Shown here: in pieces, positions 1 to 64,000 of the stretch
How positions within the stretch are numbered: the stretch's first letter is position 1
How the letters are laid out: each line of letters starts with the position of its first letter
Assembly: GCF_008017535.1 (NCBI RefSeq)
Contig: NZ_VRUA01000013.1
Location: 1 to 64,000 of the forward strand
Source: Ottowia flava
GTDB lineage: Bacteria; Pseudomonadota; Gammaproteobacteria; Burkholderiales; Burkholderiaceae_C
Direction: 5' to 3'
DNA length: 64,000 nucleotides
Made by a program: the position numbers and the translations under genes
Notes under the pieces: model-generated
What the model was told of the DNA's origin: nothing
Database searches by the model: none
What the model saw: only the letters and a program-made list of their open reading frames with translations

Positions 1-87
1 GCCACCGAACACCTGCCTCCCATCACGCGACTCGCATTCGACGGGAACAACGTGTTGAGAAACTACACCTAGGCCACTAGGGCAAGA

Positions 88-807
88 TCAGTTACAGGCC
101 GGCGCGTTGACGATGGCGCGCAGTGCCTCGGTGTCCAGGATGCGCACATGGCGCTGCTTGACCTCGACGATGCCGTCGTCCGCGAATTTCGAGAAGGTGC
201 GGCTCACGGTTTCAAGTTTCAGGCCCAGATAGCTGCCGATCTCTTCGCGTGTCATGCGCAGTACCAGCTCGCTGGACGAGAAGCCACGCGCGTGCAAGCG
301 CTGCACCAGGTTCAGCAGAAAGGCCGCCAGACGCTCCTCGGCGCGCATGCTGCCCAGCAGCAGCATCACGCCGTGCTCGCGCACGATCTCCCGGCTCATG
401 ATCTTGTGGACATGCGTCTGCAGGGCGGGTACTTCGCGCGAGAGGTCTTCGATGCGCTCGTAAGGCATGACGCACACCTCAGCGTCTTCCAGAGCGATTG
501 CGTCACAGGTGTGACGGTCGCCCACGATGCCATCGAGCCCCATGATCTCGCCGGCCATCTGAAAACCGGTGACCTGGTCGCGACCATCTTCAGTGGCCAC
601 GCAGGTCTTGAAGAAGCCGGTGCGGATGGCGTAGAACGCAGTGAACTTGTCGCCGTTCGAGAACAACGGGGTGCCGCGCTTGATCTTTCGTCGCAGCGCC
701 ACCAGGTCGTCCAGCTTCCCCAGATCGTCGCCGCTGAGCCCCATGGGCATGCACAACTCGCGCAGGTTGCAGTTGGAACACGCGACTTTGATGGCTTGAG
801 GTGTCAT
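88..807 (-). CDS. fnr: FNR/CRP-family anaerobic transcription regulator
   Basis: Oxygen-sensing transcription regulator of the FNR type. The N-terminus carries cysteines at residues 10, 13 and 19, and a fourth at residue 101, which is the spacing of ligands for an oxygen-labile [4Fe-4S] cluster in FNR. A cyclic-nucleotide-binding-like beta-roll follows. The C-terminal helix-turn-helix (about residues 185-215) has the recognition motif ETVSR, whose E, S and R contact the TTGAT half-site in FNR. Length 239 aa is normal. It is transcribed away from hemN, and the shared 200-bp gap holds two FNR-like boxes, so it may regulate both genes. No strong ribosome binding site is visible before the ATG. 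Assignment to FNR rather than to a cluster-free CRP relative rests on the four cysteines. Confidence 0.95.
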   Translation of the reverse strand: MTPQAIKVACSNCNLRELCMPMGLSGDDLGKLDDLVALRRKIKRGTPLFSNGDKFTAFYAIRTGFFKTCVATEDGRDQVTGFQMAGEIMGLDGIVGDRHTCDAIALEDAEVCVMPYERIEDLSREVPALQTHVHKIMSREIVREHGVMLLLGSMRAEERLAAFLLNLVQRLHARGFSSSELVLRMTREEIGSYLGLKLETVSRTFSKFADDGIVEVKQRHVRILDTEALRAIVNAPACN

Positions 808-888
808 GCGGCTAGAAAGAAACGCACCACCATTGGTGCGGAGGGTATGTAACCGATTTTAGTTCATATGTCCGAGCTGCGTGTGATT

Positions 889-902
889 TTGATCCAGGAC
901 AA
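889..902. promoter_or_regulatory. Degenerate FNR-like box in the fnr-hemN gap
   Basis: TTGATCCAGGACAA has the complete left half TTGAT and a right half with two mismatches to the FNR consensus TTGAT-N4-ATCAA. It is centred 39 bp from the better box at 928-941, close to four helical turns. It could serve fnr autoregulation or act as a distal site for hemN. Pattern match only. Confidence 0.45.
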
Positions 903-927
903 AAACCAGTGCCGGAGCCGGGCGAAA

Positions 928-941
928 TTGATCGTCGTCAA
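928..941. promoter_or_regulatory. FNR box upstream of hemN
   Basis: TTGATCGTCGTCAA differs from the FNR consensus TTGAT-N4-ATCAA at one position. Its centre is about 74 bp before the hemN ATG. A class II promoter with the box at -41.5 would start near 976, leaving a short leader that contains the hemN ribosome binding site. hemN homologues are classic FNR/ANR targets, so context supports the match. Confidence 0.7.
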
Positions 942-1008
942 GGTGCCGCAAGCGTATCCGAGCCACAGTACGCACTGACTTTTTCGAACATTTTGAGAGG
1001 CGTCAGCG

Positions 1009-2391
1009 ATGCCCGCGATCACCACCGACTTGCTCTCCCGGTTTGATGTACCGGGGCCCCGTTATACGTCCTATCCCACCGCCGACCGCTTCGTGGAGGC
1101 CTTTGGCGAGCCCGATTACGTCCAGGCGCTGGAGCAGCGCCGCGCCGGCCCCGCGGCCATGGCCTTGCCGCTCTCGCTGTACGTGCACATCCCGTTCTGC
1201 GAATCGCTGTGCTACTACTGCGCGTGCAACAAGATCATCACCAAGCACCACGATCGCTCGGCGCCCTACCTGCGCTACCTGAGCCGCGAGGTGGATCTGC
1301 ACGTGCAGCGCTTAGGCACCGGCCAGAGCGTGAGCCAACTGCACCTCGGCGGTGGCACGCCGACCTTCTTCAGCGACGAAGAGCTCACCGAGCTGATGAG
1401 CATGTTGCGGCGCAATTTCAGCCTGGTGCCGGGCGGCGAGTACTCGATCGAGATCGACCCGCGCACCGTCACGCCGGCGCGGCTGGAGACGCTGGCGCGC
1501 CTGGGCTTCAACCGGCTCAGCTTCGGCGTGCAGGATTTCGACCCGCTGGTGCAAAAGGCGGTGCACCGCATCCAGCCCGCCGAGCAGGTGTTCGCGCTGG
1601 TGGAGGCCGCTCGGCGCATTGGCTTCGAGTCGGTCAACGTCGATCTGATCTACGGTCTGCCCAAGCAGACGCCCGAATCGTTTGACCGCACGCTGGCTCA
1701 GGTGTCCGAGCTGCGGCCCGACCGCATCGCGCTGTACGCCTATGCGCACCTGCCCGAGCGCTTCAAGCCGCAGCGCCGCATCATCGCCATTGAACTGCCG
1801 GGCGCGGCCAACAAGGTGTCGATGCTGGCGCGTTCGTTGGCCGCGTTCGAGCAGGCAGGCTACGTTTACGTGGGTATGGATCACTTCGCGCTGCCCAACG
1901 ATTCGCTGGCCGTGGCCAAACGCCAGGGCCGCCTGCACCGCAACTTCCAGGGCTACAGCACGCAGCCCGACTGCGACCTGATCGGCCTGGGCGTGTCGGC
2001 CATCGGCAAGGTGGGCGCCACCTACAGCCAGAACGCCAAGACGCTGCAGGAGTACCAGGACGCGCTCGACCACGGCATGCTGCCGGTGGCGCGCGGTCTG
2101 GCCGTTACGCGCGACGACTTGCTGCGCCGGGCCGTCATCATGGGCCTGATGTGCCAGGGCGAGCTGTCCTATGAATCGATCGAGCTGGCGCACCTGATCG
2201 ACTTCAAGACCTATTTTGCCAAGGAGCTCGAACAGCTCGCCGCCATGCAAGAGCAGGGCCTGGTGGTGCTCGGCGACACCGGCATCCAGGTCACCGCCAC
2301 GGGCTGGTTCTTCGTGCGGGGCGTTGCCATGGTGTTCGACAAATACCTGCAGGCCGACCGCACCCGCGCGAGGTTTTCTAAAATCATCTGA
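1009..2391 (+). CDS. hemN: Oxygen-independent coproporphyrinogen III oxidase
   Basis: Radical-SAM enzyme that converts coproporphyrinogen III to protoporphyrinogen IX without oxygen in cytoplasmic haem synthesis. Cysteines 64, 68 and 71 form the CxxxCxxC [4Fe-4S] site and C73 gives the extra cysteine typical of HemN. The GGGTP motif of the SAM site follows at about residue 114. Length 460 aa matches the family. The ATG is preceded by GAGAGG at 995-1000 with good spacing. The stop codon overlaps the next ATG by one base, so the downstream membrane protein is probably cotranscribed. The FNR box at 928-941 predicts induction under low oxygen. Confidence 0.96.
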   Translation: MPAITTDLLSRFDVPGPRYTSYPTADRFVEAFGEPDYVQALEQRRAGPAAMALPLSLYVHIPFCESLCYYCACNKIITKHHDRSAPYLRYLSREVDLHVQRLGTGQSVSQLHLGGGTPTFFSDEELTELMSMLRRNFSLVPGGEYSIEIDPRTVTPARLETLARLGFNRLSFGVQDFDPLVQKAVHRIQPAEQVFALVEAARRIGFESVNVDLIYGLPKQTPESFDRTLAQVSELRPDRIALYAYAHLPERFKPQRRIIAIELPGAANKVSMLARSLAAFEQAGYVYVGMDHFALPNDSLAVAKRQGRLHRNFQGYSTQPDCDLIGLGVSAIGKVGATYSQNAKTLQEYQDALDHGMLPVARGLAVTRDDLLRRAVIMGLMCQGELSYESIELAHLIDFKTYFAKELEQLAAMQEQGLVVLGDTGIQVTATGWFFVRGVAMVFDKYLQADRTRARFSKII

Positions 2392-3071
2392 TGCAAACCT
2401 CTCTGGCCGTTACCGCCTTGCTCATGGGCTTGGCGGGCGGCCCGCACTGCATTGCCATGTGCGGTGCGGCCTGCGCCGGCATCGGGCAGGCGGCTGCGCC
2501 CCGCAGCGCACAAGCCATTGGCCTCTTTCAACTCGGGCGCATCGCCGGGTATTCGGTGCTGGGCGCCTTGGCCGCCGCATCGATGCAGGGCCTGGGCTGG
2601 CTGACCGTGCATTCGGCGGCGCTGCGCCCGGTGTGGACCATGGTGCACGTGGCGGCCATCCTGCTGGGCCTGACCTTGCTGATTCTGGCGCGCCAGCCGG
2701 TTTGGCTGGATCAGGGCGCGCGCCGCGTGTGGGCGCGCGTGCGCGGCGCCACCCAGCGGCTGGGTCTGGCGGCGCCGCTGGGTTTGGGCGTGGCCTGGGC
2801 GCTGTTGCCGTGCGGTTTGCTTTACTCCGCCGTCATGGTCGCGGCGCTGGCCGGCAGCCCGGCGGGTGGGGCGACGGTGATGGCGCTGTTCGCCATCGGC
2901 TCGGGCGTCGCGCTGTGGGTCGGGCCGTGGCTGCTGCTGCGGCTGGGCAGCAACGGGCGCGGCGCTTGGGGCATGCGGCTGGCCGGGCTGGCGCTGGCGG
3001 CGACGTCGGCTTGGGGGCTGTGGATGGGCCTGATGCACGACCAGGCGCCCTGGTGCATCGTGCCGACCTGA
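2391..3071 (+). CDS. TauE/SafE (DsbD-like) family membrane protein
   Basis: Polytopic inner-membrane protein of 226 aa with about six hydrophobic segments. The first helix contains the motif GGPHCIAMCG with paired cysteines, as in the family often named sulfite exporter TauE/SafE or UreH-like, which is related to the DsbD/CcdA transmembrane fold. Such genes often sit next to fnr, hemN and cbb3-oxidase assembly genes, where a role in copper or redox handling for cytochrome maturation has been proposed. The one-base overlap with the hemN stop implies translational coupling and shared low-oxygen control. The exact substrate cannot be read from the sequence. Confidence 0.85.
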   Translation: MQTSLAVTALLMGLAGGPHCIAMCGAACAGIGQAAAPRSAQAIGLFQLGRIAGYSVLGALAAASMQGLGWLTVHSAALRPVWTMVHVAAILLGLTLLILARQPVWLDQGARRVWARVRGATQRLGLAAPLGLGVAWALLPCGLLYSAVMVAALAGSPAGGATVMALFAIGSGVALWVGPWLLLRLGSNGRGAWGMRLAGLALAATSAWGLWMGLMHDQAPWCIVPT

Positions 3072-3081
3072 TCGCCGATTT

Positions 3082-3134
3082 GCTACTAATAAGGTAGCTG
3101 CTTGCGCAGGTGGCTGTACGGCTGCGGACGTATT
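3082..3134 (-). repeat. Dispersed ~54-bp repeat, copy R1
   Basis: Read on the minus strand it contains GTACAGCCACCTGCGCAAG followed by CAGCTACC, matching the core of the repeat family described under findings. It lies just after the TauE/SafE gene stop and before the end of the convergent TauE permease gene. Confidence 0.75.
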
Positions 3135-3151
3135 TTCTTCAAAGAATTGGC

Positions 3152-3976
3152 TCAGTTGCCCGCGGCGGTGACGCCCTTGTACAGCATGTAGATCGCCAGC
3201 ACGTACAGGATGCTGGCGAACACGCGCTTGAGCTTTTTCACCGGCAATGCGTGTGCTGCCTTGGCTCCCAGCGGCGCCATGAGCACGCTGCACGAGGCGA
3301 TCACCACCAATGCCGGTAGCCACAGGTAGCCGAATGAATAGGGCGGCAGGCCCTCGATGTGCTGGCCCGCGATGATGTAGCCCGCCACGTTGGCCACGGC
3401 AATCGGAAAGCCGAGCGCCGCGCTGGTGGCCACCGCGTTGTGGATGGCCACGTTGCACCAGGTCATGAACGGTACGCTGACAAAGCCGCCGCCCGCGCCG
3501 ACCAGGCCCGACAGAAAGCCGATCACCCCGCCCGCGCCCAGCAGGCCGGGCGTCCCGGGGATCTGGCGCGCGGCGGCGGGCTTCTTGTCCAAAAACATCT
3601 GTGTGGCTGAAAAGCCCACGAAGATGGCAAAAACGAAGGCCAGCACCGAGCCCTTGAGCACCGCAAACACGCCCAGGCTCGCCACCATCGCCCCCAGCAC
3701 GATGCCGGGCGCCAGCGCCTTTACGATGTCCCAGCGCACCGCACCGCGCTTGTGGTGCGCACGCACGCTGCTGATCGACGTGAAGATGATCGTCGCCATC
3801 GACGTCGCGATCGCCATCTTGACCGACAGCCCTGGCGCCACCCCGCGTGCCGCCAGAATGGCCGAGATGAACGGCACCATCATCATCCCACCGCCAATGC
3901 CCAGCAGGCCCGCCAGAAACCCTGTTGCGAGGCCGAGCAGGGCGAGTTCAATGATCAACAGGGGTTCGATGGGCAT
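3152..3976 (-). CDS. TauE/SafE family anion permease
   Basis: Inner-membrane transporter of the TSUP (TauE/SafE) family, 274 aa with about eight hydrophobic segments. The N-terminal motif GLLGIGGGMMMVPF and the repeated GLVGAGGGFVSVPF in the second half are the duplicated glycine-rich signature of the family, which exports or imports small sulfur-containing or organic anions. The ATG at 3976 was chosen because the membrane domain starts at once (MPIEPLLIIEL); the open frame runs 71 codons further upstream but that part is arginine-rich and not family-like. The gene is convergent to the hemN operon. Substrate unknown. Confidence 0.9.
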   Translation of the reverse strand: MPIEPLLIIELALLGLATGFLAGLLGIGGGMMMVPFISAILAARGVAPGLSVKMAIATSMATIIFTSISSVRAHHKRGAVRWDIVKALAPGIVLGAMVASLGVFAVLKGSVLAFVFAIFVGFSATQMFLDKKPAAARQIPGTPGLLGAGGVIGFLSGLVGAGGGFVSVPFMTWCNVAIHNAVATSAALGFPIAVANVAGYIIAGQHIEGLPPYSFGYLWLPALVVIASCSVLMAPLGAKAAHALPVKKLKRVFASILYVLAIYMLYKGVTAAGN

Positions 3977-4931
3977 GGTTGGCTGCGCGCAGGGGACGGA
4001 AAAGAAAGCCCGCTGGCAAGCGGGTGCGCCCCAGAGTCTAGGGGAATGCGGCGTGGTGCTTTTAGCTGGACCACGTCGTACGACGCCCCAGCAGACGCAT
4101 ACCGATGGAGCAGGGCGGCCAGGTTGCCGGATCAGAAGGCCGCGGAGCAGGCCATCCCAGCGAACGCCATGTGCGGACCTGCGCCGCACATCGGCGTTGT
4201 CCCCCCTCGCGCAGCAGAGGGGGGAAGGCGCGCAGCGCCATAGGGGGGTGTACCAAATAAGGTGTCTGCGAATGCCGCCGGACCGTCATCCTGAACGCAG
4301 GGGTTCAGGTGGGCGAGGTCAGTACTGGCCTTGGGTTCATCTGACGCGAGACGATCACGCTGACCAGACAATGTTCCAAGCCCGTGCTCGTATGAGCATT
4401 GGTTCAAGGAAATATAAAGCCCGGCGCGCACCGCAGACATCGCCATTTTAACCGCCGCTCCTTGCTTGCACGCCGACTGGAAACGGGGCGGTACTCTTCC
4501 CAATGAGCCTGTTCCCGACTCGGAAGCGTCCGGGTGATCACTTCAAACACCCTGCCTACAGTGGGCTCGTATTCGGCCGCCATGGCTACCCAAGTAGCCC
4601 AGATGAACATCTCGGGAACATCCACCGTAGCCGTTGCATTGCCGCCATTCGAGCGCGGGCCTGATCATGGGCTCACCGACGCGCTGGACCGGTGCCTGAC
4701 CAACGGCCAGCACGGACCCCCACCCAACGCGTTCGGGTTCGGGCCAAAACTGGGCGGACCGCCAACCGCTCCGGACGCCCAAACCGTTCCCACGACCACC
4801 GACGGCTTGTGAGCCACGACAAGGTGAAGGTCACGGACAACCGTCCCACTCTGAAGATGCTCGATCCCAACCCGGTCGACGTGTTCAATTTCCTCTGAAG
4901 CATCACTGAGCAGGCTCTCGGTCGCACCATG
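3977..4931. other. Gene-poor kilobase between TauE permease and zapA
   Basis: No recognisable protein or RNA gene in 955 bp. Short open frames on both strands (for example 4534-4812 plus) lack a convincing ribosome binding site, family resemblance or the strong GC3 bias of the neighbours. A GC-rich hairpin repeat lies at 4201-4250. I looked for 6S RNA, which often lies downstream of zapA in proteobacteria, and did not recognise it. The stretch could be a decayed gene or an unrecognised small RNA locus. Confidence 0.5.
4201..4250. repeat. GC-rich double-hairpin repeat
   Basis: A perfect 8-bp stem CCCCCCTC / GAGGGGGG (4201-4208 and 4217-4224) is followed by a second hairpin GGCGC-GCA-GCGCC (4227-4239) and a G-run. 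This looks like the short GC-rich palindromic elements scattered through Comamonadaceae genomes; that likeness is from memory and unchecked. A distantly similar GC-rich element sits inside cobQ near 24174. Confidence 0.6.
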
Positions 4932-4967
4932 AAAAAACCCCTGGATCGGTCCGATCCCGGGGCTTTT
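4932..4967 (-). terminator. Rho-independent terminator of the zapB-like/zapA operon
   Basis: A stem of CCCC, one mismatch and GGATCG pairs with CGATCC, one mismatch and GGGG around a 3-base loop (4938-4962). On the minus strand it is followed by six T (4932-4937), as expected for a terminator just after zapA. The plus side has only TTTT, so weak bidirectional action is possible. Confidence 0.85.
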
Positions 4968-4990
4968 CTTCGGCTGGGCGGCCAGAGCGG

Positions 4991-5344
4991 CTACAGCAGG
5001 CGCCCGTCGTCGCCCAGCGCCTTGTCCAGGCGCGTCAGCAGGGCGCCCAAGGTGGCCTGCTCGGCCACGCTCAGTGCCGGCGGCTGCGCCGCGGCAGGCT
5101 CGCCAGAAGGGGCAGCGGATGCGGCGCCTTCAGTCTCTGCAGCGCGGTCGTCGGTCAGTTCATACGCCATGTTCAGCGCCGCCAGCACGGCGATGCGGTC
5201 GCGCGCCTTGATCTTGCCGCCGTCCCGGATCTTGCACATCGCCGCATCTACGCGCTGCACGGCGGCCTGCAGCCGGCTTTCGCCACCTTCTGGTGCACCC
5301 AGCAGGTAGGCCTGGCCCATGATCTTGACTTCGATCTGCTTCAT
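4991..5344 (-). CDS. zapA: Cell division protein ZapA
   Basis: FtsZ-ring-associated protein that bundles FtsZ filaments at midcell. The 117-aa product has the ZapA beginning MKQIEVKIMG and the conserved block RDRIAVLAALNMAYEL at about residues 48-63, followed by a polar, alanine-rich tail and a C-terminal helix. It overlaps the upstream zapB-like gene by an ATGA-type junction, so the two are translationally coupled, and it is followed by a strong terminator. Confidence 0.93.
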   Translation of the reverse strand: MKQIEVKIMGQAYLLGAPEGGESRLQAAVQRVDAAMCKIRDGGKIKARDRIAVLAALNMAYELTDDRAAETEGAASAAPSGEPAAAQPPALSVAEQATLGALLTRLDKALGDDGRLL

Positions 5345-5595
5345 GCCGCGTCATCCTTGTGGCTGACCACGGCAGGCGAGCCCACGCGGCCAGCGGCTAC
5401 ATCCGGCAGGCGGTCGATCAGCGAGTCGACGCGCGCCCGGGCCGCCATCAGGCGCGATTTGAGGCTGTCGCGCTCCTGCGTGAGCGCCTGGACCTGCTGT
5501 GCCAGCAAATCGTTGGTCCGCTGCAGTTCTTCATGGCGCACGAGCAGTCGCTCGACGCGTTCGGCAATCTGTTCGATCAGGGGCGGGGTCGTCAT
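5341..5595 (-). CDS. ZapB-like coiled-coil cell division protein
   Basis: Small 84-aa cytoplasmic protein that is almost entirely predicted helical coiled coil (about residues 5-60: IAERVERLLVRHEELQRTNDLLAQQ and on). This fits the small TIGR02449/ZapB-like proteins found directly upstream of zapA in betaproteobacteria, thought to support the division ring. The ATG at 5595 was chosen because the coiled coil begins there; upstream codons in the frame are cysteine- and proline-rich and unlike the family. A TACAAT hexamer on the minus strand at 5631-5636 may be its -10 element. Confidence 0.8.
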   Translation of the reverse strand: MTTPPLIEQIAERVERLLVRHEELQRTNDLLAQQVQALTQERDSLKSRLMAARARVDSLIDRLPDVAAGRVGSPAVVSHKDDAA

Positions 5596-5674
5596 CTGTC
5601 TGGGCGCACACGGCTCGGGACAAGTGGGCCATTGTAGGCGGCCCATCTCCGGCGGCGACCCCCAGGCCTGCACT

Positions 5675-5680
5675 TACAAT
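5675..5680 (+). promoter_or_regulatory. Possible -10 element before the B12 riboswitch
   Basis: TACAAT at 5675-5680 lies 7 bp before the first base of riboswitch stem P1 at 5687, which is where transcription would be expected to begin. No good -35 hexamer is seen, so the promoter may be activator-dependent or weak. Confidence 0.5.
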
Positions 5681-5686
5681 CGCTTG

Positions 5687-5923
5687 CGTTGGTGCTCGCG
5701 TGCCGTGGTTCACACGGACGCAGTTCAACGGGAAGCAGGAGGGTCTGGGCGCAACACGCGCCATGCCTAACCTGCGCTGCCCCCGCAACGGTAAGCGGAC
5801 GGTGGCTGGCCGCGCCAGCCCACCGGCTTCAGCCTGACACCGCCACTGGCGTGCTGCCCTGCAGCACCGCCGGGAAGGCGAGGCATCAGAAGCGACCTCC
5901 GCCAGCCCGGATACCGGCCAACG
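5687..5923 (+). ncRNA. Cobalamin riboswitch controlling btuB and the B12 genes
   Basis: The B12 riboswitch core is clear: CTGCCCCCGCAACGGTAAG at 5777-5795, the B12-box segment GCCACTGG at 5842-5849 and GGGAAGGCG at 5872-5880. The outer stem P1 is CGTTGG (5687-5692) paired with CCAACG (5918-5923). AGGAGGG, a Shine-Dalgarno sequence, begins at the base after P1, so ligand-dependent folding could hide it. That suggests translational control of the short ORF at 5941 and, through coupling, of btuB. A palindrome followed by T5 at about 5954-5968 has too short a stem to call a terminator. Confidence 0.93.
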
Positions 5924-5940
5924 AGGAGGGAGCGTGCGCT

Positions 5941-6027
5941 ATGCAAAGCAGGCGGACGGGCCCGTTTTTGCCCCAGACGCCGGCGGGGAAGCTGGCAGGG
6001 GTCTGCTTCTGTTGCGTTTTTCCATGA
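5941..6027 (+). CDS. Putative 28-residue upstream ORF coupled to btuB
   Basis: An ATG at 5941 sits 10 bases after the AGGAGGG that ends the riboswitch and opens a 28-codon frame. Its TGA at 6025-6027 overlaps the btuB ATG at 6024 in an ATGA junction. btuB itself has no good ribosome binding site, so ribosomes ending this frame could reinitiate on btuB. The peptide has three cysteines near its end (VCFCC) and no recognised family. An alternative is that btuB starts at GTG 5934 in another frame, but that start is only 3 bases from the Shine-Dalgarno and adds 30 residues before a normal signal peptide. Confidence 0.5.
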   Translation: MQSRRTGPFLPQTPAGKLAGVCFCCVFP

Positions 6028-7883
6028 CCCACCGTTTGAACCGTTTCCGGCCCGTTTGGCTGCCGCTGGCCTTTTCCTGCGCGCTGCCCGCCGCCTGGGC
6101 CCAATCGCCTGGCACGTCTCGGCCCGAGTCAGTCACCGTGGCGCAGATCGATGCGCCTGCCTTGCCGGATACAGTGGTGACCGCCACACGTACCGCGCAG
6201 CCGCTGACCGATGTGCTGGCCGACGTGACACTGATCGACCGCCAGCAGGTTGAGCGCAGTGGCGCCGTCAACATCGCCGACCTGCTGCAGCGCCAGCCCG
6301 GACTGGAGCTGTCGCGCAACGGCGGCCCGGGCTCAACCACCAGCCTGTTCATGCGCGGGGCCGAGACCCGCTTCACCGCCGTTTACATTGATGGTGTGCG
6401 GGTGGATACCCAATCCACCGGGGGTGCGCCCTGGGAGTCGATCAGCCTGAACCAGGTCGAACGCATCGAAATCGTTCGTGGCCCCGCTGCGGCGGTGTAC
6501 GGCTCCGACGCCATGGCGGGCGTGATCCAAATCTTCACGCGCAAGGGCGATGGCCCTTTCACGCCCTACGTCGGCGCGGGCTTTGGCAACCAGGGCACGC
6601 GCAAGTTCGAGGCCGGCTTCAGCGGCCAAAGCGGCGCGGTCGACTATGCGCTGGGCGCTACCCACGCCCGCAGTGACGGTTTTGACAGCCGCCCCGGCAC
6701 CAATCCCGACCGCGACGGCTACCGCAGCAATGCGCTCACGGGGCGTGTTGGCGTCCAACTGAATGATGCGCAACGGCTGGAGGCCAGCGGCACCTACAGC
6801 CGCATGAAGGCGCAGTACGACGGCTACAAGCCCGGACTGGACGACCTGGGCGACAACCGCCTGGCCACCTTGGGTGCGGCTTGGTCGGCGCAGTGGACCA
6901 AGAGCTACAGCACGCGTTTCACCGTGACCGAATCGCGCCAGCGCTACGAAACCACGCCCGATCCCTACCGGACCGAAACCACGCTGCGCAACTACCTGTT
7001 CCAGAACGAATGGCGTTCGGGCGGCCACTTGGTCACGGCTGCGCTGGAGCGGCGCGAGGACCACCTGAAGAACGACCCGATCGACCAGGGCCGCCACCAG
7101 AACGCCATCGCGCTGGGCTACGGCTTCACGGGCGGCGCACATACCCTGCAGGTCAACCTGCGCCACGACCGTGACAGCGAATTCGGCGGCGAAAGTACCG
7201 GCGGCCTGGCCTACGGCTACAGCTTTGCGCCTGGCTGGCGTGTAACGGCGGCGGTCGGCACCGCCTTTCGCGTGCCCACGCTCTACCAGCGCTTCAGCAT
7301 GTACGGGCAGCCTGCGCTGCAGCCGGAAGAGGGACGCAACGTCGAGTTAGGCCTGCACTGGTCACAAGGCGCCAGCCGCTTTGCCGTGGTGGCCTACCGC
7401 AACAAGGTGCGCAACCTCATCACCTTTGGCGCGGCCGGGCCGTGCGGGTCGACCTTCGGATGCTACGAGAACACCGGCCGCGCGCGCCTGCAGGGCGTGA
7501 CCATCTCCGGTGCGCACAAGTTCGGTGGCCTCAACCTGTCGGCTTCGCTCGACCTGCAGGACCCCAAGGATGCCAACACGGGCAAGCAACTGGCCCGCCG
7601 CGCCAAGCAGCTGTTCAAGCTGAACGCCGACACCCGCGTGGGCGACTGGACGCTCGGCGCTGAATGGCTGGCGGCTGGCAAGCGCTGGGACAATGCGGCC
7701 AACACCAACAAGCTGGGTGGCTATGGCATCGTCAACCTCTACGCCTCGGCCACGCTGGCGCGCGAATGGACGCTGCTGGCGCGCATCGACAACATCGGCG
7801 ACCGCGACTACCAACTGGCGCGCGGCTACGCCACGGCGGGCCGCACCTTCTACCTGGGCGTGCGCTGGACGCCGCGCTTCTGA
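6024..7883 (+). CDS. btuB: TonB-dependent vitamin B12 outer-membrane receptor
   Basis: Outer-membrane beta-barrel that imports cobalamin with energy from TonB. The ATG at 6024 gives a signal peptide ending near ALPAAWAQ. The TonB box DTVVTATR follows at about residue 48, then the plug domain (for example VYIDGVRVD and VERIEIVRGPAAAVYGSDAMAGVIQI), then a barrel of about 480 residues ending in aromatic FYLGVRWTPRF, the usual C-terminal sorting signal. Length 619 aa is typical of BtuB. It lies just after the cobalamin riboswitch and heads the run of B12 genes, which supports B12 over iron or copper as substrate. Confidence 0.93.
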   Translation: MTHRLNRFRPVWLPLAFSCALPAAWAQSPGTSRPESVTVAQIDAPALPDTVVTATRTAQPLTDVLADVTLIDRQQVERSGAVNIADLLQRQPGLELSRNGGPGSTTSLFMRGAETRFTAVYIDGVRVDTQSTGGAPWESISLNQVERIEIVRGPAAAVYGSDAMAGVIQIFTRKGDGPFTPYVGAGFGNQGTRKFEAGFSGQSGAVDYALGATHARSDGFDSRPGTNPDRDGYRSNALTGRVGVQLNDAQRLEASGTYSRMKAQYDGYKPGLDDLGDNRLATLGAAWSAQWTKSYSTRFTVTESRQRYETTPDPYRTETTLRNYLFQNEWRSGGHLVTAALERREDHLKNDPIDQGRHQNAIALGYGFTGGAHTLQVNLRHDRDSEFGGESTGGLAYGYSFAPGWRVTAAVGTAFRVPTLYQRFSMYGQPALQPEEGRNVELGLHWSQGASRFAVVAYRNKVRNLITFGAAGPCGSTFGCYENTGRARLQGVTISGAHKFGGLNLSASLDLQDPKDANTGKQLARRAKQLFKLNADTRVGDWTLGAEWLAAGKRWDNAANTNKLGGYGIVNLYASATLAREWTLLARIDNIGDRDYQLARGYATAGRTFYLGVRWTPRF

Positions 7884-7907
7884 GTACGGGGGGCGAAAAT
7901 ACAAGTC

Positions 7908-7961
7908 AAATCGCCCTCCGGCCCTAGATGAATCTGCGAAGGCAGCTATGAAATTAATAGT
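7908..7961 (+). repeat. Dispersed ~54-bp repeat, copy R2
   Basis: Starts AAATCGCCCTCCGGCCCTA, then TCTGCG and GGCAGCTATGAAA, ending AATAG. One of the clearest intergenic copies; it fills most of the gap between btuB and cobU. Confidence 0.85.
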
Positions 7962-8039
7962 TCTGATGCCCCGCCGTGACGCCTTCGCCGCATCCGAGGC
8001 GGCGCCAACGGGCGCCTGCGCGGCTTGACGGTGGCGGAC

Positions 8040-8618
8040 ATGGCGCAGCGCGAATTCATTCTGGGCGGGCAAAAAAGCGGCAAGTCGCGCCGCGCCGAGC
8101 AGCTGGCGGCCGATTGGCTGGCGGCCGATGGCGCCCACCGCGCCGTGCTGATCGCCACCGCCCAGGCGCACGACGACGAGATGCGCGCCCGCATCCGGCG
8201 CCACCAGCAGGACCGGGCGGCGCGGGTGCCCGCCCTGCATACCGTGGAGGCGCCGCGCGAGTTGGCCGCGGCACTGGCGGAATGCTCCCGCGCCGATACC
8301 CTGGTGGTGGTCGACTGCCTGACGCTGTGGCTCACCCACTGGCTGATGCCGCATGCAGACACCGCTTCAGAGCAAAATACGGTCCTGGCGCACGGCTGGA
8401 CTGCGCAGGAAGCTCACTTTTTCGAAGCACTGGGCGCCGCGCCCGGGCCGGTGGTGCTGGTGGGCAACGAGATCGGCCTGGGCGTCATACCGCTCGGGCG
8501 CGAGGTGCGCGCCTTCGTCGACGCGCTGGGCGCGCTCAACCAGCGCGTGGCCGCTGCGTGTGACCGCGTGACGCTGATGGTGGCCGGCTGTCCGCTGGCC
8601 TTGAAAGGAAGTTTATGA
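8040..8618 (+). CDS. cobU: Adenosylcobinamide kinase / adenosylcobinamide-phosphate guanylyltransferase
   Basis: Bifunctional cytoplasmic enzyme that phosphorylates adenosylcobinamide and transfers GMP to give adenosyl-GDP-cobinamide in nucleotide-loop assembly. The P-loop GGQKSGKSRRAEQ is at the N-terminus, and VVDCLTLWLTHWL and GNEIGLGVIPLGREVRAFVDALG are typical CobU blocks. The ATG at 8040 is preceded by GGTGG; in-frame TTG 8025 and GTG 8031 are alternatives that add 3 to 5 residues. The stop overlaps the btuF ATG by four bases, so uptake and salvage genes are translationally linked. Confidence 0.93.
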   Translation: MAQREFILGGQKSGKSRRAEQLAADWLAADGAHRAVLIATAQAHDDEMRARIRRHQQDRAARVPALHTVEAPRELAAALAECSRADTLVVVDCLTLWLTHWLMPHADTASEQNTVLAHGWTAQEAHFFEALGAAPGPVVLVGNEIGLGVIPLGREVRAFVDALGALNQRVAAACDRVTLMVAGCPLALKGSL

Positions 8619-9496
8619 AGCGCTGGCTGTGCGCCTGGTGGCTGGTCTTGTGGGTCTGCGTGCCCGCCTGGGCCTACGACGTGACCGACGACACGGGCCG
8701 GACGGTGCAGTTCGACACCCCGCCGCTGCGCATCGTGTCGCTGCTGCCGTCGCTGACCGAAACCGTGTGCGAGTTGGGCGGCTGCGAGCGCCTGGTGGGC
8801 GTGGACCGCTATTCCAACTGGCCGGCGCCGGTCAAGAGACTGCCGCAGGTGGGCGGCGGCCTGGACCCGAACGTCGAGGCGGTGGTGGCGCTCAAGCCCG
8901 ATCTGGTGCTGGCGTCCGTCTCCACCCGCGCCGCCGATCGTCTGCGCAGCCTGGGCCTGCGCGTGCTGCAGATGGAGCCGCGCACCGGCGCGCAGGTGCG
9001 CGAGGTCACGCAGCGTCTGGGCACGGCCCTGCAACTGCCGACCGCCGACCGGGTGCTGCGCGCCATAGACTCCGGTGTGGACGCGGCGGCGCTGTCGGTG
9101 CCCCCCAGCCTGCGCGGCCAGCGCGTGTATTTCGAAGCCAGCGGCGGCCCGCACGCTGCAGGGCCTCAGTCGTTCATCGGCGAGATGCTCACGCGGCTGG
9201 GCCTGGGCAACATCATCGGGCCGGAGCTGGGGCCTTTTCCGCGCATCAACCCTGAACTGGTGGTGCGGGCCGATCCGGACCTGATCATGGTCGGCGCGCG
9301 CAGCGTGCGCGAGCTGACCGGACGGCCCGGCTGGGGCCAGCTGCGCGCGTTGCGCGAGCGCCGCATGTGCGTGTTCACGACGGAAGAAGTCGACATACTG
9401 GTGCGGCCTGGCCCGCGCATGGCCGAGGCGGCGCGCCTGATGGCGCGCTGCGCGGTGGAAAAGGGCCTGCGCGGCCAACGCGAGCCGGCGCGCTGA
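8615..9496 (+). CDS. btuF: Cobalamin-binding periplasmic protein BtuF
   Basis: Periplasmic substrate-binding protein that hands B12 to the BtuCD transporter. It has an N-terminal signal peptide (positively charged start, tryptophan/leucine-rich core, cleavage near VPAWA-YD) and the helical-backbone metal-receptor fold signature RIVSLLPSLTETVCELG at about residues 39-55. Length 293 aa suits the family. AAGGAAG precedes the ATG, which overlaps the cobU stop. Iron-siderophore-binding relatives share the fold, but position between cobU and btuC makes cobalamin the likely ligand. Confidence 0.9.
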   Translation: MKRWLCAWWLVLWVCVPAWAYDVTDDTGRTVQFDTPPLRIVSLLPSLTETVCELGGCERLVGVDRYSNWPAPVKRLPQVGGGLDPNVEAVVALKPDLVLASVSTRAADRLRSLGLRVLQMEPRTGAQVREVTQRLGTALQLPTADRVLRAIDSGVDAAALSVPPSLRGQRVYFEASGGPHAAGPQSFIGEMLTRLGLGNIIGPELGPFPRINPELVVRADPDLIMVGARSVRELTGRPGWGQLRALRERRMCVFTTEEVDILVRPGPRMAEAARLMARCAVEKGLRGQREPAR

Positions 9497-9536
9497 GCAT
9501 GCGCCGCTGTCCCTGCACGCTGGCCGGAGTGTCCAC

Positions 9537-10580
9537 ATGAGCCAGATGACCGCCAACGGTCTCGCCGTCGAGGGGCTGCACGCCCGCGGTGCGCGCCGCC
9601 GTTGGCTGGCACCGCTGCTGCTCGGCCTGTCAGCGCTGGTCATGGTGCTGGGCGCCAGTGTGGGCAGCACCGGCCTAGATGCGCTGTGGCAGGCTGTGCG
9701 CGACCCGGTGGCCTGGCAGATCGTGATGGACATCCGCCTGCCGCGCACGGTGGGCGCGTGGCTCACAGGGGCACTGCTCGGCCTGTCGGGCGCGGTGGCC
9801 CAGGGGTTGTTTCGCAACCCGCTGGCCGACCCTTTCCTGCTGGGCAGCGCTTCTGGCGCCGTGCTGGGGGTGGCGGTGCTGCTGGTGTTCTCCGGCACGC
9901 CGGTGGCTGCGGCCAGCTGGTGGCTCAAGCTGGGGCTGACCGGCGGGGCGTTCCTAGGTGCACTGGGCGGCGTGCTGCTGACCCTGTTGCTGGCCCAGGG
10001 CGTGCAGCACACGCTGCGCCTGCTGCTGGCGGGCGTGGTCGTGGGCTACGTACTGGGCGCGGTGAAGGACCTGGTGACGCTGAGCGCCCCCGATGTGCTG
10101 AGCAGCATGCTCGCCTTCGTGCTGGGCAACACCGGCCTGCTGGGCTGGTCCGCATGCGGCGTGCTGGCGCTGGTGCTGGTGCCGCTGCTGGTGCTGTCGG
10201 CGGCCACCGCGCGGGTGCTGGACGGCCTCAGCCTGGGCGAATCCACGGCCTTCAGCCTGGGGCTTCCGTTGACGCCGATGCGCGCCTTGCTGGTCGCCGT
10301 GCTCGCGCTGGGCACCGGCGCGGCGGTGGCGCAGGCGGGGCTGATCGGCTTTGTCGGGCTGGCCGCGCCGCACCTGGTGCGCGGGCTGTTGCGGGTGACG
10401 CACGGGCCGCTGCTGCTGCTGTCGGCCATCACCGGCGGGCTGCTGCTGTCGGTGGCCGACATCGCCGCGCGCGTGCTGATCGCGCCGCAGGAGCTGCCGG
10501 TCGGCGTGCTGACGGCGGTGCTGGGCGGCAGCTACCTGCTGTGGTTGATGTACCGGCGCACGCGCGGGGGCGGGGGATGA
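9537..10580 (+). CDS. btuC: Cobalamin ABC transporter permease BtuC
   Basis: FecCD-family inner-membrane permease of 347 aa with about ten hydrophobic segments. Family motifs include RLPRTVGAWLTGALLGLSGAVAQGLFRNPLADP at about residues 63-95 and the GFVGLAAPHLVR segment (about 265-276) that contacts the ATPase. It lies 40 bp after btuF and its stop overlaps the btuD ATG by four bases (10577-10580), the usual arrangement of a B12 importer operon. Confidence 0.94.
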   Translation: MSQMTANGLAVEGLHARGARRRWLAPLLLGLSALVMVLGASVGSTGLDALWQAVRDPVAWQIVMDIRLPRTVGAWLTGALLGLSGAVAQGLFRNPLADPFLLGSASGAVLGVAVLLVFSGTPVAAASWWLKLGLTGGAFLGALGGVLLTLLLAQGVQHTLRLLLAGVVVGYVLGAVKDLVTLSAPDVLSSMLAFVLGNTGLLGWSACGVLALVLVPLLVLSAATARVLDGLSLGESTAFSLGLPLTPMRALLVAVLALGTGAAVAQAGLIGFVGLAAPHLVRGLLRVTHGPLLLLSAITGGLLLSVADIAARVLIAPQELPVGVLTAVLGGSYLLWLMYRRTRGGGG

Positions 10581-11431
10581 GTATCTTTGCTGCAAAAACG
10601 ATAGCTGTTCGTGCAGATTCCTCCAGGACGACCATCGGAAACCGTGCGGTTTTGGGCGCGCTGCAGGTGGCACTGCCCACGGCGCGGTGGACCGCCATCG
10701 TCGGCCCCAACGGCGCCGGCAAATCGACCCTGCTGCGCGTGCTGGCTGGTCTGCTGCCGACGGAAGGCCAGGTTGAGTTGGCCGGACGCCCGCTGGCGGA
10801 CTGGCCCGCACGGGAGCGTGCGCGTCAGCTGGCCTGGTTGGGCCAGAGCGAGGCTGGCACCGAAGACCTGCGCGCCTACGACGTCGCGCTGCTCGGTCGC
10901 CTGCCTCACCGCGCGTGGCTGGCGCCGGCTTCTGCTATCGACCACGCCGCGACACGCTCCGCGCTGCAAGCCATGCAGGTCTGGCCGCTGCGCGAACGCC
11001 GTCTGGGCGCGCTGTCGGGCGGCGAACGCCAGCGCGTGCTGCTGGCGCGCCTGCTGGCGGTGCAGGCGCCGCTGTGGCTGATGGACGAACCCCTGGCCCA
11101 CTTGGACCCGCCGCACCAGGCCGATTGGCTGGCGGTGGTGCGCGCCCACGTGGCCACGGGCGGTACGGTGGTCAGCGTGCTGCACGAGCTGGGCATGGCG
11201 CTGCAGGCCGACGACCTGCTGATCGTCAAGGACGGCGCCGTCGTCCACCACGGCGCCTGCGCCAGCCCGGATACGCACCGCGCGCTGCAGGCGGCGTTTG
11301 ACTGGCGCGTCAGCATCTACCCGGTGCGCGAACACTGGGTGGCGGTGCCGCGCATGGCGGCAGCGCCGCAGAGTGCGGCGCACGCAGATCACTCGGGCGA
11401 CCCCGCAGCCGCCCGCGCTGACACCCCCTGA
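10577..11431 (+). CDS. btuD: Cobalamin ABC transporter ATP-binding protein BtuD
   Basis: ATPase that powers BtuC. Walker [10 protein letters not shown] lies near residue 44, the ABC signature LSGGERQR near 148, Walker [13 protein letters not shown] just after, and the switch histidine in VLHELGMAL. Length 284 aa. The start is fixed by the ATGA overlap with btuC. Residues about 4-18 are encoded by a degenerate copy of the dispersed repeat (10586-10630), so the N-terminus probably does not match homologues there. A 20-30 residue polar tail after the core domain is of no known role. Confidence 0.93.
10586..10630 (-). repeat. Dispersed repeat copy R3 at the 5' end of btuD
   Basis: Minus-orientation copy: GCTGCAAAAACGATAGCTG then CGTGCAG matches the right half of the family well; the left half is degenerate. 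It lies in frame right after the btuD start codon, so it either brought part of the coding sequence or replaced the original N-terminus. Confidence 0.6.
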
Positions 11432-11444
11432 AAGGATTTCACCC

Positions 11445-12026
11445 ATGCAGATTGAAAACCCACCCACCGAACGCAACACCCCCAAGCCCGAGGGCGAACG
11501 CCGCGGCCTGGTCATCGTCAACACCGGCGACGGCAAAGGCAAGAGCACGGCGGCCTTCGGCCTGGCGCTGCGGGCGTTCGGGCGCCAGCACGTGCATGGC
11601 AAGCAGGTGCGCATCTTCCAGTTCATGAAGGTGCCGAGCGCGCGCTTCGGCGAGCACCGCATGTTCGAGCAGCTGGGCATACCCATCGAAGGGCTGGGCG
11701 ACGGCTTCAGCTGGAAGAGCAAGGACCTGGACCATTCCGCCCAACTGGCCCGCGACGGCTGGCAGAAGGCGCGCGCCGCAATCCTGGACGGTGAGCATTT
11801 TCTGATCGTCCTGGATGAGATCACCTACCCGCTGATCTACGGCTGGCTGCCGCTGGAAGACGTGGTGCAGACCTTGCGCGAGCGGCCCAAGGACGTGCAC
11901 GTCTGCCTGACGGGGCGGCGCTGCCCCCCAGAGCTGATCGAGCTGGCCGATACGGTGACCGAGATGACGCTCATCAAACACGCCTTCAAGGCCGGTGTGC
12001 CTGCGCAGCGTGGGATCGAGGACTGA
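11445..12026 (+). CDS. cobO: Cob(I)yrinic acid a,c-diamide adenosyltransferase
   Basis: Cytoplasmic corrinoid adenosyltransferase (CobO/BtuR/CobA family) that attaches the 5'-deoxyadenosyl group from ATP to reduced corrinoid cobalt. The 193-aa product has the modified P-loop [14 protein letters not shown] at about residues 24-37 and the family blocks [19 protein letters not shown] and TGRRCPPEL. The ATG at 11445 has AAAGGA upstream; the open frame extends further but that part lies inside btuD. It follows btuD by 13 bp and is likely in the same transcript. Confidence 0.95.
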
Positions 12027-12037
12027 AGGCGGATGCC

Positions 12038-12553
12038 GTGAGTTTGATCCTGCACCGCTACGACAGCCCGCTGGGCGAAATGCTGGCCCTGTGCTCGGCC
12101 AGCGGCGTGTGCCTGCTGGAGTTCGTGGGGCAGGGCGGTGTCGAGCGCGAGCAGGCCCAGGTCGAAGCGGCGCGCGGCGGTGCGGCAGTGGCCGGCGCCA
12201 GCGCGCTCACCGAACAGCTGGGCCGCGAACTGACTGAGTACTTCGCTGGCGAGCGCCAGGGTTTCGGCGTGGCGCTGGATCTGGTCGGCACGCCGTTTCA
12301 ATTGCGCGTGTGGCAGGCGCTGCAGGAAATTCCGTACGGCTGCACCTGGAGCTACGCCCAGGAAGCGCAGCACATCGGCCAGCCAACTGCCCTGCGCGCC
12401 GTGGCAGCAGCCAACGGACAGAACAAGGTGTCGATCGTGGTGCCTTGCCATCGCGTGATCGGCAGCAACGGCACGTTGACCGGCTATGGCGGAGGCCTGC
12501 CGCGCAAGCAATGGCTGCTGGCCCTGGAAAGCGGCGAGCGCCGACTGATCTGA
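12038..12553 (+). CDS. ogt: Methylated-DNA-protein-cysteine methyltransferase
   Basis: DNA-repair suicide enzyme that removes O6-alkyl groups from guanine. The active-site motif VPCHRVI has its acceptor cysteine at residue 137; upstream, TPFQLRVWQAL is the conserved DNA-binding region and GYGGGLPRKQWLL closes the domain. Length 171 aa fits Ogt, without an Ada regulatory part. The GTG at 12038 is the chosen start, 11 bp after cobO. Its presence inside a B12 gene run has no obvious pathway link; it probably just shares the transcript. Confidence 0.94.
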   Translation: MSLILHRYDSPLGEMLALCSASGVCLLEFVGQGGVEREQAQVEAARGGAAVAGASALTEQLGRELTEYFAGERQGFGVALDLVGTPFQLRVWQALQEIPYGCTWSYAQEAQHIGQPTALRAVAAANGQNKVSIVVPCHRVIGSNGTLTGYGGGLPRKQWLLALESGERRLI

Positions 12554-12580
12554 TCGAGTATTTGCAAAGGAGAACTGTCC

Positions 12581-13615
12581 ATGACATCGAACGACCTCAT
12601 CGAACACCCCGTCACCCTGCACCCAAGGCGGTCGACGGCCGCTGACGAGGCTGTGCGCGAGCGCTGGAGCGTTGACGCCATCGATGCGCTGCTCAACCTG
12701 CCGTTCAACGACCTGATGTGGCGGGCGCAGCAAGTTCATCGCCAGCACTTCGACGCCAATGAGGTCGAACTGGCCACGCTGCTGTCCGTGAAGACCGGTG
12801 GTTGCCCCGAGGACTGCGGGTACTGCCCGCAGTCGGTGCACTACGACACGGGCGTCAAGGCCGAGAAACTCATGGCCAGCGGTGAGGTTCGCGCAGCGGC
12901 CGAGGCGGCGCGCCAGGCGGGAGCGACCCGTTTTTGCATGGGCGCGGCCTGGCGCGCACCCAAGGATCGCGACATCGACGCTGTCGCCGAATTAGTGCGC
13001 ACGGTCAAGGATGTCGGGCTAGAGGCCTGCGTGACGCTGGGCATGCTGGCCGAGGGGCAGGCGGAGCGCCTGCGCGATGCCGGGCTGGACTACTACAACC
13101 ACAACCTCGACTGCGCGCCGGATTTCTACGGTGAGGTGATCAGCACGCGCGACTACCAAGACCGCCTGGACACACTCGGGCGCGTACGGGACGCGGGCGT
13201 CAAGGTCTGCTCCGGCGGCATTGTCGGCATGGGCGAAAGCCGTCGCCACCGCGCCGGCCTCGTCGCGCAACTGGCCAACCTGCCCGAATACCCCGAAAGC
13301 GTGCCAATCAACCATCTCGTCAAGGTGGAAGGCACGCCGCTGGCCGATCAGCCCGATCTCGACCCGTTCGAGTGGGTGCGCGTGATTGCCGCCGCGCGCA
13401 TCACCATGCCCACGGCGCGCGTGCGCCTGTCGGCCGGGCGTCAGCAGCAGGGCGATGCGGTGCAGGCGCTGGCGTTTCTGGCCGGCGCCAACTCGGTGTT
13501 CTATGGCGACAAACTGCTGGTCACAGGCAACCCGGATGTGGCGGCCGACCGGACCCTGTTCAAGCGCCTGGGCATCGTCAGCCGCGCCGGAATACCCGGC
13601 GTGTCAGGACGATAG
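12581..13615 (+). CDS. bioB: Biotin synthase
   Basis: Radical-SAM enzyme that inserts sulfur into dethiobiotin. Cysteines 75, 79 and 82 in [13 protein letters not shown] bind the catalytic [4Fe-4S] cluster; the conserved [13 protein letters not shown] and the arginine/asparagine-containing C-terminal blocks ([20 protein letters not shown]) are intact. Length 344 aa is normal. AAAGGAG precedes the ATG with good spacing. It is 27 bp after ogt; no other bio genes are in the window, so biotin synthesis is split across the genome. Confidence 0.96.
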
Positions 13616-13976
13616 GGCGCCGCAGCTTCGTCAGGCTCGGGCTGCGGAACGACCGCACCGCGTGGCGGGCGAGTCCGGTTTTCTGGCATTTCAGGTCGCC
13701 AGCCCCAGTAGCGCAAGCGCGGCACGCTATAAAAACGAATCATTCTGTACGGTGCTGGTTCGATTCCGCATGTCAGTGCCGGCGCCATGCACATTCGCGT
13801 GACACCGGTGTGACCGTTTTGCTGGGGTGATTCCCATCGGGAACCGCACCAGATGACGGAAGCGGTTCAGCTTTCTAGACTGCCCACATCCAACCCATTG
13901 CCGTCGCACGCCGACGTGGTGGGTGGCATGTGCGGCGTCGTTGGCGCGCACGTGCTTCATTTTCTGAAAGCACACC
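13616..13976. other. Intergenic region between bioB and the LysM protein gene
   Basis: 361 bp without a credible gene. It holds a degenerate repeat copy (13695-13742). The tRNA-like GGTTCGATTCC near 13756 has no matching acceptor stem. The last 170 bp, AT-richer near 13950-13976, presumably carry the promoter of the LysM gene, but I see no clear -35/-10 pair. Confidence 0.5.
13695..13742 (+). repeat. Degenerate dispersed repeat, copy R4
   Basis: AGCCCCAGTAG, GCGCGGCACGCTATAAAAACG follow the order and spacing of the family consensus, with several mismatches. Located about 80 bp after bioB. Weaker than most copies. Confidence 0.4.
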
Positions 13977-16900
13977 ATGACCACGCCAGTTACCGAAGCG
14001 CCTCAGCGTCCCGTTGCAGCCCCACCGCCTCCCCCACCGCCACCGCCGCCGCGCAAGGACGTTGACCCGGCGGTGCGGCAGCCCGAGTTGCACCAGGGCA
14101 AGCCCGATGTGCCACCGCCCGAGCACTACGTCCGACACACGGTAGAGCAGGGCGAAAACCTGACCGAGATCGCACGCCGCTATCAGACCGACGTGCCCAT
14201 GCTGAAGACGGCGAACCCGCAGATCGGCGACGGCAATCAGATCGAAATCGGACAGGAGATCAACGTCCCCATCGGCGCCGACTACGGACGCGAGCCCACG
14301 CGGGACGTGGTCGAGCCCGGCCAGACGCTGACCGAGCTGGCCCGACAGCACCCCGGCGTCAGCGCGCAGGACATCGCCGGCGCCAATCGCCACGAAATCC
14401 CGAACGCCAACGCGGTCCGCGCGGGTCAGGAAGTCTGGGTGCCAGGCCAAACCCGGGCCACCCCGCTGGAGCAGAAGGTACAGGCCACCGATGCCGCCGT
14501 TGCAGACCTGGGCCGCGCCCAGCGCGCCTACGATGAACTGCCGGCCGACACCAACCGCGCCGCGCGCGATGAGGTGCACCAGGGCGTCACGGCGGCCGAA
14601 GGCAAGCTCAAGACCGCTGTGCAGTCCGAGCTGGACGAGCGCGTGCGCACCACCTTGCCGCCTGGCGCCAAGCCCAGCGAGGCCGACTACGCCGCCGCCG
14701 GCAAGCAGCTCAAGGACCGCTACCAGGCGGACGCGCCGGCCAGTCGCCAGCTCGACACCGCGCTGACCCGTTTGGCCGACGACCGCTACCGCGCCAGTCC
14801 CGCCGGCCAGGCCGAAGCGATCATCGACAAGGCCCGAGCCGCAGGCGACGCGCCGGCGCAGGTGAAAGCGCTACAAGAAGGCGTGCAAACAGCACCACCG
14901 GAAGTGCGCGACGCTGTGCTGGCCAGCCCGAAGCGCGAACAACTGCTGCAGGACGCGGCCAATTGGGCCATGGACCCGCTGGCCGGCGGCGACGCCAAGA
15001 AGGCCGATGAAAAGGCGCGCAAGGAGTTCAATGGCGCGGGGCAGCAGGTGCCGATCGCCAAGACGATGGAGCGCTTGGAGCTGCTGACGCGCGGCATCGA
15101 TCCTGCCCTGGCCACTGCTCTGACTGCCAAAACGCTGCCCACCCTAGGGCGCTACGTGGAAAGTTACCGCAACGAAAGCGGTGGCAATCCGTTCGGTCCG
15201 TCCGGAATGGCCAACATGCTGAAGGTGCTCGACCGCGGCGCCGACACGCCCGCGGGGAAAGCCAACCTCGAATCGATGGCCAAACTGGGCGTCAATGATC
15301 GCGACGCTATCCGCCTGCACGTGTCGCAAGGCGGCAGTCCGGCGTACGCTGTGGCGCTGTCCAAGCAACCTGGGGTTGACGCGGCCTCGGTGGTTCAGCA
15401 GGCTTACGACGGCATCGCCAGCCGACGCAGCGAGATCACAGAAACCGCCAAGCAGTACAGCGAGCACATGAGCGAGCTGGGTTGGCTGGTTGACAACTAC
15501 GCCGGCTCGATGACACCCGAGCAGCTTGAGAAGGCTGTCGCGGACTACACCAAGAGCAAAGGCCCGGAGTGGGAAGCCAAGGGCAAGGCGCTGCAGGACA
15601 AGCTGGCCTCGCAGGGCGAGTCCTTGCAGAGTCAACTGGCGACGCTGGGGCAGCTGCCGCCCAATGCGCCGGGCCGAGATAAGGCGCTGGCCGATGTGCT
15701 CAACGATCCGGCGGTCGCACTCTCACTGAAGACCGCCTGGGATAAAAAACCCGCGCTGCTCGACGGCAAGTCGGGGGATGACCTTCTCCATCTGCTGGCC
15801 GACCCGACAGTCCGCGGCTCGACCAAGCTGACCGACGCAGGCCGCAAACTCATCGCGCAGGCGGGCACCTCCTTCGTTCAGGCCCAGATCAACCAGTTCA
15901 AGGACTTCAAGCCCGGCGATGCCGCCAGCGCGGCGCGTCTGGATCGCGCCATGGCGCGACTCGAAAGTCCGGCTTTCGCCAAGTACCTGGGCGTCAAGCA
16001 GGACGATCTGAAAAGTGCGGTGGCGGAACTGCGCAAGCTCACGCCGCAGGCCGGAGACACGGTGGAAGTCGCCGCGCGGCGACTTAAGGACTTCAACGAG
16101 TTCCTCAGCAGCGACGGTGGGCTGGGCAAGAACATGGGCTTGCAGCTCAAGGATCCTGTCACCGGAAAACCAGGGCTGTACGAAGGCAAGGAAGGTCTCA
16201 AGGCCTTTGACAAGAGCACGTTGGCCGGTCAGCTGCTGCGGGGCGCGGGCGTGGCGCTGGCGGGCGTGGGCCTGGCCGGCTCCACCGTGGTCGCTGCGGG
16301 TGACCAGTCGCCGGATCGCATCGCCAAGGTGCTGGTGGACGCAGCAGGACTTGCCAACAGGGTGACCGAATTCCGCATCGGCACGGGCGCCGTGGCGGAT
16401 GAAGGCGCGGCCAAGATCGTCGGCGGCAAAGTGGCGGGCCGTGTGCTCGGGGCCGTGGCTTCGGGTTTCGACTTCATCGCCGCTGGCCGCGCGTTCGGCG
16501 AGGGCGACGGCGTCAGCGGCACCCTGTATGCCGCAGGTGGCGTGGGCGGCGTGATGACCTCGGTGGCCGCTGCCGGCGTGTGGGGAGGTCCGGTGGCCTG
16601 GGCCGGCATTGCGCTGATCGGCATTTCCGCGGCCGGTCTCATGGTCTGGCAGCACCACAAGCAGGTCACGGCGCACGAGTTCGACAACGATGGCGGCGCT
16701 TCTGCCCGGTTCATCCAGCACATCGGCCAGGACGCCGACGGCAAGGGCGGTGTGAGCGAAGCCGCGGCGCGCGCGCTGACCGACCAGAGCGGCGAAGGCT
16801 ACAGCGTGGTGCCACTGCTCAACCGCTACGCCGAATTGAAGGGGTTGAAGCTCGAAGACCCCGCGCAGCAGCGCAAGTTCGTCGACTGGATCAACCAGCT

Positions 16901-17129
16901 GTCGCCGCAGCAACTGGGGCAGATGCGTGACCACATGCACCGCACCCTCGATAAGACCGACGGCGACGTCGGGCAAGTCAAGGCGACCCAATCCAACGAC
17001 GGTGACTGGGAGCCCACCACCGAAGTGAGCACGGAATCCGGCTCGGTTTTCGTCGAAAACGGGCCGACGTCGACCGCGCAGATCGACAAGCTGTTGCGAA
17101 GCCTTGGCGCGCCGACCCTGGCAGGCTGA
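13977..17129 (+). CDS. Large LysM-domain protein with hydrophobic C-terminal region, function unknown
   Basis: A 1050-aa protein I cannot assign to a named family. In order: a proline-rich start with ten consecutive prolines near residues 16-25; LysM-like domain 1 (about 53-98, HTVEQGENLTEIARRY to EINVPIG); LysM-like domain 2 (about 110-156); a long charged helical region of about 590 residues rich in alanine, lysine and glutamine; and glycine/alanine-rich hydrophobic stretches at about 750-773 and 818-895 that could span a membrane. A degenerate EF-hand-like loop DADGKGGVSEAA follows near 916. There is no N-terminal signal peptide, so if it leaves the cell it would need a specialised secretion system. 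LysM suggests contact with peptidoglycan. An effector, toxin or cell-wall structural role are all possible. Confidence 0.85.
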   Translation: MTTPVTEAPQRPVAAPPPPPPPPPPRKDVDPAVRQPELHQGKPDVPPPEHYVRHTVEQGENLTEIARRYQTDVPMLKTANPQIGDGNQIEIGQEINVPIGADYGREPTRDVVEPGQTLTELARQHPGVSAQDIAGANRHEIPNANAVRAGQEVWVPGQTRATPLEQKVQATDAAVADLGRAQRAYDELPADTNRAARDEVHQGVTAAEGKLKTAVQSELDERVRTTLPPGAKPSEADYAAAGKQLKDRYQADAPASRQLDTALTRLADDRYRASPAGQAEAIIDKARAAGDAPAQVKALQEGVQTAPPEVRDAVLASPKREQLLQDAANWAMDPLAGGDAKKADEKARKEFNGAGQQVPIAKTMERLELLTRGIDPALATALTAKTLPTLGRYVESYRNESGGNPFGPSGMANMLKVLDRGADTPAGKANLESMAKLGVNDRDAIRLHVSQGGSPAYAVALSKQPGVDAASVVQQAYDGIASRRSEITETAKQYSEHMSELGWLVDNYAGSMTPEQLEKAVADYTKSKGPEWEAKGKALQDKLASQGESLQSQLATLGQLPPNAPGRDKALADVLNDPAVALSLKTAWDKKPALLDGKSGDDLLHLLADPTVRGSTKLTDAGRKLIAQAGTSFVQAQINQFKDFKPGDAASAARLDRAMARLESPAFAKYLGVKQDDLKSAVAELRKLTPQAGDTVEVAARRLKDFNEFLSSDGGLGKNMGLQLKDPVTGKPGLYEGKEGLKAFDKSTLAGQLLRGAGVALAGVGLAGSTVVAAGDQSPDRIAKVLVDAAGLANRVTEFRIGTGAVADEGAAKIVGGKVAGRVLGAVASGFDFIAAGRAFGEGDGVSGTLYAAGGVGGVMTSVAAAGVWGGPVAWAGIALIGISAAGLMVWQHHKQVTAHEFDNDGGASARFIQHIGQDADGKGGVSEAAARALTDQSGEGYSVVPLLNRYAELKGLKLEDPAQQRKFVDWINQLSPQQLGQMRDHMHRTLDKTDGDVGQVKATQSNDGDWEPTTEVSTESGSVFVENGPTSTAQIDKLLRSLGAPTLAG

Positions 17130-17249
17130 CGCGGTGCCAGGCCAGCAGCGGTCTAGCAAACGCCGCGCTGCCAGCGCACCCCCAGCATCCGGCAACCGCC
17201 ACCTGGGCGGGGCGCACTTCAGCGAACGCCCAGGCGCTACAGTCGTTCC

Positions 17250-17822
17250 ATGAAAGCACTTGCAGCCATCTTCGCGGGCGCCGTGATCGGTGGCTTCTTG
17301 CTGTTGGCGCTGCTGCTGGGTATGCAGCAGCTCTGGGGCGGCTGGCCTGCGGCCACGCTGATGATCGCGCTGGTCTGTTTTCCGGCGTTCTGGGTGCTTG
17401 GCGGTCTGGCCTGGGCTCGCATGGCCGATGCCCGTGGGCGCGGCCATTCATTGTGGGCAGCGACGGTCGGGCTGGGTTGCCCGCGTTGCGGCCACGCCGC
17501 CCTGTCTCCGCTGCGCAAGTGGTCGCTCGGCAGGGACGACACTGCGCAATGCCGCCATTGCGGCGAGACGCTGACCAACAACGACTTTCCCTTCGTGGTG
17601 CTGTGCGCGCCGCCGCTGCTGTCGCTGCTGGTGTTCCCTTTGATCGCGGCGCTGGTGCCTGGGGATGCTCCGGTCAGTACGCTGGTCTGGCTGCTCGGCG
17701 CCGGCTGCGTGGTGTCGGTGGTGATGGCATTGACCCGATCCTTTGTGCCAGTCAAGCCGCTCGCGCCTGTTGCATCGCCGCTGCGTGCGCAGGAGTCGAC
17801 AGTGGCAGCGCCTGAGGAATGA
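17250..17822 (+). CDS. Membrane protein with a central zinc ribbon, function unknown
   Basis: A 190-aa protein with two hydrophobic segments at about residues 5-25 and 32-55, a cytosolic-looking zinc ribbon (CPRCG at about 75-79 and CRHCG about 22 residues later), then two more hydrophobic segments at about 118-135 and 142-160 and a polar tail. The paired CxxC motifs predict one bound zinc. It lies 120 bp after the large LysM gene on the same strand; a partner role, for example protecting or anchoring that protein, is only a guess from position. No named family recognised. Confidence 0.8.
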   Translation: MKALAAIFAGAVIGGFLLLALLLGMQQLWGGWPAATLMIALVCFPAFWVLGGLAWARMADARGRGHSLWAATVGLGCPRCGHAALSPLRKWSLGRDDTAQCRHCGETLTNNDFPFVVLCAPPLLSLLVFPLIAALVPGDAPVSTLVWLLGAGCVVSVVMALTRSFVPVKPLAPVASPLRAQESTVAAPEE

Positions 17823-18215
17823 TCCGGCCAAGCCCGCTTGGGGGTCAGAGGCCAGCCCGCGCAGCGCGCCTGTCCGACGGTTCCGACGGCAGACTGGGCC
17901 CAAGTCCAAGCTCGACGTTCTCATGCGGAAATTGATGAAACTGCGGCTCCAGCTGCATCCAGAAAGCGCGAGCAGCTATAAAAAAATGATCGATGGGCTG
18001 GACGAACGCTTGTGCAAAGTTCGCCCCGCGGACCCCGCCTACCTGCGCTGGGCTCCGTCAAATCGCTGATGGCACGGCGTCCAGCCTGGGCGTGCGCGTC
18101 ACTGGCTCAAGCCGCCTCACGACCGTCCCTCGCGCGCCCTATGCGGGCTCAAGGACAATCGCCCCCATGACCGCATTGGCTCGCCCCTGCAACCGACAGC
18201 CTGGAGAAATACGCC
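17823..18215. other. Intergenic region before cbiB, with a repeat copy and a small open frame
   Basis: 393 bp. An ATG at 17923 opens a 48-codon frame ending at 18069, lysine-rich at its start, but part of it is repeat sequence and it has no clear ribosome binding site, so I do not call it a gene. No cobalamin riboswitch motif is seen before cbiB. GGAG about 10 bp before the cbiB ATG is its ribosome binding site. Confidence 0.5.
17958..17992 (+). repeat. Dispersed repeat, partial copy R5
   Basis: GCGCGAGCAGCTATAAAAAA followed by ATGAT matches the right half of the family; the left half is not recognisable. Lies between the zinc-ribbon gene and cbiB. Confidence 0.55.
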
Positions 18216-19193
18216 ATGACAACGTGGCTGTCAGGAGCGCCTGACCCCCATGCCGTGCTGCTGGCGGTGGTTCCCGCGCTGGCGTTGACGATCGACCGTG
18301 TGTTGGGCGAGCCGACCTTGCGCTGGCACCCGGTGGCATGGATGGGGCGTTACCTGGCTTGGGCGGGCGAGCGACTGGCGCCGCGCGTGGGTGAACCGCG
18401 CGTGCTGTCCGACGCGCGAGTATTTGGCTTCGCCGCGCTGTCATGGTGCGCCGCGGCCACTGCGGTGTTCGCGTTGGCGTGGCTGTTCCAGGCCTGGGTG
18501 CTGACGCAGCCGGCGTGGCTGGCAGCGCTGGCGTTAGGGTTGCTCCTGAAACCCATGCTGGCCTGGGCCATGCTGCACGACGAGGTGCTGGCGGTGGAGG
18601 GCGCGCTGACCGAATCGCTGGCCGCGGGGCGCGTGCAACTGGCGCGCCTGGTCAGTCGCGATGTGGCCGCGCTGTCGGCTGAAAGCGTGCGCGAAAGCGC
18701 CATCGAAAGCCTGGCCGAGAACCTGAACGATTCTTTGGTCGCACCGCTGTTCTGGTTTGCCCTGCTGGGCTTGCCGGGCGCGGCAGTGTTCCGCTTTGCC
18801 AACACGGCCGATGCGATGTGGGGCTACCGCGGCGAGCGCGGTGGGCGCGACTGGACCTGGGCCGGCAAGTGGGCGGCGCGCGCCGACGATGTGCTGGGCT
18901 GGGTGCCCGCGCGCATCACCGCCGCGCTGATCTGGCTGGTGGGCGGATGGCGCGGCGCCGGTGCGCTGGCGCGCGAGGCGCGTCAAACGCCGTCACCCAA
19001 CAGCGGCTGGCCGATGGCGGCCATGGCGCTGGCGCTGGGCGTGCGGCTGGGCAAGCCGGGCGCATACGCGCTGAACGCGGGCGCTCGCCTGCCCGAAGCG
19101 GCGGACACTTTGCGCGCCTGTGCCATCGGCTCGCGCAGCGTAGTGTTATCTGTGTTGTTGGCAGGGGCGGTTCTCCTGTTTTTGTCGCTATAA
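18216..19193 (+). CDS. cbiB: Adenosylcobinamide-phosphate synthase (CbiB/CobD)
   Basis: Inner-membrane enzyme that joins adenosylcobyric acid to (R)-1-aminopropanol phosphate. The 325-aa product has the family start ALTIDRVLGEPTLRWHPVAWMGR at about residues 24-46, the blocks ESVRESAIESLAENLNDSLVAPLFWF and YRGERGGRDWTWAGKWAARADD, and several hydrophobic segments. The ATG has a good GGAG. In related clusters the threonine-phosphate decarboxylase gene usually follows directly; here a 2.4-kb foreign-looking gene intervenes. Confidence 0.94.
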   Translation: MTTWLSGAPDPHAVLLAVVPALALTIDRVLGEPTLRWHPVAWMGRYLAWAGERLAPRVGEPRVLSDARVFGFAALSWCAAATAVFALAWLFQAWVLTQPAWLAALALGLLLKPMLAWAMLHDEVLAVEGALTESLAAGRVQLARLVSRDVAALSAESVRESAIESLAENLNDSLVAPLFWFALLGLPGAAVFRFANTADAMWGYRGERGGRDWTWAGKWAARADDVLGWVPARITAALIWLVGGWRGAGALAREARQTPSPNSGWPMAAMALALGVRLGKPGAYALNAGARLPEAADTLRACAIGSRSVVLSVLLAGAVLLFLSL

Positions 19194-19303
19194 CGACTCA
19201 AGGGGCGCCACCAGCATCTCTGAGTACGCCAGGCACAATCCAAGCATCCGCTGTCATAGTCAACTCTGTTGGCTGCAATAGATGGTTAACGCATCCTCTC
19301 GCT

Positions 19304-21721
19304 ATGACCCCAAAAATCACCTCTCTAGCCAACCCTGATGCGGTGCTTCAGCAGGGACTTCGATTGCATCAGCAAGGTCAGCTTGACCAAGCCGCGGAGA
19401 TGTACCGGCACGTTCTGGCCAAGCAACCGCGCCATTCCCAGGCCTTGTATCTGTTGGGCACACTAGCATTACAGGGGCGCCAGTTTGAACTTGCGGAGCA
19501 GTTGCTTGGTCAAGCGATCCAAGCGAACGCCAAGCATCTACCCAGCTTGATCAATCTTGCGATGGCTCTGTCGCAACAAGATCGAGACGCTGACGCGCTG
19601 ACGCGCATCGAACAGGCATTGGCGGTGAATGAAAATTCAAGCGCAGCGCAAAGCACCCGCGTTGGCATCTTAGTTAAATTGAATCGATCAGGGGAGGCTG
19701 TGGAAGCTGTTGATCGACTCGCAGAACATGGACATCAGACGCCAGAATTGTGTTTAAACAAGGGGCTTGCACTCTTGGAGATGGGGCAACTTTCTGCAGC
19801 TGAGTCTTGCTTTGACACTGCTATTGCAATGGCACCGGGGTACCTCAGCGCGCATCATCATAAGATTCTCTGCTACGTTGCCCAAGAGGACTTCAGCACG
19901 GCCCTGATCTTGGCGGATCGGCTGATCGCGACTGCGTCGAAGTATGCCGAAGCGCACGCTGATCGAGGGCTTGCACTGCTGGGGTTAAGGGACTATGAAG
20001 CCGCGGTTGTTGCGCTCGAGCGGGCGTGTGCTCTTGCAGCGACAGACCAGCGCATCGCGTATCTCGCGACCAGTTTGGCACTATGTGGTCAAACGCAGAA
20101 AGCGCTGGCCTGCGTGGCGCGTGGATTGCAGATCAATCCCGGGAGCGTGGCGCTTTGGTCAGCAGAAGCACAAGTACATATGGCGCTGGGCGACTATGCC
20201 AGTGCCGTACAGGGGTTTGACAAGTACTTGAACGCAAAAGGTGAGGTTTCCAAAGTTTTGCTGCTGAAGGCATTTGCGCTCATGCAACTCAAGCGCTATG
20301 AGGAAGCAAAGGCTGTAATTGAACGCTGTAACCAGCGTGATCGTGATCGCAATCTAGCGGTCTTGCTATACGCCAAACTGATGACGGCAGACTGGAGCGG
20401 TTTGGACGTCTATCGCGAACGCCTTGCGAATTTGGTTGATAGCGATGACCACGACTGCAACCCGTTTGCGACTCTCGGGCTCCTGAACGACGGCGCGGCG
20501 CAGCGGCGGGTCGCGTCTACATATTCTGTATCGCATCGTCTTTCGGGTTCGACCTGGGTGCCTGCTCCGGCTCCGGTGACGAGGCTGCGGATCGGATACT
20601 TCTCGGCGGACTTCCATCAGCACGCTACGTCTCAATTGATGGTAGAGATGCTCGAGTGTCATGAACACGCGCGATTTGAGTTGTTCGGTTTCTCGTATGG
20701 ACCCGTCCGAGAAGATCCCATGACAGAAAGAGTTGCTGCGGCGTTTGACCACTTCACTTATGTCAAGGACTGGTCGGATCAAGAAATTGCAGCCAAGGCG
20801 CGCCAATGCCAGTTGGATATTGCCGTGGATCTCAAAGGTTTCACGCAAGATGCGAGACCACGCATCTTGCGCGCTGGTTGCGCGCCGATACAGGTTAGCT
20901 TCCTGGGTTTTCCTGGGACGCTTGCAATGGACTGCATCGACTACATCATCGCGGATGACACCATCGCGCCGACCGAGCATGAACAGCACTTTTCGGAAAA
21001 GATCGTGCGCATGCCGCACAGCTACCAATGCAACGATAGCCACCGCCCCATCGACACGCGTCGCTTTTCACGTGCTGAACTCGGTTTGCCGGACACGGGA
21101 TTTGTTTTCTGCTGTTTCAACAACAACTACAAGATCGTGCCGGAGGTATTCGAGCGCTGGATGCGCGTGCTGCTGGCCACTCCCGACAGTGTTCTGTGGC
21201 TGTACGAAGGCAATGCGTCGTGTGCAACGAATCTGAGGGCACATGCTCAGGCAGCCGGTGTGGAACCTGATCGGCTCGTATTTGCGCCACCGCTTCCGCT
21301 TGCTGAGCACTTGGCGCGAATCCAGGCGGCTGACTTGTTTCTGGACACCTTGCCCTGCAACGCGCACACCACTGCTAGCGATGCGCTGTGGGCAGGCGTT
21401 CCTCTGTTGACGTGCCTCGGACAAGCATTTCATGGGCGTGTCGCAGCAAGCCTATTGCGCGCACTTTCAATGGACGAATTGGTCACACACGATCTGGATG
21501 CCTATGAGGCCGAAGCAATCGCGTTGGCGCGGGAACCGGAGCGCTTGCAAGGTCTGCGTCAACGGTTGACTGAATGCCGGGAGACAGCGCCGCTGTTCGA
21601 CGGTCGTCGCTTTGCCCGGAACATAGAGCAAGCCTATGAAACGATGGTGCAGCGGCAGCGCTCCGGCCTTCCGCCTGAGAGCTTTTCAGTGATTGAGGCG
21701 ACGTCGACAGCAACCCCGTAG
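19304..21721 (+). CDS. TPR-repeat O-GlcNAc transferase-like glycosyltransferase (GT41)
   Basis: An 805-aa cytoplasmic protein. The first ~370 residues are tandem tetratricopeptide repeats (for example AAEMYRHVLAKQPRHSQALYLLGTLALQ), and the rest is a GT41/SPINDLY-type catalytic domain: IGYFSADFHQHA, DIAVDLKGFTQDARP, APIQVSFLGFPGTL and LFLDTLPCNAHTTASDALWAGVPLLT. Such bacterial enzymes transfer a sugar, often HexNAc, to proteins such as flagellins or adhesins. Base composition of sampled lines (about 48-67% GC) is below that of the flanking cob genes (about 75%), and the gene separates two genes that are normally adjacent, so acquisition by transfer is likely. The ATG at 19304 starts the TPR region; the longer open frame upstream overlaps cbiB and is not family-like. 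Confidence 0.88.
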   Translation: MTPKITSLANPDAVLQQGLRLHQQGQLDQAAEMYRHVLAKQPRHSQALYLLGTLALQGRQFELAEQLLGQAIQANAKHLPSLINLAMALSQQDRDADALTRIEQALAVNENSSAAQSTRVGILVKLNRSGEAVEAVDRLAEHGHQTPELCLNKGLALLEMGQLSAAESCFDTAIAMAPGYLSAHHHKILCYVAQEDFSTALILADRLIATASKYAEAHADRGLALLGLRDYEAAVVALERACALAATDQRIAYLATSLALCGQTQKALACVARGLQINPGSVALWSAEAQVHMALGDYASAVQGFDKYLNAKGEVSKVLLLKAFALMQLKRYEEAKAVIERCNQRDRDRNLAVLLYAKLMTADWSGLDVYRERLANLVDSDDHDCNPFATLGLLNDGAAQRRVASTYSVSHRLSGSTWVPAPAPVTRLRIGYFSADFHQHATSQLMVEMLECHEHARFELFGFSYGPVREDPMTERVAAAFDHFTYVKDWSDQEIAAKARQCQLDIAVDLKGFTQDARPRILRAGCAPIQVSFLGFPGTLAMDCIDYIIADDTIAPTEHEQHFSEKIVRMPHSYQCNDSHRPIDTRRFSRAELGLPDTGFVFCCFNNNYKIVPEVFERWMRVLLATPDSVLWLYEGNASCATNLRAHAQAAGVEPDRLVFAPPLPLAEHLARIQAADLFLDTLPCNAHTTASDALWAGVPLLTCLGQAFHGRVAASLLRALSMDELVTHDLDAYEAEAIALAREPERLQGLRQRLTECRETAPLFDGRRFARNIEQAYETMVQRQRSGLPPESFSVIEATSTATP

Positions 21722-21828
21722 CGCTGATTTTCGGACAGACGGCACGCGTCTTCTTATTCCAGAACAGTCGGACGCGTTTTCGATAACGCTGTTTTATCAA
21801 CATCCTCATGAACCGCATGGGTTAAGCG

Positions 21829-22821
21829 TTGCGTTTCCTCCCTTTGCACGGCGGGGCCGACGCGTTAGGCGTGCCAGCGCACGATTTTTCGACGAATGCC
21901 AATGCCTGCGGTCCATGCCCCTGTGCGCTGGCGGCCCTGTCCGCGGCCGACCGCAGCCGCTACCCCGACCCGACCTACACGGCCTTGCGCGCCCGCATCG
22001 CTGAGTTCCATGGCGTGGCGGCCGATCGTGTCGTGTTCGCCGCCAGCGCCAGCGAAGCCATCCACCGGCTCAGCGCGATGGCGGCGCGCGCCGGCCTGCG
22101 CCATGCAGTGCTGCCAGCGCATGGCTACGGTGACTACCCACGCGCCGCAGCGGTGTGGGGTTTGCAGGCCTCGGCGCCCAATGGGTTTCCCGCGCTGCAC
22201 TGGGCTTGCGAGCCCGCCAGCCCGCTGGGCACAGCCGACGCCGCCCTGGCGCACTGGGCGGCGGCGCCTGATGTCACAGAGTCGCTGCGCGTGATCGACA
22301 TGGCCTATGCACCCTTGCGACTGGATGGCAACACCACGCCAACCCCGCCCGGCGCCTGGCAGCTGTGGACGCCCAACAAGGCGCTGGGGCTGACCGGCGT
22401 GCGCGCCGCGTACCTGCTGGCACCGTCGGCGAACGCCGCGGCGGCGCTGGACGCGCTGGCGCCTTCCTGGCCGCTGGGGGCCGATGGCGTGGCGCTCCTC
22501 ACGGCCTGGGCCAGCGACGAGGCGCAGGCATGGTTGCGTGCTTCGCTGCCCACCTTGCGCGCATGGAAAGCCACCCAGATGCAGCTGTGCGCCGAGCTGG
22601 GTTGGGCCGTGCACTCAGGCAGTCTGGCCAACTTTTTCGTCGCTCGGCCGCCGCTGCGCGACTTGCCGGGTGCGTTGCAGGCCTTGCGCGCGCAGGGCAT
22701 CAAGCTGCGCGACACGGCTTCATTCGGGCTGCCTGGGCAGGTGCGCCTGGGCGTGCTGCCGCCCGCTTCGCAAAACGCCTTGCGTGAGGCCTGGGTTGGC
22801 CTGGGCGCCCGCTACCATTGA
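21829..22821 (+). CDS. cobD: L-threonine-O-3-phosphate decarboxylase (B12 aminopropanol arm)
   Basis: PLP-dependent aminotransferase-fold enzyme that makes (R)-1-amino-2-propanol phosphate for CbiB. The 330-aa product begins near the conserved LHGGADALG and FSTNANACGP, has YPDPTYTALRARIAEFHG, and carries the likely PLP lysine in TPNKALGLTGVRAAYLL at about residue 184. Named cobD in the Salmonella scheme (cobC in Pseudomonas). The start appears to be TTG 21829, because the in-frame ATG at 21808 is followed by a stop five codons later. This unusual start lies next to the foreign-looking glycosyltransferase gene and may reflect its insertion. Its stop is 2 bp before the next gene. Confidence 0.88.
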   Translation: MRFLPLHGGADALGVPAHDFSTNANACGPCPCALAALSAADRSRYPDPTYTALRARIAEFHGVAADRVVFAASASEAIHRLSAMAARAGLRHAVLPAHGYGDYPRAAAVWGLQASAPNGFPALHWACEPASPLGTADAALAHWAAAPDVTESLRVIDMAYAPLRLDGNTTPTPPGAWQLWTPNKALGLTGVRAAYLLAPSANAAAALDALAPSWPLGADGVALLTAWASDEAQAWLRASLPTLRAWKATQMQLCAELGWAVHSGSLANFFVARPPLRDLPGALQALRAQGIKLRDTASFGLPGQVRLGVLPPASQNALREAWVGLGARYH

Positions 22822-22823
22822 GC

Positions 22824-23633
22824 ATGTCTGTGATTCCCATGACCCCACCGCGCACCGTGACGGTGGAACGCTACGTGACGCCGCTGCGCGAAGGCGGGTC
22901 GCTGCCCGCCGTGGTCGAGGCCGACGACCTTGGCCTGTACGTGCTCAAGTTCCGCGGCGCCGGGCAGGGCGTGCGTGCGCTGATGGCCGAGCTGATTTCC
23001 GGTGGCATCGCCCGAGCGCTGGGCCTGCCGCTGCCCGAAGTGGTGCTGGCGCAGCTGGATCCGGCGCTCGCGCAGACCGAACCCGACCCGGAGATCCAGG
23101 ACCTGATCCGCGCCAGCGCGGGCCTGAACGTGGCGCTGGACTATCTGTCTGGCGCCGTCAACTTCGACCCCGCGGCCGACGTCGTCACGTCCGAATTCGC
23201 GTCGCGCCTGGTCTGGTTCGACGCGCTGGTCAGCAACGTCGACCGCACCGCGCGCAACACCAACCTGCTGATGTGGCACCGCCAGCCCTGGCTCATCGAC
23301 CACGGTGCCAGCCTGACTTTTCACCATGCCTGGAATGGCACGGTGGCCGACCCCGGCAAGCCCTTCGCGCCCATCGCCGAACACGTGCTGCTGCCGCGCG
23401 CAAGTGAGTTGGGACAGGTGGACGCGGCACTAGCGCCTTTGCTGACGCCAGACGTGCTGCGCGCCGTGCTGGCTGGCGTGCCGAACGAATACCTGGCGCT
23501 GGCCGTCGCCGACCGGGCCGACCGCGCGTTGGCCGACCCGGCCGCGCACCGCGCCGCCTACGTGGCCTATTTTGAAGCGCGCCTGGCCGACCGCACGCGC
23601 TGGCTACAGGGGGCAATTGATGCGCGCGGTTGA
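22824..23633 (+). CDS. HipA-like kinase (HipA_2 type)
   Basis: A 269-aa protein resembling the short HipA-like kinases. Visible kinase features are the lysine in LYVLKFRG (about residue 37), the catalytic-loop-like SNVDRTARNTNLLM (about 136-149) and the metal-binding-like PWLIDHGASL. It lacks the extended N-terminal domain of full HipA. It overlaps the following DUF3037 gene by 14 bp; this pair recurs in many bacteria, so the two proteins probably work together, though the substrate is unknown to me. Here the pair lies between the threonine-phosphate decarboxylase and cobQ, with gaps of 2, -14 and -4 bp, so all four genes share a transcript. The ATG at 22824 was chosen; TTG 22818 and ATG 22839 are alternatives. 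Confidence 0.85.
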   Translation: MSVIPMTPPRTVTVERYVTPLREGGSLPAVVEADDLGLYVLKFRGAGQGVRALMAELISGGIARALGLPLPEVVLAQLDPALAQTEPDPEIQDLIRASAGLNVALDYLSGAVNFDPAADVVTSEFASRLVWFDALVSNVDRTARNTNLLMWHRQPWLIDHGASLTFHHAWNGTVADPGKPFAPIAEHVLLPRASELGQVDAALAPLLTPDVLRAVLAGVPNEYLALAVADRADRALADPAAHRAAYVAYFEARLADRTRWLQGAIDARG

Positions 23634-24030
23634 GGTGTACGACTACGCCGTCGTGCGCGTGGTGCCGCGCGTGGAGCGCGAAGAATTCATCAACGCCGGC
23701 GTGATCCTGTCCTGCCAGCGCACGGGCTATCTGGAAGCGGCGATTGAGCTGGACGAGGGCCGCCTGCGCGCACTGGACCCGCACGCCGACGTCGACACCG
23801 TGCAGCGCCACCTGCGCGCCATCCTGGCCATCTGCCAGGGCTTGCCCGAAGCCGGGCCCATCGCGCTGCTGCCGTACCGCGCGCGCTTTCACTGGCTGAC
23901 GGCGCGGCGCAGCAGCATCATCCAGACCTCGCCGGTGCACACCGGCCTGTGCGGCGATGCGGCGTCGGCGCTGGGCCGCGTCATGGACCGCATGGTGCGG
24001 CCGCTGCCCGCGCCGCGTACCCCGACATGA
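23620..24030 (+). CDS. DUF3037 family protein
   Basis: A 136-aa protein of the DUF3037 family, recognised by YDYAVVRVVPRVEREEFINAGVILSC at the N-terminus and the RFHWLTARRSSIIQTSPVHTGL block. No catalytic motif of known type is visible. It is the usual partner of HipA_2-type kinases and overlaps that gene here by 14 bp. Its TGA overlaps the cobQ ATG. The in-frame upstream codons lie inside the kinase gene. Function unknown; candidate roles are substrate adaptor or inhibitor of the kinase. Confidence 0.85.
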   Translation: MRAVEVYDYAVVRVVPRVEREEFINAGVILSCQRTGYLEAAIELDEGRLRALDPHADVDTVQRHLRAILAICQGLPEAGPIALLPYRARFHWLTARRSSIIQTSPVHTGLCGDAASALGRVMDRMVRPLPAPRTPT

Positions 24031-25652
24031 CAGCACGCTGCGTCATGGTGCTCGGCACCAGCAGCGGCGCCGGCAAAAGCTGGCTGGCGACCGCGCTGTG
24101 CCGCCACTACGCCAACCAGGGCCTGAAGGTCGCGCCCTTCAAGGCGCAGAACATGAGCAACAACGCGAGGGTGGTCATGGCCCCCACGCTCCCCGCTGCG
24201 CGTGGTTCGCTGCCCCCCGAGGGGGCTCTCGCCGCCTTCGGGCGGCCGGGCGGCGGCTCGGGTGTGGCTCCCATGGGTGGATTTGGTGAGATCGGCTCCG
24301 CGCAGTACTTCCAGGCACTGGCCGCGCGCGCGGTGCCGGACGTGCGCATGAACCCGCTGCTGCTCAAGCCGGAGGCCGACACGCACAGCCAGGTCGTGTT
24401 GTTGGGCCAGGTCAGCCCTGAATTGACGGCGCTGCCGTGGCGCGGCCGCAGTGAGCGCGTGTGGCCGCAGATCGCTGCCGCGCTGGACGCGCTGCGTGCC
24501 GAGAACGACGTGGTGGTGATCGAAGGCGCCGGCTCGCCAGCCGAGATCAACCTGATGGCCAGCGACGTGGTCAACCTGCGCGTGGCGCGCCACGCCGACG
24601 CGCGGTGCCTGCTGGTGACCGACATCGACCGCGGCGGCGCCTTTGCGCACCTCTACGGCACCTGGGCGCTGCTGGCGCCGGAAGACCGCGCGCGCATCGC
24701 CGGTTTTGTGCTGAACAAGTTCCGCGGTGACGCGGCACTGCTGGCGCCCGCCCCTGAACAGTTGCAGGAGCTGACCGGTGTGCCCACGGTGGCCGTGGTG
24801 CCGATGCGCTTTGGCCACGGCCTGCCAGAGGAAGACGGTGTGTTCGATGCAGCGCCCAGCGTTGGTTTTCAAGCCAAATCGGCCTCTAGCCCTACAGTAG
24901 GTTGCGCGGACAGCTACTCAAACGATAGCGATGGCGCGCCCGACTTACCGCGCCACATCGCCGTCATTGCCTACCCACGCATCAGCAACCTGGATGAATT
25001 CCAGCCGCTGAAGAACGTGCCGGGCCTGCGCCTGGTCTGGGCGCGCACGCCGGGCGATCTGGCGGGCGCGGACACGCTGATCCTGCCCGGCAGCAAGGCC
25101 ACGGCGTCCGACTTGGCCTGGCTGCGCGCGCAAGGCCTGGACGCCGCCATCACCGCCCACGCCGCGCGTGGCGGCCGCGTGCTGGGAGTGTGCGGCGGCC
25201 TGCAGATGCTGGGCGAAGCGCTGATCGACGTACACGGGGTGGAAAGCCAGGCCAATGCGCCGGGCTTGGGTCTGCTTTCGCTTGTCACCAGCTTTGAGCC
25301 ATTCAAAACCGTGCGCCCCGCCGAGTTCCGCTTCGGCACCCTAATCGGCCCGTGGGCCGCGCTTTCGGGGCTAACGGCGCAGGGCTACGAAATCCACAGC
25401 GGCCAGACCGCGCAGCACCCGGCGATGGCGGCCGCGGGCGACGTGGCGCGCGAAGTGGTGCCGCAGCTGGCTTGGCAGAACGCGGCCGGCAACGTGCTGG
25501 GCTGCTACGTGCACGGCCTGTTCGAAGACGCCGACGTGCTCCAAGCCTTGTTCGGCGCGGAGGCGCCGTCGCTGGATACGGTGTTCGACCGGCTGGCGGG
25601 CGATATCGCGCGTGCTTTCGCACCGGGCGTGCTGGCACAGTTGATCGCATGA
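24027..25652 (+). CDS. cobQ: Cobyric acid synthase
   Basis: Glutamine-dependent amidotransferase (CobQ/CbiP) that amidates side chains b, d, e and g of adenosylcobyrinic a,c-diamide. The N-terminal ATP-binding domain starts with VLGTSSGAGKSWLATALCR and KAQNMSNNA; the C-terminal class I-type glutaminase domain has the nucleophile in GVCGGLQMLG and the histidine in GCYVHGLF. At 541 aa it is longer than usual (about 480-500). Two in-frame insertions explain this: about residues 51-86, a GC-rich repeat after SNNARVV, and about residues 284-301 between the two domains, a copy of the dispersed 54-bp repeat. All catalytic motifs survive, so the enzyme is probably functional. Confidence 0.95.
   Translation: MTARCVMVLGTSSGAGKSWLATALCRHYANQGLKVAPFKAQNMSNNARVVMAPTLPAARGSLPPEGALAAFGRPGGGSGVAPMGGFGEIGSAQYFQALAARAVPDVRMNPLLLKPEADTHSQVVLLGQVSPELTALPWRGRSERVWPQIAAALDALRAENDVVVIEGAGSPAEINLMASDVVNLRVARHADARCLLVTDIDRGGAFAHLYGTWALLAPEDRARIAGFVLNKFRGDAALLAPAPEQLQELTGVPTVAVVPMRFGHGLPEEDGVFDAAPSVGFQAKSASSPTVGCADSYSNDSDGAPDLPRHIAVIAYPRISNLDEFQPLKNVPGLRLVWARTPGDLAGADTLILPGSKATASDLAWLRAQGLDAAITAHAARGGRVLGVCGGLQMLGEALIDVHGVESQANAPGLGLLSLVTSFEPFKTVRPAEFRFGTLIGPWAALSGLTAQGYEIHSGQTAQHPAMAAAGDVAREVVPQLAWQNAAGNVLGCYVHGLFEDADVLQALFGAEAPSLDTVFDRLAGDIARAFAPGVLAQLIA
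24174..24280 (+). repeat. GC-rich repeat inserted in frame in cobQ
   Basis: The stretch starting with GGCCCCCACGCTCCCCGCTG and containing CCCCCCGAGGGGGC and GCCGCCTTCGGGCGGC (perfect inverted repeat GCCGCC-TTC-GGGCGGC with one bulge) encodes about 35 residues rich in proline, glycine and alanine that break the usual NNARVV-to-GEIGSAQYFQ spacing of CobQ. I recall similar elements at many Comamonadaceae loci; this needs a genome search. Confidence 0.65.
24876..24929 (+). repeat. Dispersed ~54-bp repeat, copy R7, in frame inside cobQ
   Basis: A near-consensus copy: AAATCGGCCTCTAGCCCTA, then GCGCGGACAGCTACTC, ending AAACGATAGC. It codes for about 18 residues in the linker between the synthetase and glutaminase domains without a stop or frameshift. 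Confidence 0.9.
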
Positions 25653-25675
25653 CGCGCGGCACACCGCGCCGACTG

Positions 25676-26440
25676 TCACAGGCGCTGGCAGCTCACCAGG
25701 TGCGTCTGGTAGGGGTAGCGCACCACGGCTTGGCCGCGCAGGGCAGGGTGGCTGTCGATCAGCGCCTGCAACTCGGCGCGCAAGCGGTTGCGTTCGGCTT
25801 CCGGCAGGGCGGCGATGAAGCTGGTCGACAGCGTGCGGCCGATGATCACCTGCTCGGGCGGGCCTTCGTGTGCGTGGCGCAGCGTGCACTCGGCCAGCGC
25901 GCTGAAGCCAGGGTGTGGGAAGGCGCCGCGCCAGGTCTGCTTCCAGTAGCGTGGGGTGTCGCCTTCGTACGGGTCGATCAGCCGAGTGATGGCGGCCACC
26001 CAATCGACCGACTCGTCGCGCACGTTCCACACCAGGCCCAGGCGGCCGCCGGGGCTCAGTACGCGCGCGAATTCGTCCAGCGACGCGCGGCTGGCAAACC
26101 AGTGGAAGGACTGCGCGCAGACCACGGCGTCCAGCGTGGCGTCGCCCAGACCCGTGGCTTCGGCCGTGCCTGCGACCACGCGCAGGTGCGCATGGGGCGC
26201 GATGTGCTCGCGCATCGCTGCCACGGGCTCGACCGCGATCACCTCGGCGCCGGTGGCCAGCAGGCGCGGCGTGAACTTGCCGGTGCCCGCGCCCACGTCG
26301 GCCACGGTGCTTCCCGGCGCCAGTTGCAGCGTACCGGTCAGCCAGTCGGCCAGTGCGGGTGGGTAGTCGGGCCGGCTGCTGGCGTAGGTCTGCGCCTGCG
26401 CGTCTTGCGAATACCCGGTTTGTGCGGATGAATGGACCAT
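25676..26440 (-). CDS. Class I SAM-dependent methyltransferase
   Basis: Cytoplasmic methyltransferase of 254 aa with the SAM-binding motif I VADVGAGTGKFT at about residues 47-58, motif II VIAVEP, and the DAVVCAQSFHWF motif that is typical of the UbiE/Methyltransf_11-type family with SFHWF. The methyl acceptor is not evident. The ATG at 26440 has GAGG at proper distance; a GTG two codons upstream would overlap that site. It lies on the opposite strand between cobQ and cobT, so it is not part of the B12 transcript, and I see no B12 link. Confidence 0.9.
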   Translation of the reverse strand: MVHSSAQTGYSQDAQAQTYASSRPDYPPALADWLTGTLQLAPGSTVADVGAGTGKFTPRLLATGAEVIAVEPVAAMREHIAPHAHLRVVAGTAEATGLGDATLDAVVCAQSFHWFASRASLDEFARVLSPGGRLGLVWNVRDESVDWVAAITRLIDPYEGDTPRYWKQTWRGAFPHPGFSALAECTLRHAHEGPPEQVIIGRTLSTSFIAALPEAERNRLRAELQALIDSHPALRGQAVVRYPYQTHLVSCQRL

Positions 26441-26599
26441 GAACACCTCGTTGCGTCAGCCAGCCCCGCCGCGCGGCGGCCAGCCACCCGCATGATGCCG
26501 CAGCGCGCGGGACCAGCTCGGGGCGTGGGTTTGGACCACCGGCCGGTGCGGGCGGCGCTGCAGACGCCTCCACCCCAATGACATGAAAGGAGTTTTGAC

Positions 26600-27646
26600 A
26601 TGAATTCAGCGGAGCAAGCCTGGCCCGAGGTGCCCGAGCTGCGCGACGAGGCGTTGCGCGCAGCCCTGCAGCACACGATCGACCGCAAGACCGTGCCGCA
26701 GGGCGCGCTGGGCCGGCTGGCCGATCTGGCGCAGCGGCTGGGCGAGATCCTGGGCACGGCGTCGCCCCAACTGGTGGCGCCGCAACTGCTGGTGTTTGCG
26801 GGCGACCATGGCATCGTGGCGCGCGGCGTGTCGGCGTACCCGAGCGATGTCACCTGGCAGATGGTGGGCAACTTCCTGGCCGGCGGCGCGGCCGTGAGCG
26901 TGCTGGCGCGCCAGCACGGCATCGCGCAGACGGTGGTGGATTGCGGCGTGCGGCACGACTTCGCGCCCGCGCCGGGACTGCACCTGGCCAAGATCGCACC
27001 CGGTACGCAGGACGCCTCGCGCGGCCCGGCAATGACCGTGGCGCAATGCCAGCAGGCGCTGGCCAACGGCGTGGCGTTGGTGCGCAGTCTGCCGGGCAAC
27101 GCGGTGTTGCTGGGCGAGATGGGCATTGGCAACACCAGCGCCGCCACGCTGCTGGCGGTGCGCCTGGGTGGGCTGGACGTCGTGGAGATGACGGGCGCCG
27201 GCACCGGTCTGGACGCGGCGGGCATCGCCCGCAAGACCGCCGTGCTGCGCGAAGCGCTGGCCGCGAACGCCGAAGCACAGGCGCCGCTGGACGCGCTGGC
27301 GGCGTTCGGTGGCTTTGAGGTGGCGACCATGGTCGGCGCGGTGCTCCAGGCGGCGGCCGAACGCCGCGTGGTGGTGGTCGACGGCTTCATCGCCAGCGCA
27401 GCCGTGCTGGTGGCCAGCCGGCTGCGCCCGCACGTGCTGCAGCGCTGCGTGTTCGCGCACCGGTCGGACGAGCGCGGCCACGCGCGCCTGCTGCAGCGGC
27501 TGGGCGCCACGCCGCTTTTGGAGATGAGGCTGCGCGTGGGCGAGGGCAGCGGAGCGGCGCTGGCCTGGCCGTTGCTGGTGTCGGCCTGCGGCATCCTGAA
27601 CGAGACGGCCAGCTTTGAGTCGGCCGGCGTGTCGGACAAGGGGTGA
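26600..27646 (+). CDS. cobT: Nicotinate-nucleotide-dimethylbenzimidazole phosphoribosyltransferase
   Basis: Makes alpha-ribazole 5'-phosphate from dimethylbenzimidazole and nicotinate mononucleotide for the lower ligand of B12. The 348-aa product has LPQGALGRLADLA-like N-terminus, the FAGDHGIVARGVSAYP block at about residues 71-86, EMGIGNTSAATLL, and the catalytic glutamate region RVGEGSGAALAWPLL near the C-terminus. AAAGGAG lies 7 bp before the ATG. No riboswitch precedes it. No bluB homologue for dimethylbenzimidazole synthesis is in the window. Confidence 0.96.
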   Translation: MNSAEQAWPEVPELRDEALRAALQHTIDRKTVPQGALGRLADLAQRLGEILGTASPQLVAPQLLVFAGDHGIVARGVSAYPSDVTWQMVGNFLAGGAAVSVLARQHGIAQTVVDCGVRHDFAPAPGLHLAKIAPGTQDASRGPAMTVAQCQQALANGVALVRSLPGNAVLLGEMGIGNTSAATLLAVRLGGLDVVEMTGAGTGLDAAGIARKTAVLREALAANAEAQAPLDALAAFGGFEVATMVGAVLQAAAERRVVVVDGFIASAAVLVASRLRPHVLQRCVFAHRSDERGHARLLQRLGATPLLEMRLRVGEGSGAALAWPLLVSACGILNETASFESAGVSDKG

Positions 27647-27695
27647 GCGGCACGGCGCTAACATGCGCGGCACCCGTTGACCCTGAAAGCGTGCG

Positions 27696-28892
27696 TTGAA
27701 AATCCTCAAGAAGATCCTGCTGGCCGTGCTGGCGCTGCTGCTGCTGGCCGGCGCGGCGTTCTGGTTCAGCCTGGACAAGGAAACGCGGGGCCTGCTGCAG
27801 ACCGTGCCGACCAACCGCGACCTGCTGTTCTGGAGCGTGCCGCAGCGCGACGCGGCCTTTCGCGCCATGGACCGCATCCCGCTGCTGGCCAAGTGGCACA
27901 CCGCCTTGCCCAGCGCGTCGCCACGCGCGCTGCCGGCCGGGCGCGAACTGAAGCTGCCGCTGGACGTCAACGCCTACATGGCCAGCCAGCGCAGCGCCGC
28001 GCTGTTGATCCTGCAAGGCGGCAAGCTGCGGCTGGAGCGCTACGGCCTGGACTTTGACGCGCACGGCCGCTGGACCAGCTTTTCAGTGGCCAAGTCGTTC
28101 ACGTCGATCCTGGTCGGTGCAGCGCTGCGCGATGGCGCGATCAAAAGCATGGACGACAGGGTGACGGAGTACGTCAAGGGGCTGAAGGGCTCGGCCTACG
28201 ACGATGTCAGCGTGCAGCAACTGCTCACCATGACTTCTGGCGTGCGCTGGAATGAAGACTATGCCGACCCGAACTCGGACGTCGCCCGCTTCAACAACCA
28301 CAAGCCACACCCGGGCGAGGACGCGCTGATCAGCTACCTGCGCCAGCTGCCGCGCGCCGCCCCGGCGGGCGAGCGCTGGAACTACAGCACCGGCGAGACC
28401 AACCTGATCGGCATCCTGGTCATGCAGGCCACGGGCAAGCCGCTGGCCGAGTACCTGCAGGAAAAGGTCTGGCAGCCCGCGGGCATGGAACAGCAGGCCA
28501 CCTGGCTGCTCAGCAAGACGGGCCAGGAAATCAGCGGCTGCTGCCTGCAGGCCGCGGCGCGCGACTACGCCCGGTTTGGCCAGTTCATCCTGGAAGGGGC
28601 GCAGGTGGGCGGCGAGCCGGTGGTGGCCGATGGCTGGCTGCAACAGGCCACGCGCAAGCAGGCCGACATCGGCGTGCCGGGGCGCGGTTACGGCTACCAG
28701 TGGTGGACCTACGGCAACGGCAGCTTTGCCGCGCGCGGCATCTTCGGCCAGGGCATCTTCATCGACCCGCAGCGGCAACTGGTCATCGTCAGCAACGGCA
28801 ACTGGGCCGGTGGTGCGCGCGATGCCGCCGCCATGGCCGAGCGCGACGCCTTCTACCAGGCGGTGCAAAAAGCCATCGACGCGGAAAAATGA
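27696..28892 (+). CDS. Serine hydrolase of the beta-lactamase (class C/penicillin-binding) family
   Basis: A 398-aa protein with an N-terminal hydrophobic anchor or signal (about residues 7-25), so probably periplasmic or membrane-bound. The SxxK motif is S130-V-A-K133, YST in RWNYSTGETN (about residue 228) is in the position of YxN, and GYQWW is in the C-terminal part. These are hallmarks of the beta-lactamase-related serine hydrolases (Pfam Beta-lactamase), which include esterases and peptidases; true beta-lactamase activity is not implied. The start is TTG 27696. It sits between cobT and cobS on the same strand, with no obvious link to B12. Confidence 0.88.
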   Translation: MKILKKILLAVLALLLLAGAAFWFSLDKETRGLLQTVPTNRDLLFWSVPQRDAAFRAMDRIPLLAKWHTALPSASPRALPAGRELKLPLDVNAYMASQRSAALLILQGGKLRLERYGLDFDAHGRWTSFSVAKSFTSILVGAALRDGAIKSMDDRVTEYVKGLKGSAYDDVSVQQLLTMTSGVRWNEDYADPNSDVARFNNHKPHPGEDALISYLRQLPRAAPAGERWNYSTGETNLIGILVMQATGKPLAEYLQEKVWQPAGMEQQATWLLSKTGQEISGCCLQAAARDYARFGQFILEGAQVGGEPVVADGWLQQATRKQADIGVPGRGYGYQWWTYGNGSFAARGIFGQGIFIDPQRQLVIVSNGNWAGGARDAAAMAERDAFYQAVQKAIDAEK

Positions 28893-28974
28893 AGGGCGTG
28901 GTGCGGCGCTCGTCGGTTCCAGCCGCGGCCGGGGGCCAGCGTTTCGGTGCCCAAGGTCGAGCAGGAGCGCCCGC

Positions 28975-29775
28975 GTGAACGGCGTGCGTCACTGGCTGCT
29001 GGCCTTGCAGTTTTTCACCCGCATCCCCGTCACCGGGCGGCTGGCGGCGTGGGTCGGCTACAGCCCGGCCATGCTGCGCGCGGCCGCGGGGCATTTTCCG
29101 GGCGTGGGCTGGGTCGTGGGCGCGGTGGGCGCGGGCGTGCTGTGGGGCGCGCTGCACGGGCTGCCGGCCGGCCCACTGGGTGCGCTGGTGGCGGCAGCGC
29201 TCAGCACCGGGGCGACCGTGTGGCTGACCGGCGCTTTTCACGAAGACGGCCTGGCCGACAGCGCCGATGGCCTGGGCGGCGGCGCCACGCGCGAGCGCGC
29301 CCTGGCCATCATGAAGGATTCGCGCATCGGCAGCTACGGCACGGTCACGTTGCTGGTCGTGCTGCTACTGAAGGTGGCGCTAATCGCGCTGCTGGCCGGC
29401 CACGGGGCAGGGCGCGCAGCGCTGGCGCTGCTGGCCGCGCACGTGCTGTCGCGGCTGGCACCGGTGCTGATCATGCGGGCGCTGCCGTACGTGGGCGAGG
29501 CCGACGGCAGCAAGTCCAAGCCGCTGGCCGATGCCGTTTCGCGCACCGGTGTGCTGGTGGGAACTTTGTGGTCTTTTCCTGCTCTGGCCCTACTGTGGTC
29601 TGGGCAGGCAGCTACTAGCTTGATAGCATCGCTGATCGCCTGGGGCTTGGCCTTGCTGTACATGGCGCGCCTGCTGCAGCGCCGGCTGCAGGGCTTTACC
29701 GGCGACACGCTGGGCGCCACGCAGCAGCTGTGCGAAGTCGCCTTGCTGCTGGGCCTGGCACTGACATTGACATAA
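28975..29775 (+). CDS. cobS: Adenosylcobinamide-GDP ribazoletransferase (cobalamin synthase)
   Basis: Inner-membrane enzyme that joins adenosyl-GDP-cobinamide to alpha-ribazole phosphate. The 266-aa product has the family start ALQFFTRIPV and the catalytic block FHEDGLADSADGLGGG at about residues 87-102, followed by MKDSRIGSYG, with five to seven hydrophobic segments. GTG 28975 is the start, with AGGAG about 8 bp before. Residues about 201-217 (SFPALALLWSGQAATSL) are encoded by a dispersed repeat copy at 29574-29627; the insert is hydrophobic and appears to serve as part of a membrane segment. The cobC phosphatase follows after 8 bp. Confidence 0.94.
   Translation: MNGVRHWLLALQFFTRIPVTGRLAAWVGYSPAMLRAAAGHFPGVGWVVGAVGAGVLWGALHGLPAGPLGALVAAALSTGATVWLTGAFHEDGLADSADGLGGGATRERALAIMKDSRIGSYGTVTLLVVLLLKVALIALLAGHGAGRAALALLAAHVLSRLAPVLIMRALPYVGEADGSKSKPLADAVSRTGVLVGTLWSFPALALLWSGQAATSLIASLIAWGLALLYMARLLQRRLQGFTGDTLGATQQLCEVALLLGLALTLT
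29574..29627 (+). repeat. Dispersed repeat, copy R9, in frame inside cobS
   Basis: CTGCTCTGGCCCTACTGT, then GGCAGGCAGCTACTAG and TGATAGC follow the family pattern with several mismatches. No stop or frameshift is introduced. Confidence 0.75.
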
Positions 29776-29783
29776 CGACAACC

Positions 29784-30350
29784 ATGACACTTTGGCTCGT
29801 TCGCCATGCGCCCGTGCTGGCCGACCCCGGTCTGTGCTACGGCGCCACCAACCTGCCCGCCGACGCCAGCGCCACGCGCGCCGCGGCCGAGCGGCTGGCC
29901 CGAAGCCTGCCGGAAGGCACCCGCGTGGTCAGCTCGACGCTACAAAGATGTGAGCTGCTCGCGCAGACTCTTCTAGGGCTGCGGCCCGATTTGATCTATA
30001 CCGTGGATGATCGCCTGCGCGAGATGGACTTTGGCAGCTGGGAGCTGCGCCCCTGGGACGAGGTGCCGCGCGCCGACATCGATGCGTGGCTGGCCGACTT
30101 CGCCGATGCGCGCCCGGGCGGGGATGGCGAGTCGGTGCGCGCGTTAATGGCGCGCGTGGGCGCGGCCTGGGACGACACACTGGCGGCGCCTGCGCCCACG
30201 CTGTGGGTCACCCACGCGGGTGTCATGCGCGCGGCGCTGCTGCTGTCGAAGGGTGTGCGACTGCCAGCGCAGGCCGCCGATTGGCCGGACGCCGCCTTGG
30301 CGTTTGGCGAACTGGTGCAGCTGCCCATGCTCTCGTTCCAAAAGGCATGA
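29784..30350 (+). CDS. cobC: Alpha-ribazole phosphatase
   Basis: Histidine-phosphatase-superfamily enzyme (188 aa) that removes the phosphate from alpha-ribazole 5'-phosphate or adenosylcobalamin phosphate. The catalytic RH is in LWLVRHAPVL at the N-terminus (the usual RHG is RHA here), SSTLQRCELLAQ and LREMDFGSWE are conserved phosphoglycerate-mutase-like blocks, and the second histidine is in LWVTHAGVMRAAL. The ATG at 29784 is 8 bp after cobS. Bases 29939-29993 resemble the dispersed repeat but encode the normal SPLQRCE-like family sequence, so the match there may be partly chance. Confidence 0.9.
   Translation: MTLWLVRHAPVLADPGLCYGATNLPADASATRAAAERLARSLPEGTRVVSSTLQRCELLAQTLLGLRPDLIYTVDDRLREMDFGSWELRPWDEVPRADIDAWLADFADARPGGDGESVRALMARVGAAWDDTLAAPAPTLWVTHAGVMRAALLLSKGVRLPAQAADWPDAALAFGELVQLPMLSFQKA
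29939..29993 (-). repeat. Repeat-like segment R10 inside cobC
   Basis: AGCTGCTCGCGCAG, then TTCTAGGGCT and GATTT match the minus orientation of the family over most of its length. Unlike the copies in cobQ and cobS, the encoded residues fit the protein family without extra length, so this could be gene conversion, an old copy adapted to code, or coincidence. Confidence 0.5.
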
Positions 30351-30354
30351 GGCC

Positions 30355-30990
30355 ATGATCGTTGCCCCGCTCGCGCTGCAGGTCGACGGCCTGCGCTTCG
30401 CCCACCCGGGCCGCCCGCTGTGGGACGGCTGGTCGCACCGCTGGCCGCCTGGGGTGTCGCTGGTGCTGGGCGGCGACGGCGCCGGCAAGAGCACGCTGCT
30501 GCGCCTGCTGGCCGGGACCGAGCGCGCGCAGGGCGGCCGCATCACGCTGGCGGGGGTCGACGCCGGGCAGGGCGCGCCGTACCGCGCGCAGGTGGCCTGG
30601 ATCGACCCGCGCCAGCCCGGTTTGCCGGCCCAGGACGGCCTGACGCTCGCGCGGTGGTGGCAGGCGCTGCCCGCGCGTTACCCGGGCTGGCGGGCGGCCG
30701 ACCTGCAAGCGCACATCGACGGCTGGGCGCTGGCGCCGCACCAGGACAAGCCTTTTCACGCCCTGTCGACCGGCACGCAGCGCAAGGTCTTCATGGCGGC
30801 GGCGCTGGCCAGCGGCGCGCCGCTGACGCTGATCGACGAGCCCGACGCCGGGCTGGACAAGGCGTCCGTCGCCTACCTGCAGCAGGCGCTGGACGCGCTG
30901 GCGGACCGCACAGACCGCATCGTCATCGTCGCCCATTACGCCGCCTGGGCTGGCGTGCGCTGGCAAGACGTGGTGCAATTGCCGGACTGA
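30355..30990 (+). CDS. Orphan ABC-type ATP-binding protein
   Basis: A 211-aa single-domain ABC ATPase. Walker A is GGDGAGKST at about residue 40, Walker B TLIDEPDAGLD near 160, and the switch histidine is in VIVAHYAAW. The ABC signature is LSTGTQRK in place of LSGGQ, as in some exporter-type ATPases related to CcmA. No permease gene is adjacent, so its partner must lie elsewhere or it acts without one. It starts 4 bp after cobC and so ends the B12 gene run, but no other evidence links it to cobalamin. Confidence 0.85.
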   Translation: MIVAPLALQVDGLRFAHPGRPLWDGWSHRWPPGVSLVLGGDGAGKSTLLRLLAGTERAQGGRITLAGVDAGQGAPYRAQVAWIDPRQPGLPAQDGLTLARWWQALPARYPGWRAADLQAHIDGWALAPHQDKPFHALSTGTQRKVFMAAALASGAPLTLIDEPDAGLDKASVAYLQQALDALADRTDRIVIVAHYAAWAGVRWQDVVQLPD

Positions 30991-31015
30991 TTCGCCCTTT
31001 TTTTGAAAGCCCTCC

Positions 31016-31651
31016 ATGGACGCTCTGGCGTTTGCCCCCCTCTCGGTGTTGATCGCGCTCACCCCCGGGCCCAACAACTTCTGCGCGCTCAACAACGGCA
31101 TGCGCGCCGGGGTCGGCAAGGCCTTGTGGGCGACCTGGGGCCGCGTGGCGGCGTTCGCCATCTTCCTGACCATTTCCGCGGTCGGCCTGGGCGCGATGCT
31201 GCTGGCGTCGGAGACGGCCTTCGTCACCGTCAAGTGGATCGGCGCCATTTACCTGTTCTGGCTGGGCTGGAAGACCTGGCGTAGCCGCGACTTCAGCGGC
31301 TTTGATGCGGCCGAGGCCAACGCCACCGACGCCACCCCGCGCCAGGCGCTGACCGTGCGCCGCCTGATCGCGCAGGAATTCGCCCTGGCCATCACCAACC
31401 CGAAGGCGATCATCCTGTTTGCCGCCGTGTTCCCGCAGTTCATCGACCCGTCGCGCCCGCCAGCGCAGCAATTCCTGGTGCTGGGCAGCCTGTACCTGGC
31501 CAGCGAATTCATCTCGTCGGCCGTGTACGCCACGGGCGGGCGCCAGATCCGCCGCTGGGTGCGCACGCCGCGCGGCGCCACGCGCATCAACCGCGCAACG
31601 GGCGGCATCTTCATGGGCGCGGGTGGGCTGTTGCTGACGGCGCAGCGCTGA
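31016..31651 (+). CDS. LysE/RhtB-family amino acid exporter
   Basis: Inner-membrane translocator of 211 aa with about six hydrophobic segments. The family signature LIALTPGPNNFCALNNGMRAG lies at about residues 10-30, followed by AIYLFWLGWKTWRS and, after a polar loop, ITNPKAIILFAAVFPQFI. These exporters remove excess amino acids or related compounds. The ATG at 31016 is 25 bp after the ABC ATPase gene, with a T-run between. The specific substrate cannot be told. Confidence 0.93.
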   Translation: MDALAFAPLSVLIALTPGPNNFCALNNGMRAGVGKALWATWGRVAAFAIFLTISAVGLGAMLLASETAFVTVKWIGAIYLFWLGWKTWRSRDFSGFDAAEANATDATPRQALTVRRLIAQEFALAITNPKAIILFAAVFPQFIDPSRPPAQQFLVLGSLYLASEFISSAVYATGGRQIRRWVRTPRGATRINRATGGIFMGAGGLLLTAQR

Positions 31652-31688
31652 AGCGGTTGGTTGGGCGTGCTGGCTCGATTTTTAAGCA

Positions 31689-31742
31689 AAATCGACCTCT
31701 GGCCCTAGTGTCATCTGCGCGGGCAGCTATGAAAATGGTAGT
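31689..31742 (+). repeat. Dispersed ~54-bp repeat, copy R11
   Basis: AAATCGACCTCTGGCCCTA, then CTGCGCGGGCAGCTATGAAA, then GGTAG. One of the best copies, in the gap between the LysE exporter and the AlkB-like gene. Confidence 0.88.
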
Positions 31743-31784
31743 GCAATAGGCGGCAACGCGACGCACGGCGCGAGGGCTGTGCGC

Positions 31785-31831
31785 TTGCGTACGGGCGAAA
31801 TCGGTCGTAATATGACTGTATGTTCGTACAG
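31785..31831 (+). promoter_or_regulatory. Promoter with overlapping LexA (SOS) box before the AlkB-like gene
   Basis: A -35-like TTGCGT (31785-31790) and -10-like TAATAT (31808-31813) are 17 bp apart. Right after the -10 lies CTGTATGTTCGTACAG (31816-31831), an exact CTGT-N8-ACAG LexA box set in the larger inverted repeat ACTGTA/TACAGT. Transcription would begin near 31820, inside the box, so LexA binding would block the promoter. Confidence 0.75.
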
Positions 31832-31864
31832 TCTTTTTTGTTCGCCCAGGAGGCCGTCACGCTG

Positions 31865-32404
31865 GTGTCTGACGCGGAAGGCGGCATCGTCTACCACCCC
31901 GGCGTGGTGACCGAAGCGCAGGCGCAGGCCTGGTACGCGGCCCTGCGTCCCCAGGTGCCCTGGCGCAGTGAAGACCGGCCCATGTACGACCGCATCGTGG
32001 CCGTGCCGCGCCTCATGGCCAGCGTGGTGCTGAACGACCCGACGCGCCCGCCGGAGATGGACGCCGCCCTGGCCGCCGTGCAGTCGGTCGCGCTGGCGCC
32101 GTACACGCGCGTGGGGCTTAACCTGTACCGCGACGGGCGCGACAGTGTGGCCCTGCACAACGACCGGCTGCACGACCTGGCGCCGCGCCAGCCGATCAGC
32201 CTCCTGTCGCTGGGCGCGCCGCGCGACATGCTGATCAAGCCCAAAGCCGGTGGCCCCGCGCAGCGCGTGCGGCTGGAGCCCGGCAGCGTGCTGGTGATGA
32301 GCCACGCGTGTCAGCGCACGCACGAGCACGGCATTCCCAAAAGTGCCGAGCCGGTTGGCCCCCGCATGAGCCTGGCGTTTCGCGTGCGTTGCCCGGTGGA
32401 TTGA
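31865..32404 (+). CDS. AlkB-like 2-oxoglutarate/Fe(II) dioxygenase
   Basis: DNA/RNA dealkylation repair protein family. Iron ligands are the HND motif in SVALHNDRLHD and the distal histidine in THEHGIPK; the 2-oxoglutarate-binding arginines lie in GPRMSLAFR. The open frame extends to ATG 31820, but that ATG coincides with the predicted transcription start and LexA box. AGGAGG at 31848-31853 points to a start downstream, best at GTG 31865 (179 aa), where the family-like sequence begins. The SOS box predicts induction by DNA damage, matching a repair role. Start choice is inference. Confidence 0.85.
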   Translation: MSDAEGGIVYHPGVVTEAQAQAWYAALRPQVPWRSEDRPMYDRIVAVPRLMASVVLNDPTRPPEMDAALAAVQSVALAPYTRVGLNLYRDGRDSVALHNDRLHDLAPRQPISLLSLGAPRDMLIKPKAGGPAQRVRLEPGSVLVMSHACQRTHEHGIPKSAEPVGPRMSLAFRVRCPVD

Positions 32405-32467
32405 GCGGCGGTGAGCTTGGGTGCCGCGTAGGCACGGTGCTTGGCGGCCCAGCCGGTGCGCCTGGCC

Positions 32468-33274
32468 TCAGCCCATGTCGCGTAGTGCGGTCTCCACGGC
32501 GGCGGCCGTTGCCAACGGCTTTTCCATGGGAAAGAGGTGGGTGCCGTCCAGCATGGTCACACGCCCGCGCGCCATGCGGCGGGTGCTTTCCACACCGCCC
32601 ACGGCGCGCAACTCGGCCGAACGCAGGCCGCCGACGAAGCTCATCGGGCAGCGCAGCGGGTGGCGGCGCAGCAGGCTTTCGATGTTGTGCGGCAGCGTGT
32701 CGTAGATGCGGCTTTCAATGTCGCGGTCGAATGCCAGGCGCCACACGCCGTCGGCGTCCAGCATGCCGTGGTTGACGTAGTCGTGCAGCACCTGCTCGTC
32801 CCAGCCGGCAAACACCTTCTTGCCGCGAAAGTGCTGGAACACGGCGTCGCGGTCGTCCCATTCGTTGCGCCGGCGGCGGCTGACCTGGCTGGGCGACAGG
32901 CGCTTCATGAGTGGTGTGCGTTTGGCCAGGCCCAGGCCGCGCGCGCGCCAGCCGCTCACGACCGGCGAATCCAGCAGCACCACCGCGTGCGCCAGATCGG
33001 GGTGCTGCGCCGCGCACATCAGGCTCAGGATGCCGCCCAGCGAATGGCCGACCAGGCAAGGCGCCTCGCCGCCGTGCGCCTTCTTCTGTTGCGCGGCGAA
33101 GTCGGCGAGCTGCTGCACCAGATGCGGCCAGCCGTCGGTGACGGGGTAGTCCGGATCGTGGCCGTATTTCTCGACCGCGCTCACGCTCCAGCCGCGCGCG
33201 CGCAGGCTGTCAAGCATCACGCGGTAGGTGCTCGCGGGAAAGCTGTTGCCGTGGGAGAAAACGATGTGGGTCAT
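32468..33274 (-). CDS. Alpha/beta hydrolase
   Basis: Cytoplasmic alpha/beta-hydrolase-fold protein of 268 aa. The oxyanion-region motif is HIVFSHGNSFPASTY at the N-terminus, the nucleophile elbow GHSLGG (about residues 76-81) carries the serine, and the catalytic histidine is probably in MLDGTHLFPMEKP near the C-terminus. Substrate unknown. It is convergent with the AlkB-like gene and followed by the EthD gene upstream on the same strand, separated by about 90 bp. Confidence 0.9.
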   Translation of the reverse strand: MTHIVFSHGNSFPASTYRVMLDSLRARGWSVSAVEKYGHDPDYPVTDGWPHLVQQLADFAAQQKKAHGGEAPCLVGHSLGGILSLMCAAQHPDLAHAVVLLDSPVVSGWRARGLGLAKRTPLMKRLSPSQVSRRRRNEWDDRDAVFQHFRGKKVFAGWDEQVLHDYVNHGMLDADGVWRLAFDRDIESRIYDTLPHNIESLLRRHPLRCPMSFVGGLRSAELRAVGGVESTRRMARGRVTMLDGTHLFPMEKPLATAAAVETALRDMG

Positions 33275-33362
33275 GGGGCGAGCGGTGCGGCGCCCGCAGC
33301 GGCTGCGGGCGAGAAGGGCGCTGGTGCGTGGCTTGCAGCAGCGTTGACGGGGCAGCGTGGTC

Positions 33363-33683
33363 TTAGGGCTGGCCGACGACCACTTCGCTGATCTGCGTGA
33401 CCGGTTTGATGTCGGTGTAGTTGGGGATGTCGGCCATGATGGCTTTCACGTGCGGCCCGAACCCGGCCTGGAAGGCTTCCAGTGACTCGGCGTAGATGTT
33501 GCCGAAGGCGACGTAGGCAGCGGCCTGACCGGGCGCGCCGCCGCCAATGCCCTTGTCCACGGTGTAGAACAGGCAGGAAGCGCCCATCTTTTCCTTGACC
33601 ATGGGCATGTGCTTGTCGCGGTAGTAATCGTGGTCGAACCGGGCGTTCGGCTGGTTGGGGTACATCACGCTGACTTTGATCAT
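33363..33683 (-). CDS. EthD family protein
   Basis: Small 106-aa dimeric alpha/beta-barrel protein. The start IKVSVMYPN, the central HDYYRDKHMPMVKEKM block and the FGPHVKAIMADIPNYTDIKPVTQISEV end are the EthD signature; relatives include EthD of the ethyl tert-butyl ether degradation system, but most are of unknown function. AGAGGAG lies 6 bp before the ATG. It probably shares a transcript with the downstream alpha/beta hydrolase. Confidence 0.92.
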   Translation of the reverse strand: MIKVSVMYPNQPNARFDHDYYRDKHMPMVKEKMGASCLFYTVDKGIGGGAPGQAAAYVAFGNIYAESLEAFQAGFGPHVKAIMADIPNYTDIKPVTQISEVVVGQP

Positions 33684-33820
33684 GAAGGCTCCTCTGGGTG
33701 TGGGGCGGGCGCCCCCGGTGGGCAGCCCGTCGCGTGAACGATAGCGGATGACCGATGCCGGTTCGGCGCGGCGTCGGTCGAAGCTTCAAGGCGGCAAGCG
33801 CGGACGGGCAGACAGGCACC

Positions 33821-35278
33821 TCACTGCGGCTGAGGCGCGTCGCCGCCCAGCGCCTTGTAAAGCGCCACGCGGTTGATCTGCTCGGCCAGGCGCAGACCGA
33901 TCAGCTGCTGCTGGGCCTGGTACAGCGTGCGCTGGGCATCGAGCACGCTCAGGTAGTTGTCGGTACCGGCCTTGAAGCGCGCGTTGGACAGATCGAGCGC
34001 CTTCTGGTTGGCGGCGACCAGCGCCGTGGCGGCCGCCAGACGTGCTTCCCAGGTGAGCCGATCGGCCAGCGAGTCGGCCACTTCGCGGAACGCGGTCTGT
34101 ACGGCGCGGTCGTACGCGTTGACGGCCAGGTCGCGGTCGACCTCGGCCACGCGCAGATTGGCCTGGTTGGCGCCCCCGTCAAAGATGGGGAGTGTGAGGG
34201 CCGGGCCGAACGACCAGGTGCCATTGCCCGCGCCGAACAGTGCCGACAGCGCGCGGCTGCCGGTGCCGATGGCCGCGGTCAGGTTGATGCGCGGGAAGAA
34301 GTTGGCGCGCGCCACGCCGATGTTGGCGTTCATGGCGCGCAACTGGTGCTCGGCCGCGTGGATGTCCGGGCGGCGCAGCAGCACGCTGGATGGCAGGCTG
34401 GCGGGCGCTTGCATCACGACGGCGACGTAACGGTCGAGGCTGTCAGAAGGCAGCGGCAGCAAGGCATCGTCCACCGGGCCGCCCGTCAACAGTTCCAGAG
34501 CGTGCCGATCCTTGGCGATCTGGCTGGTGGTGGCCGCAACGTCCAGACGGGCCGCGTCGACTGTCGTCTGGTTCTGGGCCAGCACCAGCCCCGACGTGGC
34601 GCCAAGCTCGTGCATGCGCTGCGTCAGGGTGTAGGCCTTCTCGCGCGCAGCTAGTGTGTCGCGCGCCAGACGCAGGCGCTGCTGGTCGGCGGCCAGGTTG
34701 AGCCAGGCTTGCACGACGTCGCCGATGAGGGTCAGGCGGACGTTCTGCTGAACTTCGGTTTGGGCGAGGTACTGCTGCAGCGCGGCTTCGCTCAGATTGC
34801 GCACGCGCCCCCAGAAATCCAGCTCGAACGCGGTGATGCCCAACTGCACGGTGAACTGATTCAATTCGGTGGACTGGCCCGAACTGCTCAGGTCGGCCGC
34901 CGTGCGGGTGCGCGAGGCCTGCGACGACAGGCCGATGGTGGGCAATTGGTTGGCGCGCGAAATGCCGTAGACGGCGCGCGCACGCTCCACGTTGAGAATG
35001 GCCTGCTGCAAGCTGCGGTTTTGTCCCAGCGCCTGGGTCAGCAACTGACGCAGGCGCTCATCCTGTACCCAGTCGGTGAGCGCGAGCGTCGGGGCCATCG
35101 CGGCCTCGTTCCATTCGACGGGGGTTGTGGGCAAGCCGTTGGCGGGCGTGATTTGCGCGGGCACGCTCAAGGGCGGTGCCTGAACGGTGGGCGCAAGGTT
35201 GCACGCGCTGAGCGCCAGCACGGCGGTGGTCAGGGTGCCAGCGCGCATCCATCGCACCGGGGTCAGAGCGGTGCTCAT
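33821..35278 (-). CDS. RND efflux outer-membrane lipoprotein (NodT/OprM type)
   Basis: Outer-membrane channel of a tripartite pump, 485 aa. A lipoprotein signal ends in LALSACNLAPT (cysteine near residue 26). Two OEP repeats follow, with LLTQALGQNRSLQQAILNVERARA and LRRPDIHAAEHQLRAMNANIGVARANFFPRINL as typical blocks, and PIFDGGANQANLRVAEVD. The start ATG overlaps the pump gene stop by four bases, so the channel is made with its pump. The open frame continues upstream into the pump gene, but the lipoprotein signal sets this start. Confidence 0.94.
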   Translation of the reverse strand: MSTALTPVRWMRAGTLTTAVLALSACNLAPTVQAPPLSVPAQITPANGLPTTPVEWNEAAMAPTLALTDWVQDERLRQLLTQALGQNRSLQQAILNVERARAVYGISRANQLPTIGLSSQASRTRTAADLSSSGQSTELNQFTVQLGITAFELDFWGRVRNLSEAALQQYLAQTEVQQNVRLTLIGDVVQAWLNLAADQQRLRLARDTLAAREKAYTLTQRMHELGATSGLVLAQNQTTVDAARLDVAATTSQIAKDRHALELLTGGPVDDALLPLPSDSLDRYVAVVMQAPASLPSSVLLRRPDIHAAEHQLRAMNANIGVARANFFPRINLTAAIGTGSRALSALFGAGNGTWSFGPALTLPIFDGGANQANLRVAEVDRDLAVNAYDRAVQTAFREVADSLADRLTWEARLAAATALVAANQKALDLSNARFKAGTDNYLSVLDAQRTLYQAQQQLIGLRLAEQINRVALYKALGGDAPQPQ

Positions 35279-38200
35279 GCCGTCACCTCGTGCGTGGGCG
35301 CTGCAGGCGCTTCGTGGCGCGCGTGGTCCTTGAACCAGCTGCGAATCAGCAGGAAGAACACCGGCACGAAGAACAGGCCGAGCACGGTCGAGAACACCGT
35401 CCCGCCCAGCACGGCGGTGCCGATGGAATGGCGCCCGGCCGAGCCAGCACCCGCGGCCAGCGCAAGCGGCAACACGCCGACCCCGAAGGCCAGCGAGGTC
35501 ATGACGATGGGCCGCAGGCGCAGGCGAACCGCTTCGAGCGTGGCCTCGAACAAGGCCTTGCCCTGTTCCTGCAGCTGCGTGGCGAACTCGACGATCAGGA
35601 TGGCGTTCTTGGACGCCAGGCCGACGGTGGTGAGCAGGCCCACCTGGAAGTACACGTCGTTGTCGAGCCCGCGCACGCTGGTGAACAGCACGGCGCCCAG
35701 CACGCCGAGCGGCACACCCAGAATGACAGCGAGTGGCACCGTCCAGCTTTCGTACAGCGCGGCAAGGCAGAGGAACACGAACAGCACCGAGATGGCGTAG
35801 AGCAGCGGCGCCTGCGCACCGGCCTGCCGCTCCTGGTAGGAAGCGCCCGACCATTCGTGGCCAATGCCCGCAGGCAGCGTCTTCATCAGCTCTTCCATGA
35901 TGTTCATGGCTTCGCCGGTGCTGACGCCTTGCACGGATTCGCCCTCGATCTCAAGCGCCGGGGCAGCGTTGTAGCGCCGCAGTTGCGGCGAGCCGTACGT
36001 CCAGCCGCTCTCGGCAAAGGTGTCGAACCGCACCATCTGGCCCTGCGTGTTGCGCACCGCCCATTGGTTGATGTCCTGCGGCAGCATGCGGTAGGACGTG
36101 TCGCCCTGCACGTACACGCGCTTGACGCGGCCGTTGTGCACGAAGTCGTTGATATAGCTGCCACCCATGGCGATCGACAGCGTGCGGTTGACATCGGCCG
36201 TGGTGAGGCCTTGCGCGCCGGCCTTGCGGTCATCCACGGCGACGCGCAGCTGCGCGGTGTCGTCCGAGTTCTGGGCGCGCACGCGGGTCAGGCGCGGGTC
36301 GGCGTTGGCGCGGCGCAGCAAGTCGTCCTTGGCGGCCATCAGCGCGTCGTGGCCCAGGTCGTTCATGTCCTTCAGCTCCAGCAGGAAACCGGCGTTCGAG
36401 CCCAGGCTGCGGATGACGGGCGGCAGCGTGACGATGACGTTGGCATCGCGGATCTTGCGCAGATCCTGCGTGGCCTTCTGGGCCAGCGCACGGGCGCTTT
36501 GCTCGGGCCGCGTGCGCTGAGACCAGTCGGTCAGACGCACGAACGCGCGCGCCGAGGCCTGGTTGCCGCCCAGGCCGGTGACGATGTTGATGTTCACCGC
36601 CTCGGGCATTTGGCGGAAATAAGCCGTCACTTCCTGCGCCACCGCGTTGGTGCGCTCGGCGGTTGCGCCGGCGGGCGGGTTGATGATGACCGTGAGCGCA
36701 CCCTGGTCTTCTTCGGGCACGAAGCTGGTGGGCAGCTTGTGCAGCAGGAAGGCGATGCCCACGCCGATCAACACGTAGATCAGCATCACCTGCCATGCGC
36801 GGCGCATGGCGCGGCTGGCGAGGCTGACCGTGCCGTTCGTGGCGCGGTCGAAGCCGATGTTGAATTTCTGGAAGAAGCGGTCGTTCAGCCCCAGCAGGCC
36901 GCGCCGCACCTCGCCATCGTGGCGCGGCGGCTTCAGCAGCGTAGCGCACAGCGCTGGCGTCAGCGTCAGCGCCACGAAGACCGACAGCACCATGGCGGTG
37001 ACGATGGTGATCGAGAACTGGCGGTAGATGATGCCCGTGGAGCCGCCAAAGAACGCCATCGGGATGAACACGGCCGACAGCGTCATCGTGATGCCCACCA
37101 GCGCCGGCGTGATCTCCGTCATCGACTTGCGCGTGGCTTCCTTCGGTGGCAGGTGTTCGGTGTGCATCACACGCTCGACGTTCTCGACCACCACGATGGC
37201 ATCGTCCACCAGCAGGCCGATGGCCAGCACCAGACCAAACATGGTCAGCGTGTTGATCGAGTACCCAAACGCCGCCAACACGCCGAAGGTGCCCAGCAGC
37301 ACCACCGGCACGGCGATGGCGGGGATCAAGGTGGCGCGCAGGTTCTGCAGGAACAGGAACATCACCAGCACGACCAGCAACAGGGCTTCGAACAGCGCCT
37401 TCACCACCTCTTCAATGGAGGTTTTCACGAAGGGTGTTGAATCCACGACCACGGCGGGCTTCAGACCGTAGGGGAACATCGGCTGCATCTCCGCCAGCTT
37501 GGCGTTGATCAGCTCGGCCACCTTCATGGCGTTGGCGCCGTCCGCCAGGACGATGCCCATGCCCGCGCCGGGGCGACCATCCAGCCGTGAAAGCACCGTG
37601 AGGTTCTCTGGCCCGAGTTCGACCCGGCCCACGTCCTTGATCGTCACCGCTGAGCCGTCGGCAGCGATCTTCAGGAAAACGTTCTCAAATTGTTCGGCGG
37701 TCTGCAGCTTGGTGCGCGCAGTGATCGCCGCATTGATCTGCTGGCCTTTCACGCTGGGCAGGGCGCCCAGCTGACCGGCCGATACCTGCGCGTTCTGTGC
37801 CTGAATCGCGGTGGCCACGTCGCCCGGCATCAGGGCGAATTTTTCGAGCTTGGCAGGGTCCAGCCACACCCGCATGGCGTAGCCGGTGCCGAACACCTGT
37901 ACGTCGCCCACGCCGTCGATGCGGCCGATCACGTCCACCAGGTTGCTGCGCAGGAAGTCGCCCACGTCCACGTGGCTGACCGAGGGGTCGGCCGAAGTGA
38001 ACGACACCACCATCAGGAAGTCCTGGCCGCCCTTGAAGACGAACACCCCGCGGCTGGTCACCTCGTTGGGCAGGCGGCTCATGGCCTGTTGCAGCTTGTT
38101 CTGCACCTGCACCTGCGCCACGTCGATGTTGGTGCCGGGGGCGAACGTCAACGTGGTGCGCGACTGGCCGGATTCGTTGCTGGTCGCGTTGATGTAGAGC

Positions 38201-38424
38201 AGGTTGTCGATGCCCTTGAGCTGCTGCTCGATGACCTGGGTGACCGAGTTGTCCACCGTCGCGGCCGAGGCGCCCACGTAGTCGGCGCCTATGGTCACGC
38301 GCGGCGGCGCAATGTTGGGAAACTGCTCGACCGGCAGCGTGAACACCGCCAGCCCGCCCGCCAGCATGATGACGATGGCGATCACCCACGCGAAGATGGG
38401 CCGATTGATGAAGAAATGCGCCAT
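35275..38424 (-). CDS. RND multidrug efflux pump, inner-membrane subunit (HAE1/AcrB type)
   Basis: Proton-driven inner-membrane transporter of 1049 aa. It begins MAHFFINRPIFAWVIAIVIMLAGG, as AcrB/MexB do, and has the duplicated six-helix bundles with large periplasmic loops. The proton-relay region VLAIGLLVDDAIVVVENVER contains the two key aspartates. IYRQFSITIVTAMVLSVFVALTLTPALCA is another family block. The ATG at 38424 was chosen by homology; 71 upstream codons are arginine-rich and lie in the adaptor gene. It forms a complete system with the adaptor and channel genes. Typical substrates are drugs and solvents; the actual range is unknown. Confidence 0.96.
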   Translation of the reverse strand: MAHFFINRPIFAWVIAIVIMLAGGLAVFTLPVEQFPNIAPPRVTIGADYVGASAATVDNSVTQVIEQQLKGIDNLLYINATSNESGQSRTTLTFAPGTNIDVAQVQVQNKLQQAMSRLPNEVTSRGVFVFKGGQDFLMVVSFTSADPSVSHVDVGDFLRSNLVDVIGRIDGVGDVQVFGTGYAMRVWLDPAKLEKFALMPGDVATAIQAQNAQVSAGQLGALPSVKGQQINAAITARTKLQTAEQFENVFLKIAADGSAVTIKDVGRVELGPENLTVLSRLDGRPGAGMGIVLADGANAMKVAELINAKLAEMQPMFPYGLKPAVVVDSTPFVKTSIEEVVKALFEALLLVVLVMFLFLQNLRATLIPAIAVPVVLLGTFGVLAAFGYSINTLTMFGLVLAIGLLVDDAIVVVENVERVMHTEHLPPKEATRKSMTEITPALVGITMTLSAVFIPMAFFGGSTGIIYRQFSITIVTAMVLSVFVALTLTPALCATLLKPPRHDGEVRRGLLGLNDRFFQKFNIGFDRATNGTVSLASRAMRRAWQVMLIYVLIGVGIAFLLHKLPTSFVPEEDQGALTVIINPPAGATAERTNAVAQEVTAYFRQMPEAVNINIVTGLGGNQASARAFVRLTDWSQRTRPEQSARALAQKATQDLRKIRDANVIVTLPPVIRSLGSNAGFLLELKDMNDLGHDALMAAKDDLLRRANADPRLTRVRAQNSDDTAQLRVAVDDRKAGAQGLTTADVNRTLSIAMGGSYINDFVHNGRVKRVYVQGDTSYRMLPQDINQWAVRNTQGQMVRFDTFAESGWTYGSPQLRRYNAAPALEIEGESVQGVSTGEAMNIMEELMKTLPAGIGHEWSGASYQERQAGAQAPLLYAISVLFVFLCLAALYESWTVPLAVILGVPLGVLGAVLFTSVRGLDNDVYFQVGLLTTVGLASKNAILIVEFATQLQEQGKALFEATLEAVRLRLRPIVMTSLAFGVGVLPLALAAGAGSAGRHSIGTAVLGGTVFSTVLGLFFVPVFFLLIRSWFKDHARHEAPAAPTHEVTA

Positions 38425-38443
38425 GGAACGGGCCTCGCTGCGC

Positions 38444-39787
38444 TCAGCGCTGACCGGGGGCCACGGGCGCGTTCTGCGCCACCACGGCAGCGGACGCCGC
38501 GGCCGCAGGGCCTTGCGCCGCACCAGGTGCAGCGCTGGCGCCTGCGCGCGGGCCCGAGGCCGCCGTCGCCGGGCCGGTACCGGCCGACCCCGCCACCGGT
38601 TTGACCTGAATGCCGGGCCGCACACGCTGGAAGCCATCGACCACGATGCGATCGCCCGACTTCAGTCCGTCTTCCACCATCCACTGACTGCCAATCGCCT
38701 GCGCCAGCGTGACCGGCCGGCGTTCGACCTTGTCGTCGGCACCCACGACCCACACGTTGGCGCGCCCGGAAGGATCGCGCACCACGGATTTCTGGGGAAT
38801 CAGCAGTGCCTGGGGCTGCACCCCGACCGGCAACTGCGCCCGCACGTACATTCCGGGCATCAGCACGCCGCCCGGGTTGGGCACGGCTGCACGCAGGGTC
38901 ACGCCGCCGGTGCCCGGGTTGACGATCAGGCCGGAAAACGCCAGCTTGCCTTGGTGCGGGTAGGGCGTGCCGTCTTCCAGCACCAGCTTGACCGGCAACA
39001 CCTGGTCGGCCACGCCCTGGTAGCGTCCGGCATCGATGTCTCGGCGCAGGCCCAGCAGTTCAGCCGTCGACTGGGTGAAGTCGACGTACATCGGGTCCAA
39101 CTGGACGATGGTGGTCAGCGGGGCAGCCTGGTTGGCCGTGACCAGAGCGCCGGCCGTGACACTGGAGAGGTTGACCCGCCCGGCGATCGGCGCCTTGACC
39201 TGCGTGTAATCGAGGTTGATCTGCGCCGCTTCGACGGCCGCCTGCGCGCCGGCCACATCGGCCTGCGATTGCGCGGCCTGCGCCTGGCTTTCCTGGGCGA
39301 CCTGGCGGCTCACGGCGTCGATCTTCACCAGTTCGGCATTGCGCTCGGCATTGACGCGCGCAGTGCGCGCCGCCGCTTGCGTCTTGCTCAGCGTGGCCTT
39401 CGCCGATGCCAGCGCGGCACGGTAGCTGCTCGGGTCGATCTGGTAGAGCACCTGGCCCGCCTTGACCTGACTGCCTTCGGTGAACAGGCGCTTTTGCACG
39501 ATGCCGTTGACCTGCGGCCGCACTTCCGCGTTCATGAAGGCCGCGGTGCGACCCGGCAATTCGGAGTTGATGGCCTGGCTGCGCGGCGCCAGCGTCAATA
39601 CCCCCACCTCGGGCGGGGGCGGGGGCGCCGCCGCGGTCTGTTTGCGGTCGCCGCAACCGGCCATGCCCAGCCCAAGACCCAGCACCAAGGGCCCCAGCGC
39701 CCACAGCGCACTACGCGATGGCAGGGCCGGGGAGACAAGCGAACGCGCAGGACGATGAAGGTCCACGGAAGGGGCGTAAGGCGGCAT
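38444..39787 (-). CDS. RND efflux periplasmic adaptor (membrane fusion protein)
   Basis: Periplasmic adaptor linking pump and channel, 447 aa. A lipoprotein-type signal ends at GMAGCGDR. Then come a beta-barrel/lipoyl half (VRPQVNGIVQKRLFTEGSQVKAGQVLYQIDP), a coiled-coil hairpin of about 90 residues rich in alanine and glutamine, the second lipoyl half (APIAGRVNLSSVTAGALV), and an alanine/proline-rich tail of about 60 residues. It is first in the operon, 19 bp before the pump gene. No TetR- or LysR-type regulator lies next to it, which is unusual for this operon type. Confidence 0.94.
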   Translation of the reverse strand: MPPYAPSVDLHRPARSLVSPALPSRSALWALGPLVLGLGLGMAGCGDRKQTAAAPPPPPEVGVLTLAPRSQAINSELPGRTAAFMNAEVRPQVNGIVQKRLFTEGSQVKAGQVLYQIDPSSYRAALASAKATLSKTQAAARTARVNAERNAELVKIDAVSRQVAQESQAQAAQSQADVAGAQAAVEAAQINLDYTQVKAPIAGRVNLSSVTAGALVTANQAAPLTTIVQLDPMYVDFTQSTAELLGLRRDIDAGRYQGVADQVLPVKLVLEDGTPYPHQGKLAFSGLIVNPGTGGVTLRAAVPNPGGVLMPGMYVRAQLPVGVQPQALLIPQKSVVRDPSGRANVWVVGADDKVERRPVTLAQAIGSQWMVEDGLKSGDRIVVDGFQRVRPGIQVKPVAGSAGTGPATAASGPRAGASAAPGAAQGPAAAASAAVVAQNAPVAPGQR

Positions 39788-40210
39788 GGCGTGGCGGACG
39801 TACAGATGTAACGGATATTGTCGGGCAGAAGCGCCGTCCGAAGCGGCCACGCGTGGCGCTCGCCGTCAAGGAATCGAGGGTCTGCGCGGGCGCGCGACAC
39901 GGTCGAACACAGCCGGCAGTGCCGACCAAGTACGAGGTTTCTGTCTGGGTGACAAGGGTAACGGCAACCGGGGCCGATCCGGCTGGGCGCCAGGATGTTT
40001 ACCTCAGGTTTACGTTGCCGCTCGACCTGTCCTGCGGCCAGCGCCGAAGGTGTGACGGGCTCCAGGGTTCTCGGACCGGATCCGCCACCGTTGTCGTTGG
40101 CCAGGGCAGCTGGTTGCAATGTCGTTCAGGCGGTGGCGGTTGCTGGCTACGTTATTGATAGCTGCTCGCGCAGGCCTGTATTGCCTTAGAAGTTGATTTT
40201 TATTGAAATT
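39788..40210. other. Intergenic region upstream of the efflux operon
   Basis: 423 bp between the divergent starts/ends of the adaptor gene and the Anbu gene. No regulator gene and no credible small gene. It carries the repeat copy R12 at 40146-40200. The efflux promoter must be here, but no clear -35/-10 pair was found. Confidence 0.5.
40146..40200 (-). repeat. Dispersed ~54-bp repeat, copy R12
   Basis: Reads on the minus strand as AAATCAACTTCTAAGGC, CCTGCGCGAGCAGCTATCAA and ending in GTAGC. Directly after the end of the Anbu gene. Confidence 0.85.
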
Positions 40211-41038
40211 TCAGATCAGTCGTTCGAGCGGCGAACCGATCTTGCGCAGCGCGGGGTGGCGTTTGGATTCGACGCGCAGCGGGATGGTCGTCTGGCCGCC
40301 GTTCCACTGCGGGTCTTCGATGCTGTCGAACACCTGGCGCAGGCGTTCGCCCCAGCTGCTGTGAAGCATTTCGAAGTACGGGTTGTCCCGGTCGATGCAG
40401 ATCACGCGGTCGGTTTCGAGCTTGTCCGCCTCGTACACCACCAGGTCCAGCGGCAGGCCGACCGAGAGGTTGGACTTGAGCGTCGAATCCATCGACACCA
40501 GCGCGCACTTGGCGGCCTCGTCCAGCGGCGTGGCCGCGCTGATCACGCGGTCGAGCACGGGCTTGCCGTATTTGGACTCGCCGATCTGGAAATACGGCGT
40601 CTCGTTGGTCGCCTCGATGAAGTTGCCGGCCGAATACACGAGGAACAGGCGCATGCCTTCTCCCGCAATCTGGCCACCGAAGATCAGCGACACGTTGAAG
40701 TCGAGCCCCGCCATGCGCAGCGCGTTGCCGTCGCGCTCTTCCACGCGGCGCACGGCGCTGCCCAGCACGCGCACGGCGTCGAACATGCTGCGCGCATTCC
40801 AGATGGTGACCGGGTCGCCCGTTTCCGGGTCCTTGATCGACTCGTTCTGCAAGATCTCGCGCACCGACTGCGTGATCGACAGGTTGCCGGCCGAGAGCAT
40901 GACCATGAAGCGGTCGCCCGGACGCTCGTACACCAGCATCTTGCGGAAGGTGCTGATCGAGTCGACCCCCGCGTTGGTGCGCGAATCGGACAGGAACACC
41001 ATGCCTGCGTTGATCTTGATGGCGCAGCAATAGGTCAT
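40211..41038 (-). CDS. Proteasome-type protease (Anbu family)
   Basis: Ntn-hydrolase fold protein of 275 aa related to the proteasome beta subunit and HslV. After removal of Met, Thr2 (MTYCC) would be the catalytic N-terminal threonine; the SDSRTNAGVD segment and the lysine in FRKM supply the partner aspartate and lysine. Anbu (ancestral beta subunit) proteins assemble into rings or lock-washer helices, and their genes usually travel with alpha-E, ATP-grasp and transglutaminase genes. None of these is next to it here; it lies 40 bp after mutS on the same strand. Substrate unknown. Confidence 0.88.
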   Translation of the reverse strand: MTYCCAIKINAGMVFLSDSRTNAGVDSISTFRKMLVYERPGDRFMVMLSAGNLSITQSVREILQNESIKDPETGDPVTIWNARSMFDAVRVLGSAVRRVEERDGNALRMAGLDFNVSLIFGGQIAGEGMRLFLVYSAGNFIEATNETPYFQIGESKYGKPVLDRVISAATPLDEAAKCALVSMDSTLKSNLSVGLPLDLVVYEADKLETDRVICIDRDNPYFEMLHSSWGERLRQVFDSIEDPQWNGGQTTIPLRVESKRHPALRKIGSPLERLI

Positions 41039-41078
41039 GGGAAAACTTCGAGGGGAAAGGCGGAAGAAGTGGGGTGCG

Positions 41079-43748
41079 TCAGCCGGCGTCGGCCAACTTC
41101 TTCAGGCGGTACAGCGCTTCGAGCGCGTCGCGGGGACTCAGCGCATCGGGGTCGATGCCGGCCAGCGCCCATTCTACGGCGCTGGGTTCGGCCGCGGCGG
41201 CCTCGGCCGGTGGGGGCGTGAACAAATCGACCTGGCGCTGGGCCTCCTGCGCGCCCGCTTCCAGCCGCGCCAGCGCGTGGCGCGCGTGGTTGACCACGGC
41301 CGTGGGCACGCCGGCCAGACGTGCCACCTGGATGCCGTAGCTGCGGCTGGCCGGGCCGGGTTGCAGCTCGTGCAAAAAGACGATGTCCTGGCCGCCGCGC
41401 TCGCTGGTGTCGGCAGCGCTGACGTGCATGTTGAAGGCGCCGTGGTGGGTCTTGGGAAACTCGGTCAGCTCGAAATAGTGCGTGGCAAACAGCGTGAAAG
41501 CCTGCGTGCGGTCGTGCAGGTGCGCGGCGATGCCGCTGGCCAGCGCCAGGCCGTCGAAGGTGCTGGTGCCGCGGCCGATCTCGTCCATCAGCACCAATGA
41601 CTGAGCGGTCGCACCGTGCAGGATCTGCGCCGCCTCGGTCATCTCCAGCATGAAGGTGGACTGCGCGTTGGCCAGGTCGTCGGCAGCGCCGATGCGGGTG
41701 TGGATGGCGTCGATGGGTCCCAGCCTGCAGCGCGCCGCCGGCACGTAGCTGCCGATGCTGGCCAGCAGCACGATCAGCGCCACCTGCCGCATGTAGGTGC
41801 TTTTGCCGCCCATGTTCGGGCCGGTGATGATCTGCAGCCGCGCCTTGGGGCCCAGCGCCGTGTCGTTGGCGATAAAGGGCGCGCCCGTGGTTTCCTGCAG
41901 GCGCGCTTCGACCACCGGGTGGCGGCCGCCGCGGATGTCGATGCAGGGCTCGCGCACGAAGTCGGGCGCCTGCCAGTTCAGTGTGAGGGAGCGTTCGGCC
42001 AGCGCGGCCAAGGCATCCAGCGTGGCCAGCGCGCGGGCGAAGCGCGTCAGCGCCGGCACGTGCGGTTGCAGCTGGACCAGCAACTGCTCGTACAGCCATT
42101 TCTCCCGTGCCAGCGCACGTTCCTGCGCCGACAGGGCTTTGTCCTCGAAGGCTTTGAGTTCAGGTGTGATGAAGCGCTCGGCGTTCTTCAGCGTCTGGCG
42201 GCGGCGGTAGTCGTCAGGCACCTTGGCGGCTTGACCCTGCGTGACCTCGATGTAGAAGCCGTGCACCTTGTTGAACTGCACCCGCAAGTTGGCGATGCCG
42301 GTGCGCTCGCGCTCGCGCGCCTCCAACGCGACCAGAAAGGCGTCGCAGTTGTCGGCGATACCGCGCAGCTCGTCCAGCTCGGCGTCCAGGCCGGGCGCAA
42401 TCACGCCGCCGTCGCGCACCAGCGCGGCGGGTTCATCCAGCAGTGCGGCCTGCAGCAGCGCGGCGGCTTCGGTGGGCGGCGCCAGTGCCTCGGAAATCTG
42501 AGCCAAATAGGGCTCTAGCGATTGCTGTATTAGCGCGGGCAGCTCCTGTTTTTGTAGTGTCTGGCGCAGTGCGACCAGCTCGCGCGGGCGCACCTGGCCC
42601 AGCGCCAGACGGGCGCTGATGCGCTCCACATCGCTCGTGCCCTTGAGCAGCGTGCGCACGCGCTCAGCCAAGCCGTGCTCGCGCAGCGCCCCGATCGCGC
42701 CCAGGCGTTGCTGCGCCACGGTGCGGTCGCGCGGGGGCGACAGCAGCCAGCTTTTCAGCAGGCGGCTGCCCATGCCGGTGCGGCAGGTGTCGAGCAGCGA
42801 AAACACGGTCGGCGCGTCTTCACCGCGCAGGGTTTGCGTCAGCTCCAGGTTGCGGCGCGTGGTGGCGGGCAGGTCGATCAACTCGCCTGCGCGTTCGACC
42901 AGCAGGCCTTGCAGGTGCGGCAGCGCGCGGCCCTGTGTGTGTTCGGCGTAGGCCAGCAGCGCGGCGGCGGCGGCGTGCGCTTGGGGCAGTTCTTCGGCGT
43001 GCCAGGCGGCCAGGCTCGCGGTCTGCAGCTGGTCCAGCAGCTTGCGCCGGCCCAGCGCCGCGTCAAACTGCCATTCCGGCCGGTGCGTCACGCTGGGCGC
43101 GCGGCCTGCGCTGCGCACGGCCTGCGCACTGCGCAGCAGCGTGTCGGGCGCGTCGGCGGGCAGCAGGATTTCGCTGGCGCCGATGCGGTCCAACCAGCCG
43201 GGCAATTCGTCGGCCGTGCATTCGGTCAGGTGCACCTGACCTTGCGTCACCGCCAGCCAGGCCAGGCCGCAGCGCTGGCGCGTGCCCGGGAACACAGCCA
43301 GCAGCAGCGATTCGCTCTTGTCGGACAGCAGCTCTGCGTCGGTCAAGGTGCCGGGCGTGACCACGCGCACCACCTTCCGCTCCACCGGCCCTTTGCTGGT
43401 GGCGACGTCGCCGACCTGTTCGCAGATCGCGACCGATTCGCCCAGCTTGATCAGCCGTGCCAGGTAACCGTCCACCGAATGAAAAGGCACGCCCGCCATC
43501 GGGATCGGCTGGCCCGCCGACTGCCCGCGCGTGGTCAGCGTGATGTCCAGCAGCGCCGCCGCGCGCTCGGCGTCGGCGTAGAACATCTCGTAGAAATCCC
43601 CCATGCGGTAGAACAGCAGGGTGTCGGGGAAGTCTGCCTTGAGCCCGTGGTATTGGGCCATCATCGGGGTGTGACCAGCCTCGGCGGCGGCTTTGGCAGC
43701 GGAATCGGTCGGGGCGCGGCGTTCGGCCGCTGGAGATGGGCTGGGCAT
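41079..43748 (-). CDS. mutS: DNA mismatch repair protein MutS
   Basis: Mismatch-recognition ATPase, 889 aa. The mismatch-binding Phe-X-Glu motif is in [15 protein letters not shown] (about residues 43-57), Walker A is [13 protein letters not shown] near 640, and the [15 protein letters not shown] block follows. The ATG at 43748 begins just before a polar leader and the [28 protein letters not shown] domain; upstream codons are unlike MutS. Residues about 397-415, in the lever/clamp part, are encoded by a dispersed repeat copy (42505-42558), inserted without frameshift. Both active sites remain intact. Confidence 0.96.
42505..42558 (+). repeat. Dispersed repeat, copy R13, inside mutS
   Basis: AAATAGGGCTCTAGCG, then GCGCGGGCAGCTCCTG and TTTTGTAG follow the family order. 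It is read antisense to the repeat by mutS and codes for a glutamine/leucine-rich stretch with no stop. Confidence 0.75.
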
Positions 43749-43807
43749 GGTCGGCGCTGGAGGCTGAGCGGCTTGAATGCCTGGATTCACAGCGCAGAAA
43801 GCTTGGT

Positions 43808-44050
43808 TCAGCGCTTCTTCGATAGCACGTCCGGCGCAGCGGCTTCCAGTTGGTCCGCCACTTGTTGCAGAGATTGTCCCAGCGCGCGCAGCTGTTGGGG
43901 TGAGAAGCCAAAAATCGGGCTCTGTGCGGGCGCACCCGCGATGTCGCCAGCGGCGGTGAGGTACTCGATCCGAAGCAGGCCAATCTGGTGGGAGGGTGCT
44001 TGGCTGATGCCCCAGCGCACGACCGGGAGCACAGGGTTCTGGTTTTCCAT
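43808..44050 (-). CDS. Small hypothetical protein upstream of mutS
   Basis: An 80-aa open frame that looks natural in composition, with a predicted amphipathic helix at the end ([23 protein letters not shown]). I do not recognise a family. No strong ribosome binding site is visible before the ATG. It lies 59 bp before mutS on the same strand and would fill an otherwise empty gap. Could be a real small gene or a chance frame. Confidence 0.5.
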
Positions 44051-44122
44051 GAACAGGTGTCTTGGTTACGACGAAGTCAATCGAGCATTGTAAAAGCGCT
44101 TGAAATCGCAGCGACATGCGAA

Positions 44123-46414
44123 CTAGGGCCGGGCAGCGCCGGCAACCTCCAACTCCGCCAAGACTCCCGCGGCATCGGCGCGCACGCGGCGTGCCAGAGC
44201 CTCGGACAGATTCAGGCGTCGCAGCAGCCAAGGGCTTGCGTCCTGTAGGTAGGGGTCGGGCAAGGTTTCCGGGACGGCGGGCAACGAGACGTCCAGGTCG
44301 ACGCGTGCGGTGTCCAGCGAGTGCGCCGCGGTTGACACGCGGTCGAACGCCAAGGTCTGTTCGATGACGGCTGCGGCCTGCTCCAGCGGGACGGTCAGCC
44401 CATCGAGTTGCAGGCGCTCGCGCCGCAGCAGCATCAGCGACTTGATGGCGCTCAGCTGGCCCAGCAGCTGGTAGCTGTGGCCTTGCAGTTGCTCCAGCAG
44501 CGCCAGTGGCGGCTGCACCGCGCGTGGCTCCACCAGCGCGCGGGCGGTGGCCTGAACCAATGCCGACAGCGCGTCATAAGCTTCGCGGCGCGCGAGCCGC
44601 CAGGTGAGTTCGGATTGGGTGTCGATGGCCTCCACCTGCGCCAGGCTGAGCGACTGACGTGCGTGCTGGTCCAGCGCCTTCAGCACACGCCGAACCAGGC
44701 CCGTCAGCTGCCCGCGTTCCCAGGACGGCAGCACGTAGGCAAAGGCCCAGGCGATGCCCGCGCCCAGCAGCGTGTCGCCCACGCGCTCGAAGAAAGCGAA
44801 CGTCGCGTTGCTGCCCGCGAACAGCAGGTGTGCCTGCACCAGCCCCATGACCGACGCGGCCATGGCGGTAACGACGTAGCGGCGCATGGCAAAACCGTGC
44901 GCGATGCCCTGCGAGACCGTCACGGCGATCAGCAGCAGCAGGGCGGGCGGATGCAGCGCCAGCAGGCCGGTCGCGAGCAGACTGCCGACCAGCGTGCCGG
45001 CCACGCGCTGGTTGCGGCGCTCGAGCGTCTGCGCCAGGCTGCCGCGCAGCACGACGACGATCGTCAGAAGGATCCAGTAGGCGTGCGAGCCCCAGGGCAG
45101 CAACACCGCGACCGTGTAGCCGGTGCCGACAGCCAGCGCGGCCCGCACCGCGTGACGCAGCGCGGGTTGACGCCAGTGCCACACGGTCAGAAAGGGCTGC
45201 AGCGACCAGTCGGTTGGGCTGACGAACAGGCGCCAGCTGTTGCGCACCACGGCAAGGTCGGGCATGGTTTCGCCGCGCGCCAGCAGGCTGAGCTGCCGAA
45301 CCGCGTCGTTCTGGTGCTCGATGCGAAAGCTCACGCCACGCAGCAGCGCGGCCTGCGCGGCGCCGGTCGGGTCGGCCGACAGGTCGGCGCTGGCTGGCTC
45401 TTCTCGCAGCCGCAGGGCGGCGAGCCGGGCGCTGTGGTCGGTAGCAACAGGGGGGCGCCGGCGCAGCAGCAAGTCGTCGGCCAAGAAGGCCAGTTCGCGC
45501 GCCATCTGGCGGTAGATGGCGGCGATCTCTTCGAGCGCATGTGCGTGGTCTGCGGCTTCACGCACGCGGTCGAGATCCAGCTCGCTGGCCACCAGGTGGT
45601 CGCGCATTTCCAGCACCACCAGCAGCATGCCCGCTAGGCGCTGGCGGCGCGGTGTGTTGGGCGATTCCAGCACCACGTCGCGGGTGGATTGCAGCTGGTC
45701 GGCCAGCGCTGCCTGGCGCTTGAGCAATTCGGTCAGGCCCGCAGCGGAATCGGGCGCGACTTCGCCCGGCCCGGGTGCGCCGTCCGCGCGGGGTGACACG
45801 CGCCGTGCATGGGCCTGCAGCAGTGCCGAGACGGCCAGTAGCAGATCGGCCGTCAGCTGGGTGCGGTAGCGCCCGTTCAGGACGCTGTTGGCGATCACCG
45901 AATAGACGACGTACAGGGCCGCGCCCAAGCCGCAGTACAGCGTTCGCAGCAGCACCTGCTCGGTCCCGCTGGCCGGGGGCAGCGACATGGCGAACACCAG
46001 CGCGAGCATCACGCCGATGGCGACTGGCGCCCCCCGCTTGCCCCACGCCATGCCCAGGAACACGACGAAGGTGGCCGGCACGAGGAACAGCCCGAGTTCC
46101 AGCGTCTTGCCTTCCAGCGCCAGCACCGCGGCAAACAGCGGTACACCGATCACTGGGCCGACGACCATGTGGGCCAGCTTGCCCCGGCGAGGGCCCACCA
46201 TGTCGGGCGCCAGCGTGGCGATGACGCCGACCGTGGCCACGGCTGCCGCTTCGGTGCCGAACAGCAGCATCACCGTGGATGAGACCAGGAACAGCCCCAG
46301 CGCGCACGAGGCGCCGTTGAGCACGTAGTAACTGAGCGCCACGCGCAGGAAGCGCCGCTGCCGCAGACTCAGCCAACGGCGCATTTGCTCGGGCTGCAGG
46401 GCCGGCAGGTTCAT
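44123..46414 (-). CDS. FUSC-family inner-membrane protein (YccS/aromatic acid exporter-like)
   Basis: A 763-aa membrane protein with two sets of hydrophobic segments (about residues 20-190 and 400-530) each followed by a long soluble helical part, the arrangement of the FUSC/YccS/AaeB families. The second membrane set contains [40 protein letters not shown], the most conserved part of the family. Relatives export aromatic carboxylates, but many are uncharacterised. The ATG at 46414 starts [10 protein letters not shown]; upstream codons are not family-like. It diverges from greB. Confidence 0.9.
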
Positions 46415-46607
46415 GATGGGCGTTCGTGCTGACGGAACGCGCCGTGGTGTTCCCAACGCCCGGTTGGCAGGCGCGGCAAGACGGTGGCGGGGCTGAGGAC
46501 GGGCACGGCAGGCGAGGCGGGCGGCCGGTGGGTACCGGCAAAAAAGCCGATCAGGCGGGCGGCCAACCGCTCCCGGGATTGTCCCATGGCGGTCTATCAT
46601 GGGCTGC

Positions 46608-47174
46608 ATGAACAAGGCATTCACCCGTGAGCGTGACGGGGAGGACGAAGACGACGACATCGCGCTGCCGCCCTTGCCCCCGGGTGGCAAGAACTACATC
46701 ACGCCGCAGGGCTACGCCCGTTTGCGCGCCGAGTTGCTGACCCTGATCGATGAGGAGCGCCCAAAAGTGGTGGAGGCCGTGCACTGGGCGGCCAAGAACG
46801 GGGACCGCAGTGAAAACGGGGACTATCTCTACGGCAAGAAGCGCCTGCGCGAGATCGACCGGCGCATCCGCTTCCTGACCAAGCGGCTGGAGATCGCCGA
46901 GGTGACGGACCCGAGTGCGCACCATGGCGGAGAGCAGGTGTTCTTCGGCGCCACAGTGACCTACGCTGACGAGGAAGGTGAGGAACGCACCGTCACCATC
47001 AAGGGCATCGACGAGGCGGAAAGCGCGCAGGCTGAGGTCAGCTGGATCAGCCCGATCGCCCGCACCTTGCTGCGCGCCCGTGTGGGCGATGTGCTGCAAC
47101 TGCCCACGCCCGCAGGCACGCACGAGATCGAGGTGGTGGCCGTGGATTACCCGGCGCCGCCCGTGTCCGACTGA
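46608..47174 (+). CDS. greB: Transcription elongation factor GreB
   Basis: Secondary-channel factor that stimulates RNA cleavage by backtracked RNA polymerase. The 188-aa product has the N-terminal coiled-coil domain with TPQGYARLRAELLTL and KNGDRSENGDYLYGKKRLREIDRRIRFL (the acidic DxxE tip residues in NGDRSENGDY), and the C-terminal FKBP-like domain with VGDVLQLPTPAG. An acidic insertion GEDEDDD precedes the domain. ATG 46608 (MNKAFTRE) fits the usual GreB start; ATG 46599 adds three residues. Confidence 0.95.
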   Translation: MNKAFTRERDGEDEDDDIALPPLPPGGKNYITPQGYARLRAELLTLIDEERPKVVEAVHWAAKNGDRSENGDYLYGKKRLREIDRRIRFLTKRLEIAEVTDPSAHHGGEQVFFGATVTYADEEGEERTVTIKGIDEAESAQAEVSWISPIARTLLRARVGDVLQLPTPAGTHEIEVVAVDYPAPPVSD

Positions 47175-47194
47175 TCTGGGGCAGTCTGATGATT

Positions 47195-47243
47195 GCTATC
47201 GTTTAAGTAGCTGGCTGCGCAGGTGGTTGTAGGGCTGAGTGCC
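47195..47243 (-). repeat. Dispersed repeat, copy R14
   Basis: On the minus strand it contains CTACAACCACCTGCGCAG, identical over 18 bases to copy R16 at 53929-53946, followed by CCAGCTACTT and AAACGATAGC as in R7. It lies between the convergent greB and spoT genes. Confidence 0.85.
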
Positions 47244-47291
47244 AAAAAGACCTGAAATTTCGGAGCGCACCAAGCTGGTGTATCAGAGGGG

Positions 47292-49529
47292 TCAGTGCTG
47301 GGCGGTTGGCATGATGCGCGCTGCGCGCAGCACCGACTGCGTGCGCTTGAGGTGGCGCAGCACCGTGTCGAGGTGCGTGCGGTCGCGCACGGTGATGACG
47401 AAGCGCAGGTCCAGCGCTTCCTGCGCGCTTTCGTCGGCCATGCCCAGATGCACGATGTCGGCCTCGGCGCTGGCCAGAGCGGCCGCCACGCGCGCCAGCA
47501 CGCCCTTGCCGTTGACCACGGTGACCACGATGCCCACCTCGAACTGTCGCACAGGTTCGTCCGCCCAGGCCACTGTGATGAAGCGTTCAGCGTCCTTGTG
47601 CTGCAGGCGGCGTGCCACCGCACATTCGTCGGTATGCACCACCAAACCTTCGCCACGGCCCAGGTAGCCCAACACACCATCGCCCGGGACCGGGCGGCAG
47701 CAGGTGGCGTATTTGACGGACATGTTCTCGGCGCCGTCCAGGATCACGGCGCCCTGCGACAGGTTTTCGTGCGCGGTGAAGCGCTCGCGCGTGAGCAACA
47801 GCGCGTCGGGCTTGATGCCTTCGGCCGCCAGCAGTGTGACCAGGCGCTTGGCGACCATGTTGGCACTGCGCTTGCCCAGGCCGATGTCGGTCATCATCTC
47901 GTCGCGCGTGCGGTTGCCGGTGAAGCGCAGCAGTTTGTCCCAGAGCGGCTTGTCGCCGCTGTCCTGCCCGGGCGGCTGGCTCAGACCCTCGGCGCGCAGC
48001 GCCTGCGCCAGCAGCTTTTCGCCCAGGTCGCGCGATTCGTCCTGCGCCAGGCTTTTCAGGTGGCTGCGGATGCGCGAACGGGCGCGGCCGGTGCGCACAA
48101 AGCCCAGCCACGCCGGGTTGGGCGTGGACACGGGCGCGGTGATGATCTCGATCACGTCGCCGTTGGCCAGCTCGCTGCGCAGCGGCACCTGTTCGCCATT
48201 GACTTTGGCTGCGACGGCGTGGTCGCCCACATTGCTGTGGATGGCGTACGCAAAATCGACGATTGTGGCGCCCTGCGGCAGCGCCATGATCTGGCCCTTT
48301 GGGGTGAAAACGTACACCGCGTCGGGCACCAGATCGACCTTGATGTGGTCCCAGAACTCGGCCGCGTCGCGCGTCTCGTTCTGGATGTCGAGCAGCGACT
48401 GCAGCCACTGCGTGCCCAGCTCGTCGCCACCACCCGATTCCGCCTGGTTGACCTTGTAGAGCCAGTGCGCGGCCACCCCGGCTTCGGCCACCAGGTCCAT
48501 CGCCTCGGTGCGAATCTGGAATTCGATGTTCACGCTGGCGGGGCCGACCAGCGTGGTGTGCAGGGACTGGTAGCCATTGACCTTGGGCATGGCGATGTAG
48601 TCCTTGAAGCGCCCGGGCACCGGCTTGTACAGCTGGTGCAGCAGCCCCATGGCGGTGTAGCAGTCCACCACGTGGGGCACGATCACGCGCACGCCGTACA
48701 AGTCGTTGACCTGCGCGAACGACAGGTGCTTGTCGTCCATCTTCGTGTAGATGGAGTAAAGCGTTTTTTCGCGCCCGACGATGCGCGCGTTCAGGCCGGC
48801 CTGGCTCAGCACGTCCTGCACCTCCTGGCCCACTTTCTGGATCAGGTCGCGGCGGCGCTGGCGCGCCTTGTTCAGCGCCTTGGCCAGCACGCTGTAGCGC
48901 CACGGTTTGAGGTGGCGGAAGGCCAGATCCTGCAGTTCGCGGTAGGTCTGGTTCAGGCCCAGGCGGTGCGCGATGGGGGCGTAAATCTCCAGCGTTTCCG
49001 CACTGATGCGCCCCCACTTGCTGCGCGGCATGTCGCCCATCGTGCGCATGTTGTGGGTGCGGTCGGCCAGTTTGATCAGGATCACGCGTACGTCGCGCGC
49101 CATCGCCAGCAGCATCTTGCGGAAGGACTCAGCCTGGCCTTCTTCGCGCGTGCTGAACTGCAGCTTGTCCAGCTTGGTCAGGCCGTCCACCAGCTCGGCT
49201 ACCGAGACGCCGAACTGCTCCACCAGATCCGCCTTGGTGACGCCGCAGTCTTCCATGGCGTCGTGCAGCAGCGCTGCCATCAGCGCGTGGGCGTCCAGCT
49301 TCCATTCGGCGCACTGGGCGGCGACGGCGATCGGGTGCGTGATGTACGGCTCGCCGCTGTGGCGCATCTGGCCCAGGTGAGCGGTGTCGGCAAAGCGGTA
49401 GGCGCGGCGCACCAACTCGCGGTCGTCCGGGCCCAGGTAGTCCAGCTTGCTTTCCAGCGCGGCAAAGCTGGCCGCCGCCGCGTTGGCCGCGGCCAGCGGT
49501 TGCTCCATGGGGGGCAGCACCGAACTCAT
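47292..49529 (-). CDS. spoT: Bifunctional (p)ppGpp synthetase/hydrolase
   Basis: RSH enzyme controlling the stringent response, 745 aa from ATG 49529. The N-terminal HD hydrolase domain is intact (HSGEPYITHPIAVA and LLHDAMEDCG), the synthetase domain has GREKTLYSIYTKM and YGVRVIVPHVVDCYTAMG, then TGS (VYVFTPKGQIMALPQGATIVDFAYAIHS), a cysteine-containing zinc-finger-type region (KYATCCRPVPGD) and a C-terminal ACT domain. The gmk-rpoZ-spoT order is the same as in E. coli, which supports the SpoT name. In-frame upstream ATG 49556 is an alternative start, close to the rpoZ terminator. Confidence 0.95.
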   Translation of the reverse strand: MSSVLPPMEQPLAAANAAAASFAALESKLDYLGPDDRELVRRAYRFADTAHLGQMRHSGEPYITHPIAVAAQCAEWKLDAHALMAALLHDAMEDCGVTKADLVEQFGVSVAELVDGLTKLDKLQFSTREEGQAESFRKMLLAMARDVRVILIKLADRTHNMRTMGDMPRSKWGRISAETLEIYAPIAHRLGLNQTYRELQDLAFRHLKPWRYSVLAKALNKARQRRRDLIQKVGQEVQDVLSQAGLNARIVGREKTLYSIYTKMDDKHLSFAQVNDLYGVRVIVPHVVDCYTAMGLLHQLYKPVPGRFKDYIAMPKVNGYQSLHTTLVGPASVNIEFQIRTEAMDLVAEAGVAAHWLYKVNQAESGGGDELGTQWLQSLLDIQNETRDAAEFWDHIKVDLVPDAVYVFTPKGQIMALPQGATIVDFAYAIHSNVGDHAVAAKVNGEQVPLRSELANGDVIEIITAPVSTPNPAWLGFVRTGRARSRIRSHLKSLAQDESRDLGEKLLAQALRAEGLSQPPGQDSGDKPLWDKLLRFTGNRTRDEMMTDIGLGKRSANMVAKRLVTLLAAEGIKPDALLLTRERFTAHENLSQGAVILDGAENMSVKYATCCRPVPGDGVLGYLGRGEGLVVHTDECAVARRLQHKDAERFITVAWADEPVRQFEVGIVVTVVNGKGVLARVAAALASAEADIVHLGMADESAQEALDLRFVITVRDRTHLDTVLRHLKRTQSVLRAARIMPTAQH

Positions 49530-49575
49530 AGCCCCCGAATTTAACCCGGTTGTCATCTGGCCGCCGCCGGGCACG

Positions 49576-49603
49576 AAAAAGGGCGCTTCGAGAGCGCCCT
49601 TTT
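49576..49603 (-). terminator. Rho-independent terminator after rpoZ
   Basis: Perfect 7-bp stem GGGCGCT/AGCGCCC with loop TCGAG (49581-49599), flanked by AAAAA and TTTT so that it works on the minus strand with five T. It lies between rpoZ and spoT, so spoT is likely transcribed at least partly from its own promoter or by readthrough. Confidence 0.88.
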
Positions 49604-49647
49604 AGAGACTTGTAGGCCTGTGGTGGCCCGCAAAGAGTGACCTGAGT

Positions 49648-49848
49648 TCAGGGCACTTTCTTGAGCATTTCGAGCCCGACCTTGCCGGCGGCGATCTCGC
49701 GCAACGCGGTCACGGCGGGCTTGTTGCGCGCTTCGATCTTGGGCGTATGGCCCTGGCTCAGCATGCGGGCGCGGTAGGTCGCGGCCAGCACCAGCTGAAA
49801 ACGGTTGGGGATTTGCTCGAGGCAGTCTTCGACGGTGATGCGGGCCAT
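49648..49848 (-). CDS. rpoZ: RNA polymerase omega subunit
   Basis: The 66-aa product [13 protein letters not shown]...[16 protein letters not shown]...[15 protein letters not shown] is a standard omega subunit, which helps assemble and stabilise RNA polymerase. The ATG at 49848 matches the family start; extra upstream codons overlap the gmk 3' end region. It follows gmk by 22 bp and is followed by a strong terminator. Confidence 0.95.
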
Positions 49849-49870
49849 GGCGGTGCAGCTTGGAGGCTGT

Positions 49871-50491
49871 TCAGACGATGTTGAGGGCTTTGAACGTGTC
49901 GGGGCGGGCACGGCGCTGGGCGATGTACTTCAGCCGCTGCGCGTGGACGATGGCTTTCAGGTCGAAAAGCGCGCGTTCAAATATCTCGTTGATTATAACG
50001 AAGTCGAAATTTTCGGCTTGTGCCAACTCCTCGGCGGCATTGCACAGTCGCAACTCGATCACGTCGGGTGCGTCTTCGCCGCGGCGCGTGAGGCGCGCGC
50101 GCAACTCGTCCAGGCTCGGCGGCAACACGAAAACGAGGATGGCGTCGGGAAACAGCCGCTTGATTTGCAGCGCGCCCTGCCAGTCGATCTCCAGCACCAC
50201 ATCGCCGCCGCTGCCGATGCGCTGCTCGATGGCGCGGCGCGACGTGCCGTAGCGGTTGCCGTGCACCAGCGCCCATTCCAGGAAGTCGCCGCGCGCGACC
50301 ATGCCGTCGAAATCGTCGTTGGAGATGAAAAAGTACTCGCGACCGTCCTTTTCCTGCCCGCGCGGCGCCCGCGTGGTGTGCGAGACCGAGGGCGCCACCC
50401 CCGCATCCACCTCCATCAGCGCCTTGACCAGGCTCGATTTGCCCGTGCCACTGGGCGCCGCGACAACAAACAGATTTCCGGGGTAGTCCAT
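49871..50491 (-). CDS. gmk: Guanylate kinase
   Basis: Converts GMP to GDP with ATP. The 206-aa product has the P-loop [18 protein letters not shown] at residues 9-26, the GMP-binding block [20 protein letters not shown] (about 38-57), and the [11 protein letters not shown]-like [10 protein letters not shown]. Length is normal. First gene of the gmk-rpoZ pair on this strand; no yicC homologue lies upstream. Confidence 0.96.
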
Positions 50492-50629
50492 GTGGGATCA
50501 GCGCAGGGCGCTATCGAATCGGGAGTAAATGAGGCCCATCATTTTAGTCCGACAAGCGCTGCCGATGCGCCGGGCTCCGATCGCTTGCGCGGCGTGGGCT
50601 CCTTCCTGAGAGCCGCTGCCGCCTTGATG

Positions 50630-51244
50630 TCACCCTCGTTCGAACACCAGCAGCAGGTTGTTGGCCGGCAGCGCCGCGCGATGCGCGAGGCGCAAGCCCG
50701 CAGCGTGCGCTTCGCGTTCGACCGCCGCGCGCTCACGGATGCCCCAGTCCGGGTGGCGCGCGCGCAGGTCGGCATCGAAGGCCAGGTTGCTGGGCGCGGT
50801 CGGGACGTCGGCCTCGAAGTAGGGGCCGTAGGTGACCAGGCGCCCGCCCGGCGCCAGGTGGCGCGCCGCGCCGCGCATCAGCGCCGGGGTGCAGGCCCAG
50901 GGCGCGATGTGGAGCATGTTGGCGGCAAAGATCAGGTCGAAAGGCTTGTCCCACGCGGGGCCGGCGCTGGGCCACGGGGCGTCCCGCACGTCGAGCCGCA
51001 CCGGCGCCGCGACGCGGGGCAGGTGGGCGGTGCGCGTGACGATGGCGGCGAACAGGTCTGCGGTGAGGTCGCTGGGTTGCCAGTGCCAATCGGGCAGGGC
51101 GTGCGCGAAATGCGCCACGTGCTGGCCGGTGCCGCTGGCAATTTCCAGGGCGCTGCCTGCGGGCGCGAGCCAGGGGCGCAGGGCGGCCAGGATGGGTTCG
51201 CGGTTGCGCTCGGACGCCGGACTGAAAGGCAGGGCAGAGGTCAT
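50630..51244 (-). CDS. DUF938 SAM-dependent methyltransferase
   Basis: A 204-aa protein of the DUF938 (UPF0585) family: FSPASERNREPIL at the start, SAM motif LEIASGTGQHVAHFA at about residues 31-45, ANMLHIAPWACT and LAPGGRLVTYGPYFE. Function is not established for the family, although the fold predicts methyl transfer. ATG 51244 was chosen because homologues begin near MTSALPFSPASERN; the 18 upstream codons in frame come from repeat R15 and its AT-rich flank. Confidence 0.92.
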   Translation of the reverse strand: MTSALPFSPASERNREPILAALRPWLAPAGSALEIASGTGQHVAHFAHALPDWHWQPSDLTADLFAAIVTRTAHLPRVAAPVRLDVRDAPWPSAGPAWDKPFDLIFAANMLHIAPWACTPALMRGAARHLAPGGRLVTYGPYFEADVPTAPSNLAFDADLRARHPDWGIRERAAVEREAHAAGLRLAHRAALPANNLLLVFERG

Positions 51245-51260
51245 CTGGGAGGCAAGGTTC

Positions 51261-51274
51261 TTTATATATATAAA
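51261..51274. promoter_or_regulatory. AT-rich palindrome upstream of the DUF938 gene
   Basis: TTTATATATATAAA is a perfect 14-bp palindrome, strikingly AT-rich for this genome. It is 17 bp upstream of the DUF938 ATG and could hold a TATATA-type -10 element or be the flank of repeat R15. Confidence 0.4.
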
Positions 51275-51326
51275 AAAAGGCTCTGGCGCTACAAACACCT
51301 GCGCGAGCAGCTACCGATTCAATAGC
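51273..51326 (+). repeat. Dispersed ~54-bp repeat, copy R15
   Basis: AAAAAAGGCTCTGGCGCTAC, then CACCTGCGCGAGCAGCTACC and AATAGC. Sits between the DUF938 gene and the small lipoprotein gene, both on the minus strand. Confidence 0.85.
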
Positions 51327-51338
51327 GACAATCCGCCG

Positions 51339-51701
51339 TTACCGGCACGCGGGCTGACCCGGTGGCGGCGGTGCGTCGCCGGTTGCCGGGCGGCAGGCCG
51401 TCGCCGCGGCTGAATGGTTCGTGGCATCGGCCGGTGCGTCGCTGATGCGTTCGCGCACGACGATGCCGCTGCGGTCGCTGCCCGATGGGCTGCTGGCCGC
51501 GTCGATGCCGGCGCCGATCGCCTTGCCGGTGAGGCCGATGCCGGTCGACACCACGGCGCCTGTGACCGAAATGGCGGCGCCGGCCGTGGCGCTGGCCACA
51601 GCGCAGCCGGTGCTGCTGATCGCCAGTGCGAGGCAGGCGCCGACCGCGGCGGCCCGGGTCAGGTGCGCGGCCGAGGTGTGGGGGGCGCAGGGCCGGTTCA
51701 C
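51339..51701 (-). CDS. Small putative lipoprotein
   Basis: A 120-aa protein with a signal sequence and lipobox ISSTGC (cysteine 33), then a glycine/alanine/valine-rich hydrophobic stretch ([26 protein letters not shown]) and a polar, proline-rich tail. It resembles a family of short lipoproteins with alternating small residues, of unknown role. Its ATG overlaps the stop of the upstream LLM oxidoreductase gene by four bases, so the two are cotranslated. The C-terminal tail runs toward repeat R15, whose base at 51326 is 13 bp past the stop. Confidence 0.75.
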
Positions 51702-52735
51702 GCCGCCACGTCGGACGTCGTCGCCGGCCCGGCGGCCTGGCGCACGTCCATGGCGATGTCCATCGCCCGCAGGCGCAGCGCCGGGTCGTAGATGTCGCAG
51801 GTGAACATGATCTCGTCGCAGCCGGTCTGCTCGGCCAGCTGCTGCAGGCCCTGGCGCACGGTGTCGGGCGAGCCGATGACGGCGCAGGCCAGAAAGTCGG
51901 CGATGCCGGCCTTTTCCTGCGGGCTGAGCTGTTGGAAGAAGCCCGGCTGCGGCGGCATCAACAGCCCGCGCGTGCCGCGCAGGACGCCCAGCACGCGCTG
52001 GAAGATGCTGGTGGCCAGCAGCTGCGCTTCGTCGTCGGTCGGTGCGGCGATCAGCGGCACACCGATCATGACGTAAGGCTTGTCCAACGTGGGCGAGGGT
52101 TTGAAGTTGCGGCGGTAAATCTCGACCGCTTGCAGCAGCATGGCCGGCGCGAAGTGCGAGGCAAAGGCGTAGGGCAGGCCGCGCTCGGCCGCGAGTTGCG
52201 CGGAGAACAGGCTGGAGCCCAGCAGCCAGATCGGCACGTGCGTGCCCGCACCGGGGTTGGCGATCAGCTTCTGGCCGGGTTTGACGTCGCCCAGCAGGTG
52301 CTGCAGCTCGGCCACCTCGCGCGGGAAGTCGTCCACGGTCTCGACCCGGTCGCGGCGCAGCGCGCGCATGGTCATCGGGTCGGTGCCGGGCGCGCGGCCC
52401 AGGCCCAAATCAATGCGGCCTGGGTACAGCTCGGCCAGCGTGCCAAAGGCTTCGGCCACGACCAGCGGTGGGTGGTTGGGCAGCATCACGCCGCCGGAGC
52501 CGACGCGGATGCGCTCGGTGCCGCCCGCCACGTGCCCGATCAGCACGGCGGTGGAGGACGAGGCGATCGACGCCATGTTGTGGTGCTCGGCCAGCCAGTA
52601 GCGGGTGAACCCCAGGCGGTCGGCGTGCTGGGCGGTTTGCAGCGACACGGCCAGGGCGTCAGCCACGCTGCGGCCTTCGCGCACCGGCACCAGGTCCAGC
52701 ATGGAAAAAGCGATCTCGTTCAGGGCTTTGCTCAT
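51698..52735 (-). CDS. LLM-class flavin-dependent oxidoreductase
   Basis: Bacterial-luciferase-like monooxygenase (345 aa) using reduced flavin. The family start [12 protein letters not shown], then [49 protein letters not shown] are the conserved flavin/barrel blocks of the LuxA-like group related to YhbW. ATG 52735 (MSKALNEI) was chosen; in-frame ATG 52744 is an alternative. The substrate is unknown. It overlaps the small lipoprotein gene downstream. Confidence 0.93.
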
Positions 52736-52906
52736 GCGGGCCATTGTGCGCTGGCTGGATCGGCTGCGCGCGCGGCGGGGCTCTCCGGCGTCCGCAGCCT
52801 CCGCCATGCAGGCGCACACGCTGAGTTGGCCGATGGGCCTTGGGCGAAGTGGTAACCGGATCGATAAGATGCGGTGTTCGATTCACAGCCTACGACGCGA
52901 CCGCCC

Positions 52907-53875
52907 ATGTCCCTGCCACCGCCCGTTCTGGAAGTCCTGCCGCGCGATCTCTGCGCCTACCGCGCGGGCAACACCGGTATCGACTACGTTCACCGTTTCG
53001 AATCGGGCCAGCCAGGGCCGCACGTGCTGATCAACGCATTGACGCACGGTAACGAGATTTGCGGGATGGTGGCCGCCACGCACCTGCTGGACCAGGGCGT
53101 GCGCCCGAAGATCGGCACGCTCACGATCAGCTTTGCCCACGTCGAGGCGTACGAGGGCTTTCGCCAGGACGACCCGTTCGCCAACCGGCAGATCGTGCAC
53201 AACCTGAACCGTATCTGGTCCGACGAATGGCTGGACGGCCCGCAGGACAGCCCGGAGCTGCGCCGCGCCCGCGCGCTGCGGCCGGTGGTGGCGGTGGCCG
53301 ACCACATCCTCGACATCCATTCGACCAGCCAGGACGTGGAGCCGTTCTGGGTCTACCCCGATTACCCGCGCAACGGCCACGCGGCGCTGGCCGTCGGCGC
53401 GCTCGGGCGGGTGACCACCCATCTGGTCATGCCCAGCGGCCTGGGCAGCGGTACGCCGCTGATTCAGCACGGGCGCCACGGCGTGGCCGAGAGCAATGCC
53501 GGTGTCGCCATGGTGGTGGAATGTGGCCAGCACTTCCTGCAGGCGGCTGCCGATGTCGCCACCGCCACGGCGCTCGACTTTCTGGCGCATTTCGGGCTCA
53601 TTGACGCGCTGCCGGTGTCGGCCGAGGCGCGCGCGACGCCGCAACGGCGACTGGCGCTGTTGCAGACCTGCATGGTGCATACGCCGGAGTTCCGGTTCGT
53701 GCGCCCGCTGCAGGGCTTCGAAATCTTTGCCGAGGGTGAATTGATCGCCACCGATGGCGACGCGGGTGAAATCCGCGCGCCCTGCGACAACTGCACCGTG
53801 ATGATGCCTGCGCGCGTGCCGATCGTGGGGCGCGAGGCGGTGTATCTGACGCGGCCGATCGCCGCCGCGGCCTGA
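52907..53875 (+). CDS. Succinylglutamate desuccinylase/aspartoacylase family protein
   Basis: Zinc-dependent M14-like amidohydrolase of 322 aa. Zinc ligands are the histidine and glutamate in LTHGNEICG (about residues 46-54) and the histidine in ILDIHSTS (about 130); the catalytic glutamate is likely in AMVVECGQH. Family members deacylate N-acyl amino acids; the true substrate here is unknown. The ATG at 52907 has no strong ribosome binding site; GTG 52874 in frame is less family-like. Confidence 0.9.
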   Translation: MSLPPPVLEVLPRDLCAYRAGNTGIDYVHRFESGQPGPHVLINALTHGNEICGMVAATHLLDQGVRPKIGTLTISFAHVEAYEGFRQDDPFANRQIVHNLNRIWSDEWLDGPQDSPELRRARALRPVVAVADHILDIHSTSQDVEPFWVYPDYPRNGHAALAVGALGRVTTHLVMPSGLGSGTPLIQHGRHGVAESNAGVAMVVECGQHFLQAAADVATATALDFLAHFGLIDALPVSAEARATPQRRLALLQTCMVHTPEFRFVRPLQGFEIFAEGELIATDGDAGEIRAPCDNCTVMMPARVPIVGREAVYLTRPIAAAA

Positions 53876-53912
53876 CGCGCTGGCACCTCGTGTCGGCGAG
53901 AATTCATGAAGA

Positions 53913-53960
53913 AAACATCACATTGCGCTACAACCACCTGCGCAGGCAGCTATCAATAGC
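53913..53960 (+). repeat. Dispersed repeat, copy R16
   Basis: CTACAACCACCTGCGCAG followed by GCAGCTATCAATAGC; the left end is degenerate. Shares 18 identical bases with copy R14. Between the aspartoacylase-family gene and the AhpD-like gene. Confidence 0.85.
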
Positions 53961-53995
53961 AGAGTAAAAATCGCCCTCTTGGGCAGGAGTGAGAC

Positions 53996-54415
53996 ATGTC
54001 CACCACGCTTCCCGGTGCGGACCTTGAGCAGAACGAACGTGTGCGCGCCGTGTTCGAGGACATCCGCCGCACGCGCGGCTCGGATTTCATCAACGCGTTC
54101 TGGCGCCACCTGGCGCTGGATCCTGCGCTGCTCGAAGCGACCTGGGCGGAGGTCCAGCGCACCATGGTCGCGCCGTCCGCGCTGGATCCGCTCACTAAGG
54201 AACTGATCTACATCGCCGTGTCCACTGCAAACGGTTGCGGCTACTGCGTGCATTCGCACACCGCCGCCGCACGCGCCAAGGGCATGACCGATGCGCAGTA
54301 CGCCGACCTGCTGGCCGTAATCGGTCTGGCGGGCAAGACCAATCACCTGGCGACGGCACTGCAGGTCCCGGTTGACCCGGTTTTTGACCTGCGTCAGGAC
54401 GGCGGACGTGCATGA
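53996..54415 (+). CDS. AhpD-like carboxymuconolactone decarboxylase family protein
   Basis: A 139-aa all-helical protein with the AhpD-type redox motif in NGCGYCVHSH (CxxC at about residues 81-84, with the partner histidine three residues on) and KGMTDAQYADLLAVIGL. Members act as alkylhydroperoxidase-like thiol reductases or lactone decarboxylases; the CxxC with histidine favours the peroxidase type. GGAG lies about 7 bp before the ATG. Apparently a single-gene unit. Confidence 0.9.
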   Translation: MSTTLPGADLEQNERVRAVFEDIRRTRGSDFINAFWRHLALDPALLEATWAEVQRTMVAPSALDPLTKELIYIAVSTANGCGYCVHSHTAAARAKGMTDAQYADLLAVIGLAGKTNHLATALQVPVDPVFDLRQDGGRA

Positions 54416-54560
54416 AGCCGAAAAATTTCGCGCTTTGAAGGCCCGGGCGACCCCAGTACGGGTAAAACAGCCACGTGGGAGCGATACAGTTGGCAAAAGC
54501 AGACATCCGCGGCAGCCGTTTTGGCCGACGGTGTAATCTGATGGCCTCCACCTCCCACCC

Positions 54561-57224
54561 ATGCAAGCGGTCAGCACCAACAGCCCATTGATCAAGCGCA
54601 GCAGACAGGAAGCCGTGTTCCTGGCTTCTTCGATGATCGACCGCTGCGTGGAAGCTGCCAGTGCTGCGCTGCACGAAGCCGAGCGCACGGCCAAATCGAT
54701 GGCCACCCGCATAGAGCTTGGGGACGCCGCTGCTGCGCTGACCAAGCAACGCGCCACGATGCGCACCGGTTACGCCGCCAGCGTGGATGACGCCATCGGC
54801 AAGGCGCTGAACGAAGCGCGCTCGCAGGCCGACGCGCACAAGCCCGAAAAGGGCGGCCGGATGCTTGAGGCCGACTCGTCGCTGGCCTTGTTGGACGACG
54901 CAGAAGTGGCGCGCTTCGTGGAGGCCTCGCGCCTGCAGCAGACCGCCATGCCGGTGGTCGAGCATGCGCTGGCACGCCTGGACTCGCTGATGAGCTCGGC
55001 CCTTGGTCTGCCCGTGGTGCGCGCCGACCTGAACCCTCTGCGCCCCGAAATCCTGTGCAACGCGCTGCTCGAGTTGCTGGGCTCATTCGGCGAATCGACC
55101 CAAATCCAGAGCCACTGGACGCGCGCGCTGGCGCGGCCATTTGCAGGCGAGTTGCAGCGGCTGTATGAAGCCATCGGAAAGTTGCTGGAGTCGCAGGGCG
55201 TCGAGGAAGCCCGCTATCGTCTGAAGCTGACCGAAGGGGGGAGCTTGCCGCCGCAGAAGTCCGGCACGGGTGGCTCCGGGACCGGAAACGCCAGTGGGAA
55301 TGGCTCCGGGTCCGCAGGCAGCGCGCCGGGTGGCGCGCCAGGCCAAGGAGTTCCTGCGACATCCGGCGATGGCGGTGCTTCTCGCCGTGCGCTGTTCCCC
55401 CACATGGGCGATCTGGCTCAGGCACGGCCAGCGGTTCCCCAAGCACTGATCCGAGACTTTCTGTACCGCCCGCAGTGGGTCTCCGAAAACGACGAGCCGC
55501 TGCCGCCGGCTTACTACGAAGCGGTGACCGCGCAACTGGCCGGGGCCATTCGTGCCAGCAGCCACGCGCCATCATTTGACGAAGCGGCACAGGCCCGTCA
55601 GCGTCTGCGCGACAAGGCGCTCAGTGTGGTCGACCGGCCAGCGCGTGCGGTCGACGTGGCCACGCCACTGCCACCCCAACAATGGGGTGAAGCTGCGCAG
55701 CCGGCGGCGCGCACGCGCACGCTGATGGAATTGAAGAGCCAGGCCACCAAGATCAGCCAGGCGCTGGGCCTAGACGCGGTGCGTACCCTGGTTTCCCAGG
55801 TGGCGGGTGACCATCGCGTGATGGCACCGGTGCGCGAGGCGTTCGTTGCCATGGAGCCGGCGCTGCTGCGCATGGCCATGAAGGACCCGCGCTTCTTTGG
55901 GGACGACCACCATCCGGCGCGGCGGCTGATTGAAGGTGTTGCACAGCGCAGCTTTAAGTACAACGACGAGTATGCGGATGAGTTCGAGCAATTCATGGCC
56001 CCGGTGCGCGACGCGGTGCGAGAACTCAATGACCGGCCCGAAGCGAGTAATTCGGCCTTCGGCGCCCAATTGGAGCAACTCGAAACGCGTTGGCAAGCCG
56101 AGGATGTGGTCGAGACGGACGCGCAGGAGGCCGGTCTGCGCTCCATGCATTTTGCGCAGGAGCGCCAGACGCTTGCTGACAAGGTCGCCTGGGAGTTCAG
56201 CCTGCGCTCCGACCTGGATCGCGTGCCGGTGGTTGTCGCCGATTTCCTGTTCCAGGACTGGTCGCTGGTGATTGCGCATGCCCAGTTGACCGACAAGCGT
56301 GGCCAGTTGGACCCAGGCGGCTATCTGGCGGTGGTGACCGACCTGCTGTGGAGCGTGAAGCGCGAAGCCGTGCTGAAGGAACCACGCCGGCTGTTCGAGG
56401 TGGTGCCGGGTGTGTTGCAGACGCTGCGCCGCGGGCTCGAGATGCTTGGCAAAGAGGCGCGCGAGACCGATACGTTCTTCAATGCGCTGATGCGGTATCA
56501 CGACCCGGTGTTGCGCTTGCGGCGTCTGCGCAGCGCGCGCGACGCCGAGGCATCGGGCCTGACAAGGCTGGACGACGACTCGAGTCTGCTCATGCCGCTG
56601 GACATGGAAACCGAAGCCCTGCCTTTGGAGCGCCCATCGCCCCGTGTGGCTGAGCAGCCCTGGTTGGGCAGGCACGAGCGAGTGGCAGCGGGCTTTGACG
56701 ATCATGGCTCGGGTATGGCGCCACTGGAGGCCGACGAAGGCATGACGTCCATGGCTTCGCTCGATAGCGGGCATCCGGCGGACGAGGTATCACGGTTTGC
56801 CGAGCCAGAGCCGGCACCTGCTGCGGTAGGTGATTTCGTCCCGCTCGACCAGCCCGAGCCGGCGTTGCTGGGCGCCCCGCGTATCAGTGATGCTGCGCAT
56901 GTGCCAGTTCCTGATGCGCCTCCGGATGACGCTGAACTGGCGCGCCAGCGCGCCATTCTTGAGCGTCTGCGCACTGGCGACTGGGTGGATTTGCGCGTGC
57001 GCGGTCAGTGGCGCCGTGCGCAGCTGAGCTGGAGCAGCGAAAACGGGTCGCTCTTCATGTTCGTCAGCCGTGGCGGGCGCCCGCACAGCATGACCCGGCG
57101 TACCTGCGAGAAGCTGATCCGCACACGCCACCTGCGACCCGTGGATGCGGCGGCCGTGGTCGACAAGGCGCTGCGCCGACTGTCCGACAGTCCCTCTGCG
57201 GAGCACGAGCACGTTACGGTCTGA
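54561..57224 (+). CDS. DUF1631 family protein
   Basis: An 887-aa cytoplasmic protein matching the DUF1631 family known from beta- and gammaproteobacteria. Mostly helical throughout; a glycine/serine-rich linker at about residues 235-275 (GTGGSGTGNASGNGSG) separates an N-terminal helical part from the core with LIRDFLYRPQWVSENDEPLP-like and DLLWSVKREAVLKEPRRLFEVVPGVLQTLRRGL blocks. The C-terminus (about 800-880) has GDWVDLRVRGQWRRAQLSW, like a small PilZ/SH3-type barrel. Function is not established; links to cyclic-di-GMP signalling have been suggested for relatives, which I cannot confirm here. Confidence 0.92.
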   Translation: MQAVSTNSPLIKRSRQEAVFLASSMIDRCVEAASAALHEAERTAKSMATRIELGDAAAALTKQRATMRTGYAASVDDAIGKALNEARSQADAHKPEKGGRMLEADSSLALLDDAEVARFVEASRLQQTAMPVVEHALARLDSLMSSALGLPVVRADLNPLRPEILCNALLELLGSFGESTQIQSHWTRALARPFAGELQRLYEAIGKLLESQGVEEARYRLKLTEGGSLPPQKSGTGGSGTGNASGNGSGSAGSAPGGAPGQGVPATSGDGGASRRALFPHMGDLAQARPAVPQALIRDFLYRPQWVSENDEPLPPAYYEAVTAQLAGAIRASSHAPSFDEAAQARQRLRDKALSVVDRPARAVDVATPLPPQQWGEAAQPAARTRTLMELKSQATKISQALGLDAVRTLVSQVAGDHRVMAPVREAFVAMEPALLRMAMKDPRFFGDDHHPARRLIEGVAQRSFKYNDEYADEFEQFMAPVRDAVRELNDRPEASNSAFGAQLEQLETRWQAEDVVETDAQEAGLRSMHFAQERQTLADKVAWEFSLRSDLDRVPVVVADFLFQDWSLVIAHAQLTDKRGQLDPGGYLAVVTDLLWSVKREAVLKEPRRLFEVVPGVLQTLRRGLEMLGKEARETDTFFNALMRYHDPVLRLRRLRSARDAEASGLTRLDDDSSLLMPLDMETEALPLERPSPRVAEQPWLGRHERVAAGFDDHGSGMAPLEADEGMTSMASLDSGHPADEVSRFAEPEPAPAAVGDFVPLDQPEPALLGAPRISDAAHVPVPDAPPDDAELARQRAILERLRTGDWVDLRVRGQWRRAQLSWSSENGSLFMFVSRGGRPHSMTRRTCEKLIRTRHLRPVDAAAVVDKALRRLSDSPSAEHEHVTV

Positions 57225-57353
57225 GGCGGTGCAGTTCCGCTGGCCGTCACACCGTGACCGCCGCCTCAGCTCTTGTCGGGGCAATGCCAAACGCCCTGGA
57301 CTGGCTCTGCCAGCAAGGAAGCACGCGATTTTGAAGTCAGGCGCCGAGAGGGC

Positions 57354-57405
57354 TTTTTTTACTCTTAAAAGAGTAGCTTGTTGCGGCGTATCGGCTTGGG
57401 CCGAG
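57354..57405 (-). repeat. Degenerate repeat remnant R18 with a perfect palindrome
   Basis: A T7 run is followed by TACTCTTAAAAGAGTA (57360-57375), a perfect palindrome, and then GTAGCTTGTTGCGGCG, a degraded match to the minus orientation of the dispersed repeat. It may also act as a weak terminator after the DUF1631 gene. Confidence 0.4.
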
Positions 57406-57459
57406 CGGTGATTTGATTCATATTTCGGGCGTCACTTTCGCAGCCGCTACCATGGACGC

Positions 57460-58161
57460 ATGAGCACACTGCCCGACACCATCGACATTGAAACCGGCGC
57501 CGATCCGCGCGCCAGCATCATCGTGCTGCACGGCCTGGGCGCCAGCGGGCACGACTTCGAGCCCTTCGCGCAAGAGATCGACCTCGCCGCCGTCGGCCCG
57601 GTGCGCTGGGTGTTTCCGCACGCGCCGCAGATTCCCGTGACGCTCAACGGCGGCTACGTGATGCCAGCCTGGTACGACATCCACACCGACTGGTCGCAGG
57701 AAGACGAAGCGGGCCTGCGCCGATCACAAGCGCTGGTCGACGGCCTACTGGCGCGCGAACAGGCGCGCGGCGTGCCAGCACGTCGCACCGTCCTGGCGGG
57801 CTTCTCGCAAGGCTGCGCGATGGCTTTGCTGACGGGCTTGCGCTATGGCCAGCGTCTGGCCGGCGTGGCGGGCATGTCCGGCTACCTGCCGCTGGCGCGC
57901 CAGCTGGCGACGGAGCGCAGCGCCGCCAATGCCGACGTACCGATCTGGCTGGCCCATGGCACGCAGGACGAGATGATCGCGCTGCCGCGCGCCGAGGCCT
58001 CGCGCGACGCCCTGCAGGTGCTGGGCTACGCCGTCGAATGGCACAGCTACCCCATGGGCCATTCGGTCTGCATGGAAGAGGTGGTCGACTTGCAGCGCTG
58101 GCTGCTGAAAGTGCTGGCGGCCGGAAGCCGAACCCGGGGCGCCGCTGCCGCCGCTGTCTGA
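57460..58161 (+). CDS. Carboxylesterase (alpha/beta hydrolase, phospholipase/carboxylesterase family)
   Basis: Cytoplasmic esterase of 233 aa related to YpfH/acyl-protein-thioesterase-type enzymes. IIVLHGLGASGHDFEP is the oxyanion region, the nucleophile serine is in GFSQGCAMAL (about residues 107-116), the aspartate in HGTQDEMI and the histidine in YPMGHSVCMEE. The catalytic triad is complete. Length suits the family. The ABC exporter gene follows after 37 bp. Confidence 0.93.
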   Translation: MSTLPDTIDIETGADPRASIIVLHGLGASGHDFEPFAQEIDLAAVGPVRWVFPHAPQIPVTLNGGYVMPAWYDIHTDWSQEDEAGLRRSQALVDGLLAREQARGVPARRTVLAGFSQGCAMALLTGLRYGQRLAGVAGMSGYLPLARQLATERSAANADVPIWLAHGTQDEMIALPRAEASRDALQVLGYAVEWHSYPMGHSVCMEEVVDLQRWLLKVLAAGSRTRGAAAAAV

Positions 58162-58198
58162 CAGACACGGCACGGGCGCTGGGCCATCATGCGGCCCC

Positions 58199-60034
58199 AT
58201 GCGCACGCTCTGGAAATACCTCAAACCCCAATCCCGCCTGGTCGCGTTGGCCCTGCTGCTGGCGGCGATCAGCCAGGTGCTGGCGCTGGTAGACCCGATC
58301 ATCTTCGGCAAGCTGATCGACGAGTACGCGACGAAGAAGGGCATACGGCCTGACGACGAGCTGGTGCGCGGCGCGTTGGGCCTGCTGGGCATTGCGGTTG
58401 CGGTGGCGCTGGGTTCGCGCGCGGCGCGGGCGCTGCAGGACTACGTCACGCGCATGGTCGTGCAGCGCTTTGGCACGCAGCTGTTCAACGACGGCCTGCG
58501 CCAGACCATGCGCCTGAACTTTCAGGAGTACGAGGACGCGCGTACCGGGGAAACCCTGGCGCTGCTGATGCGCCTGCGCACCGACACCGAGCGGCTGATC
58601 AACTCGATGATCAACGTGCTGTTCGCGTCCGTCATCGGCCTGGCGTTTCTGCTGTGGTACGCGGTGACCAAAAGCTGGTTGCTGGTGCCGGTATTCCTGA
58701 TCGGGCTGGTGGTGCTGGGCGGGCTCTCGGGGCTGCTCAGCCGGCAGATTCGCAGCCAGCAGCGCTCCATCAACCGCGAAACCACGCGCAACGCCGGCTT
58801 CATCACCGAATCGCTGCGCAACGTGGCGCTGATCAAGAGCCTGGGCCTCACCTTCCGCGAAGTGCGGCGCATGCACGCCAAGACCGAGGAGATCTTTGCG
58901 CTGGAGATGGCCAAGGTCAAACGCATCCGCTGGCTGAGCTTCTTGCAGGGCGCGACGCTCAGCCTGCTCAAGCTGTCGGTGCTGTTCGTGCTGCTGTGGT
59001 TGATTTTCCGCAACGTGCTGAGCACAGGCGAACTGATTGCCATGCAGTTCATCTCGGTCGCCATCCTCGGGCCGCTGCAGGAGTTGGGCACCATCATCCT
59101 CGCCTGGCGCGAAGCCAGCGCTTCACTGACCAATTACGACGAATTGATGGCCAAGCCGGTTGAGCGCCGCCCGTCCGACGCCGTGCCGTTGGGGCCGATT
59201 GAGACGCTGCGCTTCGACAACGTGGTGTTTCGCCACCGCGGTGCGACGGAAAACTCCATCGACGGCGTGAGTTTTTCAGCGAAGCTGGGCGACACGCTGG
59301 CTTTCGTCGGCCCGTCGGGTTCGGGCAAATCGACGCTGGTCAAGCTGTTGCTGGGGCTGTACCGGCCCGATGCCGGCGCCATCCTGTTCAACGACATCGA
59401 CGCGCGCCGCATTCGCTACAACGAGGCGCGGCGCCAGGTCGGATACGTGACGCAGGAGACTACGCTTTTCGCCGGCACGGTGCGTGAAAACCTGCTTTTC
59501 GTACGACCGGATGCCACCGACGCCGAAATGCAAGCCGCGCTGGCGCAGGCCCAGGCCGCTGGCCTGGTGGCGCGCCTGCCGCAGGGGCTGGAGACGATGA
59601 TTGGGGAGTCGGGCTACAAGCTGTCGGGCGGCGAGCGCCAGCGCCTGTCCATCGCGCGGGCGCTGCTGCGACAGCCCCGGCTGCTCATTTTTGACGAAGC
59701 GACGTCGGCGCTGGATTCGCTGACCGAGCAGCAGGTGACCGACACCGTGCGCGAGGTGTCGCGCGGCAGCCAGCAGATCGGCATCCTGATCGCGCACCGG
59801 TTATCGACCATCCTGCACGCCAGCGTCATCTACGTGCTGGAGCGCGGGCGCATCGTGGAGCAGGGCACGCACGACGCGCTGCTGGCGCACAAGGGCCTGT
59901 ACTACGCCATGTGGCGCCAGCAGATCGGTGAACGCGAAAGCGGCGCCATGCTGGAAGAGCGCCAGCGCAAGGCTGAAAAGGCGCAACTGCAGGAAGCGCA
60001 GGCAGCGTTGGGCGGGGCCGACCCGCTGCCATGA
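58199..60034 (+). CDS. ABC exporter, fused membrane and ATPase domains
   Basis: A 611-aa half-transporter. The N-terminal membrane domain (about residues 10-310) has six predicted segments; the ATPase domain has Walker A VGPSGSGKSTLVK near 375, signature [17 protein letters not shown] near 475, and Walker B LLIFDEATSALD, with the switch histidine in IAHRLSTI. This is the MsbA/type IV exporter arrangement and would work as a homodimer. Substrate not evident. A putative remnant of the repeat may lie just after the stop at about 60038-60060. Confidence 0.93.
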   Translation: MRTLWKYLKPQSRLVALALLLAAISQVLALVDPIIFGKLIDEYATKKGIRPDDELVRGALGLLGIAVAVALGSRAARALQDYVTRMVVQRFGTQLFNDGLRQTMRLNFQEYEDARTGETLALLMRLRTDTERLINSMINVLFASVIGLAFLLWYAVTKSWLLVPVFLIGLVVLGGLSGLLSRQIRSQQRSINRETTRNAGFITESLRNVALIKSLGLTFREVRRMHAKTEEIFALEMAKVKRIRWLSFLQGATLSLLKLSVLFVLLWLIFRNVLSTGELIAMQFISVAILGPLQELGTIILAWREASASLTNYDELMAKPVERRPSDAVPLGPIETLRFDNVVFRHRGATENSIDGVSFSAKLGDTLAFVGPSGSGKSTLVKLLLGLYRPDAGAILFNDIDARRIRYNEARRQVGYVTQETTLFAGTVRENLLFVRPDATDAEMQAALAQAQAAGLVARLPQGLETMIGESGYKLSGGERQRLSIARALLRQPRLLIFDEATSALDSLTEQQVTDTVREVSRGSQQIGILIAHRLSTILHASVIYVLERGRIVEQGTHDALLAHKGLYYAMWRQQIGERESGAMLEERQRKAEKAQLQEAQAALGGADPLP

Positions 60035-60053
60035 CCGCGGCTCGCGCGGGCAG

Positions 60054-61142
60054 TTAGTGCGCCGGCTTCACCGGTGCTTCACGCACCAGACGGAAGCCGA
60101 CCAGCACGTAGCGTGTGCTGGTGCTGTTCCAGTTGCGAAAGGCGGTGCGCGCATACAGCGGCCAGCTGTGCCAGGACCCGCCACGGCGCACCTTGACGTC
60201 GCCATCATCGGGGCCGGTGGGGTCGCTGGCTGGCGACTGGGCATAGTAGTCGTCCCCATACCAGTCGGAACACCACTCCCATACGTTGCCAATCATGTCG
60301 TACAGCCCCCAGGCGTTGGGCTGGAAGCTGCCAACCGGCGCGGTGAAGGCGAAGCCGTCGCTTCCCGAGCCAGCCTGTTCGCGCCACCGTGGCCAGCGCA
60401 GCGCGGTCTCGCTGTCGAAAGTGTTGGCGGTGCGCAGCACCTCCGCGGGATCGTCGCCCCCCTGGAACCGGGTGCGGGTGCCGGCGCGGGCCGCGTATTC
60501 CCATTCGGCTTCGGTCGGCAGGCGGTAGGTCACGCCTTCCTGCTGGCTCAGCCAGCGCGCCATGGCCACGGCGTCGTTCCAGCTGACGTTCACCACCGGA
60601 TGTTGGTCGGTCTGCGCAAAGCCCGGGTTTTCCCACGAGTACCGTGGGTCGCGCCCCTCGAACAGGTCGGCACGTTCGGTGTTGGGCGGGTTGTAGTCGG
60701 GGTTAAAGCCGTAGCCGCCGGTGCCGTCGCGCACCGATTCGGGCACGTAGCCCGATTGGCGCAAGAACTCGCGGAACTGGCCCACGGTGACCTCGTGGGT
60801 GCCCATCCAGAAATCGCGCGTGATGCGCACGCTATGCACCGGTGCCTCGTCCTTGAACTCGCCCAGGCGCTTGGCATCCGCGTGCGGGAAGGCCTTGGAC
60901 AGGGCCGAGGGAGATTCGTCGCTGCCCATCAGGAATTCGCCCGCCGGAATATGCGCGAACGCGATGCCGACGCGGTCGGTCGCGGTGCGCTGCGAAGGGG
61001 CAGCCTCAGGCGCGGCCGTTGGCGTTGATGTGCCACAGGCCGCCAGCAAGGTCGCGCTGAGCAGCGCAGCGGCCCAGGCACGACGGTGGGCAAGTTGGGT
61101 AGCGCGAGGTCGGCGCACGGAATCAGTGACGGTGGTCGGCAT
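60054..61142 (-). CDS. SUMF1-domain (formylglycine-generating-enzyme-like) lipoprotein
   Basis: A 362-aa protein with a lipoprotein signal (LLSATLLAACGTS) and a SUMF1/FGE-sulfatase domain: IPAGEFLMGSDESP, EVTVGQFREFLR, RLPTEAEWEYAARAGTRTRF, GNVWEWCSDWYGDDYY, VRRGGSWH and a C-terminal GFRLVRE. Active FGE has a catalytic cysteine in GFRC; here that position is leucine, so sulfatase activation by this protein is doubtful. Related domains in PvdO and NirV have other roles. As a lipoprotein it would face the periplasm. ATG 61142 is set by the signal peptide. Confidence 0.9.
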   Translation of the reverse strand: MPTTVTDSVRRPRATQLAHRRAWAAALLSATLLAACGTSTPTAAPEAAPSQRTATDRVGIAFAHIPAGEFLMGSDESPSALSKAFPHADAKRLGEFKDEAPVHSVRITRDFWMGTHEVTVGQFREFLRQSGYVPESVRDGTGGYGFNPDYNPPNTERADLFEGRDPRYSWENPGFAQTDQHPVVNVSWNDAVAMARWLSQQEGVTYRLPTEAEWEYAARAGTRTRFQGGDDPAEVLRTANTFDSETALRWPRWREQAGSGSDGFAFTAPVGSFQPNAWGLYDMIGNVWEWCSDWYGDDYYAQSPASDPTGPDDGDVKVRRGGSWHSWPLYARTAFRNWNSTSTRYVLVGFRLVREAPVKPAH

Positions 61143-61236
61143 AGCGGGCGATGCTCTCAGGGGCAAGGGTAGGGTGTCAACGCGTTCGTGCCTCCAGGTC
61201 ACGGGACAAGGCGCGCGCTGACCATGGTGCGCTTCA

Positions 61237-62112
61237 TCAGCTGGCGAGGAACAGCGCCGGGTCGACCGACGCGCGGTTGAGGGTGATGGTCCAGTGCAGG
61301 TGCGGGCCAGTCACGCGGCCGGTCGCGCCCACGTCGCCCACGCGGTCGCCCACGGCCAGGCGGTCGCCGTTCTTCACGCGGATGCGGCTCAGGTGGCACA
61401 TCATCGACAGCAGGCCGCCGCCGTGGTCCAGCCAGACGGTGTTGCCGTTGAAGAAGTAGTTGCCGGCGTCGATGACGGTGGCGGGCATGGGCGCGATGAC
61501 GGCGGTGCCGGTCGGCGCGGCAATGTCCATGCCACTGTGTGGGTTGCGCGGCTGGCCGTTGAAAAAGCGCCGCAGCCCGAACGAGCTGGAACGCCGTCCC
61601 GGCGTCGGTTGGCGCATCTGCAGCGGCACGGTGGGTGGCGCGCTCAGCGTGGCGATGACGCCTTGCTGGTGGGCGCGCTCGCGTTCGTGGCGCGCCAGGT
61701 CTTCGGGAGACAGATCCACCGTGCGCGGGGATACCTTCAGGTGTTGTTCGGTATAGCGCTTGGGCTCAATGGTGTAGGCGAGTTCGCGTTCGCGACCATC
61801 GGCGCTGCGCAGGCGGATGCGTCCCGTGCCGGGTTCAGCCGAGAGCGCGATGCCCACCAGCGCGGTCCATCCGGCGGGGCCGCCCAGCACCAGCACGGGA
61901 ACGTCGCCATTGAATGCGGCAGGGCGCTCGGGCGCGGCGCCCAAGGCGACATGCGCGACGCCGCCCGGCACGGCGGATTCGCGCGGCCAAGGTAAGTCGG
62001 TAGAAGCAGCCGGCTGCGCGACGGCCCAGCGCGGCGCCAGCGTCGCCAGACCCGGGACGAAGATCATGAGGCGACGGCTCAAGTGATGCGCGACAGGCTG
62101 TGGATCAGGCAT
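61237..62112 (-). CDS. M23-family (LytM) peptidoglycan peptidase
   Basis: Periplasmic zinc peptidase of 291 aa. A signal segment lies near residues 14-32 (MIFVPGLATLAPRWAVAQ). The catalytic domain has HSGMDIAAP (HxxxD) and GPHLHW (HxH), the complete LytM zinc site, so it should be active rather than an activator. N-terminal to it is a region with EPKRYTEQHLKVSPRTVDL, common in M23 proteins of this group. It follows the SUMF1 gene upstream on the same strand with a 94-bp gap. Confidence 0.93.
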   Translation of the reverse strand: MPDPQPVAHHLSRRLMIFVPGLATLAPRWAVAQPAASTDLPWPRESAVPGGVAHVALGAAPERPAAFNGDVPVLVLGGPAGWTALVGIALSAEPGTGRIRLRSADGRERELAYTIEPKRYTEQHLKVSPRTVDLSPEDLARHERERAHQQGVIATLSAPPTVPLQMRQPTPGRRSSSFGLRRFFNGQPRNPHSGMDIAAPTGTAVIAPMPATVIDAGNYFFNGNTVWLDHGGGLLSMMCHLSRIRVKNGDRLAVGDRVGDVGATGRVTGPHLHWTITLNRASVDPALFLAS

Positions 62113-62120
62113 GAAAAGTG

Positions 62121-62167
62121 AAGTTGACGCATGCCAGACCAGCGCAGGCAGCTACCAATAGTGTAGT
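62121..62167 (+). repeat. Dispersed repeat, copy R17
   Basis: AGCGCAGGCAGCTACCAATA followed by GTGTAG, with a degenerate left end. In the divergent gap between the M23 peptidase and hemerythrin genes. Confidence 0.7.
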
Positions 62168-62232
62168 GAATTGCGGGCCGAGCGCCACCCTTTGCAGCAC
62201 TTTCGAACAGGGGGTGGAGTTTGTTACCCCCG

Positions 62233-62246
62233 TTGATGTGAGTCAA
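62233..62246. promoter_or_regulatory. FNR box upstream of the bacteriohemerythrin gene
   Basis: TTGATGTGAGTCAA has one mismatch to TTGAT-N4-ATCAA and the same GTCAA right half as the hemN box. GATACT at 62268-62273 would serve as a -10 element, putting the box centre near -41 for a start around 62280, the class II FNR geometry. Confidence 0.75.
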
Positions 62247-62312
62247 ATAGTACACAGCGACATCGGTCGATACTGTGGCCAACATCTGAAAACCTTGGAC
62301 TACAGCATTGCC

Positions 62313-62819
62313 ATGGACTACCTGCACTGGGTGCCCGAATTGGACACCGGCATCTCCGAGATCGACACGCAGCACCGACGCATCGTCGACTACATCAACA
62401 AGTTGCAGGAGCTGCGCCAGTCGCACGACCGCGAAGGCCTGTCCGAAGTGATCGCCGAGATGGTGGACTACACCATGTCGCATTTCGCCTTCGAAGAAGC
62501 GCTGATCGAAAACGCGGGTTACATGTTTGCCGGGCCGCATAAGAAGGTGCACGAGCTGTTCACCCGCAAGGTGGCCGAGATGCAAAGCCGCTTCGATGGT
62601 GGCGAGGACGTGGCGGCAGAACTGCACGGCATGCTTTCGCGCTGGCTGTTCAACCACATCCGCAACGAAGACCACGGCTACATCGACTCGGTCAAGGCGT
62701 ACCAGCGCATGGCCGCGGGCCCTGGCTCGGCGCAGGAGCGCCTCAAGGCCGAGGTGCTGGCCCAATTGCGTGAGGAGCAAGGGCGGCGCAAGGGCTGGCT
62801 CGCGCGCCTGTTTGGCTGA
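62313..62819 (+). CDS. Bacteriohemerythrin
   Basis: Single-domain oxygen-binding di-iron protein of 168 aa. All seven ligands are in place: H21, H57, E61, H76, H80, H115 and D120, in the standard IDTQH, HFAFEE, HKKVH and HIRNEDHGYID segments. The four-helix bundle fills residues 1-135, then a basic helical tail. Such proteins carry or sense oxygen, or protect against it, in motile or microaerobic bacteria. The FNR box at 62233-62246 suggests expression under low oxygen. The ATG at 62313 starts MDYLHW, close to the usual hemerythrin beginning. Confidence 0.95.
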   Translation: MDYLHWVPELDTGISEIDTQHRRIVDYINKLQELRQSHDREGLSEVIAEMVDYTMSHFAFEEALIENAGYMFAGPHKKVHELFTRKVAEMQSRFDGGEDVAAELHGMLSRWLFNHIRNEDHGYIDSVKAYQRMAAGPGSAQERLKAEVLAQLREEQGRRKGWLARLFG

Positions 62820-62902
62820 CATGTGGTTGCACGGCGCGGTTCTTCGGCGCCTGGGAAGGGCGGTCGGGCGCTTCGGCACGCCAGGCGCGGCCGGCATCTT
62901 GC

Positions 62903-63541
62903 TCAGCTGGCCGCTTCCAGCCCGCTGACGAAATGCCGCGCCATGCAGGCCGCCGCGCGTTCCGCATCACGCGAAGACAGCGCCTGCATCAGTTCCTCGT
63001 GTTCGGCCAGCGAGGCCTCCAGTCGGCCATCCTTCTGCAGGGAATGCTGGCGGTGCAGCTTCATCACCTTGCGCAGGTCCTGCACGATCTGCAGGCGCCA
63101 TCTGTTGTCGGACAGCTCCAGCAAGCGCAAATGAAAGGCCTCATTCAGCGGAAAGAAACGCGCGGCGTCGCCCACCGCTGAGCGCAGTTCCGCGTGCAGC
63201 GTGGCCAATTCGGCCAGCTCGGCGTCGCTGGCGCGCTGGGCCACCACGCGCGCGGCGTCGGTTTCCAGCAGCGCCAGCAAATGGTAGACATCGGCCAGGT
63301 CCTTGGCCGAGCTTTCGGCAACATAGGCACCACGGCGCACTTTCATGGTCACCAGGCCCTCGGTCGCCAGCACCTTCAGTGCCTCGCGCAGCGGCGTGCG
63401 GCTGATGCCCAGTTGCTCGGCGATCTTCAGCTCGTCGATCCAGTCGCCGGGCAACAGCTCGCGGCTGTAAATGCGCTGGCGAAGGCGCTCGGCCACGGCT
63501 TCGTAGAGCGGGCGCGGGGCGAGCTGAGCGGCAAGGGTCAT
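62903..63541 (-). CDS. GntR-family transcription regulator (FCD type)
   Basis: A 212-aa regulator with an N-terminal winged helix (about residues 10-75, with RQRIYSRELLPGDWIDELKIAEQLGISRTPLREAL) and a C-terminal FCD all-helical effector domain whose aspartate, histidines and arginines for metal/carboxylate binding are visible (LLETDAARVV, AFHLRLLEL, HEELMQAL, ARHF). FCD regulators often sense organic acids. It diverges from the methylmalonyl-CoA mutase gene with a 250-bp AT-rich gap, so control of propionate or methylmalonyl-CoA metabolism is a likely role. Confidence 0.93.
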   Translation of the reverse strand: MTLAAQLAPRPLYEAVAERLRQRIYSRELLPGDWIDELKIAEQLGISRTPLREALKVLATEGLVTMKVRRGAYVAESSAKDLADVYHLLALLETDAARVVAQRASDAELAELATLHAELRSAVGDAARFFPLNEAFHLRLLELSDNRWRLQIVQDLRKVMKLHRQHSLQKDGRLEASLAEHEELMQALSSRDAERAAACMARHFVSGLEAAS

Positions 63542-63791
63542 CGATCCGAACGAGAAAATTTTTGGGAATTGTAAGTCTGTTGCGTGATTTTAAATTAATA
63601 ATTACAGACATTGAGTTGGTGCGCCGCTGTGCGTGCTTGTCCGTGTTCCGGTAGCTTGTCGGAAAGCCCCGAGTGTGGTGTGCGCCGATGCGCTACCTGT
63701 GCAGGGCGGCCGGATCGCCGGGCGCACAATCTCCGCTAGGCTGGCGCCGCGCACCCTCTCACCTTGATCACTGTCAGAAAGACCAGACACC
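63542..63791. promoter_or_regulatory. Divergent promoter region between gntR and methylmalonyl-CoA mutase
   Basis: 250 bp, AT-rich at 63555-63610. GTCTGT (63575-63580) and ACAGAC (63604-63609) form an inverted repeat about 23 bp apart that could be an operator for the GntR-family protein, though it does not match the usual TNGT-N-ACNA core closely. No confident -35/-10 pair. Confidence 0.4.
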
Positions 63792-64000
63792 ATGAGCCAA
63801 GAGCACCCGTCATTCCGTCCCGCTACCCTGGCCGACTGGGACAAGGCCGCGCAGAAGTCGGCGCCGGGCGGCAACGTCGAAGCGCTCAACTGGGTCACGC
63901 CGGACGGCATCACGGTCAAGCCGCTGTACACGGCGGCGGACACCGAAAACCTGCCTTACGCCAACACGCTGCCGGGTTTCGAGCCCTTCCTGCGCGGCCC
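63792..64000 (+). CDS. Methylmalonyl-CoA mutase, N-terminal part (runs off the window)
   Basis: The first 69 codons of a frame that reaches the window edge: FRPATLADWDKAAQKSAPGG near the start, then LNWVTPDGITVKPLYTAADTENLPYANTLPGFEPFLRG, which is the characteristic N-terminal segment of the large subunit of methylmalonyl-CoA mutase. The enzyme uses adenosylcobalamin to interconvert methylmalonyl-CoA and succinyl-CoA. Its presence near the B12 cluster and behind a divergent FCD-type GntR regulator fits propionate metabolism. Only the N-terminus is visible, so the B12-binding domain cannot be checked. Confidence 0.9.
   Translation, partial: MSQEHPSFRPATLADWDKAAQKSAPGGNVEALNWVTPDGITVKPLYTAADTENLPYANTLPGFEPFLRG

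Follow-up and report, generated by a model that had tools for sequence, protein, structure and literature searches.

A dispersed 67-bp motif of Comamonadaceae is gained and lost by substitution in place and appears to be a double-stranded recognition sequence

Analysis of a dispersed repeat in Ottowia flava is compatible with a new chromosomal address code (probability roughly 0.6) – a bipartite 67-bp double-stranded motif, point-substituted at an estimated 1,000 places per genome at least, with copies in genes such as mutS, rsmB and rarA in one species or another, with species dialects and a patchy family-wide distribution, which a Comamonadaceae factor would read either as by far the longest uptake signal or as a long, sequence-specific architectural code spanning the genome. 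An abundant repeat in a common environmental family would then be a recognition code that alters conserved protein sequences rather than selfish mobile DNA, and the motif would perhaps let a DNA-reading system recognise the cell's own DNA.

The initial annotation of the window – the whole 64,000-nucleotide stretch of O. flava DNA analysed here – described a dispersed family of about 15 copies of ~54 bp. The family is real: the core CTGCGCGRGCAGCTAY matched 22 times at ≤3 mismatches, against a mean of 7.7 and a largest value of 16 in 100 shuffles. Copy number and size needed revision, since a position weight matrix scan of the window identified 18 non-overlapping copies between 3078 and 62171 and information extends from roughly −36 to +30 relative to where the core begins, giving an element of ~67 bp. 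(The matrix was built with one orientation per site, and the element is nearly palindromic.) The layout was as claimed: an AT block on the left, a TAGCCCTA block, and a GCTAY..RTAGC inverted repeat on the right, in copies that are irregularly spaced and occur in either orientation. The exact words common to named copies are also present (CTACAACCACCTGCGCAG at 47222 and 53938; AAACGATAGC at 24902 and 47222). The inner palindrome reads GCTAY-NN-AWW-NN-RTAGC. On either side of the GC dyad, AT fractions place AT tracts in two pairs spaced by about a helical turn, and these tracts swap AAA for TTT and the reverse.

We compared the window with two congeneric genomes, G146 and G015. Copies keep their place and orientation between congeners, with 17 of the 18 recurring at the same place and orientation in at least one of the two, while the centre of the motif is species-specific. 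The copies are:

3078..3145, minus strand: 63 bits, flanked by convergent genes; both congeners have a copy at this site in the same orientation
7898..7965, plus strand: 70 bits, intergenic; present in G146, position does not project onto G015
8365..8432, plus strand: 42 bits, within the cobU coding sequence; copies in both congeners, element gapless against both, with a 6-nt gap in G015 just outside it
10585..10652, minus strand: 38 bits, flanked by tandem genes; present in G146, absent from G015
13679..13746, plus strand: 29 bits; stronger in the congeners (44 and 59 bits)
17928..17995, plus strand: weakest candidate at 24 bits, which may be a chance match; absent from the G146 region, and the G015 comparison is ambiguous
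24866..24933, plus strand: 65 bits, in the CbiA/GATase_3 linker of a CobB/CobQ-like gene; copy in G146, none in G015
29564..29631, plus strand: 43 bits, within cobS; gapless against both congeners, G146 copy of 34 bits, none in G015
29935..30002, minus strand: 52 bits, within a histidine-phosphatase gene, antisense; gapless, copies in both congeners
31679..31746, plus strand: 72 bits, between tandem genes; G146 copy of 38 bits, none in G015
40142..40209, minus strand: 55 bits, flanked by tandem genes; present in G146, absent from G015
42495..42562, plus strand: 58 bits, within mutS domain III, antisense; gapless, copies in both congeners
47191..47258, minus strand: 65 bits, flanked by convergent genes; present in G146, position does not project onto G015
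50463..50530, plus strand: 39 bits, within a called gene without a Pfam match; copies in both congeners
51263..51330, plus strand: 69 bits, where the gene holding the preceding copy ends as called; copies in both congeners
53902..53969, plus strand: 57 bits, between tandem genes; copies in both congeners, flanking alignment poor
57357..57424, minus strand: 46 bits, flanked by tandem genes; present in both congeners
62104..62171, plus strand: 48 bits, flanked by divergent genes; present in both congeners

The expectation of more copies in the rest of the genome was borne out. At ≤2 mismatches the core had 759 matches in the O. flava genome against 87 for a reversed-pattern control, and a 26-bp pattern had 769 against 1. 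We counted 161 copies in 464 kb sampled – about one per 3 kb, or ~1,430 per genome by extrapolation. Density was 0.35–0.37 copies per kb in three congeneric genomes, where the motif holds 44.6–51.0 bits (derived from detected copies, so that the values lean high) and 12.4–12.5 bits would suffice to find this number of sites. Of the copies in these three genomes, about a third are intragenic (81/238, genes called by our own script), a feature that the initial annotation had overlooked; 45 of the 161 O. flava copies lie well inside strong genes, and coding copies sit on either strand.

We considered whether the element acts in RNA, as a terminator, an mRNA stabiliser or a small RNA family. Convergent intergenic regions are richer in copies than divergent (promoter) regions, and the centre of the G015 dialect is hairpin-capable, with three neighbouring stem pairs at z 2.4–3.7. 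However, covariation was absent in the other two species, leaving no consistent base-pair covariation in the dyad arms across the three, and the window copies had no Rfam match at gathering threshold. Nor is a transcribed orientation apparent – copies in tandem regions lie 49 times in the same and 42 times in the opposite direction to the genes, and those within coding sequence occupy either strand. We thus rejected a structured RNA, which had been among the options offered, and a hairpin, the stem being mismatched in the O. flava dialect; an RNA-level element is highly improbable.

To determine how copies arise, we aligned four coding sites across relatives that have or lack the motif. At a site in an RsmB-type gene (80 named loci; 17 with the motif, 56 without, 7 between), all 56 motif-free sequences were gapless. 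The same was true of 38 of 39 motif-free sequences in an acyl-CoA dehydrogenase (58 aligned, 16 with the motif) and 29 of 34 in RarA (44 aligned, 9 with the motif). In LolA (27 aligned, 13 with and 13 without), 3 of 13 motif-free sequences were gapless and the others had small indels. At none of the four sites did a relative lack ≥18 residues. On a quick tree the RsmB-site trait changed 12 times, with at least six changes forced by starred branches. These alignments show that copies are gained and lost by substitution in place within conserved genes, as is probably the case between genes too. O. flava copies resemble independent draws from the motif: the most similar pair reached 0.79 identity, where simulation gave a mean maximum of 0.77, and comparison of pairwise identity with simulation identified no near-identical recent copies in this genome. 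In both G146 and G015, at least one copy pair exceeds 0.9; these genomes have highly similar flank pairs too, which were tallied separately.

These results bear on the suggestion that the repeat is a non-autonomous mobile element or REP – that is, a REP/REPIN-type element or MITE moved by a RAYT or another transposase and now ancient and degenerate. The matrix carries a GTAG-like tag on its reverse strand, similar to the tag of REP elements, and, like REP/REPIN elements with RAYT, the element is an imperfect palindrome of high copy number with a preference for intergenic sequence. The O. flava genome also has one Y1 transposase match, with a degenerate copy near the gene's end, and the motif is weakly associated with RAYT presence (Fisher p 0.04). 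In contrast to REP/REPIN, the motif shows no recent near-identical copies in O. flava, no inserted unit with empty sites at the four coding sites, no conserved hairpin (C.C at −11/3 in 93/145 copies of the O. flava dialect) and no strict tie to RAYT. The recommended search for RAYT-type transposases found PF01797 in 23 of 25 motif-rich genomes, with 2 lacking it, and in 89 of 125 others, so that a RAYT is not a necessary partner. As for a MITE, the coding sites hold no insertion to duplicate, and information ends near −36 and +30. The mostly gapless orthologues led us to reject either kind of element at the coding sites, as did the lack of near-identical O. flava copies more generally, and overall we regard a mobile origin as quite unlikely.

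Overwriting would reconcile copying with the absence of insertion: single-stranded copies of the element would anneal to near-matches and convert them, yielding concerted evolution. Appearance in place and concerted dialects fit this scheme, but conversion should leave near-identical copies, also at weakly constrained positions such as −5 and 22, and O. flava has none beyond expectation. This explanation is very unlikely.

The element thus appears to be a double-stranded recognition motif rather than a copied mobile sequence; the lack of consistent covariation, the AAA/TTT swaps and the species dialects all suggest a motif that is read as double-stranded DNA and maintained by substitution. A DNA signal had been among the options initially offered. 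The dialects of three congeners differ at −11 to +8, with the outer parts unchanged, and CGGC and GGGC forms occur among the matches in a further genome, G020. The initial annotation mentioned similar scattered elements in Comamonadaceae, and the motif indeed occurs in many genomes of the family. The genomes in which it is common are scattered unevenly over the family, and loss is patchy within genera: in the genus assigned to A. defluvii, 41 of 47 genomes are motif-rich and 6 motif-poor. Other families of the order have 0–2 pattern matches per genome (291 genomes), and outside Comamonadaceae two genomes, G273 and G365, have one exact 26-bp match each. A Verminephrobacter eiseniae plasmid held no copy above 12 bits in 31 kb. 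The 78 viral-contig stretches with matches were picked by the motif itself, and their density is uninformative on phages.

We tentatively propose, by analogy with known systems, that the motif works like a DNA uptake sequence, though one far longer than those described. A factor of the type IV pilus or competence machinery would bind the motif, motif-bearing DNA would be imported preferentially, and recombination of imported self DNA would enrich genomic near-matches by molecular drive. Uptake with molecular drive could account for the large copy number, for information far above need and for rarity in divergent regions, as well as for dialects that are confined to the centre and leave the outer parts constant. 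Known uptake signals are ~9–12 bp, arise in place and, in the extended USS, consist of a GC core with tolerant phased AT tracts, as here; genomes that carry them have a larger intragenic share than the 45/161 seen in O. flava. Like the DUS of Neisseriaceae and the USS of Pasteurellaceae, the motif has hundreds to thousands of copies chromosome-wide, on both strands and in coding as well as intergenic sequence; it arises by substitution, genes included, as the coding sites and tree indicate; and its lineages have dialects, seen in the centres of the three congeners and in the G020 forms. We know of no 67-bp uptake signal. Species dialects are likewise a feature of DUS (PMC3630211). Unlike DUS and USS, the motif has no short core of ~9–12 bp, extending over ~67 bp and 45–51 bits, and belongs to a different bacterial family.

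ComEC and PilM did not separate motif-rich from motif-poor genomes. ComEC matched in all 25 motif-rich Comamonadaceae genomes (in three pieces in G003) and in 144 of 150 genomes overall, the six without it not being motif-rich; PilM was present in 20 of 20 Acidovorax-group genomes, including 6 motif-poor ones. With ComEC near-universal and PilM retained in motif-poor genomes, competence loss offers no visible explanation for motif loss. No receptor was found in these analyses. A compact GspH pilin was enriched post hoc (12 of 14 motif-rich genomes against 1 of 6) and was dropped as a partner, since in the three loci read its gene is presumably gspH of a type II secretion operon. V. eiseniae, of the Comamonadaceae, imports DNA through type IV pili and seems to be selective in doing so, and in Acidovorax temperans only same-species DNA gave transformation; the parts of this account of selective pilus-dependent transformation in Comamonadaceae that were available to us name no signal (PMC4212676). 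Same-species-only transformation could equally reflect recombination limits. If the motif does act in uptake, the selective transformation reported for Verminephrobacter and Acidovorax could depend on this sequence, as may gene-exchange barriers within Comamonadaceae.

A close rival, which we judge possible but doubtful, is an architectural or segregation site: one or two sequence-specific nucleoid proteins would bind or wrap a 67-bp site every ~3 kb. The dyad with phased AT tracts suits such a role – the inner palindrome may resemble the site of a helix-turn-helix dimer, with an AT centre that would be read indirectly – as do the lack of consistent covariation, the persistence of sites between congeners and the bias towards convergent over divergent regions. 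Close neighbours are also fewer than random (spacing CV 0.82 against 0.85–1.16 for random placement, C1). However, ordinary binding sites seldom hold about four times the information needed, the motif's patchy loss within genera would mean losing a chromosome organiser, and no candidate protein was found. Nor did the complete G072 chromosome show a regional trend or strand polarity, its 55 exact matches being uniform (KS p 0.98) and unpolarised (polarity p 0.81). Replichore polarity had been considered because the matches listed for some complete genomes were plus-only or mostly plus; the complete G072 list led us to reject it. If the architectural reading is true, the motif would be an unusually information-rich chromosome-organising site. 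Either this or the uptake reading is directly testable, and the dialects provide natural controls.

We recognised no description of the motif in the open-licence literature searched, and none of six Burkholderiales genus names occurs in the main text of the GTAG-repeat paper. Two other systems invite comparison. Rickettsia palindromic elements are repeats in open frames inside protein-coding genes, described as in-frame insertions; they share the intragenic location with the motif, whose coding sites lack insertion. HIP1 of cyanobacteria spreads through genes without transposition and is very abundant and of unclear function, much like the motif; HIP1 has a length of 8 bp (GCGATCGC) and a link with DNA methyltransferases, whereas the motif is long, bipartite and degenerate.

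The initial annotation described a dispersed repeat of about 54 bp in the window (64 kb, 67% GC), and this family proved to be real: the proposed core matched 22 times with at most three mismatches, whereas shuffled sequences averaged 7.7 matches. The whole Ottowia flava genome, 4.12 Mb in 53 contigs, contains 759 core matches; the same core pattern reversed gives 87. We trained a weight matrix on the window together with 400 kb of O. flava contig C1 and 100 kb from each of two congeners (G146 and G015). It identified 238 non-overlapping copies in 664 kb, 18 of them within the window; at the same threshold an order-3 Markov control of equal size yielded five. Species-specific matrices found 161 copies in 464 kb of O. 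flava and, from 300 kb of each congener, 104 in G146 and 112 in G015 – a density of 0.35-0.37 per kb throughout – and extrapolation from the 464 kb sampled gives ~1,430 copies in the O. flava genome.

Relative to the first base of CTGCGC, the informative positions extend from about -36 to +30 (a motif of about 67 bp), with background levels outside; the approximate consensus is ATTTnGAGnCAAATCGGCCTCYAGCSCTAGAnCCAYCTGCGCRGGCAGCTAYnAAWTnnRTAGCAA. The GC blocks form a dyad centred near position -4, and the arms of an inner inverted repeat (GCTAY..RTAGC) enclose an AT centre. AT fractions place AT-rich tracts near -35, -25, +19 and +29; these make up two pairs, one on each side of the dyad, whose members are about one helical turn apart. 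TA steps are rare in the tracts, yet depleted in the flanks too. Outer parts are near-identical in the three congeners, while the centre (-11..+8) differs: GCCCTA..CTGCGC in O. flava, GCGC..GCGC with a loose centre in G146, and GCGCTT..AAGCGC in G015. CGGC/GGGC forms occur among the matches of G020, a more distant family member. Because the AT tracts swap AAA for TTT, no consistent covariation links the dyad arms within species (three G015 stem pairs reach z 2.4-3.7), and 93 of 145 O. flava copies carry a C.C mismatch at -11/3, we read this as a double-stranded DNA motif rather than a hairpin.

Some copies lie within genes, which allowed comparison with motif-free relatives. For an RsmB/F-family 16S rRNA methyltransferase whose coding sequence holds a copy in O. 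flava, we aligned the best 80 of 582 relatives from a single protein query of the genome collection, thus an uneven sample of the family. Using thresholds of our choosing, 17 of these 80 had the motif (>20 bits), 56 lacked it (<0 bits) and 7 fell between; all 56 motif-free loci were gapless across the site, as were 78 of the 80 over a wider stretch. Among 58 aligned acyl-CoA dehydrogenases, 16 had the motif and 39 did not (38 gapless). An MgsA-type AAA protein, which we take to be RarA, gave 44 aligned loci, nine with the motif (7 gapless) and 34 without (29 gapless). Of 27 aligned LolA signal-peptide regions, 13 carry the motif and 13 do not; only three of these 13 motif-free loci were gapless, the rest having small indels. 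No motif-free relative at these four sites lacked at least 18 residues. A wider automatic test took in 72 copies that have an open frame and five or more aligned relatives, many of these copies being mutual orthologues and some in spurious frames. Of its 2,263 motif-free pairs, 1,812 were gapless, 421 differed by small indels and 30 lacked at least 18 residues, none of the 30 at the four sites. On a quick RsmB-type tree built without the motif columns, the motif, present in 18 of 81 rows, requires 12 changes as a trait, compared to 16.6 with shuffled labels, and six of the 12 are forced by starred branches. Judged from these alignments, the motif arises in place at the tested coding sites. One contig, L102, is titled Akkermansia muciniphila, and its RsmB-type protein groups with Limnohabitans; it is probably a mislabelled or contaminated bin.

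Copies occupy the same sites in congeners. A syntenic copy was present in G146 for 17 of the 18 window copies and in G015 for 10 of the 16 that project (one ambiguous, five none), with identical orientation in all 27 matches. Non-coding pairs were 0.78 (G146, 10 pairs) and 0.72 (G015, 5 pairs) identical at informative columns, compared to 0.37 and 0.36 at uninformative columns and 0.32 and 0.28 in ungapped flanks. Since pairs were picked by motif score and non-orthologous copies already reach 0.68 at informative columns, agreement in position and orientation is the stronger evidence. O. flava copies above 25 bits (n=145) had a mean pairwise identity of 0.53, and their best pair (0.79) was about as similar as expected from motif-simulated sequences (mean maximum 0.77), which argues against a copy-and-paste origin for them. 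Best pairs reached 0.94 in G146 and 0.985 in G015; flanks in both also hold highly similar pairs, so these may represent larger duplications.

By calls from our own simple gene-finding script, made without reference annotation, 81 of the 238 copies lie inside genes. The intergenic copies number 91 between tandem genes, 50 between convergent genes and 16 between divergent ones; the available regions of at least 70 bp, each able to hold more than one copy, total 192, 65 and 79, respectively. Copies point the same way as flanking tandem genes about as often as the opposite way (49 vs 42). Window copies fall within mutS, cobS, cobU, a histidine-phosphatase gene and the interdomain linker of a CobB/CobQ-like gene. 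On C1, neighbours closer than 300 bp are rarer than random (4% vs 10%), and the coefficient of variation of spacing is 0.82, compared to 0.85-1.16. A complete chromosome (G072) carries 55 exact matches, distributed uniformly and without polarity.

Among 150 genomes of the GTDB family, 25 were strongly motif-rich by a GCGC pattern with cut-offs of our choosing; these labels depend on the pattern, which misses forms with another centre, as G020 shows. Across 300 genomes of the order, each of the 291 outside the family had 0-2 matches to a long pattern and five of the nine inside had at least 29. Two genomes outside the family have one exact 26-bp-pattern match each (G273:C44:7512-7537, G365:C17:15913-15938), possibly through chance, transfer or contamination. 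Of 47 genomes placed in the same genus as A. defluvii, 41 have at least 60 matches and six have 5-28.

Motif matches in 18 named genomes (reversed-pattern controls, 0-12)
Polaromonas eurypsychrophila: 457
Xenophilus aerolatus: 413
Simplicispira metamorpha: 361
Acidovorax facilis: 337
A. defluvii: 320
Paracidovorax anthurii: 120
Comamonas terrae: 80
C. testosteroni: 73
Extensimonas: 62
Ramlibacter pallidus, Comamonas BIGb0124, two Limnohabitans, Brachymonas: within 2-23
X. azovorans, Comamonas BIGb0152, C. avium, Variovorax paradoxus: within 2-23

These findings are consistent with a recognition motif that selection or drive maintains. Marking that many places takes 12.5 bits, whereas each copy carries 45-51 bits, roughly four times as much. 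This excess speaks against an ordinary regulator site and points instead either to drive, of the kind seen with uptake sequences, or to several proteins recognising the motif together. Transformation in Verminephrobacter eiseniae depends on type IV pili, and excess foreign DNA reduces it only slightly; A. temperans is transformed by same-species DNA only (Davidson et al. 2014, PMC4212676); a term search of that paper's main text found neither ‘motif’ nor ‘repeat’. Based on the information excess and this published transformation, a role like that of DNA uptake sequences (DUS/USS) is our best single reading, held tentatively (probability about 0.4). Against it, neither ComEC (among 150 family genomes) nor PilM (among 20 Acidovorax-group genomes) separates motif-rich from motif-poor genomes, and our search found no receptor for the motif. 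We also know of no uptake signal of this length. The alternative that the motif is bound by a chromosome-organising protein has nearly the same probability.

Other features were observed alongside the motif. In G003, a motif-bearing family member with relatively few copies, ComEC appears as three adjoining matches (G003:C1:1836740-1837544). The window also contains:
4130-4252: a second dispersed repeat family, about 115 bp
5673-5936: a cobalamin riboswitch (Rfam RF00174, 63 bits), in a region that also carries cobU, cobS and the CobB/CobQ-like gene
In a sample of about 1.06 Mb, BLAST gave 13 more matches to the ~115-bp family, which may be a copied element; both congeners carry dozens of matches at ~70-88% identity, on both strands. 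Y1 transposase matches number 20 in G015 (pieces included), perhaps a recent IS200-like expansion, compared to one each in O. flava and G146. A degenerate motif copy (L001:2192-2207) lies close to the end of the single O. flava match, which, given motif copy density, may be chance.
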